Assembly: GCF_029873635.1 (NCBI RefSeq) | Contig: NC_080428.1 | Span: forward strand, 62,863,957 to 62,927,956 | Direction of reading: 5' to 3' | DNA: 64,000 nt | From: Malania oleifera | Lineage: Eukaryota > Streptophyta > Magnoliopsida > Santalales > Ximeniaceae | Shown here: positions 1-64,000 of the stretch, one piece after another | Layout: every line of letters starts with the position of its first letter | Numbering within the stretch: the stretch's first letter is position 1 | Made by a program: the position numbers and the translations under genes | Notes under the pieces: generated by a model | What the model was told of the DNA's origin: nothing | The model's input: only the letters and a program-made list of their open reading frames with translations | Databases searched by the model: none

Positions 1-327
1 TTATATCTATATAATTATAAGAATGATTGGTGTATTTTCTTAGATGATTTTATCACTGAAATGTATATGATGATATAATGAAACTTATATTGTCACATAC
101 TGTAAACAATTTATTCCATCTTACTGAAATGTGTCTCACCTAAATTTCTAAATATTTCAGGAAATCGAGATAGACCAAGTAATAGAGTTCCGAGGTAGAG
201 GAGAGCTGATACCCTGAATAGACAGGTTGAGTATTCTGAGGTAGGGATGAAGGATTTCCCTAGAATATTTTGCATTTCTTTTTGAGAATGTGTTACATAT
301 GTATATATAGATGGTTAGTACTCTAGT
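1..327 (+). mobile_element. Interrupted gypsy-type LTR, left part (fossil)
   Basis: This is the inner part of an LTR whose beginning lies before the window. It carries a block around 117-150 (TTACTGAAATGTGTCTCACC) that recurs in all the gypsy LTRs of this window. The LTR is cut at 327 by an antisense solo LTR and continues at 2360. The 5-bp duplication CTAGT at 323-327 and 2360-2364 marks that insertion. Whether a second LTR or an internal region lies further left cannot be seen. Confidence 0.6.
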
Positions 328-2016
328 TGTAACAAACTGCTATTTAACTGGGTTTTTTTATTTTTATTTTTTATACTATGATATTTAACATGCTCTGATA
401 CCATACTAGATTGAACTCAATCATTAACCTAAGCAGCAAGAAGCGGAAATTAAATAAACATATTCATATATAATTATGTACAATACCAGAGTGCTAATAG
501 GTTTCCCAAAATACACATATTTGATTGTTCCCCCAATATCCTCAACTGGTGAGGGCTATACAAAAATACTCCCAAAAATATACTCACTCTCTCTGACAGG
601 CAGTACTATGACCTCTCTATCTACGAGCCTGGTCCGCTCGCCCAACTGGCTCACCTGAAAAAAATGATTCAACACTGGGATGAGCCAACGCTCAGTAAGA
701 CGAAATATGCAATTACTAGTGTGTGGCAATTGAGCTACAATACTGAGAAAATCCATTACTATATAGTTATGTAACACTGAATCTGTAAAGCACAATACTA
801 GAAATATAGTCTTCATCTTTTACTTGTTGCTTAACATTTCTGTACTTTAGGTTTCTATTCAAAATACTGCTAATATAAGTATATATTTTCTGTTTCTGTA
901 AAGCTGTATAAACATAATAATAACTGTAAACTTCCCTGTGAATAACTGTGTGTCATGATTTAACCCCTCATGACAGGGTTGTGCGGCCCGTAGGCGGAAT
1001 TTACCCTGTTTAGCCAACCAGGAATAAATCACTATACTCCATAGTCTGATCAGCCCTCCTCAACCCATATCTGATGGGGAGTCTCTCCACTTGTGAGCTC
1101 TATATGATCGACCTTTATACCACGTATTATCTAAATAGGTTTGCAATTTATAAACTGTATGTAGCTACGGTACCATGCTCTGTAACTGTATGGTCCAACA
1201 GGGTCTGATACTATATAATACACCTCTATATATAACAATCTGTTTTACCATGATTCTGTAATAACTGTATAAATCATGACGCTGTGGAAAACTGTATCTC
1301 TATATCAACTGTGTTTTTGTAATTAACTATAAATCTGTATGTCATAGTACTGTAAAACTACATAATCATGGTATTTCTGTAATTGCTGTAAAATACATAT
1401 ATATTCTGTAAAACACATCTCTGAAAATACTGTAAAGCATGTTTCTATACTATTTACATATTCTCAAGCCACATAGTAATTTTAAAACATATTAATCACA
1501 TTTGATAAACTGTATAAATCTCTACTGTAAACAATACTTTGGTGGAACATTTATAATTTCATACTGAAAACATATTCATATAATCTAGCATAGCATATTT
1601 CCCTTACCTGTATCCTGCTAAAAATCCCCTACTATAACGGGTCCAACACCCGCAGGGTTTTCCACTCAACACCCTGAAAACCATAAATTTTAAAAAAAAA
1701 AAAAAACATCAATATTTCTTGGCCTACATCATTTCCTACAACTGTTAGGAAGTCAAAAATTAAATAAAAAACCTTACATTGAATTTGGGATGAATTCCAA
1801 CTTCGTTTCACCAACGATCCGTTCCGGTAGACTTGAAGAGAACTCCACCAAAAACGTCGTGGTGGCCTCAGATCGTCGATCCGACGACTGACAGGGTCAA
1901 AATCAAAGGAAGAATAAGGAGGAACCGTAGAGGAGAGAGAGAGTGAGGGTTTTGGTTGAAATTTTGCGATTAAAAATCAGTTTAGGGCTATTTATGCTGC
2001 AGGATTGTTCAACGAG

Positions 2017-2245
2017 CCACGTCATCTCGTCGACAAGTTCTTAAGGAAATTCATCGACGAACCTTACCCTTCGTCGACGAAATTCAGAGTAGCCCAAAAT
2101 CCTCGCCCGGTATTTTCTTGTCGACAAAGTGGGACCTCGTTGACGAGGTCCAGAAGACATTCGTCAACGAATCCCTGTATTCGTCAACAAACCCTGGAAA
2201 TTCTTGAAATTATATTTTCCAAAAATGCAATGTCGTTGACGAAGC
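2017..2245 (-). repeat. Array of TCGTCGACGA-type palindromes in the U3 of S1
   Basis: Eight copies of a 10-bp palindrome, mostly 20 to 40 bp apart, including CTCGTCGACAAG, TTCGTCGACGAA, TTGTCGACAAAG and decayed forms such as TCGTTGACGA and TCGTCAACGA. The array sits between the LTR start and the TATA-like box, so it lies in the promoter (U3) part. Nearly every variant differs from TCGTCGACGA by C-to-T or G-to-A at one of its three CpGs. The function is unknown; a bound transcription factor is one possibility. Confidence 0.8.
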
Positions 2246-2272
2246 CTACTGCCTTCTTCTATTACTGATTTC

Positions 2273-2275
<3 letters not shown>

Positions 2276-2324
<49 letters not shown>
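2276..2324. repeat. (CT)n microsatellite
   Basis: About 24 CT units inside solo LTR S1 close to its TGTAACAAC end. The related copy S3 has only a short CT-rich stretch at the same place, so the tract expanded after the copies parted. Confidence 0.95.
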
Positions 2325-2326
<2 letters not shown>

Positions 2327-2359
2327 TATTTAAATACTATTATTCTTTGAGTTGTTACA

Positions 2360-2563
2360 CTAGTATGTATTTGTTATGGTATGTATATATATATACTGAC
2401 TTCTGCTGTTAGGTTTGTATATTTGAAAATGACTGTATGCTCGGTACCCACTTCGGATCAAGTTATGTTTGTATGATATTAGAGATGTTGACATGACCAA
2501 TGTGTGGTTTGAATATTTATTATTTATATAATAAAAAAATTATATGAAAATCGGGACGTCACA
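2360..2563 (+). mobile_element. Interrupted gypsy-type LTR, right part (fossil)
   Basis: This continues the LTR seen at 1-327 after solo LTR S1. It runs through a GGTACCCACTTCGG stretch and an A/T-rich tail to GGGACGTCACA. The order matches the end of S4 (32840-32934: GGTACCCACGGG, A-rich tail, GTCGTTACA). The LTR edge lies only about 375 bp upstream of the TATA box of the Dof gene. Confidence 0.6.
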
Positions 2564-2905
2564 GGTGAGATAATCTCAAGACATTATTAATAAGAATTTA
2601 TTTTCACTTCTGGACTAACAAGACTCTAAAAGCTCTTTACATATCATAGTGAGAAATTCCAAAAACTGAGCAGCTGGACAACTCTCTACCCGGAACTCGA
2701 ACTCGAAAGTGAGAGCCCTTTGGAATTACAAGATTGCACGAACCGAGTCCTTCGTGATCTGCGTCTGGATTCCACTACTCCTAATCGGTATCCCACTGTG
2801 CAGCTTCGTAACTAGAGGCATACGTCGCGCACTACAGACGGCGGTGTCTTATACACTTGTCAGCCTTCTTCATCTGGCCCGCGCGGCCGCCTTCCACCTT
2901 AACCC

Positions 2906-2945
2906 CGAAGTAACTCTCTCTCTCTCTCTCTCTCGCTCTATAAAA
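2906..2945 (+). promoter_or_regulatory. Core promoter of the Dof gene: CT tract followed by TATAAAA
   Basis: A run of CT repeats (about 2911-2934) is followed by TATAAAA at 2939-2945. Transcription would be expected to start near 2970, giving a leader of roughly 520 bases before the Dof start codon. The leader is itself pyrimidine-rich (CTT repeats around 3103-3143). Pyrimidine tracts close to TATA boxes are common in plant promoters. The start site is inferred, and a leader intron cannot be excluded. Confidence 0.6.
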
Positions 2946-3227
2946 TTGAGTGGAGAGGGAAGGACCTGGTAGTTATCAGCGCTCGAGCTATAATTTAGTA
3001 CTGTTCGACTTCATTCTACTGCGCCCCCACAGGCCACACAAATCATTAATCAAACACTCCCTCTTGGACCATACTTTGATTTTTCTTCCCCATATCCATC
3101 TCCTTCTTCTTCATCTCCTTCTTCTTCTTCTTCTTCTTCTTGCTATTATTATTCTATATATTGTTTTTACAGGTAGATAGATTGGCGGTTAAGAATACAT
3201 ATAGACATAGTCAGTCTCTCCATCGAC

Positions 3228-3386
3228 ATGCTCGCTTCTCCTCAGCTTCCTGAGCATTTCTCTGCATACCCATCAATTTCTTCAGAGCAACAGCTCTCTG
3301 TCTGCCTCAATATCAAACTCAAGAACCTCATGTGCTTGCTCCTCCTCCGATTCATCTCCCTTCTTGCTCCTCGATCCAAAGGCTAG
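3228..3386 (+). CDS. Upstream ORF in the Dof leader, 52 residues
   Basis: An ATG at 3228 opens a 52-codon frame (start MLASPQLPEHFSAYPSISS, a leucine-rich patch LMCLLLLRF in the middle, end APRSKG) that stops at 3386, about 100 bases before the Dof start. If the leader is transcribed as predicted, ribosomes would meet this frame first, and it could lower Dof translation. I do not recognise the peptide. There is no splice donor that would join it to the Dof frame. It could be a chance frame. Confidence 0.35.
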   Translation: MLASPQLPEHFSAYPSISSEQQLSVCLNIKLKNLMCLLLLRFISLLAPRSKG

Positions 3387-3487
3387 ACCTTTATATTTTT
3401 ACTTTCATATTCACTTCCGATCACAGAGCATTATTAGCTTAATTCCAGCTTGATCATCAATATTAGTTCTTCATTCAAGGCGGCCAC

Positions 3488-4366
3488 ATGATGGGTTTGA
3501 GCTCAAAACAAGTTTCGGCTGGTGAAGGGGTCGATTGGGGCCAGACCTTGTTGCCCACGGGTGCCTTGGAGCTGCCTCCGAAACAAACTCCGGCGACGCG
3601 GCAACCGCCTCAACAGCAATTGGGGCCGTCGCTGAAGTGCCCGCGATGCGATTCTACCAACACCAAGTTCTGTTACTACAACAATTATAACAAGTCCCAG
3701 CCCCGCCACTTCTGCAAATCCTGCAAGAGGCATTGGACTAAAGGCGGAACTCTCCGCAACGTTCCCGTCGGCGGCAGCCGCAAGAATAAGCGGCTCAAGG
3801 CGTCAACAGCCAGTACTTCCGCCACCGCCGCGACCAGTGCCTCAAATAGTGGGAGTGGCGGGACTAATACCCACACAGCAAATCATCGAACAGTTGGTGA
3901 TGGGGAGACCGATATTTCTGAAATTCTCCCTCGGGCTTTGATTTCTTGTTCCCCATCTAATTCTCTTCAACTCAATCATTTCTTCAACAGCAGCAGCAAA
4001 AATTTCGGTCATGATGGCATCTTCGACCGGTCGATTCTATCTCTGCATCAAAATCATCAGAACCTATGCAACATTCCCTTTCCAAGCCTCACAAGCCCTT
4101 TCGGGAGCGACCCATTTTCAATTTCGTCCCCATTTCAATCCTCGAACGTTTATAGCTGTGCCGCAGGGGAACCCGAGACTATGGAGGACTCAACAATCAC
4201 TACCGTGAATATGCCCACGGCAAGCGGCGGCGGCGCGGCCACCGATCAGCCATGGCAGGTACCTACTTCAAGCAGCGCCGCCCTGGAGACATGCTACTCG
4301 TGGGGTTTAGATGATATTGACGCACTGGTCTCAGCCGACCTCAATCTACCATGGGATGATGATTAA
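3488..4366 (+). CDS. Dof-type zinc finger transcription factor, 292 aa
   Basis: A plant-specific nuclear DNA-binding protein; Dof factors bind AAAG elements in promoters. The Dof domain spans about residues 49-103 and starts [20 protein letters not shown]. Its single zinc finger is complete: C51 and C54, then C76 and C79 (CX2C-X21-CX2C). It is followed by the conserved [16 protein letters not shown] and a basic RKNKRLK stretch (98-104) that can serve as nuclear signal. The finger uses [16 protein letters not shown] where many Dofs have [16 protein letters not shown]. After the finger come a Ser/Thr/Ala-rich linker, a Ser/Asn/Phe-rich middle and an acidic Trp-containing end ([20 protein letters not shown]), possibly an activation segment. 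No intron is needed. The start is one of two adjacent ATGs (3488 or 3491); the second gives MGLSSKQVS, the N terminus I would expect for this subgroup. The subgroup is not certain, so no symbol is given. Confidence 0.95.
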
Positions 4367-6755
4367 TCCGATATCAAACCATGAAGGTGTTTTTTCTGTT
4401 CTCCGTTTTTCATTAGCGGTGTCAACAGACATGTCTACGAGTTTGATGTCTGTGTACTACTAGTTGGGATCGCCTCTTCTATCTGTTAAATATTTATACT
4501 AGTTAATCATACCAATATGTGTTTCTTTTTGTTTTCAGCGATCATACATCTTCAATTGTCTCCTTCAACCTGTAATTGTCATAGTGATAAAGGCTATTTG
4601 AAGCTGTCATTTTTTTTTTTTCCTGGTTGAAGCTTCTGTTGAATTGCCCTCCGTGTCTCTGTCTCTCTCTCTCTCTCTCTGGCCAGTGTTCTCATGGTCT
4701 AATAAGATGAAGAACACATAAAAGTTATGAATTGGGGTTTAGAGGAAAGAGATTATTCCATGGGTACAACAGATGAGCTGGGTGCCATTAGGTCTTTTTT
4801 GTGATTGTTCACTCAGGAAGTTGAGACCGGAGAGTCCCACTAGGCTAGGCCCGAGCAGCGATGTGAGAGGTGGTTGGGGGCGTCCGGAGGGGACCTTGAC
4901 AAAGTTAAAGTTTTAATTGAAGACATGTGGGAAGGGAAGGTGGGGTGGGGTAGGTCAGGATTAGTACTTTGCATAGATTTTGATGCAATGACCAATGTGG
5001 GAGGATAGGGATGGACATGTGTGACTGTGTGAGAGAGGGTCCTCTCCGGCTTGGCTGCTATGACCAGATGTGACTTCAGATTCTTCCGGATATGTGTGTT
5101 GTGTGCGACTGTGTTCTATAGTTTTCGTTTGAATTGTCTCATTAAGCTGCTCCGTGAATTTAAATTTTTATAGATTTAGATCAAATTTGGATTCATGAAT
5201 AGAATTTTGTTTAAATTCACTTGATAATGTTTGGGGCATAAATTTAGGATTTTAGGTTTCTTTAAATTTTTTAAGAAAAGAAAACATAATACAAACTTAT
5301 ACTATTCAAGGATAGTGGTCAATGTGCAGTAATGTGAATGAATACCATTGGTAGGTATTCAATTTCAATTTATTTAATTTCGTTAGTCTTCAAATAGTTA
5401 GGAATAAATTGTGATTTGCAGCATTAAGGTTGCTTTTGGGAGCAACCTTAAATTTAGATTTGAATTAATTTAAATAAATTTATTATAATTTTATATTACA
5501 TCGTATTCAAATTTAATATAATTTTTTAAGTACAAGACTTATCTAAAGATAAGATAGGGTAAGCAAGAGTAGTTAGAATTGTAATTTTCTCATTCTAAAT
5601 AAGTCCCATCACACTCTAAATGCTATTATGCTTAACCTAAAACCTATCCCAAGTATAAATAAATAAATCGATATGTGTGTACAAGTATCACAATCTTTCT
5701 CCTATGAAAGGGGGATTCTATTTATTTGGTCACAGGTATTGGCAAACTAACAAAATGAATTAATATTAATATATATATTAATATATATATATATATATAT
5801 ATAGTAAAAAGCTTAGATTTATTTGAATGGAGGATTATCATGTTACAGTTTAGTATTACACATATGTTAACCAAGTGTCATTTGTAAGACAAGCGTTGTG
5901 ATTTGTGAGTTTGCTATTATCTTTATTAACCAATCTACATGTTAATGCATTCCTAATCCTGAAAATTCAGAATCCATTTTATTTTGATTGGATTGGCTTT
6001 CGACCTTTCAGGTAAGGTTAGCAGAATAGTAAGACGACCAATCACATGCAGACTCTAAATCGTAGTAAAAATTAATATCTGACTTCATTTATACTAAATT
6101 CCGTACATTTTAAACCTCCAACACCATGCATAATATTTATAAATTTTACCCATTAGCACCTCATCGGACGGATTCAACTTTCCTGAAGGGATGGAGTGAG
6201 AATACATATTAATTACATTTCTCAAGGCAAATTTGAGAAAATAGGAAAGATAATCATTCTCGGGAGAACAAATTCGAGCAGTATACCACTGGTCCCTGCA
6301 TAAATAATAAATAACACATCTTTCACCCAAACCCCATCTTGCTTTTCAGAAGCTAGACCTTGGTTATAAATTATAATACAAGCGCAATGCTCTCCTCTGA
6401 GCTGATCGGTAACAAAGATGGGTTTCCTGGGGCTTCAAATGGTTGGCATCATACATTCTTAGCTAGATGCATGTGAGGGTTCTTAACAAAATCTTTCCAA
6501 TTATGTGGTCTATTCTCATCCTCTCATTACTGCCAGAGAGGGGGGCCCTGTCCCATCCTGTATCATGCTTCTCTTTTTTCTACTGAGTTGTCAAAATGGC
6601 CGGTTTGATTTTGGAGTGGGGTCTAGACACGCCGACCCATGCCTCGCAGCCTGCTTCATCCATTAATCATTACCCTCACAACCCCTAAAGTTGACCCTAA
6701 TTCAATTTGATCTATACAACCATATGTGTTATTGAACTCACAACATATACGTTTT
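4367..6755. other. 3' flank of the Dof gene and AT-rich spacer
   Basis: The first few hundred bases should hold the Dof 3' UTR. A CT run lies near 4655-4680. The rest is AT-rich with only short chance frames. A TA microsatellite occupies 5768-5803. I see no gene, RNA gene or clear transposon here. Confidence 0.6.
5768..5803. repeat. (TA)n microsatellite
   Basis: About 18 TA units in AT-rich intergenic DNA, with a shorter TA run just before it. Confidence 0.9.
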
Positions 6756-6963
6756 GTCGGAGCATTTTTGTGAGTTGTTTATATGTGCGTTGGGTTAAGC
6801 AGGGTTTCTTTACTATGTTTTTTTATGTCAAGCTTAAAATTATAGGTTTTTAAAGTATCGTCGGAGCATTTTTGTGAGTTGTCTACATGTGCATCGATTT
6901 AAGAAAGGATTTTTTACTATGTTCTTTTATGTCAAATTCAAAATCATAGCTTTTTGAAGTATC
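6756..6963. repeat. Tandem duplication, two units of about 104 bp
   Basis: The unit starts GTCGGAGCATTTTTGTGAG at 6756 and again at 6860. Both copies continue through an ACTATGTT(T/C)TTTTATGTCAA stretch to a TTTTTAAAGTAT or TTTTTGAAGTAT end. They differ at roughly one base in six by eye. No coding sense was found. Confidence 0.85.
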
Positions 6964-7197
6964 TAAAAATTGTTCCTGATCCCTAAAAATACCTAAATAA
7001 TGAATTTTTATGATTTTTGTTTAATTTAGCATGTATTTAACATCCATATTTTAAGCTGTCCTGTTGCATAGTGTGGATTTTTCACTAATTTTAATTTAAT
7101 TTAATTTAATTTGGACTACCAAGTTGAGCAAAAGGTCCGTCTTAAAGTTTAGGTGGAGAGTTCGTAGAAGAGGGGAAAGAAGACAGTAGGAGAGATA

Positions 7198-7617
7198 TTG
7201 TATGGATTTGGGTGCTTGAGATGTGTCTTTTCACATTTTCCACAATCAAACAAGGGGTCACTAATCTTCTATTACCCCACCTGCTGGAAGCACAGGGGGC
7301 ATGGCCCTGCTTCCCATGCCTCATATCATCTCAAATCAGGTGGACTACTTAAAAGCAATCAATCAAGTGGAGCAGCTACTTCTATGGCAGCAAATAGGAA
7401 ACTGAAGGAGAAGACAACGAAACTTCTGATTTCAAATCTCTGCTCCAAGGAAGATCGCAAGATCATGATTCTTGCTTCATTCTGGTTCTTTAAAAATTGT
7501 CCTGCAGATGAGGCATTTTACCTCATGGGGCCAGCAGAGAACAAGTTGGTGCTGGAGGCAGATTACCCTAGTAGGCATGGGAGAAAAAAACGAATTGAAT
7601 TCCTATGTATTATATGA
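7198..7617 (+). CDS. Orphan ORF, 139 aa, unrecognised
   Basis: A continuous frame from ATG 7198 to stop 7617, starting MYGFGCLRCVFSHFPQ and ending HGRKKRIEFLCII. It is longer than other frames in this AT-rich spacer. It shows no domain I know, no signal peptide and no clear TATA box nearby. It may be a non-coding transcript, a gene relic or chance. Confidence 0.15.
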   Translation: MYGFGCLRCVFSHFPQSNKGSLIFYYPTCWKHRGHGPASHASYHLKSGGLLKSNQSSGAATSMAANRKLKEKTTKLLISNLCSKEDRKIMILASFWFFKNCPADEAFYLMGPAENKLVLEADYPSRHGRKKRIEFLCII

Positions 7618-8295
7618 TGGTTATCGACTTTCCAAGCTGGGGCAAAATATAGGGTTAGATCCCAAAACCAAGATCAGGTCTAGCCCAAGGGTTTGCAAAA
7701 TGTCTATTGTGGTGAAAAATGGACACAATGTAAAAATTTGATAGCTCCCTAAAGAAAACAATCATCGCCACAAAGCAAATGACAATGTAAAAGTATGTTA
7801 TTCTATCAAACATAGAACAGAACTACAAATTTTGCCCCGTCTTTTACTTTACCATGACAACAATTTTTATTTCCCCCCCCCCCCCCCTTTTTTTATTTTT
7901 TGTCATCTATCAACTCCCTATTTTATAATCATTCTATTTATTAATGCAACCAAAAAGTAACCCAAAATAGCCATAGAAGCTACAAGTTTATCCACCCCTT
8001 AAAACAGTTTTAAGGCTGATAGAAGAGACCAGAACTGTACTACATTTTCTTTGGTATACCAGTGATGTTCAGCATTCAATACATTGTTGGCAGAATCATA
8101 CTTAACACAGTGATTGCTGACCAACTAAAAAGACATTCAAGCAACTCTTCCCTTGAAAATCTTCATTCAATTAAACTTTGTAATATACATAGATGGAAAC
8201 TCAGTCACACCCTGTTACTTATCACTGTCCATATCTCTACTACAAATAAATAAATTATGAAATGGATACCAGAATATCTCCTTCCCGGAGTGATT
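7618..8295. other. Spacer with the 3' flank of the DUF1218 gene
   Basis: AT-rich sequence that should include the 3' UTR of the minus-strand DUF1218 gene at its right side. A run of 15 C lies at 7873-7887. No gene was found. Confidence 0.5.
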
Positions 8296-11200
8296 TCAAC
8301 CATAAGTTCCCATTCTCACACCAGTGTCACCATGAAGGGCCATGGAAGCATCATTAGCCTTGGAATAGCAAACGTAATAAAGTTCAGAGACTATGCCAGT
8401 GAAGATGATGAATGCAGCCCCTGCTCCAAAGACTCCCTTCCTCAATGTCTGGCAAGAAGGAGGTGTGTCGGACAAGTAAGCCCTGTATTTGGTGTGGTAA
8501 GCATTCCTCACCGAACCCGCCAGCAAGCACACCTCAGCAATAAAAAAAGTCACCCTGAAACAACAATGGAACAAAACATCAAGATAGCATTGATTTTCTC
8601 TGAGCACTAACCAATCTCTTTAGTTTATAAATAGGCAAGCACATACCAGCAGGTAATGAACAGGACAATTGCCCACACCCTTGACCCACCAGGCCTCAAG
8701 GCTCTTCCGCAGCACAAGCATCGACTTGCCACCGTTATAAGAAGTTGACTAGCTAGAAGGAACAACAATGATCCCACCCCAAGGCCAGTTGCAATGTCAG
8801 AGTCATAAACACAATACTTCCTCTGAGCATCATTGGACAGCGTGGCCTGTTTGAGAAGACTGTAAATAAGCAAGAATCTGTCCCAACAAGCATACACCAA
8901 AACTTATGTGTCTTTCTAAAAAAAATGTGAATTTTTTTTTTGCTCACCATTGTTGTTTATGTTATTGAAAAGTAAAAATGCAATATGCAAAATTGTCATG
9001 CCCTAAACAGCCTACTAGCCCAATAACTTCAATGGAGCAGCACTATAAGCCATGGCCCAAAGTTTAAGCTCAAGATATTAGTAATAGACCACTAAAGACC
9101 TCATGTTAAAAATATTATTTCTTCATTATCCAATATGGGCGACTGAGGAGTCACAATCTCCCCGATTCAAGCATGCAACATACATATGGCAACTCATCAA
9201 AATTAAGGTCCAATTTCGCCCTTGTACATACCCATTGCAGGACACATATCAAGTAAAGCTTGAAGATAAGTTTTGTAGTCTATTAATTTCACAGTCCCTT
9301 GAGTTGGGTGGGCTCCAGCTACAGGCGTACAAGTGGGTCTCCCTGCATGTGGCCCAGGCCATTTGAAGTGGCCTAACCCAGCGTTCATTCACAATCCTGT
9401 AGTGAAATTGAGAGCTCGACCTTATAAGATACTTCGCGCATAGGACTCTGTTGTACCATTCACATCTCCACTCAACCATCCAACTCCCCATGAGTAACAA
9501 CAATTTCGCACCACATCTAACCCCCCATGCAGCTAACAGCAAGCACAGTCCCACAGTAGTAGACCTATGGCTTGGCTTGATACCAATTGTAACACACTGA
9601 ACAACTTTTGTTACATAGAAGATTTTTCTAGTAAACCACTCGGAGCATTACATAGAAGATTCTTCCCTCATTTTCTTATTTAGGATGAGGGAATCACATA
9701 ATTCAAGAATCAGATCATTAAACTGTCCAAAATGGCATGGCGATTATACCCCTAGGACAAAAGACAAATATTAATTAAATAGTTATGATAATGTAAAACA
9801 AGAAAAATATTACACAAAAGAGGCAGCCCAGTTCACAAAAGGGGCGGACCATGATGGATATATAGTACGCAATCTTATCTTGCATGACTAATTATATATT
9901 ATGACTAAATAATAACTAATCCATAAACTACAATTTTTTCTTTAGTATCTATTTTTCAATATTCTAAAATATTAAAAAAATAAAATCTTCAATAAAAAAT
10001 TATCCTACAATATTCTATCCAATAATATACAATAATTCATATTGTGATGGTGAGTCAATGTTACAAACAGAAAAAATAAAATAAAATAAAATAAACAAGT
10101 TAAAAAATTAGGAAAAAAACTATAAAACTATTAAAAAGTAATTAATTATATAAAAACGAATGAAACATGCATATCAGCATGAATCCAATCTCTAGTGGAA
10201 AAAATATGATACGCCCACACAAACAACTGAAACATTACCAAAATTATTTACACTAATTACATAACCTAAAACAGAAAAGCGAGACTAGCATGTCCTTTTT
10301 GAATCACTGCATATTTATTTATCCATTTTTCCACAGAAATACTACCATGTATGGATATTTCAATCGACATACCTGGGCACGAACCTCCCAATAATATCCA
10401 TAAATGACGTCATTTGAAATTTAAGAATCCTTTAAAGTAATTTTATTAGAGGTGCTACCTCCATAACTAAATTTATGATGTTAAGATGTTTTAAAAGTGA
10501 TCGAAAAAGCAGATTCAAGGGTATTGTAACCAAAATTTTTGTGCTGTTAAAAAATGGATGCCCATTTGGGAACTGAACGACCCCAGCACCCAGACACTAC
10601 CATGCTGTATCGTACCACAACACGCACAAGAGAAAGGACACAAAAGCACTCTCCGGAGGAAACTCATGTCCCAAGAAACGTTATCACACCACAAACATTA
10701 CGAAACCACAATTTCCCTAAGAACTATGAATCAAACCCAAAGTAATTTTCTGTGTATAATTCAATCAAAAAATCAAGATAAGCTTTCATTCGTCTATATG
10801 GTGTTTCTCAGATTAAAATAGGGGACGCTTTGGGACAACCAGGGAATGCCATGGCTTTCAGTCCCAAGATTCCAAGAATTTGCACTTTCTTTTAGGGCAT
10901 TCAAGTAAACATCTTCGCATTCACAAATCACAATGCACAGAAGCCCAATTTTTGTAGACGACCAAAATTTCCTGAAGTTTACCAAGACTGATTCTTATTT
11001 GAAATTAATAAATCAATCAAATTATTTAATTAAAAAAAAAAGTAATCTCAAATATCTTTCATTGTACAAACTGCCTTTAGTATCAAACCATCCCCTGCTT
11101 TGACTTAAGCACCCTAAACAAATCCAAAAGCAACCACCAAAACAAAATCACAATATCCTTGTATAGGCCTTCACACTTACCTTCAAGGCGGGGTTTCAGA

Positions 11201-11725
11201 TGGGTGCTTGGGGAATTTCTAGGGAAGAAGTCAAAACTGATAGAGAAGGGATCGAGACTGAAGCATTGCAAGCTACATTTAACAGAGCTGCTCTACGATT
11301 CGCACATCTATTATTCATCTTCAGAACATAAATATTCCCTATATTTCCCTAGAGATCAAACTTGAAGGGGATAAGAAAAACAGGGTTTCATGAAAAAAGC
11401 GAGAAATTCCTAACAACTCCATCCTCGTCCAAAACTTCCAAGAATTCAGAAACACCCCAATTTCAACTAACACGCACTCACCATCAAATCATAGACCAAA
11501 TTAAGCATATTGCACCAGGCAAGCATTAGAATACACCACATAATAAATTAAGCCAAAAATATTTCCAAAAAAGCACATCTAAACTCAACTACAAAACCCC
11601 AACCGAAAAAAAAGGAGCAAAGGAAGAAGGCTCACAGTTGACCTCCTCTGCTCAGCTGCAACAGCAAGCCCAAAAGCAACCAGATCAAGCACAAAAACTA
11701 CAATCAATAGCAGTGTTGAAGCCAT
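8296..11725 (-). CDS. DUF1218 family four-helix membrane protein, 182 aa, three exons
   Basis: Exons (minus strand): 11725-11636 (30 codons), 8846-8647 and 8554-8296, all with GT-AG introns; total 549 nt. The protein starts MASTLLLIVVFVLDLVAFGL, contains CVYDSDIATGLGVG (42-55) and ends GDTGVRMGTYG. Hydrophobic helices lie near 4-23, 52-72, 87-109 and 136-158. Between them is a Cys-rich turn (SRCLCCG, 71-77) and a conserved GSVRNAYHTKY (110-120). This is the whole domain of DUF1218, the plant family that includes MWL1/MWL2 (lignin-related) and VCC (vein patterning). The length and sequence most resemble the small 'fiber protein' members. It should sit in the endomembrane system or plasma membrane; biochemical role unknown. 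The first intron is long (2,789 bp). The reading frame is intact. Confidence 0.93.
9200..9760 (-). mobile_element. LTR-retrotransposon relic in intron 1 of the DUF1218 gene (fossil)
   Basis: On the minus strand the sequence GTGTTACAATTGGTATCAAG (about 9577-9596) joins a TGTTACA LTR end to a primer-site-like ATTGGTATCA. The LTR remnant would occupy about 9588-9760 and the untranslated internal leader about 9200-9580. No gag or pol was found, so this may be a short non-autonomous element or a truncated copy. The edges are uncertain. Confidence 0.4.
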
Positions 11726-11819
11726 GAACAAACCCTAAATCTCTCTCTAGGATAAGAAGAAGAGATCCGTTGCTCTCTTGCAGTGCAAAAAGGCAATGAA
11801 TTTCTACTATGGTAGAAGT

Positions 11820-11825
11820 CACGTG
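11820..11825. promoter_or_regulatory. G-box CACGTG upstream of the DUF1218 gene
   Basis: A palindromic CACGTG lies about 95 bases upstream of the DUF1218 start codon, in GTCACGTGCG. G-boxes are bound by plant bZIP and bHLH factors (light, abscisic acid). Whether it is used, and whether it lies in the leader or the promoter, is not shown. An AAACCCTAA (telo-box-like) lies at 11730-11738. Confidence 0.35.
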
Positions 11826-12405
11826 CGAGGAAGAGTGTAACAGAAGGAGGGTCTTTAATTTTCTCTGTGTCTTTAGGGTAATCACTATTAAATCCACGCC
11901 GTTTTGGCTTGAGGTTTCGCTTTCATTAATTAATAATTATCTCTTAACGGCCCATTGGGCCTGGCCCAAAGTTGGGAAAAAAAACCCTTTGATGTCATTA
12001 TTTTGGTGTAATTTTGATTTTTTTTCAATAATGACGTGGATATGCAGTAATTACTTATCTGTTATATAGTATTTGATCTAAATGGTAACCGCAAAATCAA
12101 GATTTATTTCTTAAAATAATTATTGATTAAATTTTTTTTTTTTAATTGATGATGCAAAATCTTTAAAAAATAATTAAAAAATCTTGATTTTCATTTAATA
12201 TATACATATATTCACTTGTGTTTGGGTCCTTTTAAAATTAAGGATATTATTTTAGTATCGTTATTTTATATTTTGTTCAAAATCCATAATAATAATAATA
12301 ATAATAAGATAAGGCCAGTGGGATCGCTTTCCAAATTCAATTGTGTGAATTTCCAAACTCTCCCGTGTTATTGAAAATTCTAAAAAGGATTTTTGAGTCG
12401 AATGA
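11826..12405. other. Promoter side of the DUF1218 gene, AT-rich spacer
   Basis: AT-rich sequence between the DUF1218 5' end and the left edge of the copia element, with an AAT microsatellite at 12287-12307. No gene was found. Confidence 0.6.
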
Positions 12406-12909
12406 TGTTGTGAATAAACTCGAAATTGCACAACGGAAATTAAACGCAACAATCAATGATGAAGAACCAAATATGGAACACACACACACACACACAGTAT
12501 ATCTAAAAGCAAGAACAACAATAATACAAAAGATTTGCGTGGTTCGGCAATGCCTACATCCACGAGAGCAATCGATAAAATTTCACTAAGTGTCAAAGAA
12601 CATATAATACAATCACTCTTACAAGGATCTTCCACTCTCAAAATATACCCAGAATGGTATATTTATAAACATTTTGAAGGCTCTCATCAAAACATTCAAC
12701 CAACTTAACGTTGACATTCAAATTTTGAAAATCTGCGCTGGGTTCCCGAGCCAGACAGTTGACTATTTTAATGAATTTTGGAGCAAACCATCGATTGATT
12801 CAGCCAAACAGTCGACTGTTTGTAGCTGCTCCTCAACACATGTAATTTTCAATTATATTTTCTTCCTTGTTTGCACTTCATCAAGTATATGAGTCACAAA
12901 CACACAACA
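12406..12909 (-). repeat. Left (3') LTR of the copia element
   Basis: On the minus strand it starts TGTTGTGTGTTTGTGACTC and ends TTCACAACA. It carries the perfect 16-bp palindrome AAACAGTCGACTGTTT at 12806-12821, a decayed CAGTTGACTATT near 12757, ATCGATTGAT near 12790, and a TATA-like TTTATAAATATACC downstream of them (about 12652-12670). A short CA microsatellite lies near 12480-12496. Confidence 0.88.
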
Positions 12910-13285
12910 ATCTCCACCTTGGTGAGTATACACCCCTTAGGAGAACCTGAAAACATATCTCGCTGCTCCATCTTGACCTTGGAATGTTAGGTTGAGTCTG
13001 TCTCCCTTCTAACACTTGGAGACATGAAGTAAGTTCAAGTAATACTTGAACTTTTTAGTAGTAACCAGTTTTGTCAAAATGTCCACTGCATTTTTAAATG
13101 CGTGAACCTTCTCCAATACAATCACCTGAAGTAATTAATTCTCGGATCCTATGGAATCTTATATCAATATGCTTAGTTCTGGCATGGTACACTTGATTCT
13201 TAGCCAAGTAGATAGCACTTTGACTGTCAAAACGTAGCACAACCCCACTTTATTGTATACCCAACTTTTTGACCAACCCGGTAAG

Positions 13286-13501
13286 TCATAAGGCTTCCTT
13301 TACAGTTTCGGCAACTGTCATATATTTAGATTCAGTTGTAGACAATGCCACCAAGGATTGTACCATGGACCTCCAACATATAGGTCCTCCCGCAAGGGTA
13401 AAGACATAACCCTTTGTAGACCTTCTGTCATCCATATCCCTTACATAATCTGCATCAACAAACCCCACAACTGATAGACTATCATGTTGCTTGCCGAACA
13501 T
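13286..13501 (-). pseudogene. copia RNase H remnant (fossil)
   Basis: The translation contains VGFVDADYVRDMDDRRSTKG and LVALSTTESKYM, signatures of copia RNase H (the usual forms are DADWAGD..RRSTSGY and VALSTTEAEY). Confidence 0.88.
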
Positions 13502-13800
13502 GATGTCGCAACTAGAAGTACCTCGTAAGTATTTGAAAATCTATTTGACGGCTTCTCAGTGTTGTTTACCCAAATTAAAGAGAAACTTACTCACCACACT
13601 CACTACATGTGCCAAGTCTGGTCTTGTACACACCATGGCATACATTCAGCTTCACATGGCGCTAGGATAGTGGACCTCTGACATGTCCTTGATATCATCA
13701 TTTGTACTTAGGCATTCAGTAGTAGAAAATTTAAAGTGACTCATTAGAGGTATACATTTTGGTTTAGCATCAGTCATGTTGAACCTTTCCAACACCTTCT

Positions 13801-14853
13801 CTACATAACCGCCCTAAGATAACCATAACCTCCTTGTAGTTTTGTTCGGCGAATCTCCATCCCAAGTATCTTATTGGCTAGACCAAGATCCTTCATGTCA
13901 AACTCTTTATGCAACAGATCCTTTAACTGATTTACCTCAGTTAAATCCTTCGCAGCTATTAACATGTCATCGACATACAATAATAAGAAAATAAGAGAAC
14001 CATCATCAAGCTTTTTTACATATACGTAGTAGTCATACTCACATCTTTTGTAACCGATGCTAATCATATAGAAATCAAATATTTTGTACTATTTCCTTGG
14101 AGACTATTTCAGCCCGTAAAGAGACTTCTTCAACTTGCAAACTAAGTGTTCTTGCCCTGGTTCACTAAATCCCTTCGACTGTGGTATATAAATATGTTCC
14201 TCCAAGTCACCTTAGAGGAATGTCGTCTTCAGATCCATTTGTTCCAAATGCATATCATAATAAGCTAATAACCCCAACACTACCTTGATGGAAGTGTGTC
14301 AGACCATAGATGAATCAATTTCATTATAATCTATTCCATTTTTCTGTGATTACTCCTTTGACACTAACCGTGACTTAAATTTCTCGCCTTTCTTTTCTAA
14401 AATTGCTTTCTTCTTCCTATATACCCATTTGCAACCTATCACCATCTTCCCATTTGGAAAATCCATGAACTCCCAACTTTGATTCTTATGCAACGATTCC
14501 ACTTCCTCAATCATAGCACCCATCCACTTACTTTTCTCCTGGTTGTGCAATGTCTTTTGAAAAGTAGTTGGATCATTGTATATGGTAATGAAAGCATAAG
14601 ATACTAACTCCTCAAACTCATACCTTGGCGGTGGTCTGATAGTGCGTCTGGATTTTCGTATAGGAATATTGTCGACTTGCTGGTTTCTCAAGCTATAACT
14701 CCTTGCAACTAGAGGACTAAGATCATTGTCATTGCCCTGAGTTTCTAACTCCACCTGCACAACATGTTCGTCTCTGCTCCAGTTTTCTAGCTCTCGTTTC
14801 TCTTCATCAAATTCTTGAGTATGCTTCATCATAACTTTCTCATCGAAAACCAT
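13801..14853 (-). pseudogene. copia reverse transcriptase remnant (fossil)
   Basis: One piece carries the active-site region LLLYVDDMLIAAKD and KEFDMKDLGLANKILGMEI; another piece carries the N-terminal part with ESLHKNQSWEF and GCKWVYRKK. These are hallmark copia reverse transcriptase blocks. The region is broken. Confidence 0.88.
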
Positions 14854-15189
14854 CCCTACTGATAATCACCTTGTTTGTCATTGGATCCCACAGCTTGAAC
14901 CCCTTCACACCCTTTTGATATCCTAAAACAATGCACTATCTAGACTTTGCGTCAAGCTTCGATCTCTCCTCATTAGACACGTGACCATAGGTTGGATAGC
15001 TGAATACCTTCACTTTGGAATAGTCTACTGCTTTTCCCATCCATACCTCATATGCCACTTTCCCTTCTAGTGATGCCCTTAGTGATTAGTTTACCAAGAA
15101 ACAAGTCTTACTAACTGCCTCTAACTAGAAATTCTTTGGTAGCCCTACATTAAGCCTTAGACATCGAGTTTTTTCAGCTAAAGTTTGGT

Positions 15190-15663
15190 TCATCCTTTTA
15201 GCCACACCATTTTGTTGAGATGTCCGGTGAATGGTGAAATGTCTCTTAATGCCCTGCTACTCACAAAACTCCATAAATCTAGAATCAGCATACTTGGTCC
15301 CATTATTTGACCTGAGGCATTTGATTCTCCTCCCCATCTAGTTTTCCACTTCAGCTTTCCATAACTTAAACTTGGCAAACGTATCAAACTTGTGCCGCAT
15401 GAATTATACCCAAAATTTTCATGATTAGTCATCAACAAAACTCACAAAGTAAACATGTCTTCCTCTTGATGCTACTCTAAACGCCCCTCAAAGATAAGTT
15501 TGTATATAATCAAGAATATCTTCCGTCTTGTGACTAGATGATTTGAATTTTGCCCTATTTTGTTTCCCAAGAACACAAAACTTGCAAAAATTCAGCTTAC
15601 ATGTTTTAATACCTTTCAAGAGTTTCCACTTGTGAAGGTCTTTCATACTATGTTCACTCATAT
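15190..15663 (-). pseudogene. copia integrase remnant (fossil)
   Basis: Fragments such as SFCKFCVLGKQNRAKF-like KLNFCKFCVLGKQNRAKFKS match the zinc-binding/linker region of copia integrase. Positionally it lies between protease and reverse transcriptase. A solo LTR (15664-17914) splits it from the rest. Confidence 0.75.
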
Positions 15664-15693
15664 TGTAACAAACAAGAGAAATGACACGTGGCC

Positions 15694-15879
15694 TCGTCGA
15701 CAAACACAGGGAGTTCATCGACGAGTCCATAAAGGGGCCTCATCGACGAAGCCACGCCTCGTCGATGAGAAAATACCGAGAGAGGTTTTTGGACAATCTG
15801 AAGTTCATCGACGAGGAAGGAAGTTCATCGATGAAATTTCTTAAGGACTCATCAACGAGATGACGTGTCTCGTTGACGA
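15694..15879 (+). repeat. Palindrome array upstream of the TATA box of S2
   Basis: Eight copies of TCGTCGACGA or its CpG-decayed forms (TCATCGACGA, TCGTCGATGA, TCATCAACGA, TCGTTGACGA), mostly 20 to 45 bp apart, ending only 10 bases before TATAAAAA. Three CpGs per 10 bp stand out in an AT-rich LTR. Confidence 0.85.
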
Positions 15880-15935
15880 ATCTGAGGCTATAAAAAGAAA
15901 AACCCAGATATTTTCATTAGAAAATCAACGCAGAA

Positions 15936-15937
<2 letters not shown>

Positions 15938-15999
<62 letters not shown>
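15938..15999. repeat. (CT)n microsatellite in the S2 leader
   Basis: About 31 CT units, starting about 40 bases after the TATA box of solo LTR S2, hence at the expected start of its transcript. Confidence 0.95.
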
Positions 16000-16000
<1 letters not shown>

Positions 16001-16790
16001 AAACGCACCCCTCCCCTTCTCTCTTCGATCCTGGCTCCATTTCTCGTCGGATTGAAGATCTGAGGTCACCACGATGCTCCTAGCAAAGTTCTCAGCAAGT
16101 CTGCTGGAGCTGATCGTGGGGAAAGTTGGTTTAAAATTCATCCCAAATCCAGGGTAAGGTGTTTTATTTAGAATTCTACTTTCCCTACAGTTATAAGAAG
16201 TGTTGTATATAGAATAATACTGATATTTTGTTCTGGGGGATATTGTTTTCAGGATGTTAAGTTAGGAATCCTACGGATATAGGGCCAGAATTTAGTAGGG
16301 GCTTTTTAGATTTAAGGTAAGGAAAATATGCTATGCTAGCAATTTTAATATGTATATAGAAGATTATGAATGTGTATTTACAAGTATGCAGATCAGATTA
16401 TTTTTCTAGAGAATTATGAATATTATTTTTATAACAGAATTATAGAAATTGAGCATGAGATTGTGTTTACTCAAATGTGTGGCATGAGTTTATTACAGTA
16501 CAATATATATATAGATTTTACAGTATTACAGATATTCAGATGTTTCACATTATTAGAAATGAATGAGACTTACAGTATTTCCCAGAAAAAAAAATATGAT
16601 TTCTAAACCATAACACTCAGACAGTTTATTCAAATAGATTATACAGCTATAGCATCAAGATGCTACAGTAGATTATTCAGAGATTACAAATATTATATAT
16701 AGAGTATACATATATTATACACAGAGTATACATATATTATATACAGATATTACAGATAGTACACACAAAAATCACAATTGATACAGACGG

Positions 16791-16793
<3 letters not shown>

Positions 16794-16821
<28 letters not shown>
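16794..16821. repeat. (TA)n microsatellite in S2
   Basis: About 14 TA units inside solo LTR S2; a second, longer TA run follows at 17406-17442. Confidence 0.9.
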
Positions 16822-17402
16822 TTCAGTCAGATATCTCAAATAATACAACTCAGAATTATAGTGTTATGGTTGTTTTTGAAATCATGTTAAAAGCAACAAG
16901 ATGATTATATATTTATGTATATATATAGTATTACACGATATCAAACCCCTATGGAAATTACAGACAGATATTTATACAGCAGAGCACGGTACCGTTGCTA
17001 GTTTCAGACACGTGCAACCACATGAATCAGATAATATGTGGATTCCGTCTAACCATGTTGGGAGAGATTTGCAGTCTCTCCAGCATACTGGGTTGAGGTA
17101 GCCAGTTAGACGATGACAGAGGTTTGAGATAGCCTGGAGTGATTGCAGTGGGTTAAGATCTACACAGATCGATACAAATTGGTGGATGATAGAGATTGAC
17201 TTACTTGGAGGGCCGACCAAAGTAAGTCCAGCCTAAGGGCCACACAACCTTATCATGAGGGGGATATATCATAATATACAGATCTCAGGGTATAACAGAA
17301 GTTCCTATGTACAGATATATCATGCAGCAGCAGTTTATACTATTATAATAGCAGTACCTTCAAATAGCAAACTCTGATACACAGTTATATTTTAAAGATT
17401 AC

Positions 17403-17405
<3 letters not shown>

Positions 17406-17442
<37 letters not shown>
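17406..17442. repeat. (TA)n microsatellite in S2
   Basis: About 18 TA units inside solo LTR S2. Confidence 0.9.
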
Positions 17443-17445
<3 letters not shown>

Positions 17446-17914
17446 TGTACAGTTTATCAGTTTTCTCATATTACAATATTATTTCAGTATTTTAAATATT
17501 TAACTCAACCGCCATACACTAGTAATAGCATATTTCCACTTACTGGGCATCGTCTCATCCCAGTAACTTATCATTTTTCAAGAGATCCAGCTAGGCGAGC
17601 AGATCAGGATCGTGAGTAGAGGTTGACTTGAGTTGCCCTTGTGGGAAGGGTAGGTACTTTTGAGATAACAGTGTTTGGGATAGCTTTCAGATTATAGTAA
17701 CGTCACTGGGTATTTTGTATTGTAAATAAATTTCAGAGCATTATAGTTTTCTAGTATTGTATATAGCAGTTCCCAGTTTTGTGTACCGCTGCTTAGTTAC
17801 GTATGACGGACAGAGTTTCTTCAGTGCTCTTTTGAGCCTGAGTTTTTTTCAGTACTATTTCAAACAGTTGATATTTATGAAAAAAAAATGTTGAATAAAT
17901 AGCAAGTCGTTACA

Positions 17915-18333
17915 CATATGCTCAAGCCGCATATGCCACAAAAAGGTTTCATCAAATTTAGAATCTACATCTGCAGCTCCACCTACAACAGTAGTTCCCT
18001 ACGGTATATAAATGTTTTCATCTAACTTTTACCCTTTCATCACTGTCAGATTACCTTTGCACACTTTCATAATCCCACTTTCAAACTTGTAATTGAATCC
18101 ATAACAATCCAAAGTGCAGAGTGAAATAAGACTCTTCCCTAGGTCTGGTATATGTCTTACATTGCTCAAGGTTCTTACAGTACAATCAAAAATTTTAATT
18201 CTAACACTTCCAATGCCAATGATTTTACAAAAGACATCATTGCCCATAAGAAGTGAACCTGAATTTACCAACCTATAAGTGTTGAACCACTCCTTATTTG
18301 GAGTCATATGGTAAGAACATGCCGAGTATAGGA
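17915..18333 (-). pseudogene. copia protease/integrase-junction remnant (fossil)
   Basis: The minus-strand translation contains HMTPNKEWFNTYR and LSNVRHIPDLGKSLISLCTL, the segment just after the copia protease active site and before the integrase zinc region. It lies between solo LTRs S2 and S3. Confidence 0.85.
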
Positions 18334-19931
18334 CGTACGTACCTGCTATTTAAATGGGGTTTTTTTTTATACTATGATATTTAAAATGCTCTGATATCAC
18401 ACTGAATTAAACTCATTCATCAACCTAAGCAGCGAGAAGTGGAAATCAAATAAACATAACCATATGTAATTATGTACAGTACGAGAGTGCTACATTGTTT
18501 CCCAAAATATACATATATGACTGTTTCCTCAGAATACCCTCGATTGACTAAAATTATACAAAAATACTCCCAAAAATACTCACTCTAATATCAGGGCAAT
18601 ACTGAGGCCCCTCTATCTGCGAGCCTAATCTACTCGCCTACCTGGATCACCTGAAAAATGTTAAAATAATTGGGATGAGCCAAAGCTCAGTAAGACAAAA
18701 TATGCTATTGCTAGTGTGTGGCAGATAAGTTACAATATTATATAAATATGTTTCTATAAAATCATGTATAACTAGATTTGTAAATACAATACAAGTAATA
18801 GAAACGACCACCATATCCATGTTACTTAACATATCAGTATTTTAGGGTACTATTTAAAATACTTCTAATGTACATAAGTATATTCTCTGTCTCTATAAAT
18901 ATGTATATACATAATAATAACTGAAAACTTCCCTGTGGATAATTGTGTGTCATGATTTAACCCCTTATGACAGGGTTGTGCGGCACGTAGGCAGGATCTA
19001 CCCTGGCTGGCCAACCACGAATAAATCACTATACTCCATAGTCTGATCAGCCCTCCTCTACCCATATCTAATAGGGAGCCTGTCCACTCGTGGGCTCTAT
19101 GCGATCGACCTTTATACCACGTATTATCTGAATAGGTGGTTACACTCTATATATTGTATGTAGCTACGGTACCATGCTCTGTAAACTGTATGGTCTAACA
19201 GGGTCTGATACTATATAATACATCTCTATATGTACAATTATCTGTTTTACCATAATTTTGTAATAACTGTATAAACCATGACGCTATAGAAAACTGTATC
19301 TATATCAACTTTGTTTCTGTAATTAACTGTAAATCGATATGTCATGGTACTATAAAATTGTATAATCATGGTATTTCTATAATTGCTGTAAAATATATTC
19401 ACTGTCTGCATATTCTGTAAAACATAACTCAGGAAAATACTGTAAAACATATTTCTGTACTATATCTATATTCTCAAGCCACACGGTAATTTTAAAACAT
19501 AATAATCATATTTAATAAATTGTATAAATCTCTACTGTAAACAACACTCTGGTGGAACATTTATAATATTATACTGAAAACATATTCAAATAACCTAGCA
19601 TAGCATATTTCCCTTACCTTACTCTTGCTAAAATCCCCTTACTATAACGGGTCCTACATCCCCAGGGTTCTCCACTCAACACCTTGAAAACCACATTTTC
19701 TAGAACAAAATATCAATATTTCTTGGCCTACATCAATTCCTACAACTGTCAAAAGGCCAAAAACTAAATAAAAGACCTTACCCTGGATTTGGGATGAATT
19801 CCAACTTCGTTCCACCGACGATCCGCTCCGGCAGACTTGCAGAGAACTCCGCCAAAGGCGTCGTGGTGGCCTCAAATTGTCGATCCGGTGAATGACGAGG
19901 CCGAAATCGAAGAAAGAAGGAGGAGGAGTCG

Positions 19932-19935
<4 letters not shown>

Positions 19936-20005
<70 letters not shown>

Positions 20006-20006
20006 G
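19936..20006. repeat. (GA)n microsatellite in S3
   Basis: About 35 GA units on the plus strand, i.e. CT on the LTR sense strand, just downstream of the TATA box of S3. In the sister copy S1 this spot has only a short GA stretch (about 1932-1942), so the tract is unstable. Confidence 0.95.
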
Positions 20007-20062
20007 GTTTCAGCTGAAATTTTTGTGTAAAAATTCGAGTTAAACACTATTTATACTGCGGC

Positions 20063-20304
20063 CTTCGTCGACGAACAACGTCATCTCGTCGACGAGTCCT
20101 TCAGTAATTTCGTCGACAAACCTTACTTTCTCGTCGACGAATTTCAGATGGCCTAAAACCCCTCTCGGTATTTTCTTGTCAATGAAGCTCGCCCTCGTCG
20201 ACGAGGTCCTGTTGTACCCTAGTCAACAAATCCCCTGTATTCGTCGACGAGGCCCTGATAAATTTATTGGGGTATTTTTCCAAAGTATGATGTTGTCGAC
20301 GAAC
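20063..20304 (-). repeat. Palindrome array upstream of the TATA box of S3
   Basis: About nine copies of TCGTCGACGA or near forms. Most are less decayed than in S1: TTCGTCGACGAAC, CTCGTCGACGAGT, TTCGTCGACAAAC and CTCGTCGACGAAT occur in the first 90 bases. Confidence 0.85.
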
Positions 20305-20382
20305 GCTTTGCCTCCTTCTATTACTATTTCCATTTCTCTCCCTCTTTATTATTCAAATACCATTATTCTTTGGGTCGTCACA

Positions 20383-20497
20383 TAGGATCCATGAGTCTGT
20401 GAGGCGATCCAACCCCGATGAAACTGAAAATAAATCATCATCACTGCAAACTAAATTTTCTTCTTGAACTACATTTGCTGATTTTGAAGTCCCTTCA
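20383..20497 (-). pseudogene. copia internal remnant between S3 and G1 (fossil)
   Basis: A 115-bp piece of the copia internal region between two insertions. It belongs between the gag zinc knuckle (29040-29253) and the protease region (17915-18333). Nothing more can be read from it. Confidence 0.7.
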
Positions 20498-22158
20498 TGT
20501 AAGAACCCGACCCGTGAGATATGGAATAAATAAATAAGAAAAGGGTAAAATAGTAAATTGAGCAGGCTTCGTCGACGAGGCCACCGCGACATCAACGAAC
20601 TTCCTTCGTTGACTCGTCGACGAAGACGCCGCCTCGTCAACGAGGTTGGCCGAGTCAAAGGCTCTATAAATATCTTTTTCTTTGCTTCATGGCTAAGATA
20701 TCAAAATGCTCTCTCTCTCTTTCTAAGAACTCGAAGCTCCACTCTCTCACTCTCTCTAGAATCGAATATTCGAAGTTACTGTGAGGATTAGGGAAGGAAT
20801 CTCTACGTGTTCTGTGGAACGGATCTTCGTTTTGGGGTTTTCGAGTTTTGACCCAAAAATCGAGGTAAGGCTCGATTTTTATTTCTGTTTCGATAGATCT
20901 ATAGAGAATGGAATTGTAAGTATGTATTGTACTATAATTTATAGGTTTTGGGAACTCGGTTCGCTGTTTAGGAGTCATAAAGTTCAGGTTTGGATTTTTG
21001 GGGAAAGGTAAGGGGATTCTATTTATATCGGTTATTTTTGAAATCGAATTCTGTAGAACTGTGGTGCACGATCTTGTGTGTGTTTTGGCTACTTATTTGA
21101 GGGAATCTAACATGTAAAATTTTAGGATTTTCATGTGACAATTTTGGGAAAAAGGGGGCATAGGGTTGCATCTCTGGTTTCGTTAGAAAATCGTCGATAT
21201 ATTGTGTTATATATTGTGTTATGGAGATGGTCGTGCTTTGACTTGTTTTAAACTGTATCTTGAAAATCATGATTGTTGAGATTATTAAATGAGTGTGGAA
21301 TGAACTGTTATATGAATATGCATTGAGTTGTGATTTGCTAAAATGAGATATAGGAACGTGAGTTCCGAATTGTTCCAGGTTGTGAAAGAGTGTCTGGCTC
21401 TATATCCAAGGGTATGAAATACCACCTACTAGTGGCAAGAGTGTCCGGCTCTATATTTGAGGGCGTGAAATATCACCTTTTATCGGCTGATCACCGAAGG
21501 GTGTGGATCCACCAGTCGTACCGATATGATGCCATGGGAGTCTGGGGCTATGCCATGTGTCAGGAATGCCGTGCAATGCAGGCCAGCTTCATGCCAAAGG
21601 GTATGACAACACCGGGTTACTTGATCATGTGTGTGTTGAAAACTATACCAGAACTATTTTGTGAAAATACTGGAAAGGAACTTTGTATATTTTATGTCAT
21701 GATAACACTCATATGCCACACATCGATATGACCTAATTTTGCCTTACTGAGATGTGTCTTACCCCTATCGTACGTACATGTTTTCAAGTCCTTTGAGTAA
21801 CCGAAACTAGTGTCCTAGTGTTGGAAGCGTGGTGGTCGGTTTACTACATAGAGTACTAGAGTAAGTACTTTGACTGTAACAGGGTTGTCGTTTCGGGTAA
21901 TGCGGGCACCCTGGGTTATGTTTTGCATTATGGAGTTTAGACTCTGTTTGTATAGACTTTGGTATGGTACTGTGTATGTTTAGAATGAACTTTTTCGCTA
22001 CGTATATGTCATGTATGTGAATGTGTATAGGGTGTACAGGAACCCCACGGGATCGGACCCTCATTCATTATAGTATCATTTGTGTTTTGTATAACACAAG
22101 GATAGGTTAGGTTACTACATCAAACCCTTGGGCCCATTTTCGGATTCGGGGCGTAACA
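20498..22158 (+). repeat. 5' LTR of G1
   Basis: A 1,661-bp LTR starting TGTAAGAACCC and ending GGGGCGTAACA. U3 holds four TCGTCGACGA-type palindromes (about 20570-20645). TATAAATA is at 20665-20672. A tandem pair of about 51-bp units (GAGTGTCTGGCTCTATATCC type) lies at about 21387-21490. It is shorter than the 3' LTR mainly in the palindrome segment. Confidence 0.92.
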
Positions 22159-22424
22159 GCTTGGTATCAGAGCTAACTAGGTTGCTAGGTCTTGTAGACT
22201 TGGTTAGGCGTAGCTATATGTACATACCAGAGTATAAGATGTAGGAAATGGGTAGAATAGGCCAAGGGTTGTTTTGTTGCTAGACAGGGACTCGTTGGCG
22301 GTGTTCTGTGTTTTTCCTGAGATGACGATTTCAATAAAATCACGGCAATCCATTGATGGTTTCATGTCGGTGTGATAGGATAGACCTGGACCCGTGAGAG
22401 TAATAGTTGACATGATTAGTTCTA

Positions 22425-23560
22425 ATGATTGTGTTAACTGTGTACGACATAGGAATTCTAACTGATTCCTATTCTATTTTCAGAATTGAGCCCAAGAATA
22501 ACAACTTGGATAGTTGCTCCGAGGGGACTACAGGTGATGAGTCTCCTTCCGTGCCTCGAGGGTTGACGAGGCAGGTTATGTGGGAGATCGGGCGGAATGT
22601 TAGGAGGCATAAATGCTCTCCTACTGTTACGGGGTGTACCATCAAGAGGTTCACAAGTATGCACCCTACAAAGTTTTTAGGAGGACCCGATCCGATGATA
22701 GGAGAGGACTGGGTAGAGAAGACCGAAAGGATTTTGAAGGTCCTACACTACACAAATAAGCAAAGAGTCCTTTACACCAACTTCCAGCTATCTGAGGAGG
22801 CTGGGTGATGGTGGACTACGGTGAGTCTGCTAAAGAAGCAGAGAGTTGGACCAACAGAGATGTCGTGGAGCCACTTCAAGGAAGTGTTCTTCAAGACATA
22901 CTTCCCGGCCTCCATACGCGATGCTAAGGCGGATGAGTTCTCTTTTCTGACACAGGGTGATATAACGGTGTAGGGGTATGCTGCTCGGTACATAAAGTTA
23001 TCCCATTTCGCGCCATGCTTGATCTTGAACAAGTACGAGAAGACTCAGAGGTTCAAGAAGGGTCTAAGGAAAGACATCCGCAAATTAGTGGGTATGCTGC
23101 ATATCCGTGAGTTTTTGATTTTGGTAGATAAGGCCACTGTGATCGAGATCAACATCAAGGAGGATGAGGTGGGTCAGGAACCGAAGAAGAGGCCAGTGTC
23201 ATCTGGTTCTCATCAGGGATCATGGAAGAAGAGGGACCATGGCTCAGCTTACCGCCAGAATACCGAGCGTTAGGGTTCCTAGGTGGATCAAATACACGAT
23301 CGTTGTATCAGGTGTCACAGATGGCATGAAGGTGAGTGCCAGTCATTTGGGGGTAACTGTTACAGTCGTGGAAAATCAAGCCACATGGCTCGTGACTACC
23401 GCACACTAAAGGGAGACACGCATGCATCTAGTGTGAACCGGGGTAACAATCAGATACCTAGGGGAACCATCCAAGTGAACACAACTCTGACAAGGGTATA
23501 TTCTCTTACTCCAACGGATGCTGACCGTGCGGGGAATGTAGTGACTGGTACCTTGTTATT
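22425..23560 (+). pseudogene. G1 gag remnant (fossil)
   Basis: Contains the gypsy gag block around FTSMHPTKFLGGPDP and a Cys/His-rich zinc-knuckle remnant near 23290-23400 that ends GKSSHMARDY. The gag of G3 (41361-40918, minus strand) is clearly related. Confidence 0.8.
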
Positions 23561-26500
23561 TGTTTTCAAATAGAGTTATTGTTTTATTTGATTCTGGTGC
23601 AACTCATTCTTTTGTATTTGTTAGCTTCATAAAGTTGTGTGGGGATGAGACCCAAGTTATGAATAAGGAGTTATCTGTGACTACCCCATCTGGGAGTGTA
23701 ACGTCCTGTAAGAGGATGTTGGGAGGCTTCCCAGTGGAAATTCAAGGAAGGTTGCTACCGGCGAATCTTATGGTGTACAATATGAATGGTTTTGATGTCA
23801 TACAAAGGATGGATTGGTTATCCTCCAGTTATGCTGGGATCGACTATCGTGGAAAGGTGGTAGTGTTTAGAACTCCTGAGGAGCAGGAGTATGAGTTTGC
23901 AGGATCGTATGTGCGTTCGACGCCACAAATTTTATCGGCATTACAGGCGAAAGGCTACTTTTGGACGGATGTCAGGGATACCTAGCTTGCGTGATGGAAC
24001 CACCGCAGGATGAGTTGAAGCTCGAGGATATTTGAGTGGTTAACGAGTTCCCGGATGTGTTTCCAGAAGACTTACCCGGTTTATCTCCAGATCGTGAGGT
24101 GGAGTTTGCGATAGAGTTGCTACCTAGTAAGGCATTGATCTCTAAAGCTCTGTACTAGATGGCTCCAATAGAACTTCAGGAGTTGAAGGAGCGGTTGCAG
24201 GAATTACTAGATAAGGGCTTTATCCGACCTAGTGTTTCACCCTGAGGAGCTCCAGTTTTGTTTGTGAAGAAGAAGGATGGGTCAATGCGCATGTGTATTG
24301 ATTACCATGAGATCAACAAGGTGACTGTGAAGAACTGTTACCCATTGCCTCGTATTGATGATCTTTTTTACCAGCTACAGGGGACGCAGGTCTTTTTGAA
24401 GATCGACCTACGATCAGGGTATCATCAAGTGAGGGTTAGATTTGAGGATGTTGCAAAGACTGCTTTCTAAACTAGATATGGCCACTACGAGTTCTTAGTC
24501 ATGTCTTTTGGGTTAACGAATGCTCCGACAATGTTCATAGATCTGATAAACAGGGTTTTCCATTAGTACCTGGATCAGTTTATAGTGGTGTTTATCGACG
24601 ACATTCTGGTATACTCAATGAGTCTGGAAGAGCATAAAAACCATCTAAGGTTGGTGCTACAGATTCTGCAAGAGAGGAAGTTGTATGCCAAGCTGAAAAA
24701 GTGTGAGTTCTAGTTGAAATAGGTAACATTTTTAGTCCATATGAAGTCTAAGGGCGGTATCTAAGTTGATCCTAGCAAGATTGAAGCTGTGGTCAACTAG
24801 GTGATACCGAAGAGTGTGTAGGAGGTTCGGAGTTTCCTAGGATTTGCGGGTTATTATCGTCGGTTCGTGGATAGATTTTCTAAGTTGTTTGGGCCTCTAA
24901 CACAATTGACCAGGAAGGGTGTGAAGTTTGATTAGACTGAAGATTGTGAGTGGTGTTTCGAGGAGTTGAAACAGCGACTAGTTACTACTCCAGTCTTGAC
25001 CATTCCTTCTGGGGATGGCGGTTTTGTAATTTTTAGAGATGGATCTCCAAAGGGTTTGGGATGTGTTCTTATGTAACAGGGTAAGGTGATAGCTTATACT
25101 TCTTGGTAACTCAAGGAATACGAGAAGAATTACCCTACACATTATATGGAATTGGTTACTGTAGTTTATGCACTGAAGATTTGGCGACACTACATATATG
25201 GTGTTCAGTGTGAGATTTTCACTGACCACAAAAGCCTCGGGTACTTTTTCATGCAGAAGGAGTTGAACATTAGGTAGAGAAGGTAGCTTGATTTTATCAA
25301 AGACTATGATTGCACCATCAGTTATCACCCGGGAAAAGCTAACGTGGTAACTAATGCGTTGAGTCGGAAGTCGAAGCATGTGGTAGTATCTATAGTTGTA
25401 GCTCAGCATCATATTCTACGAGATCTAGAAATCCTTAGCATTGAGTTGGTAGTCGGTGATCATTAAGCTTTCGTTGTTAGCTTGGTGATTCAACCGACTT
25501 TGTTTGAGCGTATTAAAGTTGCGTAGGCTAGTGATGCGGAGTTAGCTGAGACTGTGGAGAAAGTGCAGCAGGGGTTGACTGCGGATTTTAATATCTCTGA
25601 GGGAGGTGTGTTGAGGTTTAGAACCAAGCTGTGTGTTCCAAACAACGACGAGATTAGAAGGACGATTCTGGAGGAAGTGCATCGTTCTTTATATACGGTA
25701 CATCCTGGTAGCATGAAGATGTATCGGGATTTGCGTGAGACCTTCTGGTGGAGTGGTATGAAAAGGGAGATTGCTCGGTTTGTGGAGCAGTGTCTAACGT
25801 TTCAGTAGGTGAAATATGAACATTAGAGACCGACGGGGCCATTACAGCCATTAACTATTCTAGAGTGGAAATAGGAGCACATTTTCATGGACTTTTTTAT
25901 CGGATTGCCGCCAGCGCTTCACGGTAAGAATGCCATTTGGGTAATCGTGGACAAGTTGATGAAATCTGCTCACTTTGTACCGATGAATGTTAGCTACGCT
26001 TTGAGTAGGCTAGCAAACTTGTACGTGAATGAGATACTCAGAATGCATGGGGTACTAGTGTCCATTGTGTCAGATCGAGACCCGAGGTTTACCCCTCGAT
26101 TCTAGAAGAGCTTGCAGGAAGCACTGGGGATGAAGCTTACTTTCAGTACAACATTCCACCCTTAGACTGATGGACGGTCAAAGAGAACTATACAGATCTT
26201 AGAGGATATGTTACAGGCATGTGTGTTATACTTTGGTGGTGGTTGGATGCAGTTTATGCCACTAGTAGAGTTTGCCTATAACAATAGCTTCCAGGCTAGT
26301 ATCGGGATGGCACCGCTCGAGACTATGTATGATCGGAGGTGTTGGTCTCCTCTGTATTGGGATAAGGTTGGTGAACGTCAAGTTTTAGGACCTGAACTCA
26401 TGCAGCAGGCGTCTGAGAATGTGGGTTTGATTCGGAATAGGATTAAATCGGCTCAAATTCGGCAGAAGAGTTACCCGGATGTTCGCCACCGTGAGTTGGA

Positions 26501-26924
26501 ATTCGAGGTGGAGGGTAAGATATTTCTGAGAGTTGCTCCGATGAAAGGGGTGATGAGATTAGGGAAGAAGGGCAAGCTAAGCCCGAGTTATATTGGACCA
26601 TTCGAGGTTCTTGAGCAAGTGGGTCTGGTAGCCTACAAGATTGCACTACCCTCAGCGCTCTCGAGGATCCACTACGTGTTCCACGTATCCATGTTGAGGA
26701 GGTACGAGTCAAATCCGTCGCATGTTATTAGTTACGAGAACTTGAAAATTGGGGATGCTTTAGCGTATGAGGAGGTACTCGTTCAGGTTCTAGACCGCAA
26801 AGTTCAGAAGCTATGTACCAAAGATATACCACTAGTGAAGGTATTGTGGTGGAATCACGAGGTGGAGGAAGCTTCTTGGGAATTGGAAGCGGAGATATGC
26901 CAGAAGTATCCACAATTGTTCTGA
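23560..26924 (+). pseudogene. G1 pol remnant: protease, RT, RNase H, integrase, chromodomain-like end (fossil)
   Basis: Recognisable pieces in order: protease LFDSGATHSF near 23590; reverse transcriptase [19 protein letters not shown] near 24265 and a YxDD-type region near 24600; RNase H HKSLGYF-like region near 25230; integrase zinc region VHPGSMKMYRDLRETFWW near 25700 and core near 25890-26300; and a C-terminal segment LVKVLWWNHEVEEASWELE (26835-26895), which fits the chromodomain-like tail of Tekay/Del elements. It is not a functional gene. Confidence 0.88.
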
Positions 26925-27202
26925 GAGCTAGTTTGGTTGAGTACATATGAATGATGCTACTATTGTATTATGATAGGTGGCTAGTCTTTGGGAGTGTGTG
27001 CTATTGTGAATTCCCAAGACGGTATATGTATGTAACCACGGTATTCCTCCGCCATAAGCGAGGGTATGTATGTATTGTGACGGGGCTGCGTTGAAAGTAG
27101 TTATCAGCTCTTCCTAGAGTCGGGTATGTGTATTGGTTATGTGGATGAGTTCATAAATGAGAGATTACAAATTTTGAGAACAAAATTTTTCTGAGGGGAG
27201 GT

Positions 27203-27529
27203 TGTAAGAACCTGACCTATGAGATATGGAATAAATGAATAAGAAAAGGGTAAAACAGTAAATTGAGCAGGCTTCGTCAACGAAGCCATAGTTTCGTCGA
27301 CGAAAGCCCTTCTATAGTTCGGTGACGAAATGCAAAGGTTTTTCGATGAAAAGAAGTCAAGAGATTTTGGAAAATCCTAAAATCTCAGGCTCATCGACGA
27401 GGTCACCACGACGTCGATGAACTTCCTTCGTTGACTCGTCGACAAATACGCCACCTCATCAAAGAGGTTTGTCAAGTCAAAGGCTCTATAAATATCTTTT
27501 TCTTTGCTTTATGGCTAAGATATCAAAAT

Positions 27530-27589
<60 letters not shown>

Positions 27590-29039
27590 AGAACTCGAAG
27601 CTCCACTCTCTCTCTCTCGATTTCTTCATCGTTCATTGTTAGAATCGACAATCCGAAGTTACTGCGAGGATCAGGGAAGGAATCTCTACGTGTTCTATGG
27701 AACGGATCTTCATTTTGGGGTTTTCGAATTTCGACCCAAAAATCGAGGTAAGGCTCGATTGTCATTTCTGTTTTGGTAGATCTGAAGAGAATAGAATTGT
27801 AAGTATGTATTATACTGTGACTTATAGGTTTTGGGAACTCGGTTTGCTGTTTAGGAGCCATAGAGTTCGGGTTTGGATTTTGGGAAAAGGTATGGGGATT
27901 CTGTTTTTATCGGTAATTTTTGAAATCGGATTCGGTAGAACTATGGTTCAGGATCCTGTGTGTGTTTTGGCTAGTTATTTGGCGGAATCCAATGAGTAAA
28001 ATTTCGAGGTTTTCATGTTACAGTTTTGGGAAAAGGGGGGCATTGGGTTGCATCTCTGGTTTCATTGGAAAACCATGGATATATTGTGTTATATATTGTG
28101 TTATGGAGATGGTTGTGCCTTGACTTGTTTTAAACTGTATCTTGAAAATCATGATTGTTGAGATTATCAAATGAGTGTGGAATGAATTGTTATATGAATA
28201 TGCATTGAGTTGTGATTTTCTGAAATGAGATATAGGAATATAATTCTGAATTGTTCCAGGTTGTGAAAGAGTGTCCGACTCTATATTCGAGGGTGTGAAA
28301 TACCACCTGTCAGTGGCAAGAGTGTCTGGCTCTATATCCGAGGGCGTGAAATATCGCCTCTTATCGACTGATCACTGAAGGGTGTGGATCCACCAATTGT
28401 ACCGGTACGATGCCATGGGAGCCTAAGGTTACGCCATGTGTCGAGGATGTCGTGTAATGTGGGCCAGCTTCGTGCTGAAGGGTGTGACGACATCAGGTTG
28501 CTTGATCATGTGTGTATTGAGAACTGTACTGAAACTGTTTTGTGAAAATACTGGAATTGAACTGTGTATGCTTTATGTCATGATAACACTCATATGCCAC
28601 ACACCGATATAACCTGATTCTGCCTTACTAAGATGTGTCTCACCCCTATCGTACATACATGTTTTTAGGTCCTTCAAGTAACTGGAACTAGCGTCCTAGT
28701 ATTGGGAGCGTGGTGGTTGGTTTACTGCGTAGAGTACTAGAGTAAGTACTTGGACTATAAAAGGGTTGTCGTTTTGGGTAATGCGGGCACCTTGGGTTAT
28801 GTTTTGCATTATGGGGTTTAGACTCTGTTTGTATAGACTCTGGAATGGTACTATGTATGTTTAGAATGAACTTTTCCGCTGCGTATATATCATGCATGTG
28901 GATGTGTATATGGTGTACGGGAACCCCACGGGGTCGGACCCTCTTTCATTATAGTATCATGTGTGTTTTGTATGACACAAGGATAGGTTAGGTTACTACA
29001 TCACACCCTGGGGCTCATTGCCGGGTTCTGGGCATGACA
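27203..29039 (+). repeat. 3' LTR of G1
   Basis: A 1,837-bp LTR starting TGTAAGAACC and ending GGGCATGACA. It has seven palindrome-type sites (about 27272-27465), TATAAATA at 27487-27494 and a CT microsatellite at 27531-27588. In the 5' LTR the matching CT tract is short. Confidence 0.92.
27531..27588. repeat. (CT)n microsatellite in the G1 3' LTR leader
   Basis: About 29 CT units beginning about 37 bases after the TATA box. The 5' LTR of the same element has only a handful of units at this place. Confidence 0.95.
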
Positions 29040-29253
29040 CTTCATGCTTTTCAGAATTTCCTTTCTTCCAATCCGAACACTCCGATTTAATATGCCCCCT
29101 TTTACCACACTTATAACACCAAATATCCTTTTTCTTCGTGGATTGAGTTCGGGATTTTTTACTCAATCCATTTCTAATTTTTCCTCTCCCACGATCATGG
29201 TTACCTTTCACCACAAGTCCTTTTTTGTGTGAATTTTCATTGCAGACTTTCAT
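29040..29253 (-). pseudogene. copia gag remnant with zinc knuckle (fossil)
   Basis: The minus-strand translation has DIWCYKCGKRGHIKSECSDW, a CX2CX4HX4C zinc knuckle typical of copia gag. G1 is inserted just downstream of it. Less clear gag sequence continues to about 29800 next to the right LTR. Confidence 0.85.
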
Positions 29254-29826
29254 CCTTTAATGAAATCCCAACAAGGCACTTGTCACCTCTTCCAAGTTTA
29301 GGGTTTCTTTCCCCCATGTAAGAGTGGTAACTAGGTTCTCATATGTGTGAGTCGCTGGTAAGGAATTCAGTCACATCAATGCCTTATCATCCTTTTCAAA
29401 TATCACATCAACCCGCATTAAATCACTTATATTGATTAAATGCGTTGATGTGTTGATTCAGGTTTAAACCATCCACCATCTTAAACCAATAAAGACGCTA
29501 CTTAAGAAATAAGTTGTTAGTAAGAGATTTGGACATGTATTGGCTTTCAAACTTTTGCCAAACATCCACAGGAGAATCTTCCTCCATGACATGATAAAGC
29601 ACTTCATCAGCCAAATATAATCGTATTGTAGCAACATCCTTTGCCTCTAATTCTTTCCAATTAGCCTCATCCATACCTTCCGATTAAACACCATCCAAGG
29701 CCTTCACCATCCCTTACTGCACAAGCAAATCTTTCACTCTCCTCTACCACAAATTAAAGTTTCCCGTTCCATCAAATTTCGCAGATGAAGTGCCCGATGC
29801 CATAACAACAATGCTTTGATACCAAT

Positions 29827-30291
29827 TGTTGTGAATGAACTCGGAATTGCACAGTGAAAATTAAACACAGCAATCAATGAAGAACCAAATATGGAATACA
29901 CACACAGTATATCCGAAAGCAAGAATAACAATAATACAAAAGATTTACATGGCTCGGCAATGCCTACATCAATGGGAGCAATAGAATATGCCCAAAATGG
30001 TATATTTATAAACACTTCGTAGTTTTCCCTCCAAACACCCAACCAACATAATGTTCGCATTCAAATTTTGAAAATTTGCGCTGGGTTTCTGAGTCAAACA
30101 GTCGACTGATTGGGCCAAACAGTCAACTATTTCAGACAGAATGTAATTTGTTTGAATTCTGAAGCAAACCATCGATTGATTCAACGAAAGAGTCGACTGT
30201 TTGCAGCTGCTCCTCAACACGTGATATTTTCAATCATGTTTTCTTCCTTTTTATGTACTCCATCAAGTATATGAGCCATAAACATACAATA
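29827..30291 (-). repeat. Right (5') LTR of the copia element
   Basis: About 465 bp, matching 12406-12909. It has AAACAGTCGACTGATT near 30095, AAACAGTCAACTATTT near 30114, ATCGATTGATTC near 30172 and GAGTCGACTGTTT near 30189, followed on the minus strand by the TATA-like TTTATAAATATACC near 30000. Confidence 0.86.
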
Positions 30292-30642
30292 GATAACTAG
30301 TTAAAAGTTTTATTAGGGCTATAGATTTTGAAGATCACGAGAAATCACTCTTGCCTTAATTTGTCTTAGATGTGGAATAGTCACATTCTTTTGGCCGCAA
30401 TAAGATTTCACGAGTCTTGTCCAACTGTACATGATAGTTATTATCTCGAATGAGATTATCACTAAGAAATCATCACTCAAATTGCAAAAGTGTTTCTCAC
30501 ATTGTACAAGCATTGAGGATAACTCTTTATCCCTACAACATGGTCTTTCTGATAAAGCACATCTACCACTTAAATTGGATCTAAGGGAAGTGACATTATA
30601 CAACACGAAAGCTAAACATAAAAAGGATCAATGTCCCTCACT
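30292..30642. other. Short spacer between the copia element and G2
   Basis: About 350 bp with no recognised gene. Together with 50564 onward it is the DNA into which G2 inserted. It may itself be an old repeat, but no family could be assigned. Confidence 0.5.
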
Positions 30643-30647
30643 ATTCT

Positions 30648-30867
30648 TGTAGAGACCCGAACTAGGAAAATAAGGAAATTAAATAAGAAAAGGAAAAAGG
30701 GGATTTCAGCAGGCTTCGTTGACGAAGTCCATGCTCTTGTCGATGAAGGCCCTTCTGAGGTTAGTCGCCAAAATTTAGAGCATCGTCGACAAAGAGATCT
30801 AGAACATCTGAAAAATATCAAGTTTAGGGTTCATCGATGAAGTCTTTCTCTCATCGACGAACGACCT
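30648..30867 (+). repeat. G2 5' LTR, first piece
   Basis: Starts TGTAGAGACCC and contains several TCGTCGACGA-type sites, mostly decayed. It matches 48398-48615 of the 3' LTR. It ends at the target site of S4 (GACCT). Confidence 0.88.
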
Positions 30868-32934
30868 TGTAGTGACCTAGAGAAATTATAATATTTAAAT
30901 AATAAAAGAGGGAGAAAAGGAATTTACGTTCATCGATGATGTGACATATTGGGCTCGTCGACGAGAAAATACAGAGAGGGGGTTTTGGGTGATTCTGAAT
31001 TTCGTCGACGAGGCAAGAGTTCATCGATGAGTTGTCTTCATGACCTCGTTGACAAGGTGACGTGGCTCGTCGACGAAGGTCAGTGTATAAATGGGTAAAA
31101 ACCTCATTTTTTGGCCGAAATTTCAGTGCAAATTCTTCCTTCTCTCTCCTCTTCGGTTCTCCTTCCTTCTCTCTCAATTTTTGGGTCCGTCTGCCAAGAA
31201 TTGACGATCCAAAGCCACCACAACACTCTTGGGGAAGTTCTCTACATATCTGCTGGAGTAGATCATCGATGGGTCGAGTTCGGAATTCATCCCAGATTCA
31301 GAATAAGGCTTTCTACTCAATATTTGACTTCTGGACAATTGTAGAAAGCATAGTACGTGTAGAAATACTAAAGTTTAGTTCTGGGGAATGTCATTTTCAA
31401 GGTGTTGAATGGGGAACCCTGCGGGTGCAGGACTGTTTATTTAGGGGCTTCTCAGGAATCAGGTAAAGGGATTAACTTAGCTAATTATTTTTAAGAAAAT
31501 ATATGTATGATATTATAGCACTTGCTTTCAAGAAAATAAATATATGTATATATGCATTACGTTAGAAAATACTGCTGCAAATAATGGTATGTCCTAAATA
31601 TATGTGAAACTCATTTTGTGTGGCATGAGTAGAATTTGTTATAAATTATTGTTTTCTGGGAACATATTAATGATATGAATTTTTGTAATGAAAACCAGCG
31701 TACGGGCCGAGAATTTTATATATGTTTTTCTGGTGTACGAGCCGAGATATGGATATGTTTTGCCGGAGTACGAGCCAAGCTATGGATATGTTTTGTTGAC
31801 GTATGGACCAAGCTATGGATATGTTTTGCTGGCGTACGAGCCGAGCTATGGATATATTTTTCCGGTGTATGGGCCGAGCTATGGTAAAAATATGAAATGT
31901 TGGCGTACAGGCCAATGATTTTCATGATGTATATATGCAAAATGATGTGACGATATTGATTTGGCAATTAGTAGTATGAAATATCCATGTATCACAGTTT
32001 GATTATATGTTATATGTTATGAGAACCTGGTTGGCTTGGTCTAGGGTAGCACTTGCACGGTACCACTGCTATGTGTTCATGATCATCATGATATTGTGTT
32101 AACGCTGCTGTACAGAGTAGCGTGAGGACGGATAGTCAATGTGGTTTTAAGAAGTGTGAGCGCCCCTGGTGCATGGACCAGGTCTGTCAGACCCATCGGA
32201 CTTATAGATTATACTTTTGACTTGGCAGTGATCGACCAACCATTGTTAGCTCCCGCCTTCTGGCCACACAACTCTGATCACACAACCCAATCATGTGGGG
32301 GTAATACTTGACAACAGCCAACTAACCTACCAAGATTTTTTTCGTATTATTACTATATGAGATGATTTATGCTATGAAAATCCAGAAAGTTCTGCCATGG
32401 TATATTTATACATGTTTTTCCCAGAAATGATACAGATATATTTACTTGATATGCTTGTATATATGCTTTTATGCATAACACGGGACAAACTCATGTTGCC
32501 ACACACTAGTAGTAGTTTATTTCCCTTACTGAGAGGTGTCTCACCCCTAAATTTCATAAACATTTTAGAAGCCTCGAATAGGAGAGCTTATAAAGCTCTA
32601 TTATAATAGTTACGACCAATCTGCCCTCTCTGAAGGGTGTGTATTTTGTAATAAGGTCAGATGGATTTTTGTGGGAAGTGACCCTAGGACTCTTTTGGGT
32701 GGTTTACATATATAATTACAATGGATATAGTAACTCTGGTATTGTGATGGATGATATTGTATATGGTATTATGAGTTATTTATGATTTTATGTTTCCGGC
32801 TGCTTAGGCTTCCGTGCTATTTTCTGATGTATCCCTGGTACCCACGGGTCCAGGTGAATTATGATTAGCTAGATTTATTATATTGGTTTTATTATAAAAG
32901 GGAAAAAATTTGAAAATTGAAGCAGGTCGTTACA
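30868..32934 (+). mobile_element. Solo LTR S4, Ty3/gypsy type, inside the G2 5' LTR
   Basis: A 2,067-bp solo LTR from TGTAGTGACC to GGTCGTTACA. The flanks GACCT (30863-30867) and GGCCT (32935-32939) form a 5-bp duplication with one later difference. It has a palindrome array (about 30930-31080), TATAAATG at 31086-31093, a 33-bp tandem repeat at 31698-31914, and the shared block GCCACACACTAGTAGTAG...CTTACTGAGAGGTGTCTCACC near 32495-32550. Confidence 0.9.
31698..31914 (+). repeat. Minisatellite, about six 33-bp units, inside S4
   Basis: Units begin near 31698, 31733, 31766, 31799, 31832 and 31865, with a partial unit near 31903. The consensus begins GCGTACGAGCCGAGCTATGG. Because 33 is a multiple of three, the repeat stays open in several frames; this explains the frames there (VYEPSYGYVLL-like repeats) and is not evidence for a gene. 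Confidence 0.9.
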
Positions 32935-34720
32935 GGCCTACTATGGTTCGTCGACGAAGGTGCCATTTCGTTGACAAATTTGACCGAGTCAAGGGGTCTA
33001 TAAATAAATTTTCAATTGCTTCATTGTTAAGAAATCAAAATCTCTCTCTCTCTCTCTCTAGAACCTACACCCACACTCTCTTTCTCTTCAATCTTTCGTT
33101 ATTCATTACCCATTTCAACGATCAAAAGTTACCACGAGAATCAGCTAGCGAAGTAGATTCTTGAACTCGAGAAAAACTAGGGTTTGGTTTTCGAGCATCT
33201 CGGGTTGTTTTTCTGGAAATAGGTAAGGGGATTATATTATGTCAGTTATGTTTATGAGTTCTACCCGAATGGAATGTTAAAATGGTTTCTATACATATAG
33301 TTATGACTTTTATAGGATTTCCGAGCCTAAGGTTCGGTTAACCGAATTTATTTTCGAAAACCAACCGTTTAAATTTAAGTATGATATTTTTAAAGTATAG
33401 TATTGGACTTTCTAAATGTTTTCTCCAGTTGGAAAATTGTTATTTCAAACCATAAGCTTGTTTTAAAATCAACTAGAGATGGTAGGGTTGATTATCTTCA
33501 TTTTTCCCCTAATTAGCTATATATTTATATTTAGTAAAACAACAACCTGGAGATATTCATACCCTAGTTTTAGCAACAACATTTACGTTCTCAAGGAGAT
33601 GATTTATTTATGAGTTACCAGATGAAAATTGTGTGGCATGAGTATAGTTTTTAGTTAGCATTAAATGAGCAGGTTTTGTGTAATACTGAAATGTAAGGGC
33701 TATAAGTTGAGATGTGAGATATGATGGCTATATGCCAAAAGATGAGATGAGATATGACGGCTAAAAGTCGAGTTTATGAAATGTTGATTTTTACTGTGCC
33801 AGATATGATAGATATGATACGCCAGTTTTTACCGAGTCAGTATCTACCAGATGTTTTCAGAGAATTATGTACAGCTTTATGAAATGAACTATGATTACAA
33901 TTTTATAATGATGTAAATTGCCATATATGATAGTAAAGTCCTGTTATGATGATCTCATGGTAAGAGCACAGTACCGTAACTATATGTATATAGGGGTGCA
34001 ACAACACGTCTTAGATAGAGTATGGATGGGAAAGGCGATTGGTGGCCTGGGTAAAGTACTCCCCGAGGCAGAGATTTCGGGGCCCCATCCGATGAAGTAA
34101 TTTCGTATGACTCAACCTTCGGGCAGCCTTTGGGTACAGATTGAGTAGGCACCATCGTACTACTTTATGTTTTACTCAGCATTAGTTGGCCGACAATTTT
34201 CTAGGTCCAGCCTCTTGGCCGCACAACCCGTCATGGAGGGAAGCATGTCGCACGTGTATGTGATAGCGTGACGATGCTAATCCTACTGATCAGGTTGTAT
34301 TTTCTAGGCATATATGAGCATATTTACTATAGAAAGGACTATATTGAGCTAGCAGTATGTATTTTCAGATTTACAGAGCAATACAGATTTTAAAATGCCA
34401 ATAAAATGTATTTAAATGTTAGCAGTATATGTACACACAAAATCTCATGCTAGCCATACACTGATGATAATATAATTCGTCTTACTAAAAGGTGTCTCAC
34501 CCTAGCATAAAAATGTTGTTTTAGGTCCTCCAAGGGATCGAGTTTAGCATACCATCGTGTTGGTTGTTGAGCGTCAGTTGTTTTGTTAGAGCCAGTGAGT
34601 CATAGACGGTAGCTATGTTCCTTTTGGGAATTCTAATAGTAGGTTATGCTTTTGTTTTGTATGGATTTATATGGGAAACAATTAGAAACTCTGGTAAGTA
34701 TTAGATGATGTATGTATTTC
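32935..34720 (+). repeat. G2 5' LTR, middle piece
   Basis: Resumes the LTR after S4 (palindromes, TATAAATA near 33000-33006, CT leader) and matches 48616-50410 of the 3' LTR. It ends where G3 begins, about 20 bp of LTR being absent at that junction compared with the 3' LTR. Confidence 0.88.
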
Positions 34721-37700
34721 TAAACGGGTATCTCTTCATACGCCAAAGCATCCCCAATCTCTAAGGACTCGTAACTAATCATATGTGACAAATCCAGAAC
34801 GTACCTCCTCAACATGGATACATGGAACACATCATGGATCCTCAAGAGTGTTGGGGGTAGTGCAAACCTGTAGGCTACCAAACCAACTCATTCCAATAAC
34901 TCGAATGGTCTGATATACCTCGAGCTTAGCTTGCCCTTCTTCTTGAACCTCATCACTCCTTTTATTGGAGCGATTCTCAAGAATATCTTACCCCCCACCT
35001 CGAATTCCAACTCACGACAGCGAACATCCGCGTAACTCTTCTGCCGACTCTGAGCTGATTTAATCCTATACCCACTCAATCTGACCTTCTCAGAAACCTA
35101 TTATACGAGTTCGGGACCCAATACCTGTCATTCATAGATCTCATCCCAATATAAGAAAGACCGACACCTCCTACCGTACAATGCCTCGAATAGTGCCATC
35201 CTGATACTAGCCTGGAAGCTATTGTTATAGGCAAACTCCACTAATGGTAGAAACTGAACCCAACTACCACCGAAGTCTAATATACAAGCCCGTAACATAT
35301 CCTCCAAGATCTGTATCATCCTCGCTGACTGTCCATCAGTCTGGAGGTGGAATGTTGTACTAAAATTAAGCTTCATCCCCAATGCTTCCTGTAAACTCTT
35401 CCAGAATCGAGAAGTGAACCTCAGGTCTCAATCTAAAAAAATGAACACCGGTACCCTGTGCATTCCGACTATCTCTTGCACGTACAAATCTTCTAACCTA
35501 CTTAAAGAGTAGCTAACCTTCATCGGTATAAAGTGAGCATATTTAGTCAACCTGTCCAAGATCACCCAGATGGTATTCTACCCATGTAGTGCTAGAGGTA
35601 ACCTGGTGACAAAGTCCATGGAGATGTGCTCCTATTTCCACTTCGGAATACTCAATGGCTGCAATGGCCCTGTTAGCCTCTAATGTTCAGCCTTTACCTG
35701 CTGACACATCAGACATTGCTCCACAAACCAAGCAATCTCCCATTTCATGCCACTCCACTAGAAAGATTCGCACAAATCCCGATACATCTTCATACTACCC
35801 GGATGTACAGTACACAAAGAATGATGTGCCTCCTACAGAATCATCCTCTTTATCCCCTCGTCATTTGGAACACAGCCTGGTCCCAAACCTTAGCACACCT
35901 CCCTTAGAGATGTTAAAATCTGCTGCCAACCCTTGCTGCACTTTCTCTACAACCTCAACTAACTCCACATCATTAGCCTGTGTGGCTTTAATCCTCTCAA
36001 ATAATGTCGGCTAGATCACCAAACTAGCGATGAAAGTCTGATGATTACCATCCGCCAACTCCATGCCAAGACTTCCCAAATCTCATCTGATATAATACTG
36101 AACTACTACTGCAGATACTGACACGTGCTCTGAATTTTGACTCAACGCATCAACGACCACATTAGCTTTCCCCGGGTGATAGCTAATCGTGCAATCATAG
36201 TCCTTGATCAGTTCAAGCCACCTCCTCTACCTCATGTTTAACTCCTTCTGTGTGAAAAAGCATTTGAGACTTTTGTGGTCCATGAAGATCTCATATTTTG
36301 TCACCGTATAAGTAATGTCTCTAGATCTTCAACACATATGCTACTATTATCAACTCCAGATCATGCGTAGGGTAATTCTTCTCGTACTCCTTAAGTTGCC
36401 GAGAAGTATAAGCAATTACTTTTTCCCTATTGCATCGGCACACATCCCAACCCCTTCAGCGATGCGTCGATGTAAATCACAAAACCACTGTCCCCAGATG
36501 GGATGGTTAAGACTGGAGCAGTGACCAATTGGTGTTTCAACTCCTGGAAACTCCGCTCACACTCGTCAGTCCAATCAAATCTCACAACCTTCCTTATCAA
36601 CTGTGTCAGAGGGCCAGATAACTTAGAGAACCCCTCCAAAAACCGCCGATAATACTCAGCCAGTCCTACAAAACTCTAAACATCCTGCACGCTCTTCGGT
36701 TTCACCCAGTCAACCACTGCTTCTATCTTACCAGGATCAATTGAGATACCACCCTTCGACACGACATGGCCTAGAAACGCGACCTGATTCAGTCAGAACT
36801 CACATTTCTTCAGCTTAGCATACAACTTCTTCTCCCGTAGAACCTGAAGTACCAACATCAAATGGTTTCCGTGCTCTTCCGAACTCTTAGAATATACTAG
36901 AATATAGTCGATGAATACTACTACAAACTGATCCAAATATTCAGGGAAAACCCTGTTCATTAGGTCTATAAATACCGTCAAAGCATTATTCAACTCGATA
37001 GGCATGACCAGAAACTCGTAGTGACCATATCTGGTTCGGAAAGCAGTTTTCACAACATCCTCAGTTCTAACTTTCACTTGATGATACCCTAACCGTAGAT
37101 CGATCTTCAAAAAGACCTATGTTTCCTGCAATTAGTCAAACAGATCATCTATATGAGGCAACGGGTTTCGGTTCTTCACTGTTACCTTGTTGATCTTAAG
37201 GTAATCAATACACATTCACATCGACTCGTCCATCTTCTTCATGAACAATACTGGAGCACTCCAGGGTGAAACACTAAGTCTGATAAAGCTCTTATCAAGT
37301 AGTTCCTACAACTACTCCTTCAACTCTCTAAGTTCAACTGGAGCCATCTGGTATGGAGCTTTAAAAATCGGTGCCTTACCTGACAGCATATCAATAGCGA
37401 ACTCCACCTCCCGATCAAGAGGTAAACCGGGTAAGTCTTCTAGGAATACATCCAGAAATTTGTTAACCACTTGGATATCTTCAAGTTTCACATCATCCCG
37501 AGGTGGTTCCTTCACGCAAGCTAGGTACCCCTAATAACCCTCCAAGAGTAACCCTCTTGCATCTACAGCTAATAGAATCTGTGGCGCTGAATGCACATAC
37601 GATCCTACGAACTCATATTCCTTCTCCCCAAGTGGTCTAAATACTACTACCTTCCTACAACAATCAATCACCGCATAACTAGAGAATAACCAATCCATCC

Positions 37701-37860
37701 CCAGTATGACGTCAAACCCGCACATGTCATATACTACTAGGTTCACCAGTAGCAGCCTCCCCTGAACAACCACTAAACAGTTTCCTAACATCTTACTACA
37801 GATTGTTACACTCCCAGTCGGAGTAGCCACCAATAACCCCTCATCCATCATTTGGGTTTC
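34721..37860 (-). pseudogene. G3 pol remnant (fossil)
   Basis: On the minus strand, in order: protease region ending about 37531, linker FLDVFLEDLPGLPLDREVEF (37312-37515), reverse transcriptase with [13 protein letters not shown] and the [11 protein letters not shown] active-site region (36793-37110), RNase H near 36200-36640, integrase pieces (35128-35800, with FHLQTDGQS) and the start of the C-terminal segment (34888-35079). Confidence 0.88.
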
Positions 37861-37871
37861 AACCCCCTATA

Positions 37872-40122
37872 TGTTGACCTTATTGGTCATGCCCGGTTTT
37901 GATTATGACAAATACTCATTGTATCTAATGAGTGTTTGAGGTTTTGTGCAGGAATTAAGACTTTTAAGATCAAGATGTGTACAAAGCAAGCAAAGATTGA
38001 AGACCCAATTACATTATGTTGTAATATGTAATTCATTTGTGTAATTGGTCTGTAATATTAATTAGGGCTATTTGGTTTGTAATAAGCTCACACACATCAC
38101 ATGTATGATTTACTACATAAGTTCAAACAAACCATAAATAAGAAAGGACCTTAGAAAGACCTTAGGGTTTTCACTTCGGTCGACCGACACCAGACTTTTC
38201 CGGTGTCTTCAAATTGAACCCCAAGTGACTCTAGGACACACACATATACACATTTTTTTGTTAAGCACTTGAATAGGGTTTATATGCTTCAAGATTGGAC
38301 CGAAATGCACACATGGTGCACTTTCGGTCGACCAGCACATTCAGTTCATTTTGGCCTGGTCGACCGAAACCAGGCCTGGGTCAACAGTTGACCAAGGCCC
38401 TGGTCGACCGAACCAAAATAGTTCAAAAAGCCCTGGTCGACCGAAACCCTTTTTGTTCAACTTTTTGACCACCTGGTCTACCGAACCAGGTAGTTCAAAA
38501 AGCCCTGGTCGACCGAAACCTCGTTGGGTCAAAAGTTTGACCATATGGTCGACCGACCACTTTTATACTATAACTACCTGGTTGACCAAAGGGTCCTTGG
38601 GGAAAATCCTAGCAATCTGGTCGACCAACCAGGTAGTTCAAAATGCCCTGGTCAACCGAAGCTCGAAAAATTGGGAAATTGCCCTCTCCTGGTCGACCGT
38701 GCCCTTAGTTCAATATTTCCCTGGTCGATCGAACCATTTAAACATGGTCGACCGAAACATTTCTGGTCGACCGGACCTCTCAGGTTGCCATCATTTTTAC
38801 CGCAGGTTAATACTTTTTAAAAAGGGTTAAAATGTTTTAAACATCATTAAACTTTCCTAATAATACCCAATAAGTCCCCAACGGTCATATTTTCTCTCAT
38901 GTCTATATATATGAATTCATTTGAGAAAATTAGGTGTGATTTACCACTTTGATTAGGGAAGAATTTTCTGAAAAATAAAAACCCTATACTACTCACTTTT
39001 GGGCCTCATTCACTCAAGCTTACTTTCTATTATCGCCTACATCATTTGTAAGTGGATTGAGTGTGTGTTTGAGAAGGTTTGCTCTCCTTATTTTATTTGT
39101 TTGACATGATTTTATTTGAGAGCAAAACCTAAGGATTCTTAGGGGACTTTGTTGATAAGTCTATCCTAAGAAGATTTTGTTAGATCTTCTAAATTTGCAC
39201 CTTCATTGCAAGATCTTGAGAAGAGTGTATTTGTTTTTGGTTGCAAAAACTTTTCAAACACTTCCAAATATATTACTTGCTAAAATACAAAGATTACACA
39301 TCTTTTGCAAACCAAGCATATACATCATTTAATACTTAAGTGCTTGAGATATCTCACTGATTGATATACTTGAGACTTGACATCTTTGTGTGGACTTATT
39401 TGCTAAATATATTGTGATACAAAGATTGCTTGTTTGTCACTCTCACGTACGCATTACACTGATAAAAAATACTTTTGAGAGTGGAACCATTTAGACCACA
39501 TTGAGCTTACATATTGAATCATATTGTGGTGTTTCTTATTGCGCGCATTTGGGTACATATCTACTTTGCACGAAAGCACAATCACTGTACCATCTAATTA
39601 TATACACATTTGTTGTATATCCACGCACGGGCCTGAAGAGGGAGACTAGCCCTGGAATAGTCTTGGATTGGCTTTGACCCAGTTAGGAAAGCTTGGTGCG
39701 TCGTCTTGTTAAGGCGTGTAGGTTGAGGTCAGCCCCTCTAATTGACCTGATTAAGGTTGAGGTCAGCCCTGTGTTAATTTGACCTGGTTGTAAACGGTGC
39801 CGCTCCACCCTTAAGTGAGCTTCTAGTGGAATCCTCTAGCTTACGAGTTAGAGGCGGGGACGAAGGCACAGTTGGCCGAACCCCGATATCATATCGTATG
39901 TTCATTTACATTTCCACACTTTATATTTACTGCACGTATATATTATTGTGTGATTGATGCGTTTGATTTAATTTTCACATCATTGTTATCTCGCATTCGG
40001 AAATTGCATTAACAAGTCCCTAGGTTGTGTATATACTGTTGTTGAATAGATTAACCTAGGAGAAAATGTTTTAAATTCCAATTCACCCCCCTCCCCCTCT
40101 TGGGAATACACCAATTCTAACA
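37872..40122 (+). mobile_element. Solo LTR S5 of a different, SIRE-like family, inside G3
   Basis: A 2,251-bp solo LTR from TGTTGACCTT to AATTCTAACA with the perfect 5-bp duplication CTATA (37867-37871 and 40123-40127). G3 coding sequence resumes on both sides. The end AATTCACCCCCCTCC...CTTGG resembles the 3' part of LTRs of SIRE/Maximus-type copia elements; this family call is from memory and moderate. It carries an array of GGTCGACC palindromes (38179-38772) upstream of a TATATATA stretch near 38903-38912. It was the last insertion at this site. Confidence 0.85.
38179..38772 (+). repeat. Array of GGTCGACC palindromes in S5
   Basis: About 15 sites in 600 bp, 11 of them exact GGTCGACC, most in the wider context CTGGTCGACCGAA. 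The four variants are GGTCTACC, GGTTGACC, GGTCAACC and GGTCGATC. Between sites a short motif AGTTCAAAA(A/T)GCC recurs, so part of the array arose by duplication of a unit. A TATA-like stretch follows about 130 bp after the last site. Confidence 0.92.
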
Positions 40123-40229
40123 CTATAGTTTCACAAAACTAGCAGATATAAACAAATGGGTTACTCCCGAATCAAATAAAACAACAGCTCTATTTGAAAG
40201 CAATAACATGGTACCCGTCAACACGTTCC

Positions 40230-41361
40230 CAGCGTGTTCTACATTTGCTGGAGTAAGGGAGTACACCCTCTTCGAAACCGTGTTTGCCTAATAGTTCCCC
40301 CAAGGCATCTGATTACTTCCACGGTTCTGGTTCTGTGTAGGCATCTCCCTCCTTTATGCCTGACATTTTCGGGATATGTGGCCCGATTTGCCACAATTGT
40401 AGCATTTACCCCAAGACGGCTAGCATTCACCGTCGTGCCATTTACGACACTTGGTGCATGGTGTGGAGGATAGATCCCTCTGAGAACTCTACCATTCGGT
40501 ATTCTAGTGATAAATCGAACTATAATTCTTCTTCTTCTTCTTCTTCTTCCACTGTCCCTATCGAGGACCAGTCTGAGAACCAGAGGATACTAGGCTCTTC
40601 ATCTATTCATGTACCACCTCATCCCTCTGAAGGTCAACCTCAACTATGGCGGCTTTATCCATCAAAATAGAAAACTCTTGGATCTGCAACATCCCCACAA
40701 GCCTACGAATGTCCTTCCTCAAACCCTTCTCGAACCTATGAGCCTTCTCATACTTGTTCGAGACCAAGTATAGCACGAAACGAGATAACTCAATATATCT
40801 GACAACATATCTCTGCACCGTTGGGGTTCCCTACGTCACGCTCGAGAACTCATCAGCCTTCGCGTCACGAGTGGAAGCCGGGAAGTATCTCTCGAAAAAT
40901 ACCTCCTTGAAACGGCTTCAAGTCATACTAGATAGATCAGCTCTCTGCTTCTCAAGAAAACTTACAGTCTTCCACCATCTTTCCGCTTCTCCTGCCAACT
41001 GAAAGGTAGAATAGAGAACCTTTTGCTGGTCAGTGCAATGCAGAACTTTCAATATTTTCTCGATCTTCTGCACCCAGTTCTCCGCTACTATTGGATCGGG
41101 TCCTCCCGTAAATGTCAGAGGGTGCATACGGGTGAATCTCTCTATGGTACAACCCGTGGCAGTAGGATAGTGCTCACGTCTCCTAACACTACGCCCGATC
41201 TCCTGCATAACTTGCCTCGTCAAACCCCGAGGCACAGAAGGAGACTCGTCACTTGCAGTCCCCTCAGAACCATCATCCAAGTTGTTATCCTTGGGCTCCA
41301 TTTTGAAAATAAGATAGGAATCAGTTAGAAATCCTATATCATACACAGTTAACACAATCAT
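40230..41361 (-). pseudogene. G3 gag remnant (fossil)
   Basis: The minus-strand translation has FTRMHPLTFTGGPDPIVAENW and QLAGEAERWWKTVSFL, which is the gypsy gag core also seen in G1, and further on a zinc-knuckle remnant near 40350-40400. A short CTT/TTC microsatellite lies near 40528-40548. Confidence 0.85.
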
Positions 41362-41628
41362 TGAAAGCTAATCATGTCAACTACTACTCTTACGGGTCCA
41401 GGTCTGTCCTACCACACTGACACAAAACCATCAATGGTTTGCCGTGATTTTATTGAAATCGTCATTCCAGGAAAAACACAGAACACCGCCAATGAGTCCC
41501 CGTATAGCAACAAAACAACCCTCAACCTACTCTACCCATTTCCTACATCCTATACTTTGGTATGTACACATAGCTACGCCTAACCAAGTCTACAAGACCT
41601 AACAAACTAGTTAGCTCTGATACCAAGT

Positions 41629-43453
41629 TGTCACGCCCTAAACCCGCGGATGGGTTTCAGGTGTGAATATAATAACCTAACATGTCTCTGTATCAATTAA
41701 AACATACATGATACTACACTGAATGAGGGTCCGACCCTGTGGGGTACACGTACACCCTATACACATTCATATACATATCCATACTCATCAAATATGCAAC
41801 GAAAATGTTCTTTCTACATATACATCATACCATACCAGAGTCTATACATAACTAGAATATATGTTCCCAAAATACAATACATACTCTAGGTGTTTACAAA
41901 ACCCAACAATGACAACCCGGTTACAAAACCCATACTTACACAGGTACTAAACGCAGCTAACCAACACCCACACTTTCAAACACTAGGATGCTAGTTTCGG
42001 CTACCCAAAGGACCTAAAAAATATTTGTATATTCGGGGTGAGACACCTCTCAGTAAGGAAGAAAGCAAGATATATCAATGTGCGGCATATAAGTGTTATT
42101 CCAATATAAAACATGACACGATACAGTTCCAGTATTTTCACAATTATGTTCCAGTACATACAATACCAAACATACGGTCAGTGTCATCACACTCAAGCAA
42201 TTGATACCCTGTAATAACCGAAGTCTCACAGCGATATCATACTAATACAGTGTTCACTCACACCCATCGGTGACTAACTGGAACGAACAGGTGATATTTC
42301 ACACCCTCGGATATAGAGTCGGACACTCTCGCCCATGGTAATTAGCCGAGACACAGCGACAGCGTACGATAATTAGCTGCCCCTAGCTGCTTTACAAAAC
42401 CTAGAACAATTTTGGAACTCATGTTCCTATACTCATCAGCGTACAGTAATTAGCTACCCTTGGCTATTTTACAAAACCCTGGTACATTTTACATGCAACA
42501 TTTCATTCCACACTTATTTGAGTATACATCAAATCATATCGTTTTCAATTTGAGAAATACAATTTAATACAAATACAGGTACGGTCATCTCATTACTACC
42601 AATTTATAAAACATATGATTTTCCAAACGAAATAGAGATGATACCAAAAACCTCAAATTTTCCCAAAAATTGTAACCTAAAAATCCTGCATTTTCACGTG
42701 ATAGATTTTTCCAAATAAGTAACCAAAACATACATACAATTGTAAACTACATGTTTACCAATTCCAATTTCAAAAATAATTGATATAAATAGAATCCCCT
42801 TACCTCTTTCGGAATACTAAAATACGAACTTTATGACTCCAAAACTACGAACCAAGTTCCCAAAACCTAAACATCCAAGAACTATACTTCACTACAATTC
42901 TTACTACTACATATATACCGAAATGAAACTGAAATCGGACCCTGAGGTTTTGGGTCAAAACCCATAGATCCCCGAAACAAATTTTCGATCCGCTAAAAAC
43001 GTAGAGCTTCTCCTCCTGATCCACGTGGTAACGTCGGATCGTCGATTCCGGAAACTGATGGCTTGAAATCCTAGAGAGAAAGAGAGAAGTTTCAAGTTCT
43101 GGAGAGAAAGAGAGAGTTTAGCTTTCTTAGCAATGAAGCAAATGAAAAAGATATTTATAACCCTTTGACCCGGCCAGCCTCATCAACGAAACGGCGTCGT
43201 CGTCGATGAGCCGCAGAAGGAAGTTCGTCGATGCCAAGGTGGCTTTATCGAAGAACCTTAGATTTCAGGATTTCCCAAAATCTCTCGGCATCTCCTCGTT
43301 GACGAACTATTGAATTTCGTCGCTGAGCTAAACAAGAGGCTTCGTCGTTGAGCAAAGAAGCCTCATCAACGAACCCTGTAAATTTTACCTTTTAAACTTT
43401 CCTTCTCTTTTCCTCATTTATTTAATACATCTATCCTGGGTTGGGTTCTTACA
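41629..43453 (-). repeat. 5' LTR of G3
   Basis: A 1,825-bp LTR, close in length and sequence to the G1 LTRs. It has TCGTCGACGA-derived sites at about 43190-43380 (plus strand), mostly decayed, for example GTCGTCGATGAG and TCATCAACGA, followed on the minus strand by TATAAATA near 43156. Confidence 0.88.
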
Positions 43454-43581
43454 ATAGAGGTTAGTATGGAACACCCATTTTCCCCTTGTTTGGGTGGGTT
43501 ATATATGTATGGTATCAGAGATACATATGTTATGTATGTTTAGTGGTACTTCGGGCCTACCTAGAGGGTCGGGGCGCTACA
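43454..43581 (+). repeat. G2 5' LTR, last piece
   Basis: Matches the end of the 3' LTR (50435-50558), ending GGGTCGGGGCGCTACA, directly before the primer site. Confidence 0.88.
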
Positions 43582-43639
43582 ATTGGTATCAGATATGTAA
43601 GGTACCAAGATTCTAAACAATTTTCTCAATTATCTCTTC

Positions 43640-44900
43640 AGGATGGAGTCCAGGGATAATACTTCTAACGCTAGAAGCAGTACCAGTAAAGGGGCTAGCC
43701 ATGAGGCTGGCAGTGACTCCATAGTGGTATTTCGAGACTTTATCAGCAGTTTATGGTGGAGATCATGCGGAGTTCTAGGGGGCAAGACCGTCCCACGGTT
43801 GAGCTGAAAGGTTCTATTATTAAGTTCACCCGACTAAAGCCTCCTACCTTCGCAGGGAGTATAGACCCCATCCGAGTAGAGAATTAGATTCGGGAGATCG
43901 AGGAGATCTTGGTTGTTCTACGTTGCACGGATAAGCAGAAAGTGCTCTATGCTATGTTCAAATTGATAGGTGAAGCGAAGAGATGGTGGGAATTAGTGAG
44001 GATGTTGGAGGAACAGAGGCCAGTATAGGTGGCAATGACATGGGGTCATTTTAGAGAGGCGTTCTTTGAGCGATAATTTCCATCCACTGTCAGGAATGCA
44101 AAGATGGAAGGGTTCATGATCCTGACTCAGGGGCAGTTGATGATGAAGCAATACACCGCAGATTCATGGAGTTGTCCCGCTTTGCTCCGTTTATTGTACT
44201 GGATGAGGCGAGGAAAGCTTGGAAGTTTAAGAGGGGTCTGAATAAGGAGATCCAGAAGCAGATGGCGATACTACAGATACAGGACTTTGCTACTTTGGGT
44301 GATAAAGCCAATGTGGTAAAGAAGAGCTGGTAGGGGGATTCAGAGGTTCAGATTTTGAAGAAGAGGCCAGCACCTTCCAGTTCTTATTCAGGTTTGAGGC
44401 AAGGCACTTGGAAGAAATATGGTTGTGGTGGAGGCCAGCGGCGAAAGACTGGTAGTGGTACTTCTCACGGTACCACATCTTCCTTTGCTTGTCCTACTTG
44501 TGGCAAGCAACATGTAAGGAAGTGCATGATGGGTTCAGGTGTTTGCTAGCAATGTGGTAGACCAGGGCATATGGCGCGTGAGTGCGACTCGCCATATTGG
44601 GGAGGTGCTCAGGCACCACGTGGTGGATATCAAAGGGGTACTACCCAGGCAAGGGTGTATTCCCTAATCCCTCGCAACACAAAGAACGCAAGAGATATGG
44701 TGACAAATAATATTTATATGCTTTCAAATAAAGTTGTGGTATTATTTGATTTAGGAGCAACGCATTCCTTTATTTACCAGGGATTCGTTAAATTATATGT
44801 GTTAGAGGCACAACTATTAGATAAACAATTAGCAGTAGCCACACCATCAGGGTCAGTAGTCATATGTAGTAGGGTGACTCAGGGTTTCCCATAGAGATTC
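43640..44900 (+). pseudogene. G2 gag and protease remnant (fossil)
   Basis: Gag core KPPTFAGSIDP near 43840, zinc-knuckle QCGRPGHMARECDSP near 44550-44590, and protease VVLFDLGATHSFIY near 44735-44775 (the usual motif is DSGATHSFI). Confidence 0.85.
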
Positions 44901-45148
44901 AGGGGAGAGTGTTACCATTCAGTTTGATTGTGTTTGAGATACATGGCTTCAATATCATTATAGGGATGGACTAGCTAGCGGCCAGTTATGCCAGCATCGA
45001 TTTCCGCATAAAAGAGGTAGTATTCAAGCCTCCCAGGGAGCAGGAATTCAAGTTTGTGGGGTCGTGTGTGCGTTTTGCACCACGTATCCTTTCAACTATT
45101 TAGGCTAGGAGGTTACTTATAGAGGGATGCCAGGGGTATCTGGCATTT

Positions 45149-48096
45149 ATGAAAGAAATTCTGAGAGGAGAACTTAAGTTGGAGGAGATTCCCATAGTGA
45201 ATGAGTTTCCAGATGTGTTCCTAGAGGACTTGTCGGGATTGCCTTCTGATTGTGAGATGGAGTTCACTATAGATTTTACTCCAGGCATGGCACCGATTTC
45301 GAAAGCTCCATATCGTATGGCTCCAGCAGAACTGAGGCAATTGAAGGAGCATCTACAAGAGTTACTTAATAAGGGCTACATCCGACCGAGTATTTCACCT
45401 TAGGGAGCACCGGTGCTATTTGTGAAGAAGAAGGATGGGTCGATGAGGATGCACATCGACTACAGAGAGATTAACAAGGTGACAGTGAAGAATAAATACC
45501 CGTTACCCAGAAATGATGATCTGTTTGACCAGCTGCAAGGCACACAGGTCTTTTCTAAGATCGATCTGCGACCTAGGTATCATCAGCTAAAGGTGAAGTT
45601 GGAGGACGTACCGAAAACTGCATTCCGAACTAAGTATAGCCACTATGAATTTTTGGTTATGCCTTTTAAATTGACCAATGCTCCTGCAGCATTTATGGAC
45701 TTGATGAACAGGGTGTTCCACAAGTGTTTGGATCAATTTGTGGTCGTTTTCATTGATGAAATCACGATTTATTCGAGGAGTCTTGTGGAGCATGCAGTTC
45801 ATTTGAGGTTGGTACTTTGGGTGCTTAGGGAGAAGAATTTGTTTGCAAATTTAAGAAATGCGAGTTCTGGTTAGAGCAAGTGGCATTTCTGGGGTATGTT
45901 GTATCCAGGGAAGGGGTATTAGTGAAACCGAGTAAGATAGAAGCAGTAATGGACTGGGCGAGGTCGAATAATGTTCAGGAGGTCAGGAGTTTTCTGGGTC
46001 TTGCAGGATATTACCGACGGTTCGTAGTAGGGTTCTCCAGACTATTAGGTCCATTGACATGACTTACGAGGAAGAACGTAAAGTTTGAATGGACTGATGA
46101 GTGCAAGTAGAGTTTTTAGGAACTGAAGCAGTGGCTGGTTACTGCTCCAATTCTGACCATTCTATCAGGGGATGGTGGATTTGTTATTTACAGTGACGCC
46201 TCTAAGAAGGGTTTCGGGTGTGTTCTAATGCAATAGAGAAAGGTAACTGCTTATGCTTCTTGTCAACTCAATGAGTACGAGAAGAACTACACGACACACG
46301 ATATGGAATTAGCAGTGGTAGTGTATGCATTGAAGATCTGGAGGCACTACCTGTATAGTGAAAGGTGCGAGATTTTTACTGATCATAAAAGTTTAAAGCA
46401 CTTTTTCACCCAGAAGGAGTTGAACATGAGGCAGAGGAGATGGTTGGAGCTGATAAAGGACTACGATTGTATCATTAGTTACCACCAAGAAAATTTAATG
46501 TGGTAGCTGATGCTCTGAGTCGAAAGTCAGTGGATGTGCAAGTCTCAGCAGTAAGTATTTAGCATCAGATCAATATAGACCTAGAAAGGTTAGGAGTAGA
46601 GTTAGTGGAAGGAAATCACCAAGCCTTCATTTCTACCTTGGTGGTACAGCCGACCTTACGAGAGAAGATCAGAATAGCTAAGATGAAAGATGCAGAGCTA
46701 GTAGAGGTTATGGAGGGACTTCGAGATGATTTAAAGTCAAATTTCAATATCTTTGATTATGGGGTATTGAGATTCCATAGCAGAATCTGCGTACCGAATG
46801 ACGCCAAGATCAAGTGAATCATTCTAGAGGAGGCACATCATTTACTCTACACAGTACATCTAGGGAGTACAAAGATGTACTGAAATCTACAGGAATCTTT
46901 CTGGTGGTCTAACATGAAAAGAGAGATTGCCCGTTTCGTAGAGTAGTGCCTAATATGTCAGTAGGTGAAGGCCGAACATCAGAGGCTGGTGAAACCGTTG
47001 CAACCATTTCTCATTCCTAAGTGGAAGTGGGAGCACATTTCCATAAATTTTGTCACGGGATTGCCATCAGCACTTCATAGACAGAATGCAATTTGGGTTG
47101 TGGTTAACAGATTGACAAAGACAGCTCGTTTCATCCCCGTTAAAGTCAGTCATTCTATGGATAGGCTGGCAGAGCTTTATGTGCAGGAGATAGTCAGATT
47201 GTATGGGGTGCCGGTGTCGATTGTCTCAAATAGAGATCCACGATTTACTTCCCAGTTCTGGAAGAGTCTTCAGGAAAAGTTGGGATCTCAACTTACGTTC
47301 AATACTACGTTTCACCCAAAGACCGATGGTCAGTCAAAGAGGACCATCCAGATCCTAGAGGATATGCTGAGAGCATGTGTACTAGACTTTGGGGGCAGTT
47401 GGATCAAATATCTGCCGTTAGTTTTGTTTGCCTACAACAATAGTTATCAGGCTAGTATTGGGATTGCACCGTATAAGGCACTATATGGTCGGAGGTACCA
47501 ATCTCTGTTATACTGGGACGAGGTTGGTGAGCGACAAATGTTGGGGCCAGAGTTGGTCTAGCAAACCTCAGAGAAGGTCAAGCTCATCAGGGAACGAATT
47601 AAAGCAGCTCAAAGTCGGCAGAAGAGTTACGTTGATACACGTCGGCGAGAATTAAAGTTCGAGGTAGGTGATGCTATGTTTTTTTAAGATTGTTCTAATG
47701 AAAGGAGTGATGAGGTTTGGTAGGAAGGGCAAGCTAAATCCTAGGTACGTCGGACCGTTCGAAATTCTGGAGAGAGTCGGTTCAGTGGCATACAAAATAG
47801 CATTACCTCCCGCATTGTCTAGAATTCACGATGTGTTCCACTTGTCCATGCTTAGGAGGTCTGTTCCAGATTCTTCGCATGTGATCAGTTATGAGTCGTT
47901 GGAGCTCGAGGACACATTAGAATATGAGGAGATACCAGTTCATATCCTAAATCATAAAGAGCAGGAATTACATACGAAGAGGATTTCACTAGTAAAAGTA
48001 TTGTGGCATAATCACGCAATAGAGGAAGCTTCATGGGAGCTAGAGTCAAAGATACGTCAGAAGTATCCTCATCTTTTCAAAGATGCTCAGAGCTAA
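45149..48096 (+). pseudogene. G2 pol remnant: RT, RNase H, integrase, chromodomain-like end (fossil)
   Basis: Pieces in order: FPDVFLEDLSGLPSDCEMEF (45200-45260), reverse transcriptase [19 protein letters not shown] (45420) and [13 protein letters not shown] active-site region (45745), RNase [17 protein letters not shown] and [11 protein letters not shown] (46303-46420), integrase core (46965-47561, with TDGQSKRTIQ) and C-terminal VKVLWHNHAIEEASWELE (47995-48050), chromodomain-like. Confidence 0.9.
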
Positions 48097-48397
48097 ATAG
48101 GTAAACAGGACGGTAAGTAAGTGGTATGTATATATTATAGTTAGAGTAAGTTTGTTTATGGTTTAGAGTATATTTGGTCTTCAAAAGAGTTGCGTTTGGA
48201 TATTCTAATCTCCTGAGACACTATGTGTAACCACGGTATTCCTCCACCATAAGTGAAGGCAAGTAATAAATTTAGGATGGGGCTGCTATATGGGTAGGCG
48301 CGGGCTCTTCCTAAAGTCAGAACAGGGATAGTTCTGATGACATGATAGGAAACAGTTAGCAAATTTTGAGGACGAAATTTTTATAAGGAGGGGAGAT

Positions 48398-48718
48398 TGT
48401 AGAGACCCAAACCAGGAAAATAAGAAAATTAAATAAGAAAAAGAAAAAGGGGATTTCAGTCGGCTTCGTCGACGAAGTCCATGTTCTCGTCGACGAAGGC
48501 CCTTTTGAGGTTCGTCACCAAAATTCAGAGCATCGTCAACGAAGAGATCCAAAACGTCCGAAAAATATTAGGTTTAGGTTTCATCGATGAAGTCTTTCTC
48601 TCATCGACGAACGGCCTACTGTGGTTCGTCGACAAAGGTGTCATTTCGTCGACGAATTTGACTAGGTCAAAGGGTCTATAAATAGATTTTTAATTGCTTC
48701 ATTGTTAAAAAATCAAAA

Positions 48719-48749
<31 letters not shown>

Positions 48750-50558
48750 AGAACCTGTGCCCACACACTCTCTCTCTTCAATTTTTCGTCGTTCGTTGCC
48801 CGTTTTAACGATCAGAAGTTATCACGATGATCAGGAAGAGAATATGAACAGGTCTAGCAAAGTAGATTCTTGAACTCGGGAAAAGTTAGGGTTCAATTTT
48901 CGAGCGTCTCGGATTTTTTTCAGGAATTAGGTAAGGAGATTATATTATGTCAATTATGTTTATAAGTTCTACCCGAATGGAATGTTAACATGGTTTTTAT
49001 ACATATAGTTATGGCTTTTCTAGGGTTTCCAAACCTAGGGTTCGGTTAACCGAATTTATTTTCAAAAACCAACCGTTTAAATTTAAGTATGATATTTTTA
49101 AAGCATAGTATTGGACTTTATGAATGTTTTCATTGGTTGGAAAATTGTTATTTCAAACCACAAGCTTGTTTTAAAATCAACTAGAGACGGTAGGGTTGAT
49201 TATCTCCATTTTCCCCCTAATTAGCTATATATTTATATTTAGTAAAATAACAACTTGGAGATATCCATACCCCAGTTTTAACAGTAGTATTTACATTCTC
49301 AAGGAGATGATTTATTTATGAGTTACCAAATGAAAATTGTGTGGCATGAGTATAGTTTTTAATTGGCATTAAATGAGCAGGTTTTGTGTAATACTAAAAT
49401 GTAACGGCTATAAGCCAAGATGTGAGATATGATGGCTATATGCCAAGAGATAAGATGAGATATGATGGCTAAATGCCAATTTTTACCTTACCAGTTATGA
49501 CAGATATGATACGCCAATTTTTACCTAGTTAGTAATCTAGCAGATGTTTTCATAGAATTATGTATAGCTTTATGAAATGAACTATGATTACAGTTTTATT
49601 ATGATGTAAATTGTCATATATGATAGTAAAGCCCTGTTATGATGATCTCATGGTAAGAGCACAATAATGTAGCTATATGTATGTAGGGGTGCAACCACAC
49701 GTCTCAGATAGAGTGTGGATAGGAAAGGCGATTGGTGGCCTGGGTGTAAAGTACTCCCTGAGGCAGAGATTTCGGGCCCCCATCTGATGGAGTAATTTCG
49801 GATGACTTAGCCTTTGGGCGGCCTTCGGGTACAGATTGAGTAGGCACCATCGTACTACTTTATGTTTGACTTAGCATTAGTCAACCGGCTATTTCTTTGG
49901 TCCAGCTTCCGGGCCGCACAAACCATCATGAGGGGAAGCATGTCGCACGTGTATGTGATGGCGTGATGACGCTAGTCCTACAGATCAGGTTATATCTTCT
50001 AGGCATATATGGGCATATTTACTATAGAAATGACTATATTGAGCCAACAATATGTATTTTTCAGATTTATAGAGCAATATAGATTTTAAAATGTCAATTA
50101 AATGTATTTAAATGTTAGTAGTATATGTACACACGAAATCTCATGCTAGTCACACACTGATGATAATATAATCTGTCTTACTGAGAGGTGTCTCACTTTA
50201 GCAAACAAATGTTGTTTCAGGTCCTCTGAGGAATCGAGTTTAGCGTACCACTGGGTTGGTTGTTGAGCGTCGGTTGTTTTGTCAGAGTCGATGAGTCATA
50301 GACGGTAGCTATGTTCCTTTTGGGAATTGTAATAGTAGATTATGTTTTAGTTATGTATGAATGTATATGGGAAACAGTTAGAGACTCTGGTAAGTATTAG
50401 ATGATGTATATATTTCCAATGTGCCAATTTATACATGTTAGTATGGAGCAACTGTTTTTCCTTTGTTTGGGCGGGCTGTATATGTATGGTATCAAAGAGA
50501 TGTATGTTATGTATATTTAGTGGTACTTTGGGCCCACCTAGAGGGTCGGGGCGCTACA
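48398..50558 (+). repeat. 3' LTR of G2
   Basis: A 2,161-bp uninterrupted LTR, TGTAGAGACCC to GGGCGCTACA. About seven palindrome-type sites (about 48465-48655), including exact TTCGTCGACGAA-like sites, then TATAAATA at 48677-48684 and a CT-rich leader at 48719-48749. It contains the shared blocks near 49905-49940 and 50150-50205. Confidence 0.92.
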
Positions 50559-50563
50559 ATTCT

Positions 50564-53500
50564 AATTAAGTATAAGGCATACAACAACATAAAATATTAT
50601 ATCCAAATGCCAACACAAGTATGTGTCACAATCTCCAATTGAGAGTGATGTGTGACCTCATTCTCTAGTTCCTTGGAGTTCCCCCTAGGATTATTGTCTG
50701 TGTCATATTGCCACTTACGTATGAATAACGATCTATGAGTCTAATGATCATCCATCATAACCCGAGAGTGCTACCATAATAATTGTTTGAATCACTCAAC
50801 ATCATAGTGACATTTAAAGTATATTTTATGACATCTTCATAATTGAATTTATGTTGTAAGTACTTCCAAAACACCTCCAACATGAACATTGTGGCTAGAG
50901 GTGTAATCGGTTTATTATGATTCAGTTATGGGCCAAATCGAAAACCAAACCATACCTTACGATTTTTAGTATTCCCAAACTAAAATCGAAACCAAACCGA
51001 ATTTATTATCCCCTGGAGAACCGAACATTTGGCAATTCAGTTACGATTTTTTCGATTTTTAACCAATTTTCTAAATATTCAACAATTGCTTTTCATAAGG
51101 GTTGTTGAGAATCAATTGAGAATTTTGATTTCTAAATATTAAATGGACCAATCCTGTATTGACATAATAATTAAGTAATTATATTAATTTATATATATAA
51201 TTTAAATTTAAATCAATTTTTTCGATTTTTTGGTTCGGTTATATTTTGGAAACCGAAACTGAAACCAAAACCAAAAATTTACATTTTGTAAGACCAAAAA
51301 CGAATACCGAAAAACCGAACTGCTTGTGATTTTGGTACGATTTCAATCCAATCTTTCATTTTACATTATTTTCTGCACACCCCTTGTTCTGGGCTTCCAA
51401 GGTTGTCTAATGATCCATCACAGATACAAGGACATTGGATCGTAATATGTACCTAATCCAGCTTATGAACGTCCTTATTGACATCTGTCTATTTCTAGAA
51501 CTCCTTCAAATATTAAGAGAGAACCCTTGGAAACACCCTAACTCTCCTAATCAATTGGCACATTGATTGGTCCCTATTGTTCACAATAACCTGAATTCAA
51601 TTCTCATTAAAAGACTCCTGCGGGACACATTCCTAACACATGAAATCATGAAAGCAAGTTCCAAACTAACATTCCACTTCCTCTAAAACCCACATTCTAG
51701 TACTCAATTCCTTAATAAAGTAGCAAACCCAAGAACATTCTTCGAACTCACTGGACAGAACTCAAATCTTAATGCCAAAAGAGAGAGCCAATAGCAAACG
51801 TCCATCCAACGCCTCTTTATATCACCAATCCTTGATAGTTGATTTGGATCTCTTATTTTGGTCGTATCCTTTAAAACCCAAAACTCACTCACAAGTGAGT
51901 GGAAGTTCCACAAGGCAAACCTCTTCCCAAAGTCGACCTCAAATTCTAAAATCAACCAAGAGGTTTACCAATTCGCACCTACGGAAACTCCATACACAAA
52001 ATGCCATTCTAATTGTGATTTTTTTTTCGCAAGCTACATTAAGACCCTCATTTGATACCCCAATATTTGGAGGTTGCCATCATTTTTCTACAGCAACGAA
52101 GAGGTTTATTTTTGTATCCCCTATTCCTAATAGATCTATATGCCAAACTTCCTATCTTTCCTCCAAAGATGAATCCGCATCCTAATGTCTCCCAAAATGA
52201 ATTGATCTTGTAAATCGAATTAACATTCTCAAATTTCCAAAGCATACCCAAAATCCCTATGAATCACACTATTCAAAATTTCCAAAGCATACCCAAAATC
52301 CCTATGAATCACACTATTCAAGAGTCATTCATTCCATCTACATATCCACTCAATCCCCCAACTCTCCACGGCTCAATAACTCAATTTCTCCATCAAGTAC
52401 CAATTTTAGATCTTCCTCACTCTCTAACAGTCCAGCTTCAACCCTAAGTAGAAAAACATGATTCCAACCTCAATGACCCTGTTACAAAGCAGGTTTATTT
52501 GACCAAAGATTTATTGTTTCTTGGTTCCTCTCTTCGTGCTGCCCCGAAAACAAGGAATTGAATGTTGAATTTTTATTTTTATGGATTTAAGTCAAATATA
52601 TTATAAAATTATATTCAATATTTTTCAATCCACATTTACACAAAACTAAACCTGCACTAAATATTTTTCAAATTCCAACCAGAAGCTCTAAGAAATGAAG
52701 ATTCATCGTTCCTTGTCTCCCCTCATCTCATGTAGTTTATAAATCAACATCCACCCCCAAACTGGTGATTTTGACAAGATCAGCAGTGGGAGCGCGGAGG
52801 GATGGATGAGGGTTAGCTTGAGCTTTATGTATCCAACATTAATTGATGAAACTTTAACCTAGCTGAGTGAGAACTGAGATTTTTAACCGTATCAACCAGT
52901 CGTGCCAAGCTCAAGACCAACCACTTGAAATGCCAAACATAAACATGTTAAAAAAAAAGTAACAGATTTGATTCAACTAGATAATATTTCCTTTCATTCC
53001 TACCTACCTCTAAATTAAAGGAGCACATTGTGCCACGTAGCATCTGTTTGCTTGGCCCAAACACTTTTTTCTTTTTTCACGAGGCACATTGGCATATTGA
53101 AAGAGCAATCATTGTGGCTGATTGTATAAACCTTAAGCTAATCTCGACACTACTTGAAATATCGGGTAAATACAGAAACCAATGCCTGACATGCAAGTCA
53201 GGGAGTGCAAATATTCTGCAGAAGCAGTATATCGTTTCCTTCATATCTAAATTAAAGGGGCTTACTAAATCTACCACAACAAAATCAGACAGACAGACAA
53301 AGGGCGCCGGCTAAAATATACAATCACCTGACTGTTGGGTGAACAAATGCAGTGCCAGGACACAATAAACCGCTAGCAAAAGGCTCCATAATACTTCTCC
53401 AAACCCTATAACAAAATCCCAATTACACAAATGAATGTTGTTTCTCCTCATCCCATCTACTACTTAACCCATGCCGGTTGGATAGGGTGGTGTGTGCATC

Positions 53501-53679
53501 CACTGCAGCGCAAGGTGAGGCTTAAAGGTTGGCCCCATGAAAAAGTCAAAAGAATTTAGGCCAGTGCAGGAAATCACATCCCAGATAAGTCGTAGTTGGT
53601 TGCCCCTTTCATTTACAAGATAAGCAGCTTCTGGCAGAGGGTTACTAGACATTTATGTGGCTTGCATCAACAGCTCTTC
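50564..53679. other. Spacer between the nest and the MOR1 gene
   Basis: AT-rich. A degenerate AACCGAA/TTCGGTT-rich stretch lies at about 50930-51350, a motif seen in several plant repeats, but no termini were found. A 45-bp tandem duplication is at 52231-52320. The last few hundred bases should hold the MOR1 3' UTR. No gene was found. Confidence 0.5.
52231..52320. repeat. Tandem duplication, two units of 45 bp
   Basis: AAATTTCCAAAGCATACCCA starts at 52231 and again at 52276, and both copies run through ATCCCTATGAATCACACTATT with almost no differences, so the duplication is recent. Confidence 0.9.
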
Positions 53680-56600
53680 CTACAGAGGTTCAAGAGTGCC
53701 GCCACTTTTAAGTCTCTCCATCCGAGCTTGAAGCCCAGACAATGCCTTATCGTCCATAGGAAGGACACCGCCTCCTTGCACAGGATTTTCCATACCAGCA
53801 TGGTCTGCTGCTTGAGGAACCTGACTAGAAAGGCCGAATGATGATAAATTTCCATTTATGAACGTTAACGGCCTATTTCCAGAATCCACATTCCCACCAG
53901 CAGATGCTAACTGGATGCTCTTCATCCTCTCTCTTATTGCATCTAGTGTCCCACTGGATACTGCAGTTGCCAAATTAATTCCCAGTCAGACCAAAGAAGC
54001 CACAGGATCTAACAGCAATATCACAGCATAAATTACCTCCAGAAGGGAATCTCTCATTCTTCTGGTCACCTAAATGTTGCCGCAACTCTGAATGATCGGA
54101 TGTGGCACATCTTGAAGAGATGGCATTAACAGCCCCATTGTCCTCGTGCAATGGAGGTAAATTGAAGCTTGTGGGCTCATTTCTAACATTTAATGACCTT
54201 GAGTCATTTAAAGGGTTGGCATGGACAGGTGACAGTGGTGCAACTTTTGGAGAAGAAAGGGATAGTGCAGCTGGTGGAGGAGTTGACATTGGCAAACTTG
54301 AAGGTGATCTTCCAGCAGCCGCATTCTTCTCCATCTACAATAGAAGTTAAAAAGAGAGTAGTCAGCACATTGCAATTGCAGTCCTAGAATATTCTGATTC
54401 AAAAATAAATGCAAACCTGGGCTAAACCTTCTCGTATATATGTTCGAAATGCCTCACTAGCATTTTGGAGCTGAGCAAATATATCAACCTGAAAAGAATT
54501 CCACTAATTAACTTTCAAGATATATACTTTAGCAAATAGAATTTACTATCAGTATATGGAAACTTCCCCATGAAAAAACCAGTATGGAAAGTTAATATTT
54601 CTAAAAGCAAAGGCGATTCAGTTTACCTTTGGGTATAATTGGGTAATCCGGTAGAGTTCATATAAACCAATTGTACAAGTTTGCTTGTCACCAATTTTCT
54701 TGAATATCGCAGCAAGCTCTTGCTATAATCATAAATTAAATCCAAGATTACCTTTAAACACAATATAAAAGAGAATATATGCACCCAAAGAGGCCTCCGT
54801 AACACGAAATTAAAATCATGGAAACACCGACTGAAAGATTGACAAAGAAAACTAGGACACAGCAATACCTTCAATTGGGAATCAGCAGAATGTGTCGCAG
54901 TTGATGAATTATTAGCCGCTGAATCACCCCAATGAGTTTGGCCCACAGGCCCAGATGGTGTCAGCATTCTTGCAGCAGCCAATGTCTGATTTAACAAAAA
55001 AACAGAGTTAAGAGACGGGGAAAAAAAATTGTCTGCCTGAAAGGACAAAGCCAGTTTCTGCAGCTCAATTGTTACCTGGAGATTAAGATCAATGTAGGCA
55101 AGAATAATTGGTGGAGGTTCCATGTCTATAGGAACCATTGAAAGATGACCTTTTATTGCAGTCCCACAAAGCTTTACAAGTTCATGCAAGACCGTTTTAA
55201 CCATGCGCAAAGGTTTGTCATCAGCTCCAGCTCTTATAGAGGTACATATAAGATAGACGAAGGAAAAAAAAAATTTGTTAGTCAGATAAAGTTGAAAAGT
55301 CAACACAATACAAACCACATTGCCATAGTATGAATTCAAAAAAATTGGAAGATACCTTCTTCTAATTTCCTCCATTCCCAATTCTTGCAGGTAAACGTGT
55401 ATGCTTTGAAGGATTCGATCAAGGTCAAGATCATATATGGTACCTTGAAGAACCTGCGCCTTAGGGAATCCAATCAATGTAATTAATGATAGTTAAACAC
55501 CAATCCGATTTCTAATAGTGCAAGGAATGAAAAAGAAACAGAAAATCTGACAGAAAAGCTAAAATTCCAAAATTGATTGCTTAAAAGGATCAAAAATATG
55601 AACTAGACAAGTTTATCAAGCTAAACTGCTTTTAAGTATGTAGAGCTCTAAAAAAAAATATCAAAACTGACTGTGAACATCACTCTTTAAAACTGTTTTC
55701 CATTTTTCCAAAGGGAGAAAAAAAAACAAAGAAAATAATTCAATGTGACACATTTAAACATTTTTTTTTTCAAAATATTCTTAAATGGTTTTTCTGTTTT
55801 TCAAAAAGTTAATGAAAATAATTTCCAAGACAAGATAAAAATGATATTTTAACTTTTTTCAAGCAAGGAAACAGTTAACAGTGAAAAATAATTCAAGAAA
55901 ATGATGTTTTACATAATCACTATATCCATGTTAAAGACAATTTCTAAAAACAGCTAGTTGCATCATTTTATTAGCACAGGCTTGTCAAAATGGTGGGACA
56001 AGATTTATGTACCAAATCCATAAATAGAAAGCCAATTTGCAGTAGAGGAATAATGCCTTCGTAGTGTAATCCTCACCCCAGCACACGTCTCTAAATGCAA
56101 AAATATTGCGAGCATTTTGCATTCGAAAAGGTATATCATTAAACTCTCAAAGTAACACATATTCATATACATCAGTGCACAAGCATGTAGGGGTGACATT
56201 TAAACATTTCCCACACAAACATGAGAAACTTAACCATCCAAAACAACTCAACATGCCAATGTTTAACTAAAGGGGGAATAAGAAGGCAAGTAGCATTACC
56301 TTTGTAATTTTGGCTAAACATCTGAAAATAAGTTCAGAGAACTTATAATTTCTAACAGCAAGATTCTCATTTGTTGCAGGTGATGGCCACCTTGAGGGGT
56401 CTAATGGACGGAAGAGATTAATTAGTACAACAAAGGAAGAAGTTCGTTCAGCGTTCTCCTGTATCAACAACCCCAAGTTAGAATAACTATAGCACATATT
56501 CCAAAAAATCATAAGAAATGCAGTTCAATTTTTAAAAGAACTTAACCAAAATTTTAAGCATCAAAACATTAAGAGCTTTCAGAAGTGGACTGCCATCATC

Positions 56601-59600
56601 CATATGGGGAATCCTTTCATCCAAAAGCCAGAGCAGAAGCTCAGTGATGAGTCTATCAAGAGTACTCTCCTTAACAGCATGAGCAATTCTCTTGTTCTGA
56701 AACGTCTGAGGCAAATTATGAAGAATCAGATTAGCAACATATTATTGAGAATATAATTCGATGTAAGAAAGAAAATACCAACCTCCCCAGAAAATTGGCC
56801 TTAATAATTCTAAAAACTCAAAACTTCTATTGCTCTCAATTTTCTATGCATTGTTGTTAGAATCTTATGATCCGTGATTTGATTCATATGATTCATATCA
56901 ATTCCACACAAAATCATTTTTACTAACATATCTAAAAAAAAAATGAATTGTTGCCAAATCTATCGATTCACCATGTGAATCTAACAAATCGATCTGAATC
57001 CATCTATTTAAACAATTCTGGACCCTATCATATCAAAACCTCAAAAACAGCATTTTTTTTTTTTCACATGATTACCTTCCATTCCTTGTCTACATCAGTT
57101 CTGTGCTAAAAAAGAAGAGTAAATAGAACTTCAGGTCTTATGCTGCATTCACCATTCACAAAACCATTCTTCACTCTTAAAGGAGTTTAGTGTTGTGCCA
57201 TTCAGAAGGGGCAGAACACTCATCAGCTAAGGCGGTACTCATGTTTCATTGTGTTGTCAAGATTCAAAGGTTGGTTTTATTAGCAGCTTTTCAATTATCA
57301 TTTTCTTTAGGTTAATTATTTTTTTTATTTTTAATTCAAGAAAGAATACACATGAAACATTAATTTTTTAATTGTAACACCAAAAGTTCAGGTTTTTATT
57401 TTTTTTTTTCTTGATTCCTTCCCTTCAACAGCATAAAGTTCAATTTTTTTATTAATATTTCTTGATTCATTCCCTTACTTTTCATTTATTTAGGGATGCA
57501 TACACATGAAATATGATTCTTTTTTTCACTGTCAAAATTTAAATGTAGTTTATTATTTCACTGATTGTTCGTATATCAAAAAATGCATGTCATTTAGAAT
57601 TGATTTTGAAATTTTGTATGGATCCGATTCGATTCTCAATTTTGGAAATTCGATTAATGATTTGAATCTCGACTGGAAAACTATGTTTTTATGCAAATAA
57701 ACATAATCATATGATGCAAAATGATAAGAATTGGTTGCTAACCTGCACAAGTGTGTTTAGGACATATTTACATGACCTTGATGAAGCTCCTGAGAGAGTG
57801 AGATTGAAAGTCTCAGCCACCTGTTTAAAAAATAATAATAATAAGTCATAACTAATCTTTAAACAATGTAGGACATAAATGTAGAAACGTAATGATGAAG
57901 CCATAATGTTGTTGCCTTGTTTGCCAAACAATAAACAAGTCTATCTGCATCCTTCACAATATCATCCACTGCACTGCCTTCTGGATCACTGTTGGCCTGT
58001 GCCAACTCATGACACACAACTTTCATTCCTTCAACAGACTGCATCAAAAGATTCAAAACAACATTAGCTCGGAAGGTGGTTTCACACATTTTTCTAAAAC
58101 AAGTGTTCCTGTTGTAAGGGACATCAAGTTATTTGTCCATGTCCTGGCCGCAATCAATTTTTGCATACTTAGGTTGCACCTTTTGGAGCCTATAGTGATT
58201 TCCCCCCTTCTTCCTATTTATTTACAAAAAAAACAAAAAACAAAGAAAGGCAGCTGCACGAGTGCCTCAGCAATCCGAAAAAAATTTAAATTTTCTCTCA
58301 ACAAAATAGTTCTTGCAGCAAACAACCATAACTACGGCTTCTTACGTGTTGGAAATATAGAATCAAGGGGTAATAAATTTTATGATGAAAAACAACATAT
58401 AGATGCAACTACATAAGTGGCAAACCTGCTCAGGGGAGCCAAAAGAAATGATATCCAGAGCTTCATTCCAGTCTGTGGGGCCAGGTGCACCAAGCGCTCG
58501 GGGCATTAAATGTCTCTCCACCTGAAGCCCCGGATGAGCATAGTTTTCCCTAGAACCGACCATTGACAAAATAAAACAGAATGTGCAAAGCAACATTTAA
58601 TACAGAACATATATGGCTTATCTATTAAGTAAAGAACAGGGCTATAAAAATCTGAAGCTTCACAAAAATGTAAATCACAATACCTAGTAAAGATTGGGCC
58701 AGACGCAGATCTTGAGGCCTCCCCACTTTGCTCAGCTAATTCAGGCCTAGAAGTAATAAAAAAATTTCAGTTGAAATACACTTCATTAAAAAGAATGAAA
58801 GTAAACAAAGATCTATCCAATATGTATGCAAGCTGTCTTTCCAACATATCCCAAGGGAGAGATCCAGGGCCACTTTTACATAAGAAAAATTGTTCCAAAC
58901 TAACATATTTAAGCAAGGGAATGAAACATTTCAGTTCAAATGAACATAGAAAGGACACAGAATCAACAGCTTCCTAAGAATTATTGGTAAATAATGTGCA
59001 ATAATTGTGGACCATAACCTATGTTTGCACCATCATAACGTAAAAGTTTCAGCTGCAGCAAATATACATCAATGTCACTCGAAGACTAAGTACAAACAAG
59101 CAGATGCAAAGATTAATGGAAGTAGATATGCACCCATTGTCCCTAACAGAACGCCGTAAAGCAGCTCTAGCTTCACCAGGCTTTCCTTCCTTCCTCTTCT
59201 CCATCTCTCTAGCCTGAAAAAGAAAAAGACAATTATAATGAAAAAGAAGATTTGAAACAAACATAATGCCAAAAAAAAAAATGTGCTGACCTTCCACTTA
59301 AATCTATCATCTAACATGCTTTTCTGAGCATCTGTCAACTTTCCAACATATCTCCATATGTCATCCCCTGAGAAGAAAAGAAAAGTTACTCAGAAATAGC
59401 TAGGTGACTAAGGCTTGAATACATAGCACACTAGTTGTGTCTGCACAAGTTTTATGAGGTGCAAACAATGCTGCAATAGAAACATCTTCGAAGATTTTGA
59501 ATTTTCTTTGTTCACTCTAATGAAAATTTCCTGTAGCTTGTGTAGCACAAAACAGAAATGGGACAAATTAATTTATTGTGCACATATAATCTAGCTATTG

Positions 59601-62600
59601 CAATATCTGATTGGGAAAAATCACGACATGAAAATGAAAATATACAAATTGACCGAATGAAAACAATAATAAGATATTGCTCTGTTTACAAATATAAAAT
59701 GGCGATGAATTATAAGGATTTTCAAAAGAGCGAACTAACATATTTAAGGAGACAATTTCTATAACAATAAAAAATAAAAATAAAAATTGGAGTGCCTTCA
59801 AAAGGAGTCCAAGCCTATAACAAAGAAGCTAAGACACCAATATAAAATAGTTCAAAAAATAGACATTTTTTAATAGAAACAATTTATTAGAGAATTTCAG
59901 TCAGTCAAAAACCTTCCTCGTAGACATGTTTTAAGACAAAAAAGTTACAAAGAGTGGGAAAGGAAGGGAGCATATCGAGTAAACAACACGCGGTTTTTAA
60001 TAGAAATTGGTTAAAAGAGGGGAATAGAGAGAGTGAGTGTGCGTGAGATTGTGAGTGTGAGAGAGAGATAATGATGGTTGCCCACATATCCACACTACGT
60101 TCCCATGGGTCCAATAATAACAATAAAAATCATTTTAATAAGTTGAACACAGCTGAAAATGTAAACACTTGGTCGGGGCACATCCATGTCTGATGCATCA
60201 TTGGCAAAGGTTAGAAAAGAATGAAGCAAAACAAAACAAATAATGCAGAAGTGTAGTACACAAATTTTATAAATAAATTGAGCTGTAGATCATTAACTGG
60301 AGAACATACCAAGAATTTTATAACCAGTAGCTAACGCATTTAAAGCAGCTTTCCTGATTTCACCATCTCTTTCAGCTGTCAAGCTAGCAACAAGTTGCAA
60401 AGATTTCAACTGACCACCAACCTGTAAACAAATAAATGAGCAAGCATCCAAAAAATGAATAAGAACCACGATGAACTTTTTTATCTTTACCTCCGCTCCA
60501 TGATGATCAATTAAGAATCCAACAAGATCCACACATTCTATTCGAGTTCGATTGTTTTTAGACCGCAAACCCTCCAAAATATAAGGAAAAGCCTTTGCCG
60601 CTGAATATATGCTAAAAATTTGTTTAGCCAGCTCTCGCATTTTTTCTCGTACTTTCTCAATGTTGTGTCCCGACTGTAGCACAGCAAATAAAACATCAAC
60701 CAGTGTCTCACAAAATGTACTCAATCTACTTACGCATTAAATATGACTTACAATAACGAGAACAAATAACAAACCATACAAAGCACACCAAGAGCAGCAT
60801 AACGCAATCACCATACATAAAAACTTGAAGAATACGAGTACCCCATGAATGACATAATTAGATGAATAAATGCAATAATTTATTCTTTCAAAGGTAACCA
60901 AGAACCTTCTCTATCAGGCAAGGAAGGAAAATAGCTGCTTCTGATTCAGTCAAAGTGTAGGCCTCAACCCTTAAGGTTTCAAAAAGTTCAGAAAGGAATT
61001 CCAACACCTGTTCATGTCAGCATGAAGACTTAATTAGTCATTTTACACCTAGCTTGTTTACAGGCTCAAGACTAGGAAAAGAACAGATGAACACTGAACC
61101 TTCAGCAGGCATGTTGTGTTAGATTCACAAAGTCTCAAAACAAACCACCTCAAAAGTATATCTAAAACTTCAATGATTTCCTTCCCAACGGACGAAATTG
61201 ACTGGATAAAGAGCAGAACGTTATAGAACAGACGATACATTCCAATAATTTTAGCAATAATATCAAAATACCACCTTCTGCAGCATCTCAAGTCCATCAA
61301 CTTGCTTCCTAAAGTCAGTACTTAGAAGCCGTCTATGCAGATCCTCTCTGAAATATTTCATAATATCATTCTGTGGCAAATGAATGTTTCAGGAATCTGT
61401 CAGTGTTTATGGTAAAATAGAAACTAATAATTATTCTGTAAATGCTCACATCCTATACAAACCTCAAGATCTTGAATCTGTTCTAACCGTGGCTCTTCAA
61501 ATTTAAACCTGCGAATAACCATTCTCTCCCTCTCATCCTGCAAATATACCACGGAAATTTAACAAAGATTTGAACATAACAAAAAATAATTGAACTTTTC
61601 TAAGTATTCCCAAAGTTCCGAATCTGGGTCGAGTATACCTTGCTCGAGTCCTTCACATTTATCAAAACCTGTGACTGGACAGCAATATCTTGAACAGACA
61701 TGATAGAGTCTGGCTTTGAGCCTTTAGCTGAAGTTGCTCTCTGTTCAAACCAAGAAACACTCAGAATCCTTTTCATCATTTTTTTCACCAAAAAGTAATA
61801 TAAGCAGGCAGCAAAATACCGAAGACATAGCTCTGCTCCCATGCTTAGACACACGATCACCATAACCATTGGTAGCAGGTTTTCCCACCTTAGAGGTGCT
61901 TTTTGTTGAAATCCCCATTGAAACTGTTTTTGCTGAATCGAATGATTCTAGAAGCAAATATCAGATTAGCATGAAGTATAACCAAGAAAAATAAAACTAA
62001 ACAAAACCCAGCCATAAGTTTACAACATCAGACCTTGAAAAGCCACATAAGGCTGTTTCAGTCTTTCAAGAACAAAAGCTAAAGCTGGCCCATGTATATC
62101 TTTCAAATTTTTGGTCAACTGAAACAAGGATATAAGGACATAAACTAAAGAGCCAATTTAATTTAAACCAAAAACAACAAAAACTGTGTGTCTGGCATAC
62201 TGTTTCTTGTCCGCAAACTCTCAATATTTCAACAATACAGCCTTCTGCTGCTTTCCGAACATCTGCTGCTTTATCCTACACAAAATATCCACACCTTCAA
62301 ATAATCTATTATTATAAGAGCAGCAAAGAATTCTAACCGAGCAAAATGCAACGAAAAATATATTTCTAAGAAAATGTCAGTGCTTTATCTTCAATTTAAT
62401 AATTACCGTCATTGCTAAAGCAGCTGGTTTCAGCAGATAAACAGCTTCAGAAAAATCACTTAATCCAGAAAGTTGCCTTGATAACCAATCAAAAAGGTCT
62501 TTACGACCTTCTGCACCAAGCTTGGAATCCGTCAAAGCTGCTGTGATGTAAGGAACCTATAGAAAACAGAGTAATAATGATATATGAGTAGAAGAAAAGC

Positions 62601-63960
62601 GAATCACATGCATGGCGAACATTTCTGGGAAGGAATATTACCATTTTATCAAGATTTACGGCACTGATCCAGGAATCCAAAGTAGTCAATGTACATTCTC
62701 TCATGTGTTTTTTGTTGTCACCCAGGCATTTTAGAACATCCGACAGAATGCCCTGCAAGACACACCTTCAAGATTGAAGTTCAAGATTCTAAAAGACAGC
62801 GATATTTACAGAAGTTGAAATAAATTTTAAATCAAGATGACTAACCTTGCTTGCCTTCTCAACACCTGGACCCATGGCAGATGCAACACCACCAACAGTC
62901 GACAAGGCTGCCATGACTAGATTTTTGTTGCTGTCATATAACCGCCCTTTAAGACCACCAAATAACTCCACTGGCAGTGGAATAGAAAACACACAATCAG
63001 GAGATTACAACATTTAATAATGTGTGTGTGAAAGAGAGAGAGAGAGAGAAAGAGTGAAGCTTAGCATGCTAGATGGATGCCATTTTGTTAATGCATGTTG
63101 TAAAAAGCATCTCTTTCCAAGTTCTGTCCGGTCTACTTGATGGATGCCATTATGTTAACTCATATGGTACAACACATCAACTCCCAAGTATTCCTGAACT
63201 CAAAAAGAAAAAAAAAAAAAAAAAGGTGCAGAACAGTTTAATACCAGTTCCAGTTGGCTGAATTCGTTTATTGGCCTCTTCCAAAATTTTATTCACCGCT
63301 TCAATTGATTCTAAGCGGGCCTGAAATAATGCAACAGGGACAACACAATCAAGGTGCTTCAAAAGAGTAAGAAAATTTACAAAATTTATACACAAAAGTA
63401 GAAACTCATAATGGACAGATTTTATGTATGTCTAATATAAGATGTCCACAGCCGGACCACCTTCCAATCATGGCTTTCCAAGCTCTTCAGCAGAGTTGGT
63501 GTGATCTTTCCACTAATATCTTCCCGTGGCAAGCTATCTAGACCACCAGCAGACATAGACAACGAGGAATCTGGTGCCTTTATAGTTCTCTTTAGAACAG
63601 CAGATGCACCCTGTATGGCATTACACTGTAATAATAAATAACTAATAACTATGGACAAGAAAAGTTATTAGCAGAAACAGAAGATGAATAGTAACCTCAA
63701 ATGGGTTTTTCTCATATTCTGCATCAAGTGCGCTGAGAAGTGCAGGTTTGACATCTGTAAGAAACCCTTTGATATCTACACAAAAGGAAAATCTAAGAGA
63801 CTCTACAATGAACTTAAAACAAGTGCATTATTAACAACTAAAATAAGAAGATACCTGGACCAACAAATTTATGCAAGGCACCAATAAGCTTGATAGTAGC
63901 ATTTCTAGCGGCAGCGGCACTGGATTGTAGTCCAGTATCTTTGCAAAAATCAATTAAATC
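53680..63960 (-). CDS. MOR1: MOR1/GEM1, XMAP215-family microtubule polymerase; 3' part, 1,279 codons
   Basis: Encodes the C-terminal two thirds of the plant XMAP215/Dis1 microtubule-associated protein (Arabidopsis MOR1 is about 1,980 residues), which binds tubulin through TOG domains and drives microtubule growth in cortical arrays, spindle and phragmoplast. In window numbering (1 = first residue at 63960), residues 1-62 finish TOG3 (DLIDFCKDTGLQ), about 79-320 form TOG4 (GGLDSLPREDISGKITPTLL; LGDNKKHMRECTLTTLDSWI) and about 421-640 form TOG5 (LEGLRSKNNRTRIECVDLVG; LTAERDGEIRKAALNALATG). Then come a charged linker (MEKRKEGKPGEARAALRRSV) and the plant-conserved C-terminal domain (GPTDWNEALDII; DLDLDRILQSIHVYLQELGM; GPVGQTHW), a Pro/Ser-rich tail and the end GLQARMERLKSGGTLEPL. 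All 32 exons join in frame with no break. The N-terminal TOG1-2 exons lie beyond the window. Confidence 0.96.
53680..63960 (-). other. MOR1: Exon map of the MOR1 gene in this window
   Basis: Exons in transcript order: 63960-63855, 63775-63696, 63610-63461, 63320-63245, 62970-62846, 62752-62642, 62556-62407, 62275-62201, 62118-62034, 61947-61820, 61740-61639, 61537-61463, 61370-61275, 61201-61100, 61007-60906, 60673-60491, 60421-60310, 59367-59291, 59213-59134, 58746-58684, 58549-58426, 58038-57916, 57820-57743, 56705-56547, 56458-56300, 55453-55356, 55232-55076, 54985-54869, 54722-54627, 54488-54417, 54334-54037, 53960-53680 (stop TAG). They sum to 3,840 nt, 1,280 codons with the stop. All introns are GT-AG except one GC-AG. 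Each junction was placed by keeping the frame and matching my recollection of Arabidopsis MOR1. The longest introns (56706-57742, 59368-60309, 55454-56299) hold only AT-rich sequence. Confidence 0.9.
57821..57915 (-). other. MOR1: GC-AG intron in MOR1
   Basis: Exon 58038-57916 ends CTTGTTTATTGTTTGGCAAACAAG-type coding sequence (residues LVYCLANK) and the intron begins GCAACA; the next exon starts GTGGCTGAG after TTAAACAG. No GT near this point keeps the conserved residues VYCLANK and the frame. AAG|GC is the usual form of the minor GC-AG intron class, which the major spliceosome handles. Confidence 0.8.
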
Positions 63961-64000
63961 CTGTAAAATCAAAGACAAGTTTTCCCTTAATTGCCATCGG

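Follow-up and report, generated by a model that had tools for sequence, protein, structure and literature searches.

Arrays of short palindromes built on the core GTCGAC (TCGTCGACGA, CGGTCGACCG and AACAGTCGACTGTT) are present in three groups of LTRs in a 64-kb stretch of Malania oleifera DNA (the window): Ty3/gypsy LTRs, one Sirevirus-like solo LTR and the LTRs of a rare copia family. On balance, we favour the interpretation that the arrays control the LTR promoters from upstream and are composed of putative dimer-bound sites whose core was reached separately by different lineages. In such a control element, two-fold symmetric DNA sites sharing the core GTCGAC would be clustered about 10 to 140 bp before the TATA box, and a plant DNA-binding protein would occupy each of them as a dimer. 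The Ty3/gypsy and the Sirevirus-like copia lineages, at a minimum, would have arrived at the core separately, and the copia family C1 is probably a third. After insertion, copies would be methylated and silenced, and CpG deamination would then erode the sites.

Position and abundance of the GTCGAC core

The preliminary description of this DNA had claimed that the arrays share one core and lie before TATA boxes, and the site counts bear this out. GTCGAC occurs 41 times in the window, 38 times in U3 upstream of TATA, within 3,999 bp that represent 6.2% of the bases. It is absent from the remaining 17,105 bp of LTR in the window, and the other three sites are located elsewhere (14671, 51932 and 62898). 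Among the CpGs of the window, 38 of 212 in U3 sit in GTCGAC compared to 3 of 1,246 elsewhere (Fisher p = 5e-30, to be read with the caveat that palindrome copies are not independent), which indicates that the effect is specific to this word. Counted per insertion, intact GTCGAC was found in U3 for 8/9 and in the rest of the LTR for 0/9.

Furthermore, the palindrome arrays are not a local feature of the window. A 200-kb sample taken outside the window in this 1.49-Gb genome had GTCGAC as its most over-represented palindrome of 6 bp, and among all 8-mers with at least 15 copies the first three ranks went to GTCGACCG, GGTCGACC and GTCGACGA. Genome-wide, TCGTCGACGA has 132,361 copies, compared to 1,383 of the reversed control. 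At 15-45 bp spacing, the gypsy-type palindrome precedes TATAAA 18,124 times in the genome and follows it 3,280 times (a 5.5-fold difference); chance alone would give about 7,078 pairs in each order. The Sirevirus-like palindrome, counted in the forward order only, is followed by TATA 2,817 times genome-wide, against a chance expectation of about 1,215. Of the 14 multi-site arrays in the 200-kb sample, 11 have TATAWA further downstream in the LTR, at 10-56 bp in seven gypsy-type and 110-140 bp in four Sirevirus-like arrays; the other three have it on the wrong side only.

Local arrays, defined as at least three copies of one 8-bp palindrome, numbered 22 in the window plus the 200 kb, versus 1, 0, 2, 0 and 1 when this DNA was resampled five times with a first-order Markov model. 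Nine of them consist of GGTCGACC or CGTCGACG and one more of the decay product CATCGATG. The remaining 12 are built on other words, showing that further palindromes form local arrays too: eight are AT-rich, and the others comprise CATGCATG and TGCATGCA, which overlap (L017), TTACGTAA (L013, four copies) and GCTCGAGC (L013, three copies). Chance origin of the arrays was ruled out by the k-mer excess, the local-array resampling, and the CpG counts in U3 and elsewhere. The enrichment of GTCGAC survived comparison with CpG elsewhere in the window and with the Markov expectation in the sample, controls that are a near form of, rather than the same as, U3 shuffled per family.

LTR types carrying the arrays

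On the minus strand, the gypsy-type LTR S1 (395..2359, 3' border approximate) contains GTCGAC at 2029, 2073 and 2120, a TATA-like ATAAATAG near 1995, and a PBS-like stretch after the LTR. S2 (18397..20382, minus strand, 3' border approximate) carries seven GTCGAC sites within 20067-20295, five of them as TCGTCGACGA, and TATAAATA near 20055. The solo LTR S3 (15664..17914, plus strand, TSD CATAT on both sides) has an intact GTCGAC at 15696 only, plus six decayed copies, then TATAAAAA at 15889. The element G1 (20498..29039, plus strand, TSD CTTCA on both sides) has LTRs at 20498-22158 and 27203-29039, the PBS TTGGTATCAGAGC after the 5' LTR, and palindromes at 20571, 20616, 27296 and 27438, then TCTATAAATAT. 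G2 (30648..50558, plus strand, TSD ATTCT on both sides) includes a 3' LTR at 48398-50558 and a 5' LTR in three pieces (30648-30867, 32935-34720 and 43454-43584), interrupted by S4 and G3; its palindromes at 30785, 32950, 48468, 48489, 48628 and 48648 are followed by TCTATAAATA. The solo LTR S4 (30868..32934, plus strand), which sits within the palindrome array of the G2 5' LTR, is flanked by the TSD GACCT/GGCCT with one mismatch, and has palindromes at 30957, 31004 and 31069 and TATAAATG near 31085. In the G3 LTR (41629..43453, minus strand) the palindromes, all CpG-decayed, are followed by TTATAAATAT.

Initially, 4-9 copies had been ascribed to each gypsy LTR. For exact TCGTCGACGA this range applies only to S2 with five copies, the numbers elsewhere being one in S1, none in S3 and G3, three in S4, 2 + 1 in G1 and 1 + 3 in G2. 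Intact and decayed sites together come to 3-8 per LTR: U3 holds 8, 8, 7 and 6 intact GTCGAC and six-base CpG-decayed forms in S1, S2, S3 and S4, respectively, and 4 and 6 intact plus CpG-decayed sites in G1, 7 and 7 in G2, and 3 in G3. In all eight gypsy LTRs measured the array has a CpG o/e of 1.44-1.88 versus 0.46-0.82 for the remainder of that LTR, as exemplified by S2 (20060..20310; 1.66 versus 0.62) and the G2 3' LTR (48460..48665; 1.88 versus 0.66). This suggests that the source copies kept a CpG-rich array. Domain matches were RVP_2 and SH3_Tf2-1 in G1, RVT_1 and SH3_Tf2-1 in G2, and a sub-threshold Ty3_capsid in G3; the Ty1/copia pol typical of Sireviruses was not found in G1-G3. A chromodomain (PF00385) match in G2 had E = 0.0042 and 17.4 bits, below the 25.1 cut-off, and none was among the matches listed for G1. 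G1-G3 may be Tekay-like Chromovirus elements.

The Sirevirus-like solo LTR S5 (37872..40122, plus strand, without internal region) has the TSD CTATA on both sides. Its array (38178..38773) had been estimated at about 15 copies; we found 11 exact GGTCGACC at 38179-38766 and six decayed ones. The TATA box CTATATATATG at 38903 lies about 130 bp past the last palindrome. S5 carries the eight or more dyad-symmetric palindromic repeats, the TATA box soon after the array and the C-rich signal close to its 3' end that are characteristic of Sirevirus LTRs; the C-rich tract CACCCCCCTCCCCCTC (40084-40099) ends 23 bp before the LTR end, compared to a mean of 21 bp in Sireviruses (PMC2829016). Among the 11 exact copies, the CGG-CCG signature is represented by both triplets in one, by one triplet in nine and by neither in one, and a single copy is exactly CGGTCGACCG. 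CpG o/e is 0.86 in the array (GC 0.48 over 621 bp) versus 0.50 across the remaining LTR sequence.

In the second copia family, the LTRs at 12406-12909 (3') and 29832-30290 (5') most likely belong to one minus-strand element, C1 (12406..30290), split by nested insertions, as judged from their shared orientation, a PBS beside 29832 and a PPT beside 12909. The LTR pair is 74-82% alike, and no matching TSD was found. The AAACAGTCGACTGTTT-type sites reported for the copia LTRs are present at 12811, 30101 and 30192, then TTTATAAATATA, but perfect symmetry extends past 10 bp at 12811 alone, where it spans 18 bp. With one and two intact and three and two decayed U3 sites in LTRs of 504 and 459 bp, C1 stays below the eight RMs of Sireviruses; its RVT_2 match reached 24.4 bits, below the cut-off of 31.6. 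CpG o/e is little raised in its arrays (0.84 and 0.81 versus 0.78 and 0.72). The C1 type is rare and rests on one element in the window; perfect sites of this type number 65 genome-wide, part of them not tied to the C1 family.

Proposed dimeric binding sites and alternative functions

The gypsy type keeps its sequence, not merely its symmetry. The 46 TCGTNNACGA words in 264 kb have the centre CG (27), TG (11), CA (7) or CC (1), and no other palindromes at +-1 or +-2 of the gypsy site were found in the 264 kb. Changes in the gypsy core are mostly CpG transitions, and symmetric double changes at +-3 in the 264 kb gave TCATCGATGA eight times (6.6 expected under independent decay) and TCTTCGAAGA once. 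For the Sirevirus-like 8-bp word other palindromes do turn up (1-5 times each in 264 kb), so that this pairing test has little power. Genome-wide, the gypsy flank pair at +-6 is T..A in 37,861, C..G in 29,470 and mixed in 54,641 cases, compared to 60,697 mixed pairs expected with independent half-sites (F = 0.10). This small excess of symmetry runs in the direction that pairing predicts, and family mixing could yield it. Symmetry at +-6 to +-12 showed no significant excess either among 52 gypsy-type sites or among 64 Sirevirus-type sites (lowest p 0.16); the other 18 of the 134 sites fit neither group and were excluded. Near-independent flanks and predominant CpG decay favour a dimeric-protein site over base pairing for the gypsy type. 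For this type the earlier proposal of convergence on a dimeric factor provides the best fit, the factor itself being hypothetical.

A structural role is unlikely, be it through hairpins or cruciforms or through paired RNA from the U3 part of the transcript that feeds small-RNA silencing. Such a role would agree with the slight excess of flank symmetry and with the strong RNA folds predicted for the three arrays folded, namely S5 (38320-38600, z = -7.75), S2 (z = -5.10) and the G2 3' LTR (z = -3.30). In this combination of LTR palindrome arrays with strong predicted RNA structure they resemble maize Sireviruses, whose palindrome clusters are stated to attract excess small RNAs (PMC10760457, citing Bousios et al. 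2016) and for which sRNA mapping hotspots are described (PMC5311732). However, pairing requires symmetry and not one particular core, and neither alternative palindromes at +-1 and +-2 of the gypsy site in 264 kb nor a significant excess of symmetry at +-6 to +-12 in the gypsy- and Sirevirus-type sites compared were seen. Moreover, repeats of a single palindrome are prone to pair with one another, and the folding may therefore be a side effect.

It is improbable that the arrays act as dense CpG setting the methylation state of the promoter, island-like in the active state and a target of methyl-CpG readers once silenced, with GTCGAC merely a convenient CpG-rich word. The CpG richness of the gypsy arrays relative to the rest of the same LTR would fit, as would the RM clusters that mark CpG islands in Sireviruses according to passages of Bousios et al. 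2010 (PMC2829016). Against this stand the word specificity of the U3 CpGs and the modest CpG o/e of the S5 and C1 arrays (0.86, 0.84 and 0.81).

Common descent of the core, as a single regulatory module passed among families by recombination, is quite improbable, even though the types share the core and the nesting of elements in one another offers chances for exchange. No similarity between arrays of different types was found on either strand, with the palindromes masked or unmasked, and the best between-type match (E = 0.003) lies outside the arrays. Arrays of different types could not be aligned, which rules out one transferred segment, as had been surmised from the outset. Flanking letters and spacing also differ between gypsy (19-25, 45-48 and 64-72 bp) and Sirevirus-like arrays (about 32, 40 and 72 bp). 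Spacing in the latter peaks at a helical period of 10.2-10.5 bp (R = 0.545, n = 60) versus no peak in gypsy arrays (R = 0.188 at 10.5, n = 89), from which nothing can be concluded because the copies are related by descent.

WRKY-type proteins are a specific candidate for the factor because T-5mC-G-A-C resembles TTGAC, the core of the W-box consensus TTGAC[CT], and CpG decay can create a W-box; we regard this assignment as very doubtful. W-box density in U3 is 4.5 per kb in gypsy LTRs, 5.8 in C1 and 7.8 in S5 versus about 1 elsewhere, but these counts pool related LTRs, and of two control words one is likewise elevated in the U3 of gypsy LTRs (2.9 per kb). Because GGTCGACC and CAGTCGACTG give rise to W-boxes by decay in any case, S5 and C1 add no independent evidence, and the gypsy site decays to TTGACG, which is not a W-box. 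Finally, palindromes in the U3 RNA can hardly serve the pairing of two genome copies for packaging: retroviral dimer sites are palindromic, and the RNA 3' end of these elements presumably holds self-complementary sites, but the sites cluster before TATA and the gypsy site centre does not vary among palindromes.

Relation to Sirevirus repeats and implications

The statement in the preliminary description that no such arrays were known does not hold for S5. Passages of Bousios et al. 2010 (PMC2829016) describe palindromic repeats (RMs) before the TATA box in 13 Sireviruses, among them CGGTCGACCG in Vitis, which is the S5 core. S5 resembles these elements in its many palindromes upstream of TATA in a copia LTR and in its C-rich tract. 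The same passages present RMs as Sirevirus-specific among the Ty1/copia elements compared and state that no common binding factor was found. Unlike there, the GTCGAC core here also occurs in LTRs of Ty3/gypsy elements and of another copia family, and the maize Sirevirus motif CACCGGACNNNGTCCGGTG has a different core (PMC10760457). Box I of Tnt1, as described in PMC2829016, is likewise a symmetric regulatory sequence of a plant retrotransposon. Repeated and sometimes palindromic motifs in TE regulatory regions are a layout known from several organisms, and the survey passage concerned makes no mention of one core across superfamilies in one genome; passages on palindrome insertion preference (PMC6911290) are of no use here. 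Searches of open-licence papers brought up no description of the gypsy or second copia arrays. The S5 part is therefore already known in kind, while the gypsy and second copia part may be an unreported parallel.

More tentatively, and with a probability we place clearly below even, a host protein or small protein family may read GTCGAC palindromes, separate Ty3/gypsy and Ty1/copia lineages each having acquired arrays for it on their own. All types would then be bound by one protein or family; in the favoured interpretation the protein would presumably act as an activator rather than a repressor. Among the matches listed in a literature search on plant transcription factors, none contains GTCGAC.

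The gypsy arrays extend repeats described as Sirevirus-specific among the copia elements compared to Ty3/gypsy elements as well, with the same core in the same place, and raise the question of what binds GTCGAC. If the host-factor interpretation is true, unrelated parasites captured one host factor in parallel. A single factor would act as a main switch for the abundant retrotransposons of this genome, and the arrays would clearly exemplify convergent regulation across element superfamilies.

Nested elements and GTCGAC positions in the window

In the window, LTR retrotransposons that look like those of a plant lie nested within one another. Sequence reading and self-comparison identified nine insertions with LTRs; LTR borders and target sites were taken from direct sequence reading. 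C1 (12406-30290, minus strand), most likely a single copia element, holds the solo LTR S3 (target site duplication, TSD, CATAT), the gypsy-type S2 and the gypsy element G1 (TSD CTTCA); a matching TSD was looked for at the C1 ends and none was found. The gypsy element G2 (30648-50558, TSD ATTCT) carries in its 5' LTR both the solo LTR S4 (30868-32934, within 30648-34720) and the partial element G3, which itself holds the Sirevirus-like solo LTR S5 (TSD CTATA). S4 sits within the palindrome array of this 5' LTR, which is split by an element bearing its own array, and contains a tandem repeat of about 35 bp 3' of its TATA box (31700-31884, self-match). S1 lies near the left end of the window; the S1 and S2 matches end at a similar point soon past the PBS (363 and 18360), as if both were copies of a single truncated LTR-plus-leader unit. 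Near S1, an open frame at 3467-4363, in which Pfam places a Dof zinc-finger domain (E = 3e-32), is apparently a host gene.

Profile searches of 10 stretches matched RVP_2 and SH3_Tf2-1 in G1, RVT_1 and SH3_Tf2-1 in G2 and, below threshold, RVT_2 in C1; three of the 10 gave no domain match. In G2 a weak match gave no more than a hint of a chromodomain. The long LTR, PBS and protein end point to the gypsy elements as a putative Tekay-like chromovirus.

The window contains 41 GTCGAC sites: 38 fall within U3 upstream of TATA (3,999 bp), three fall outside LTRs, and the remaining 17,105 bp of LTR within the final borders has none. This bears out the preliminary description of arrays placed before TATA boxes. 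GTCGAC accounts for 38 of 212 CpGs in U3 versus 3 of 1,246 elsewhere (Fisher p = 5e-30, computed on sites that are not independent). Since the sites are not independent, the insertion is the fair counting unit: intact GTCGAC was present in U3 of eight of the nine insertions, and in the rest of the LTR of none. G3 carries decayed forms only, altered by CpG transition. Per gypsy LTR, for which the preliminary description gave four to nine copies, intact GTCGAC and decayed sites together number 3-8; exact TCGTCGACGA, the gypsy palindrome, occurs 0-5 times. Relative to other sequence, U3 of the gypsy, C1 and S5 LTRs is enriched about 4-8-fold in W-box words, TTGAC[CT].

Abundance and placement across the genome

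The arrays are real, abundant and specifically placed. A sample of twenty stretches, each 10 kb long and taken from fixed positions in ten contigs, was scanned with no regard to the finding. In it, GTCGAC ranked first among 6-bp palindromes by observed over expected count (74 versus 11.0), and the leading 8-mers with at least 15 copies were GTCGACCG (69-fold), GGTCGACC (49-fold) and GTCGACGA (41-fold). TCGTCGACGA was found 11 times and CGGTCGACCG seven times, with about 0.01 expected for each. Nineteen sample clusters were classed, eight as gypsy type, seven as Sirevirus-like and four as neither. At one sample locus (L013, 4877-5010), four TTACGTAA palindromes within about 140 bp, interspersed with CGGCCG words, are followed by TTTATTTAAAA; this may be a further promoter array, built on another palindrome.

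Genome-wide (1,494,336,490 bp, 510 contigs), TCGTCGACGA occurs 132,361 times versus 1,383 for its reversed control, the Sirevirus-like word GGTCGACC 128,541 versus 6,493, and the C1-type palindrome AACAGTCGACTGTT 65 versus 2. Membership in C1 LTRs was checked at four AACAGTCGACTGTT loci: two matched over 560-580 aligned bases and one over 147, and the fourth gave no match to the C1 LTRs of the window at threshold. The 65 sites are thus not all to be counted as C1 LTRs.

Genome-wide, 18,124 matches (9,232 + 8,892) have TCGTCGACGA 15-45 bp upstream of TATAAA. This is 2.6 times the roughly 7,078 that the TATAAA frequency of the sample predicts by chance for either order; the reverse order, with 3,280 (1,669 + 1,611), reaches about half of chance. 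These are counts of matches, not LTRs, so that two palindromes before one TATA are counted twice, and some places enter both lists, since TTTATAAA can be read in either direction. For GGTCGACC, counted in the forward order only, 2,817 copies (1,484 + 1,333) lie 105-135 bp before CTATAAA, versus about 1,215 by chance. Exclusion of nine single-palindrome clusters from 23 in the sample left 14. In 11 of these, TATAWA lies on the LTR-downstream side at a distance of up to 250 bp (L019 on both sides), and in three it lies solely on the other side (L010 4496, L022 4888, L025 5677), a test that is weak alone because TATAWA is frequent in DNA as AT-rich as this.

Protein site or paired structure

Paired structures are expected to show compensated changes and matching flanks. 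In 264 kb (window plus sample), the centre of TCGTNNACGA is CG 27 times, TG 11, CA 7 and CC once, with no other palindrome. At positions +-2 of the gypsy site both departures are non-palindromic, and at +-3 CpG transitions make up 31 of 35 (TCATCGACGA 14, TCGTCGATGA 9, TCATCGATGA 8), one of the other four being the palindrome TCTTCGAAGA. The symmetric TCATCGATGA was observed eight times versus 6.6 expected under independent decay of both sides, and CpG decay fits 49 of all 56 departures. For the Sirevirus-like word this test has low power, since other palindromes occur only 1-5 times each. Flank matching at +-6 to +-12 was never significantly above expectation at 52 gypsy-type and 64 Sirevirus-type sites (lowest p 0.16; 18 of 134 sites, in neither group, were excluded). 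Genome-wide, 121,972 of the 132,361 gypsy sites carry T..A (37,861), C..G (29,470) or mixed (54,641) pairs at +-6, with 60,697 mixed pairs expected under independence; the small symmetry excess, F = 0.10, of which family mixing could be the source, is far below the value near 1 predicted by pairing. The pattern of changes favours half-sites, degenerate yet specific, that a putative dimeric protein reads as a pair.

As RNA, the arrays of S5, S2 and the G2 3' LTR nevertheless fold far better than shuffled sequence (z = -7.75, -5.10 and -3.30; 0 of 200 shuffles as good for each). Since these folds are strong and U3 is present in the 3' end of the transcript, RNA structure feeding small-RNA production is plausible. 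Such production from similar arrays is described for maize Sireviruses (PMC10760457, PMC5311732). We take RNA folding to be a cost of the palindrome arrays, not their purpose.

Common core and relation to Sireviruses

Agreement of the core was spotted post hoc; it is unlikely to be luck, since by our estimate three CpG-centred 6-bp palindromes (16 such words) would agree in about 1 in 256 cases. Transfer of the arrays as one segment, already doubted in the preliminary description, was rejected, as BLAST between types on both strands, with palindromes masked or unmasked, gave no match in the arrays (best match E = 0.003, outside them) and palindrome spacing is unlike between types; judged by alignment and spacing, the types have the core in common and not the arrays. 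The gypsy groups S and G have in common a 30-61-bp patch within the final third of the LTR; a CT-rich match of 58 bp appeared as well when palindromes were left unmasked, and no further match was listed at E < 1e-4.

In 13 Sireviruses, Bousios et al. (2010, PMC2829016) describe palindromic repeats, with a minimum of eight copies in each element, that stand upstream of the TATA box, mark CpG islands and were absent in the other Ty1/copia elements compared; a common binding factor could not be named, and the Vitis motif is CGGTCGACCG. S5 fits this description, with 11 copies, a TATA box downstream and, 23 bp short of the LTR end, a C-rich tract; its array is therefore already known in kind, and the initial statement that no description was known does not hold for it. 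No description of the gypsy or C1 arrays was found among the open-licence papers listed, and TCGTCGACGA was absent from the best-ranked 10 of 23,941 matching papers, an absence that the ranking makes no proof. The gypsy and C1 arrays carry the feature, with an identical core, into Ty3/gypsy and another copia family, and convergence on a host factor thus becomes a hypothesis that can be tested.
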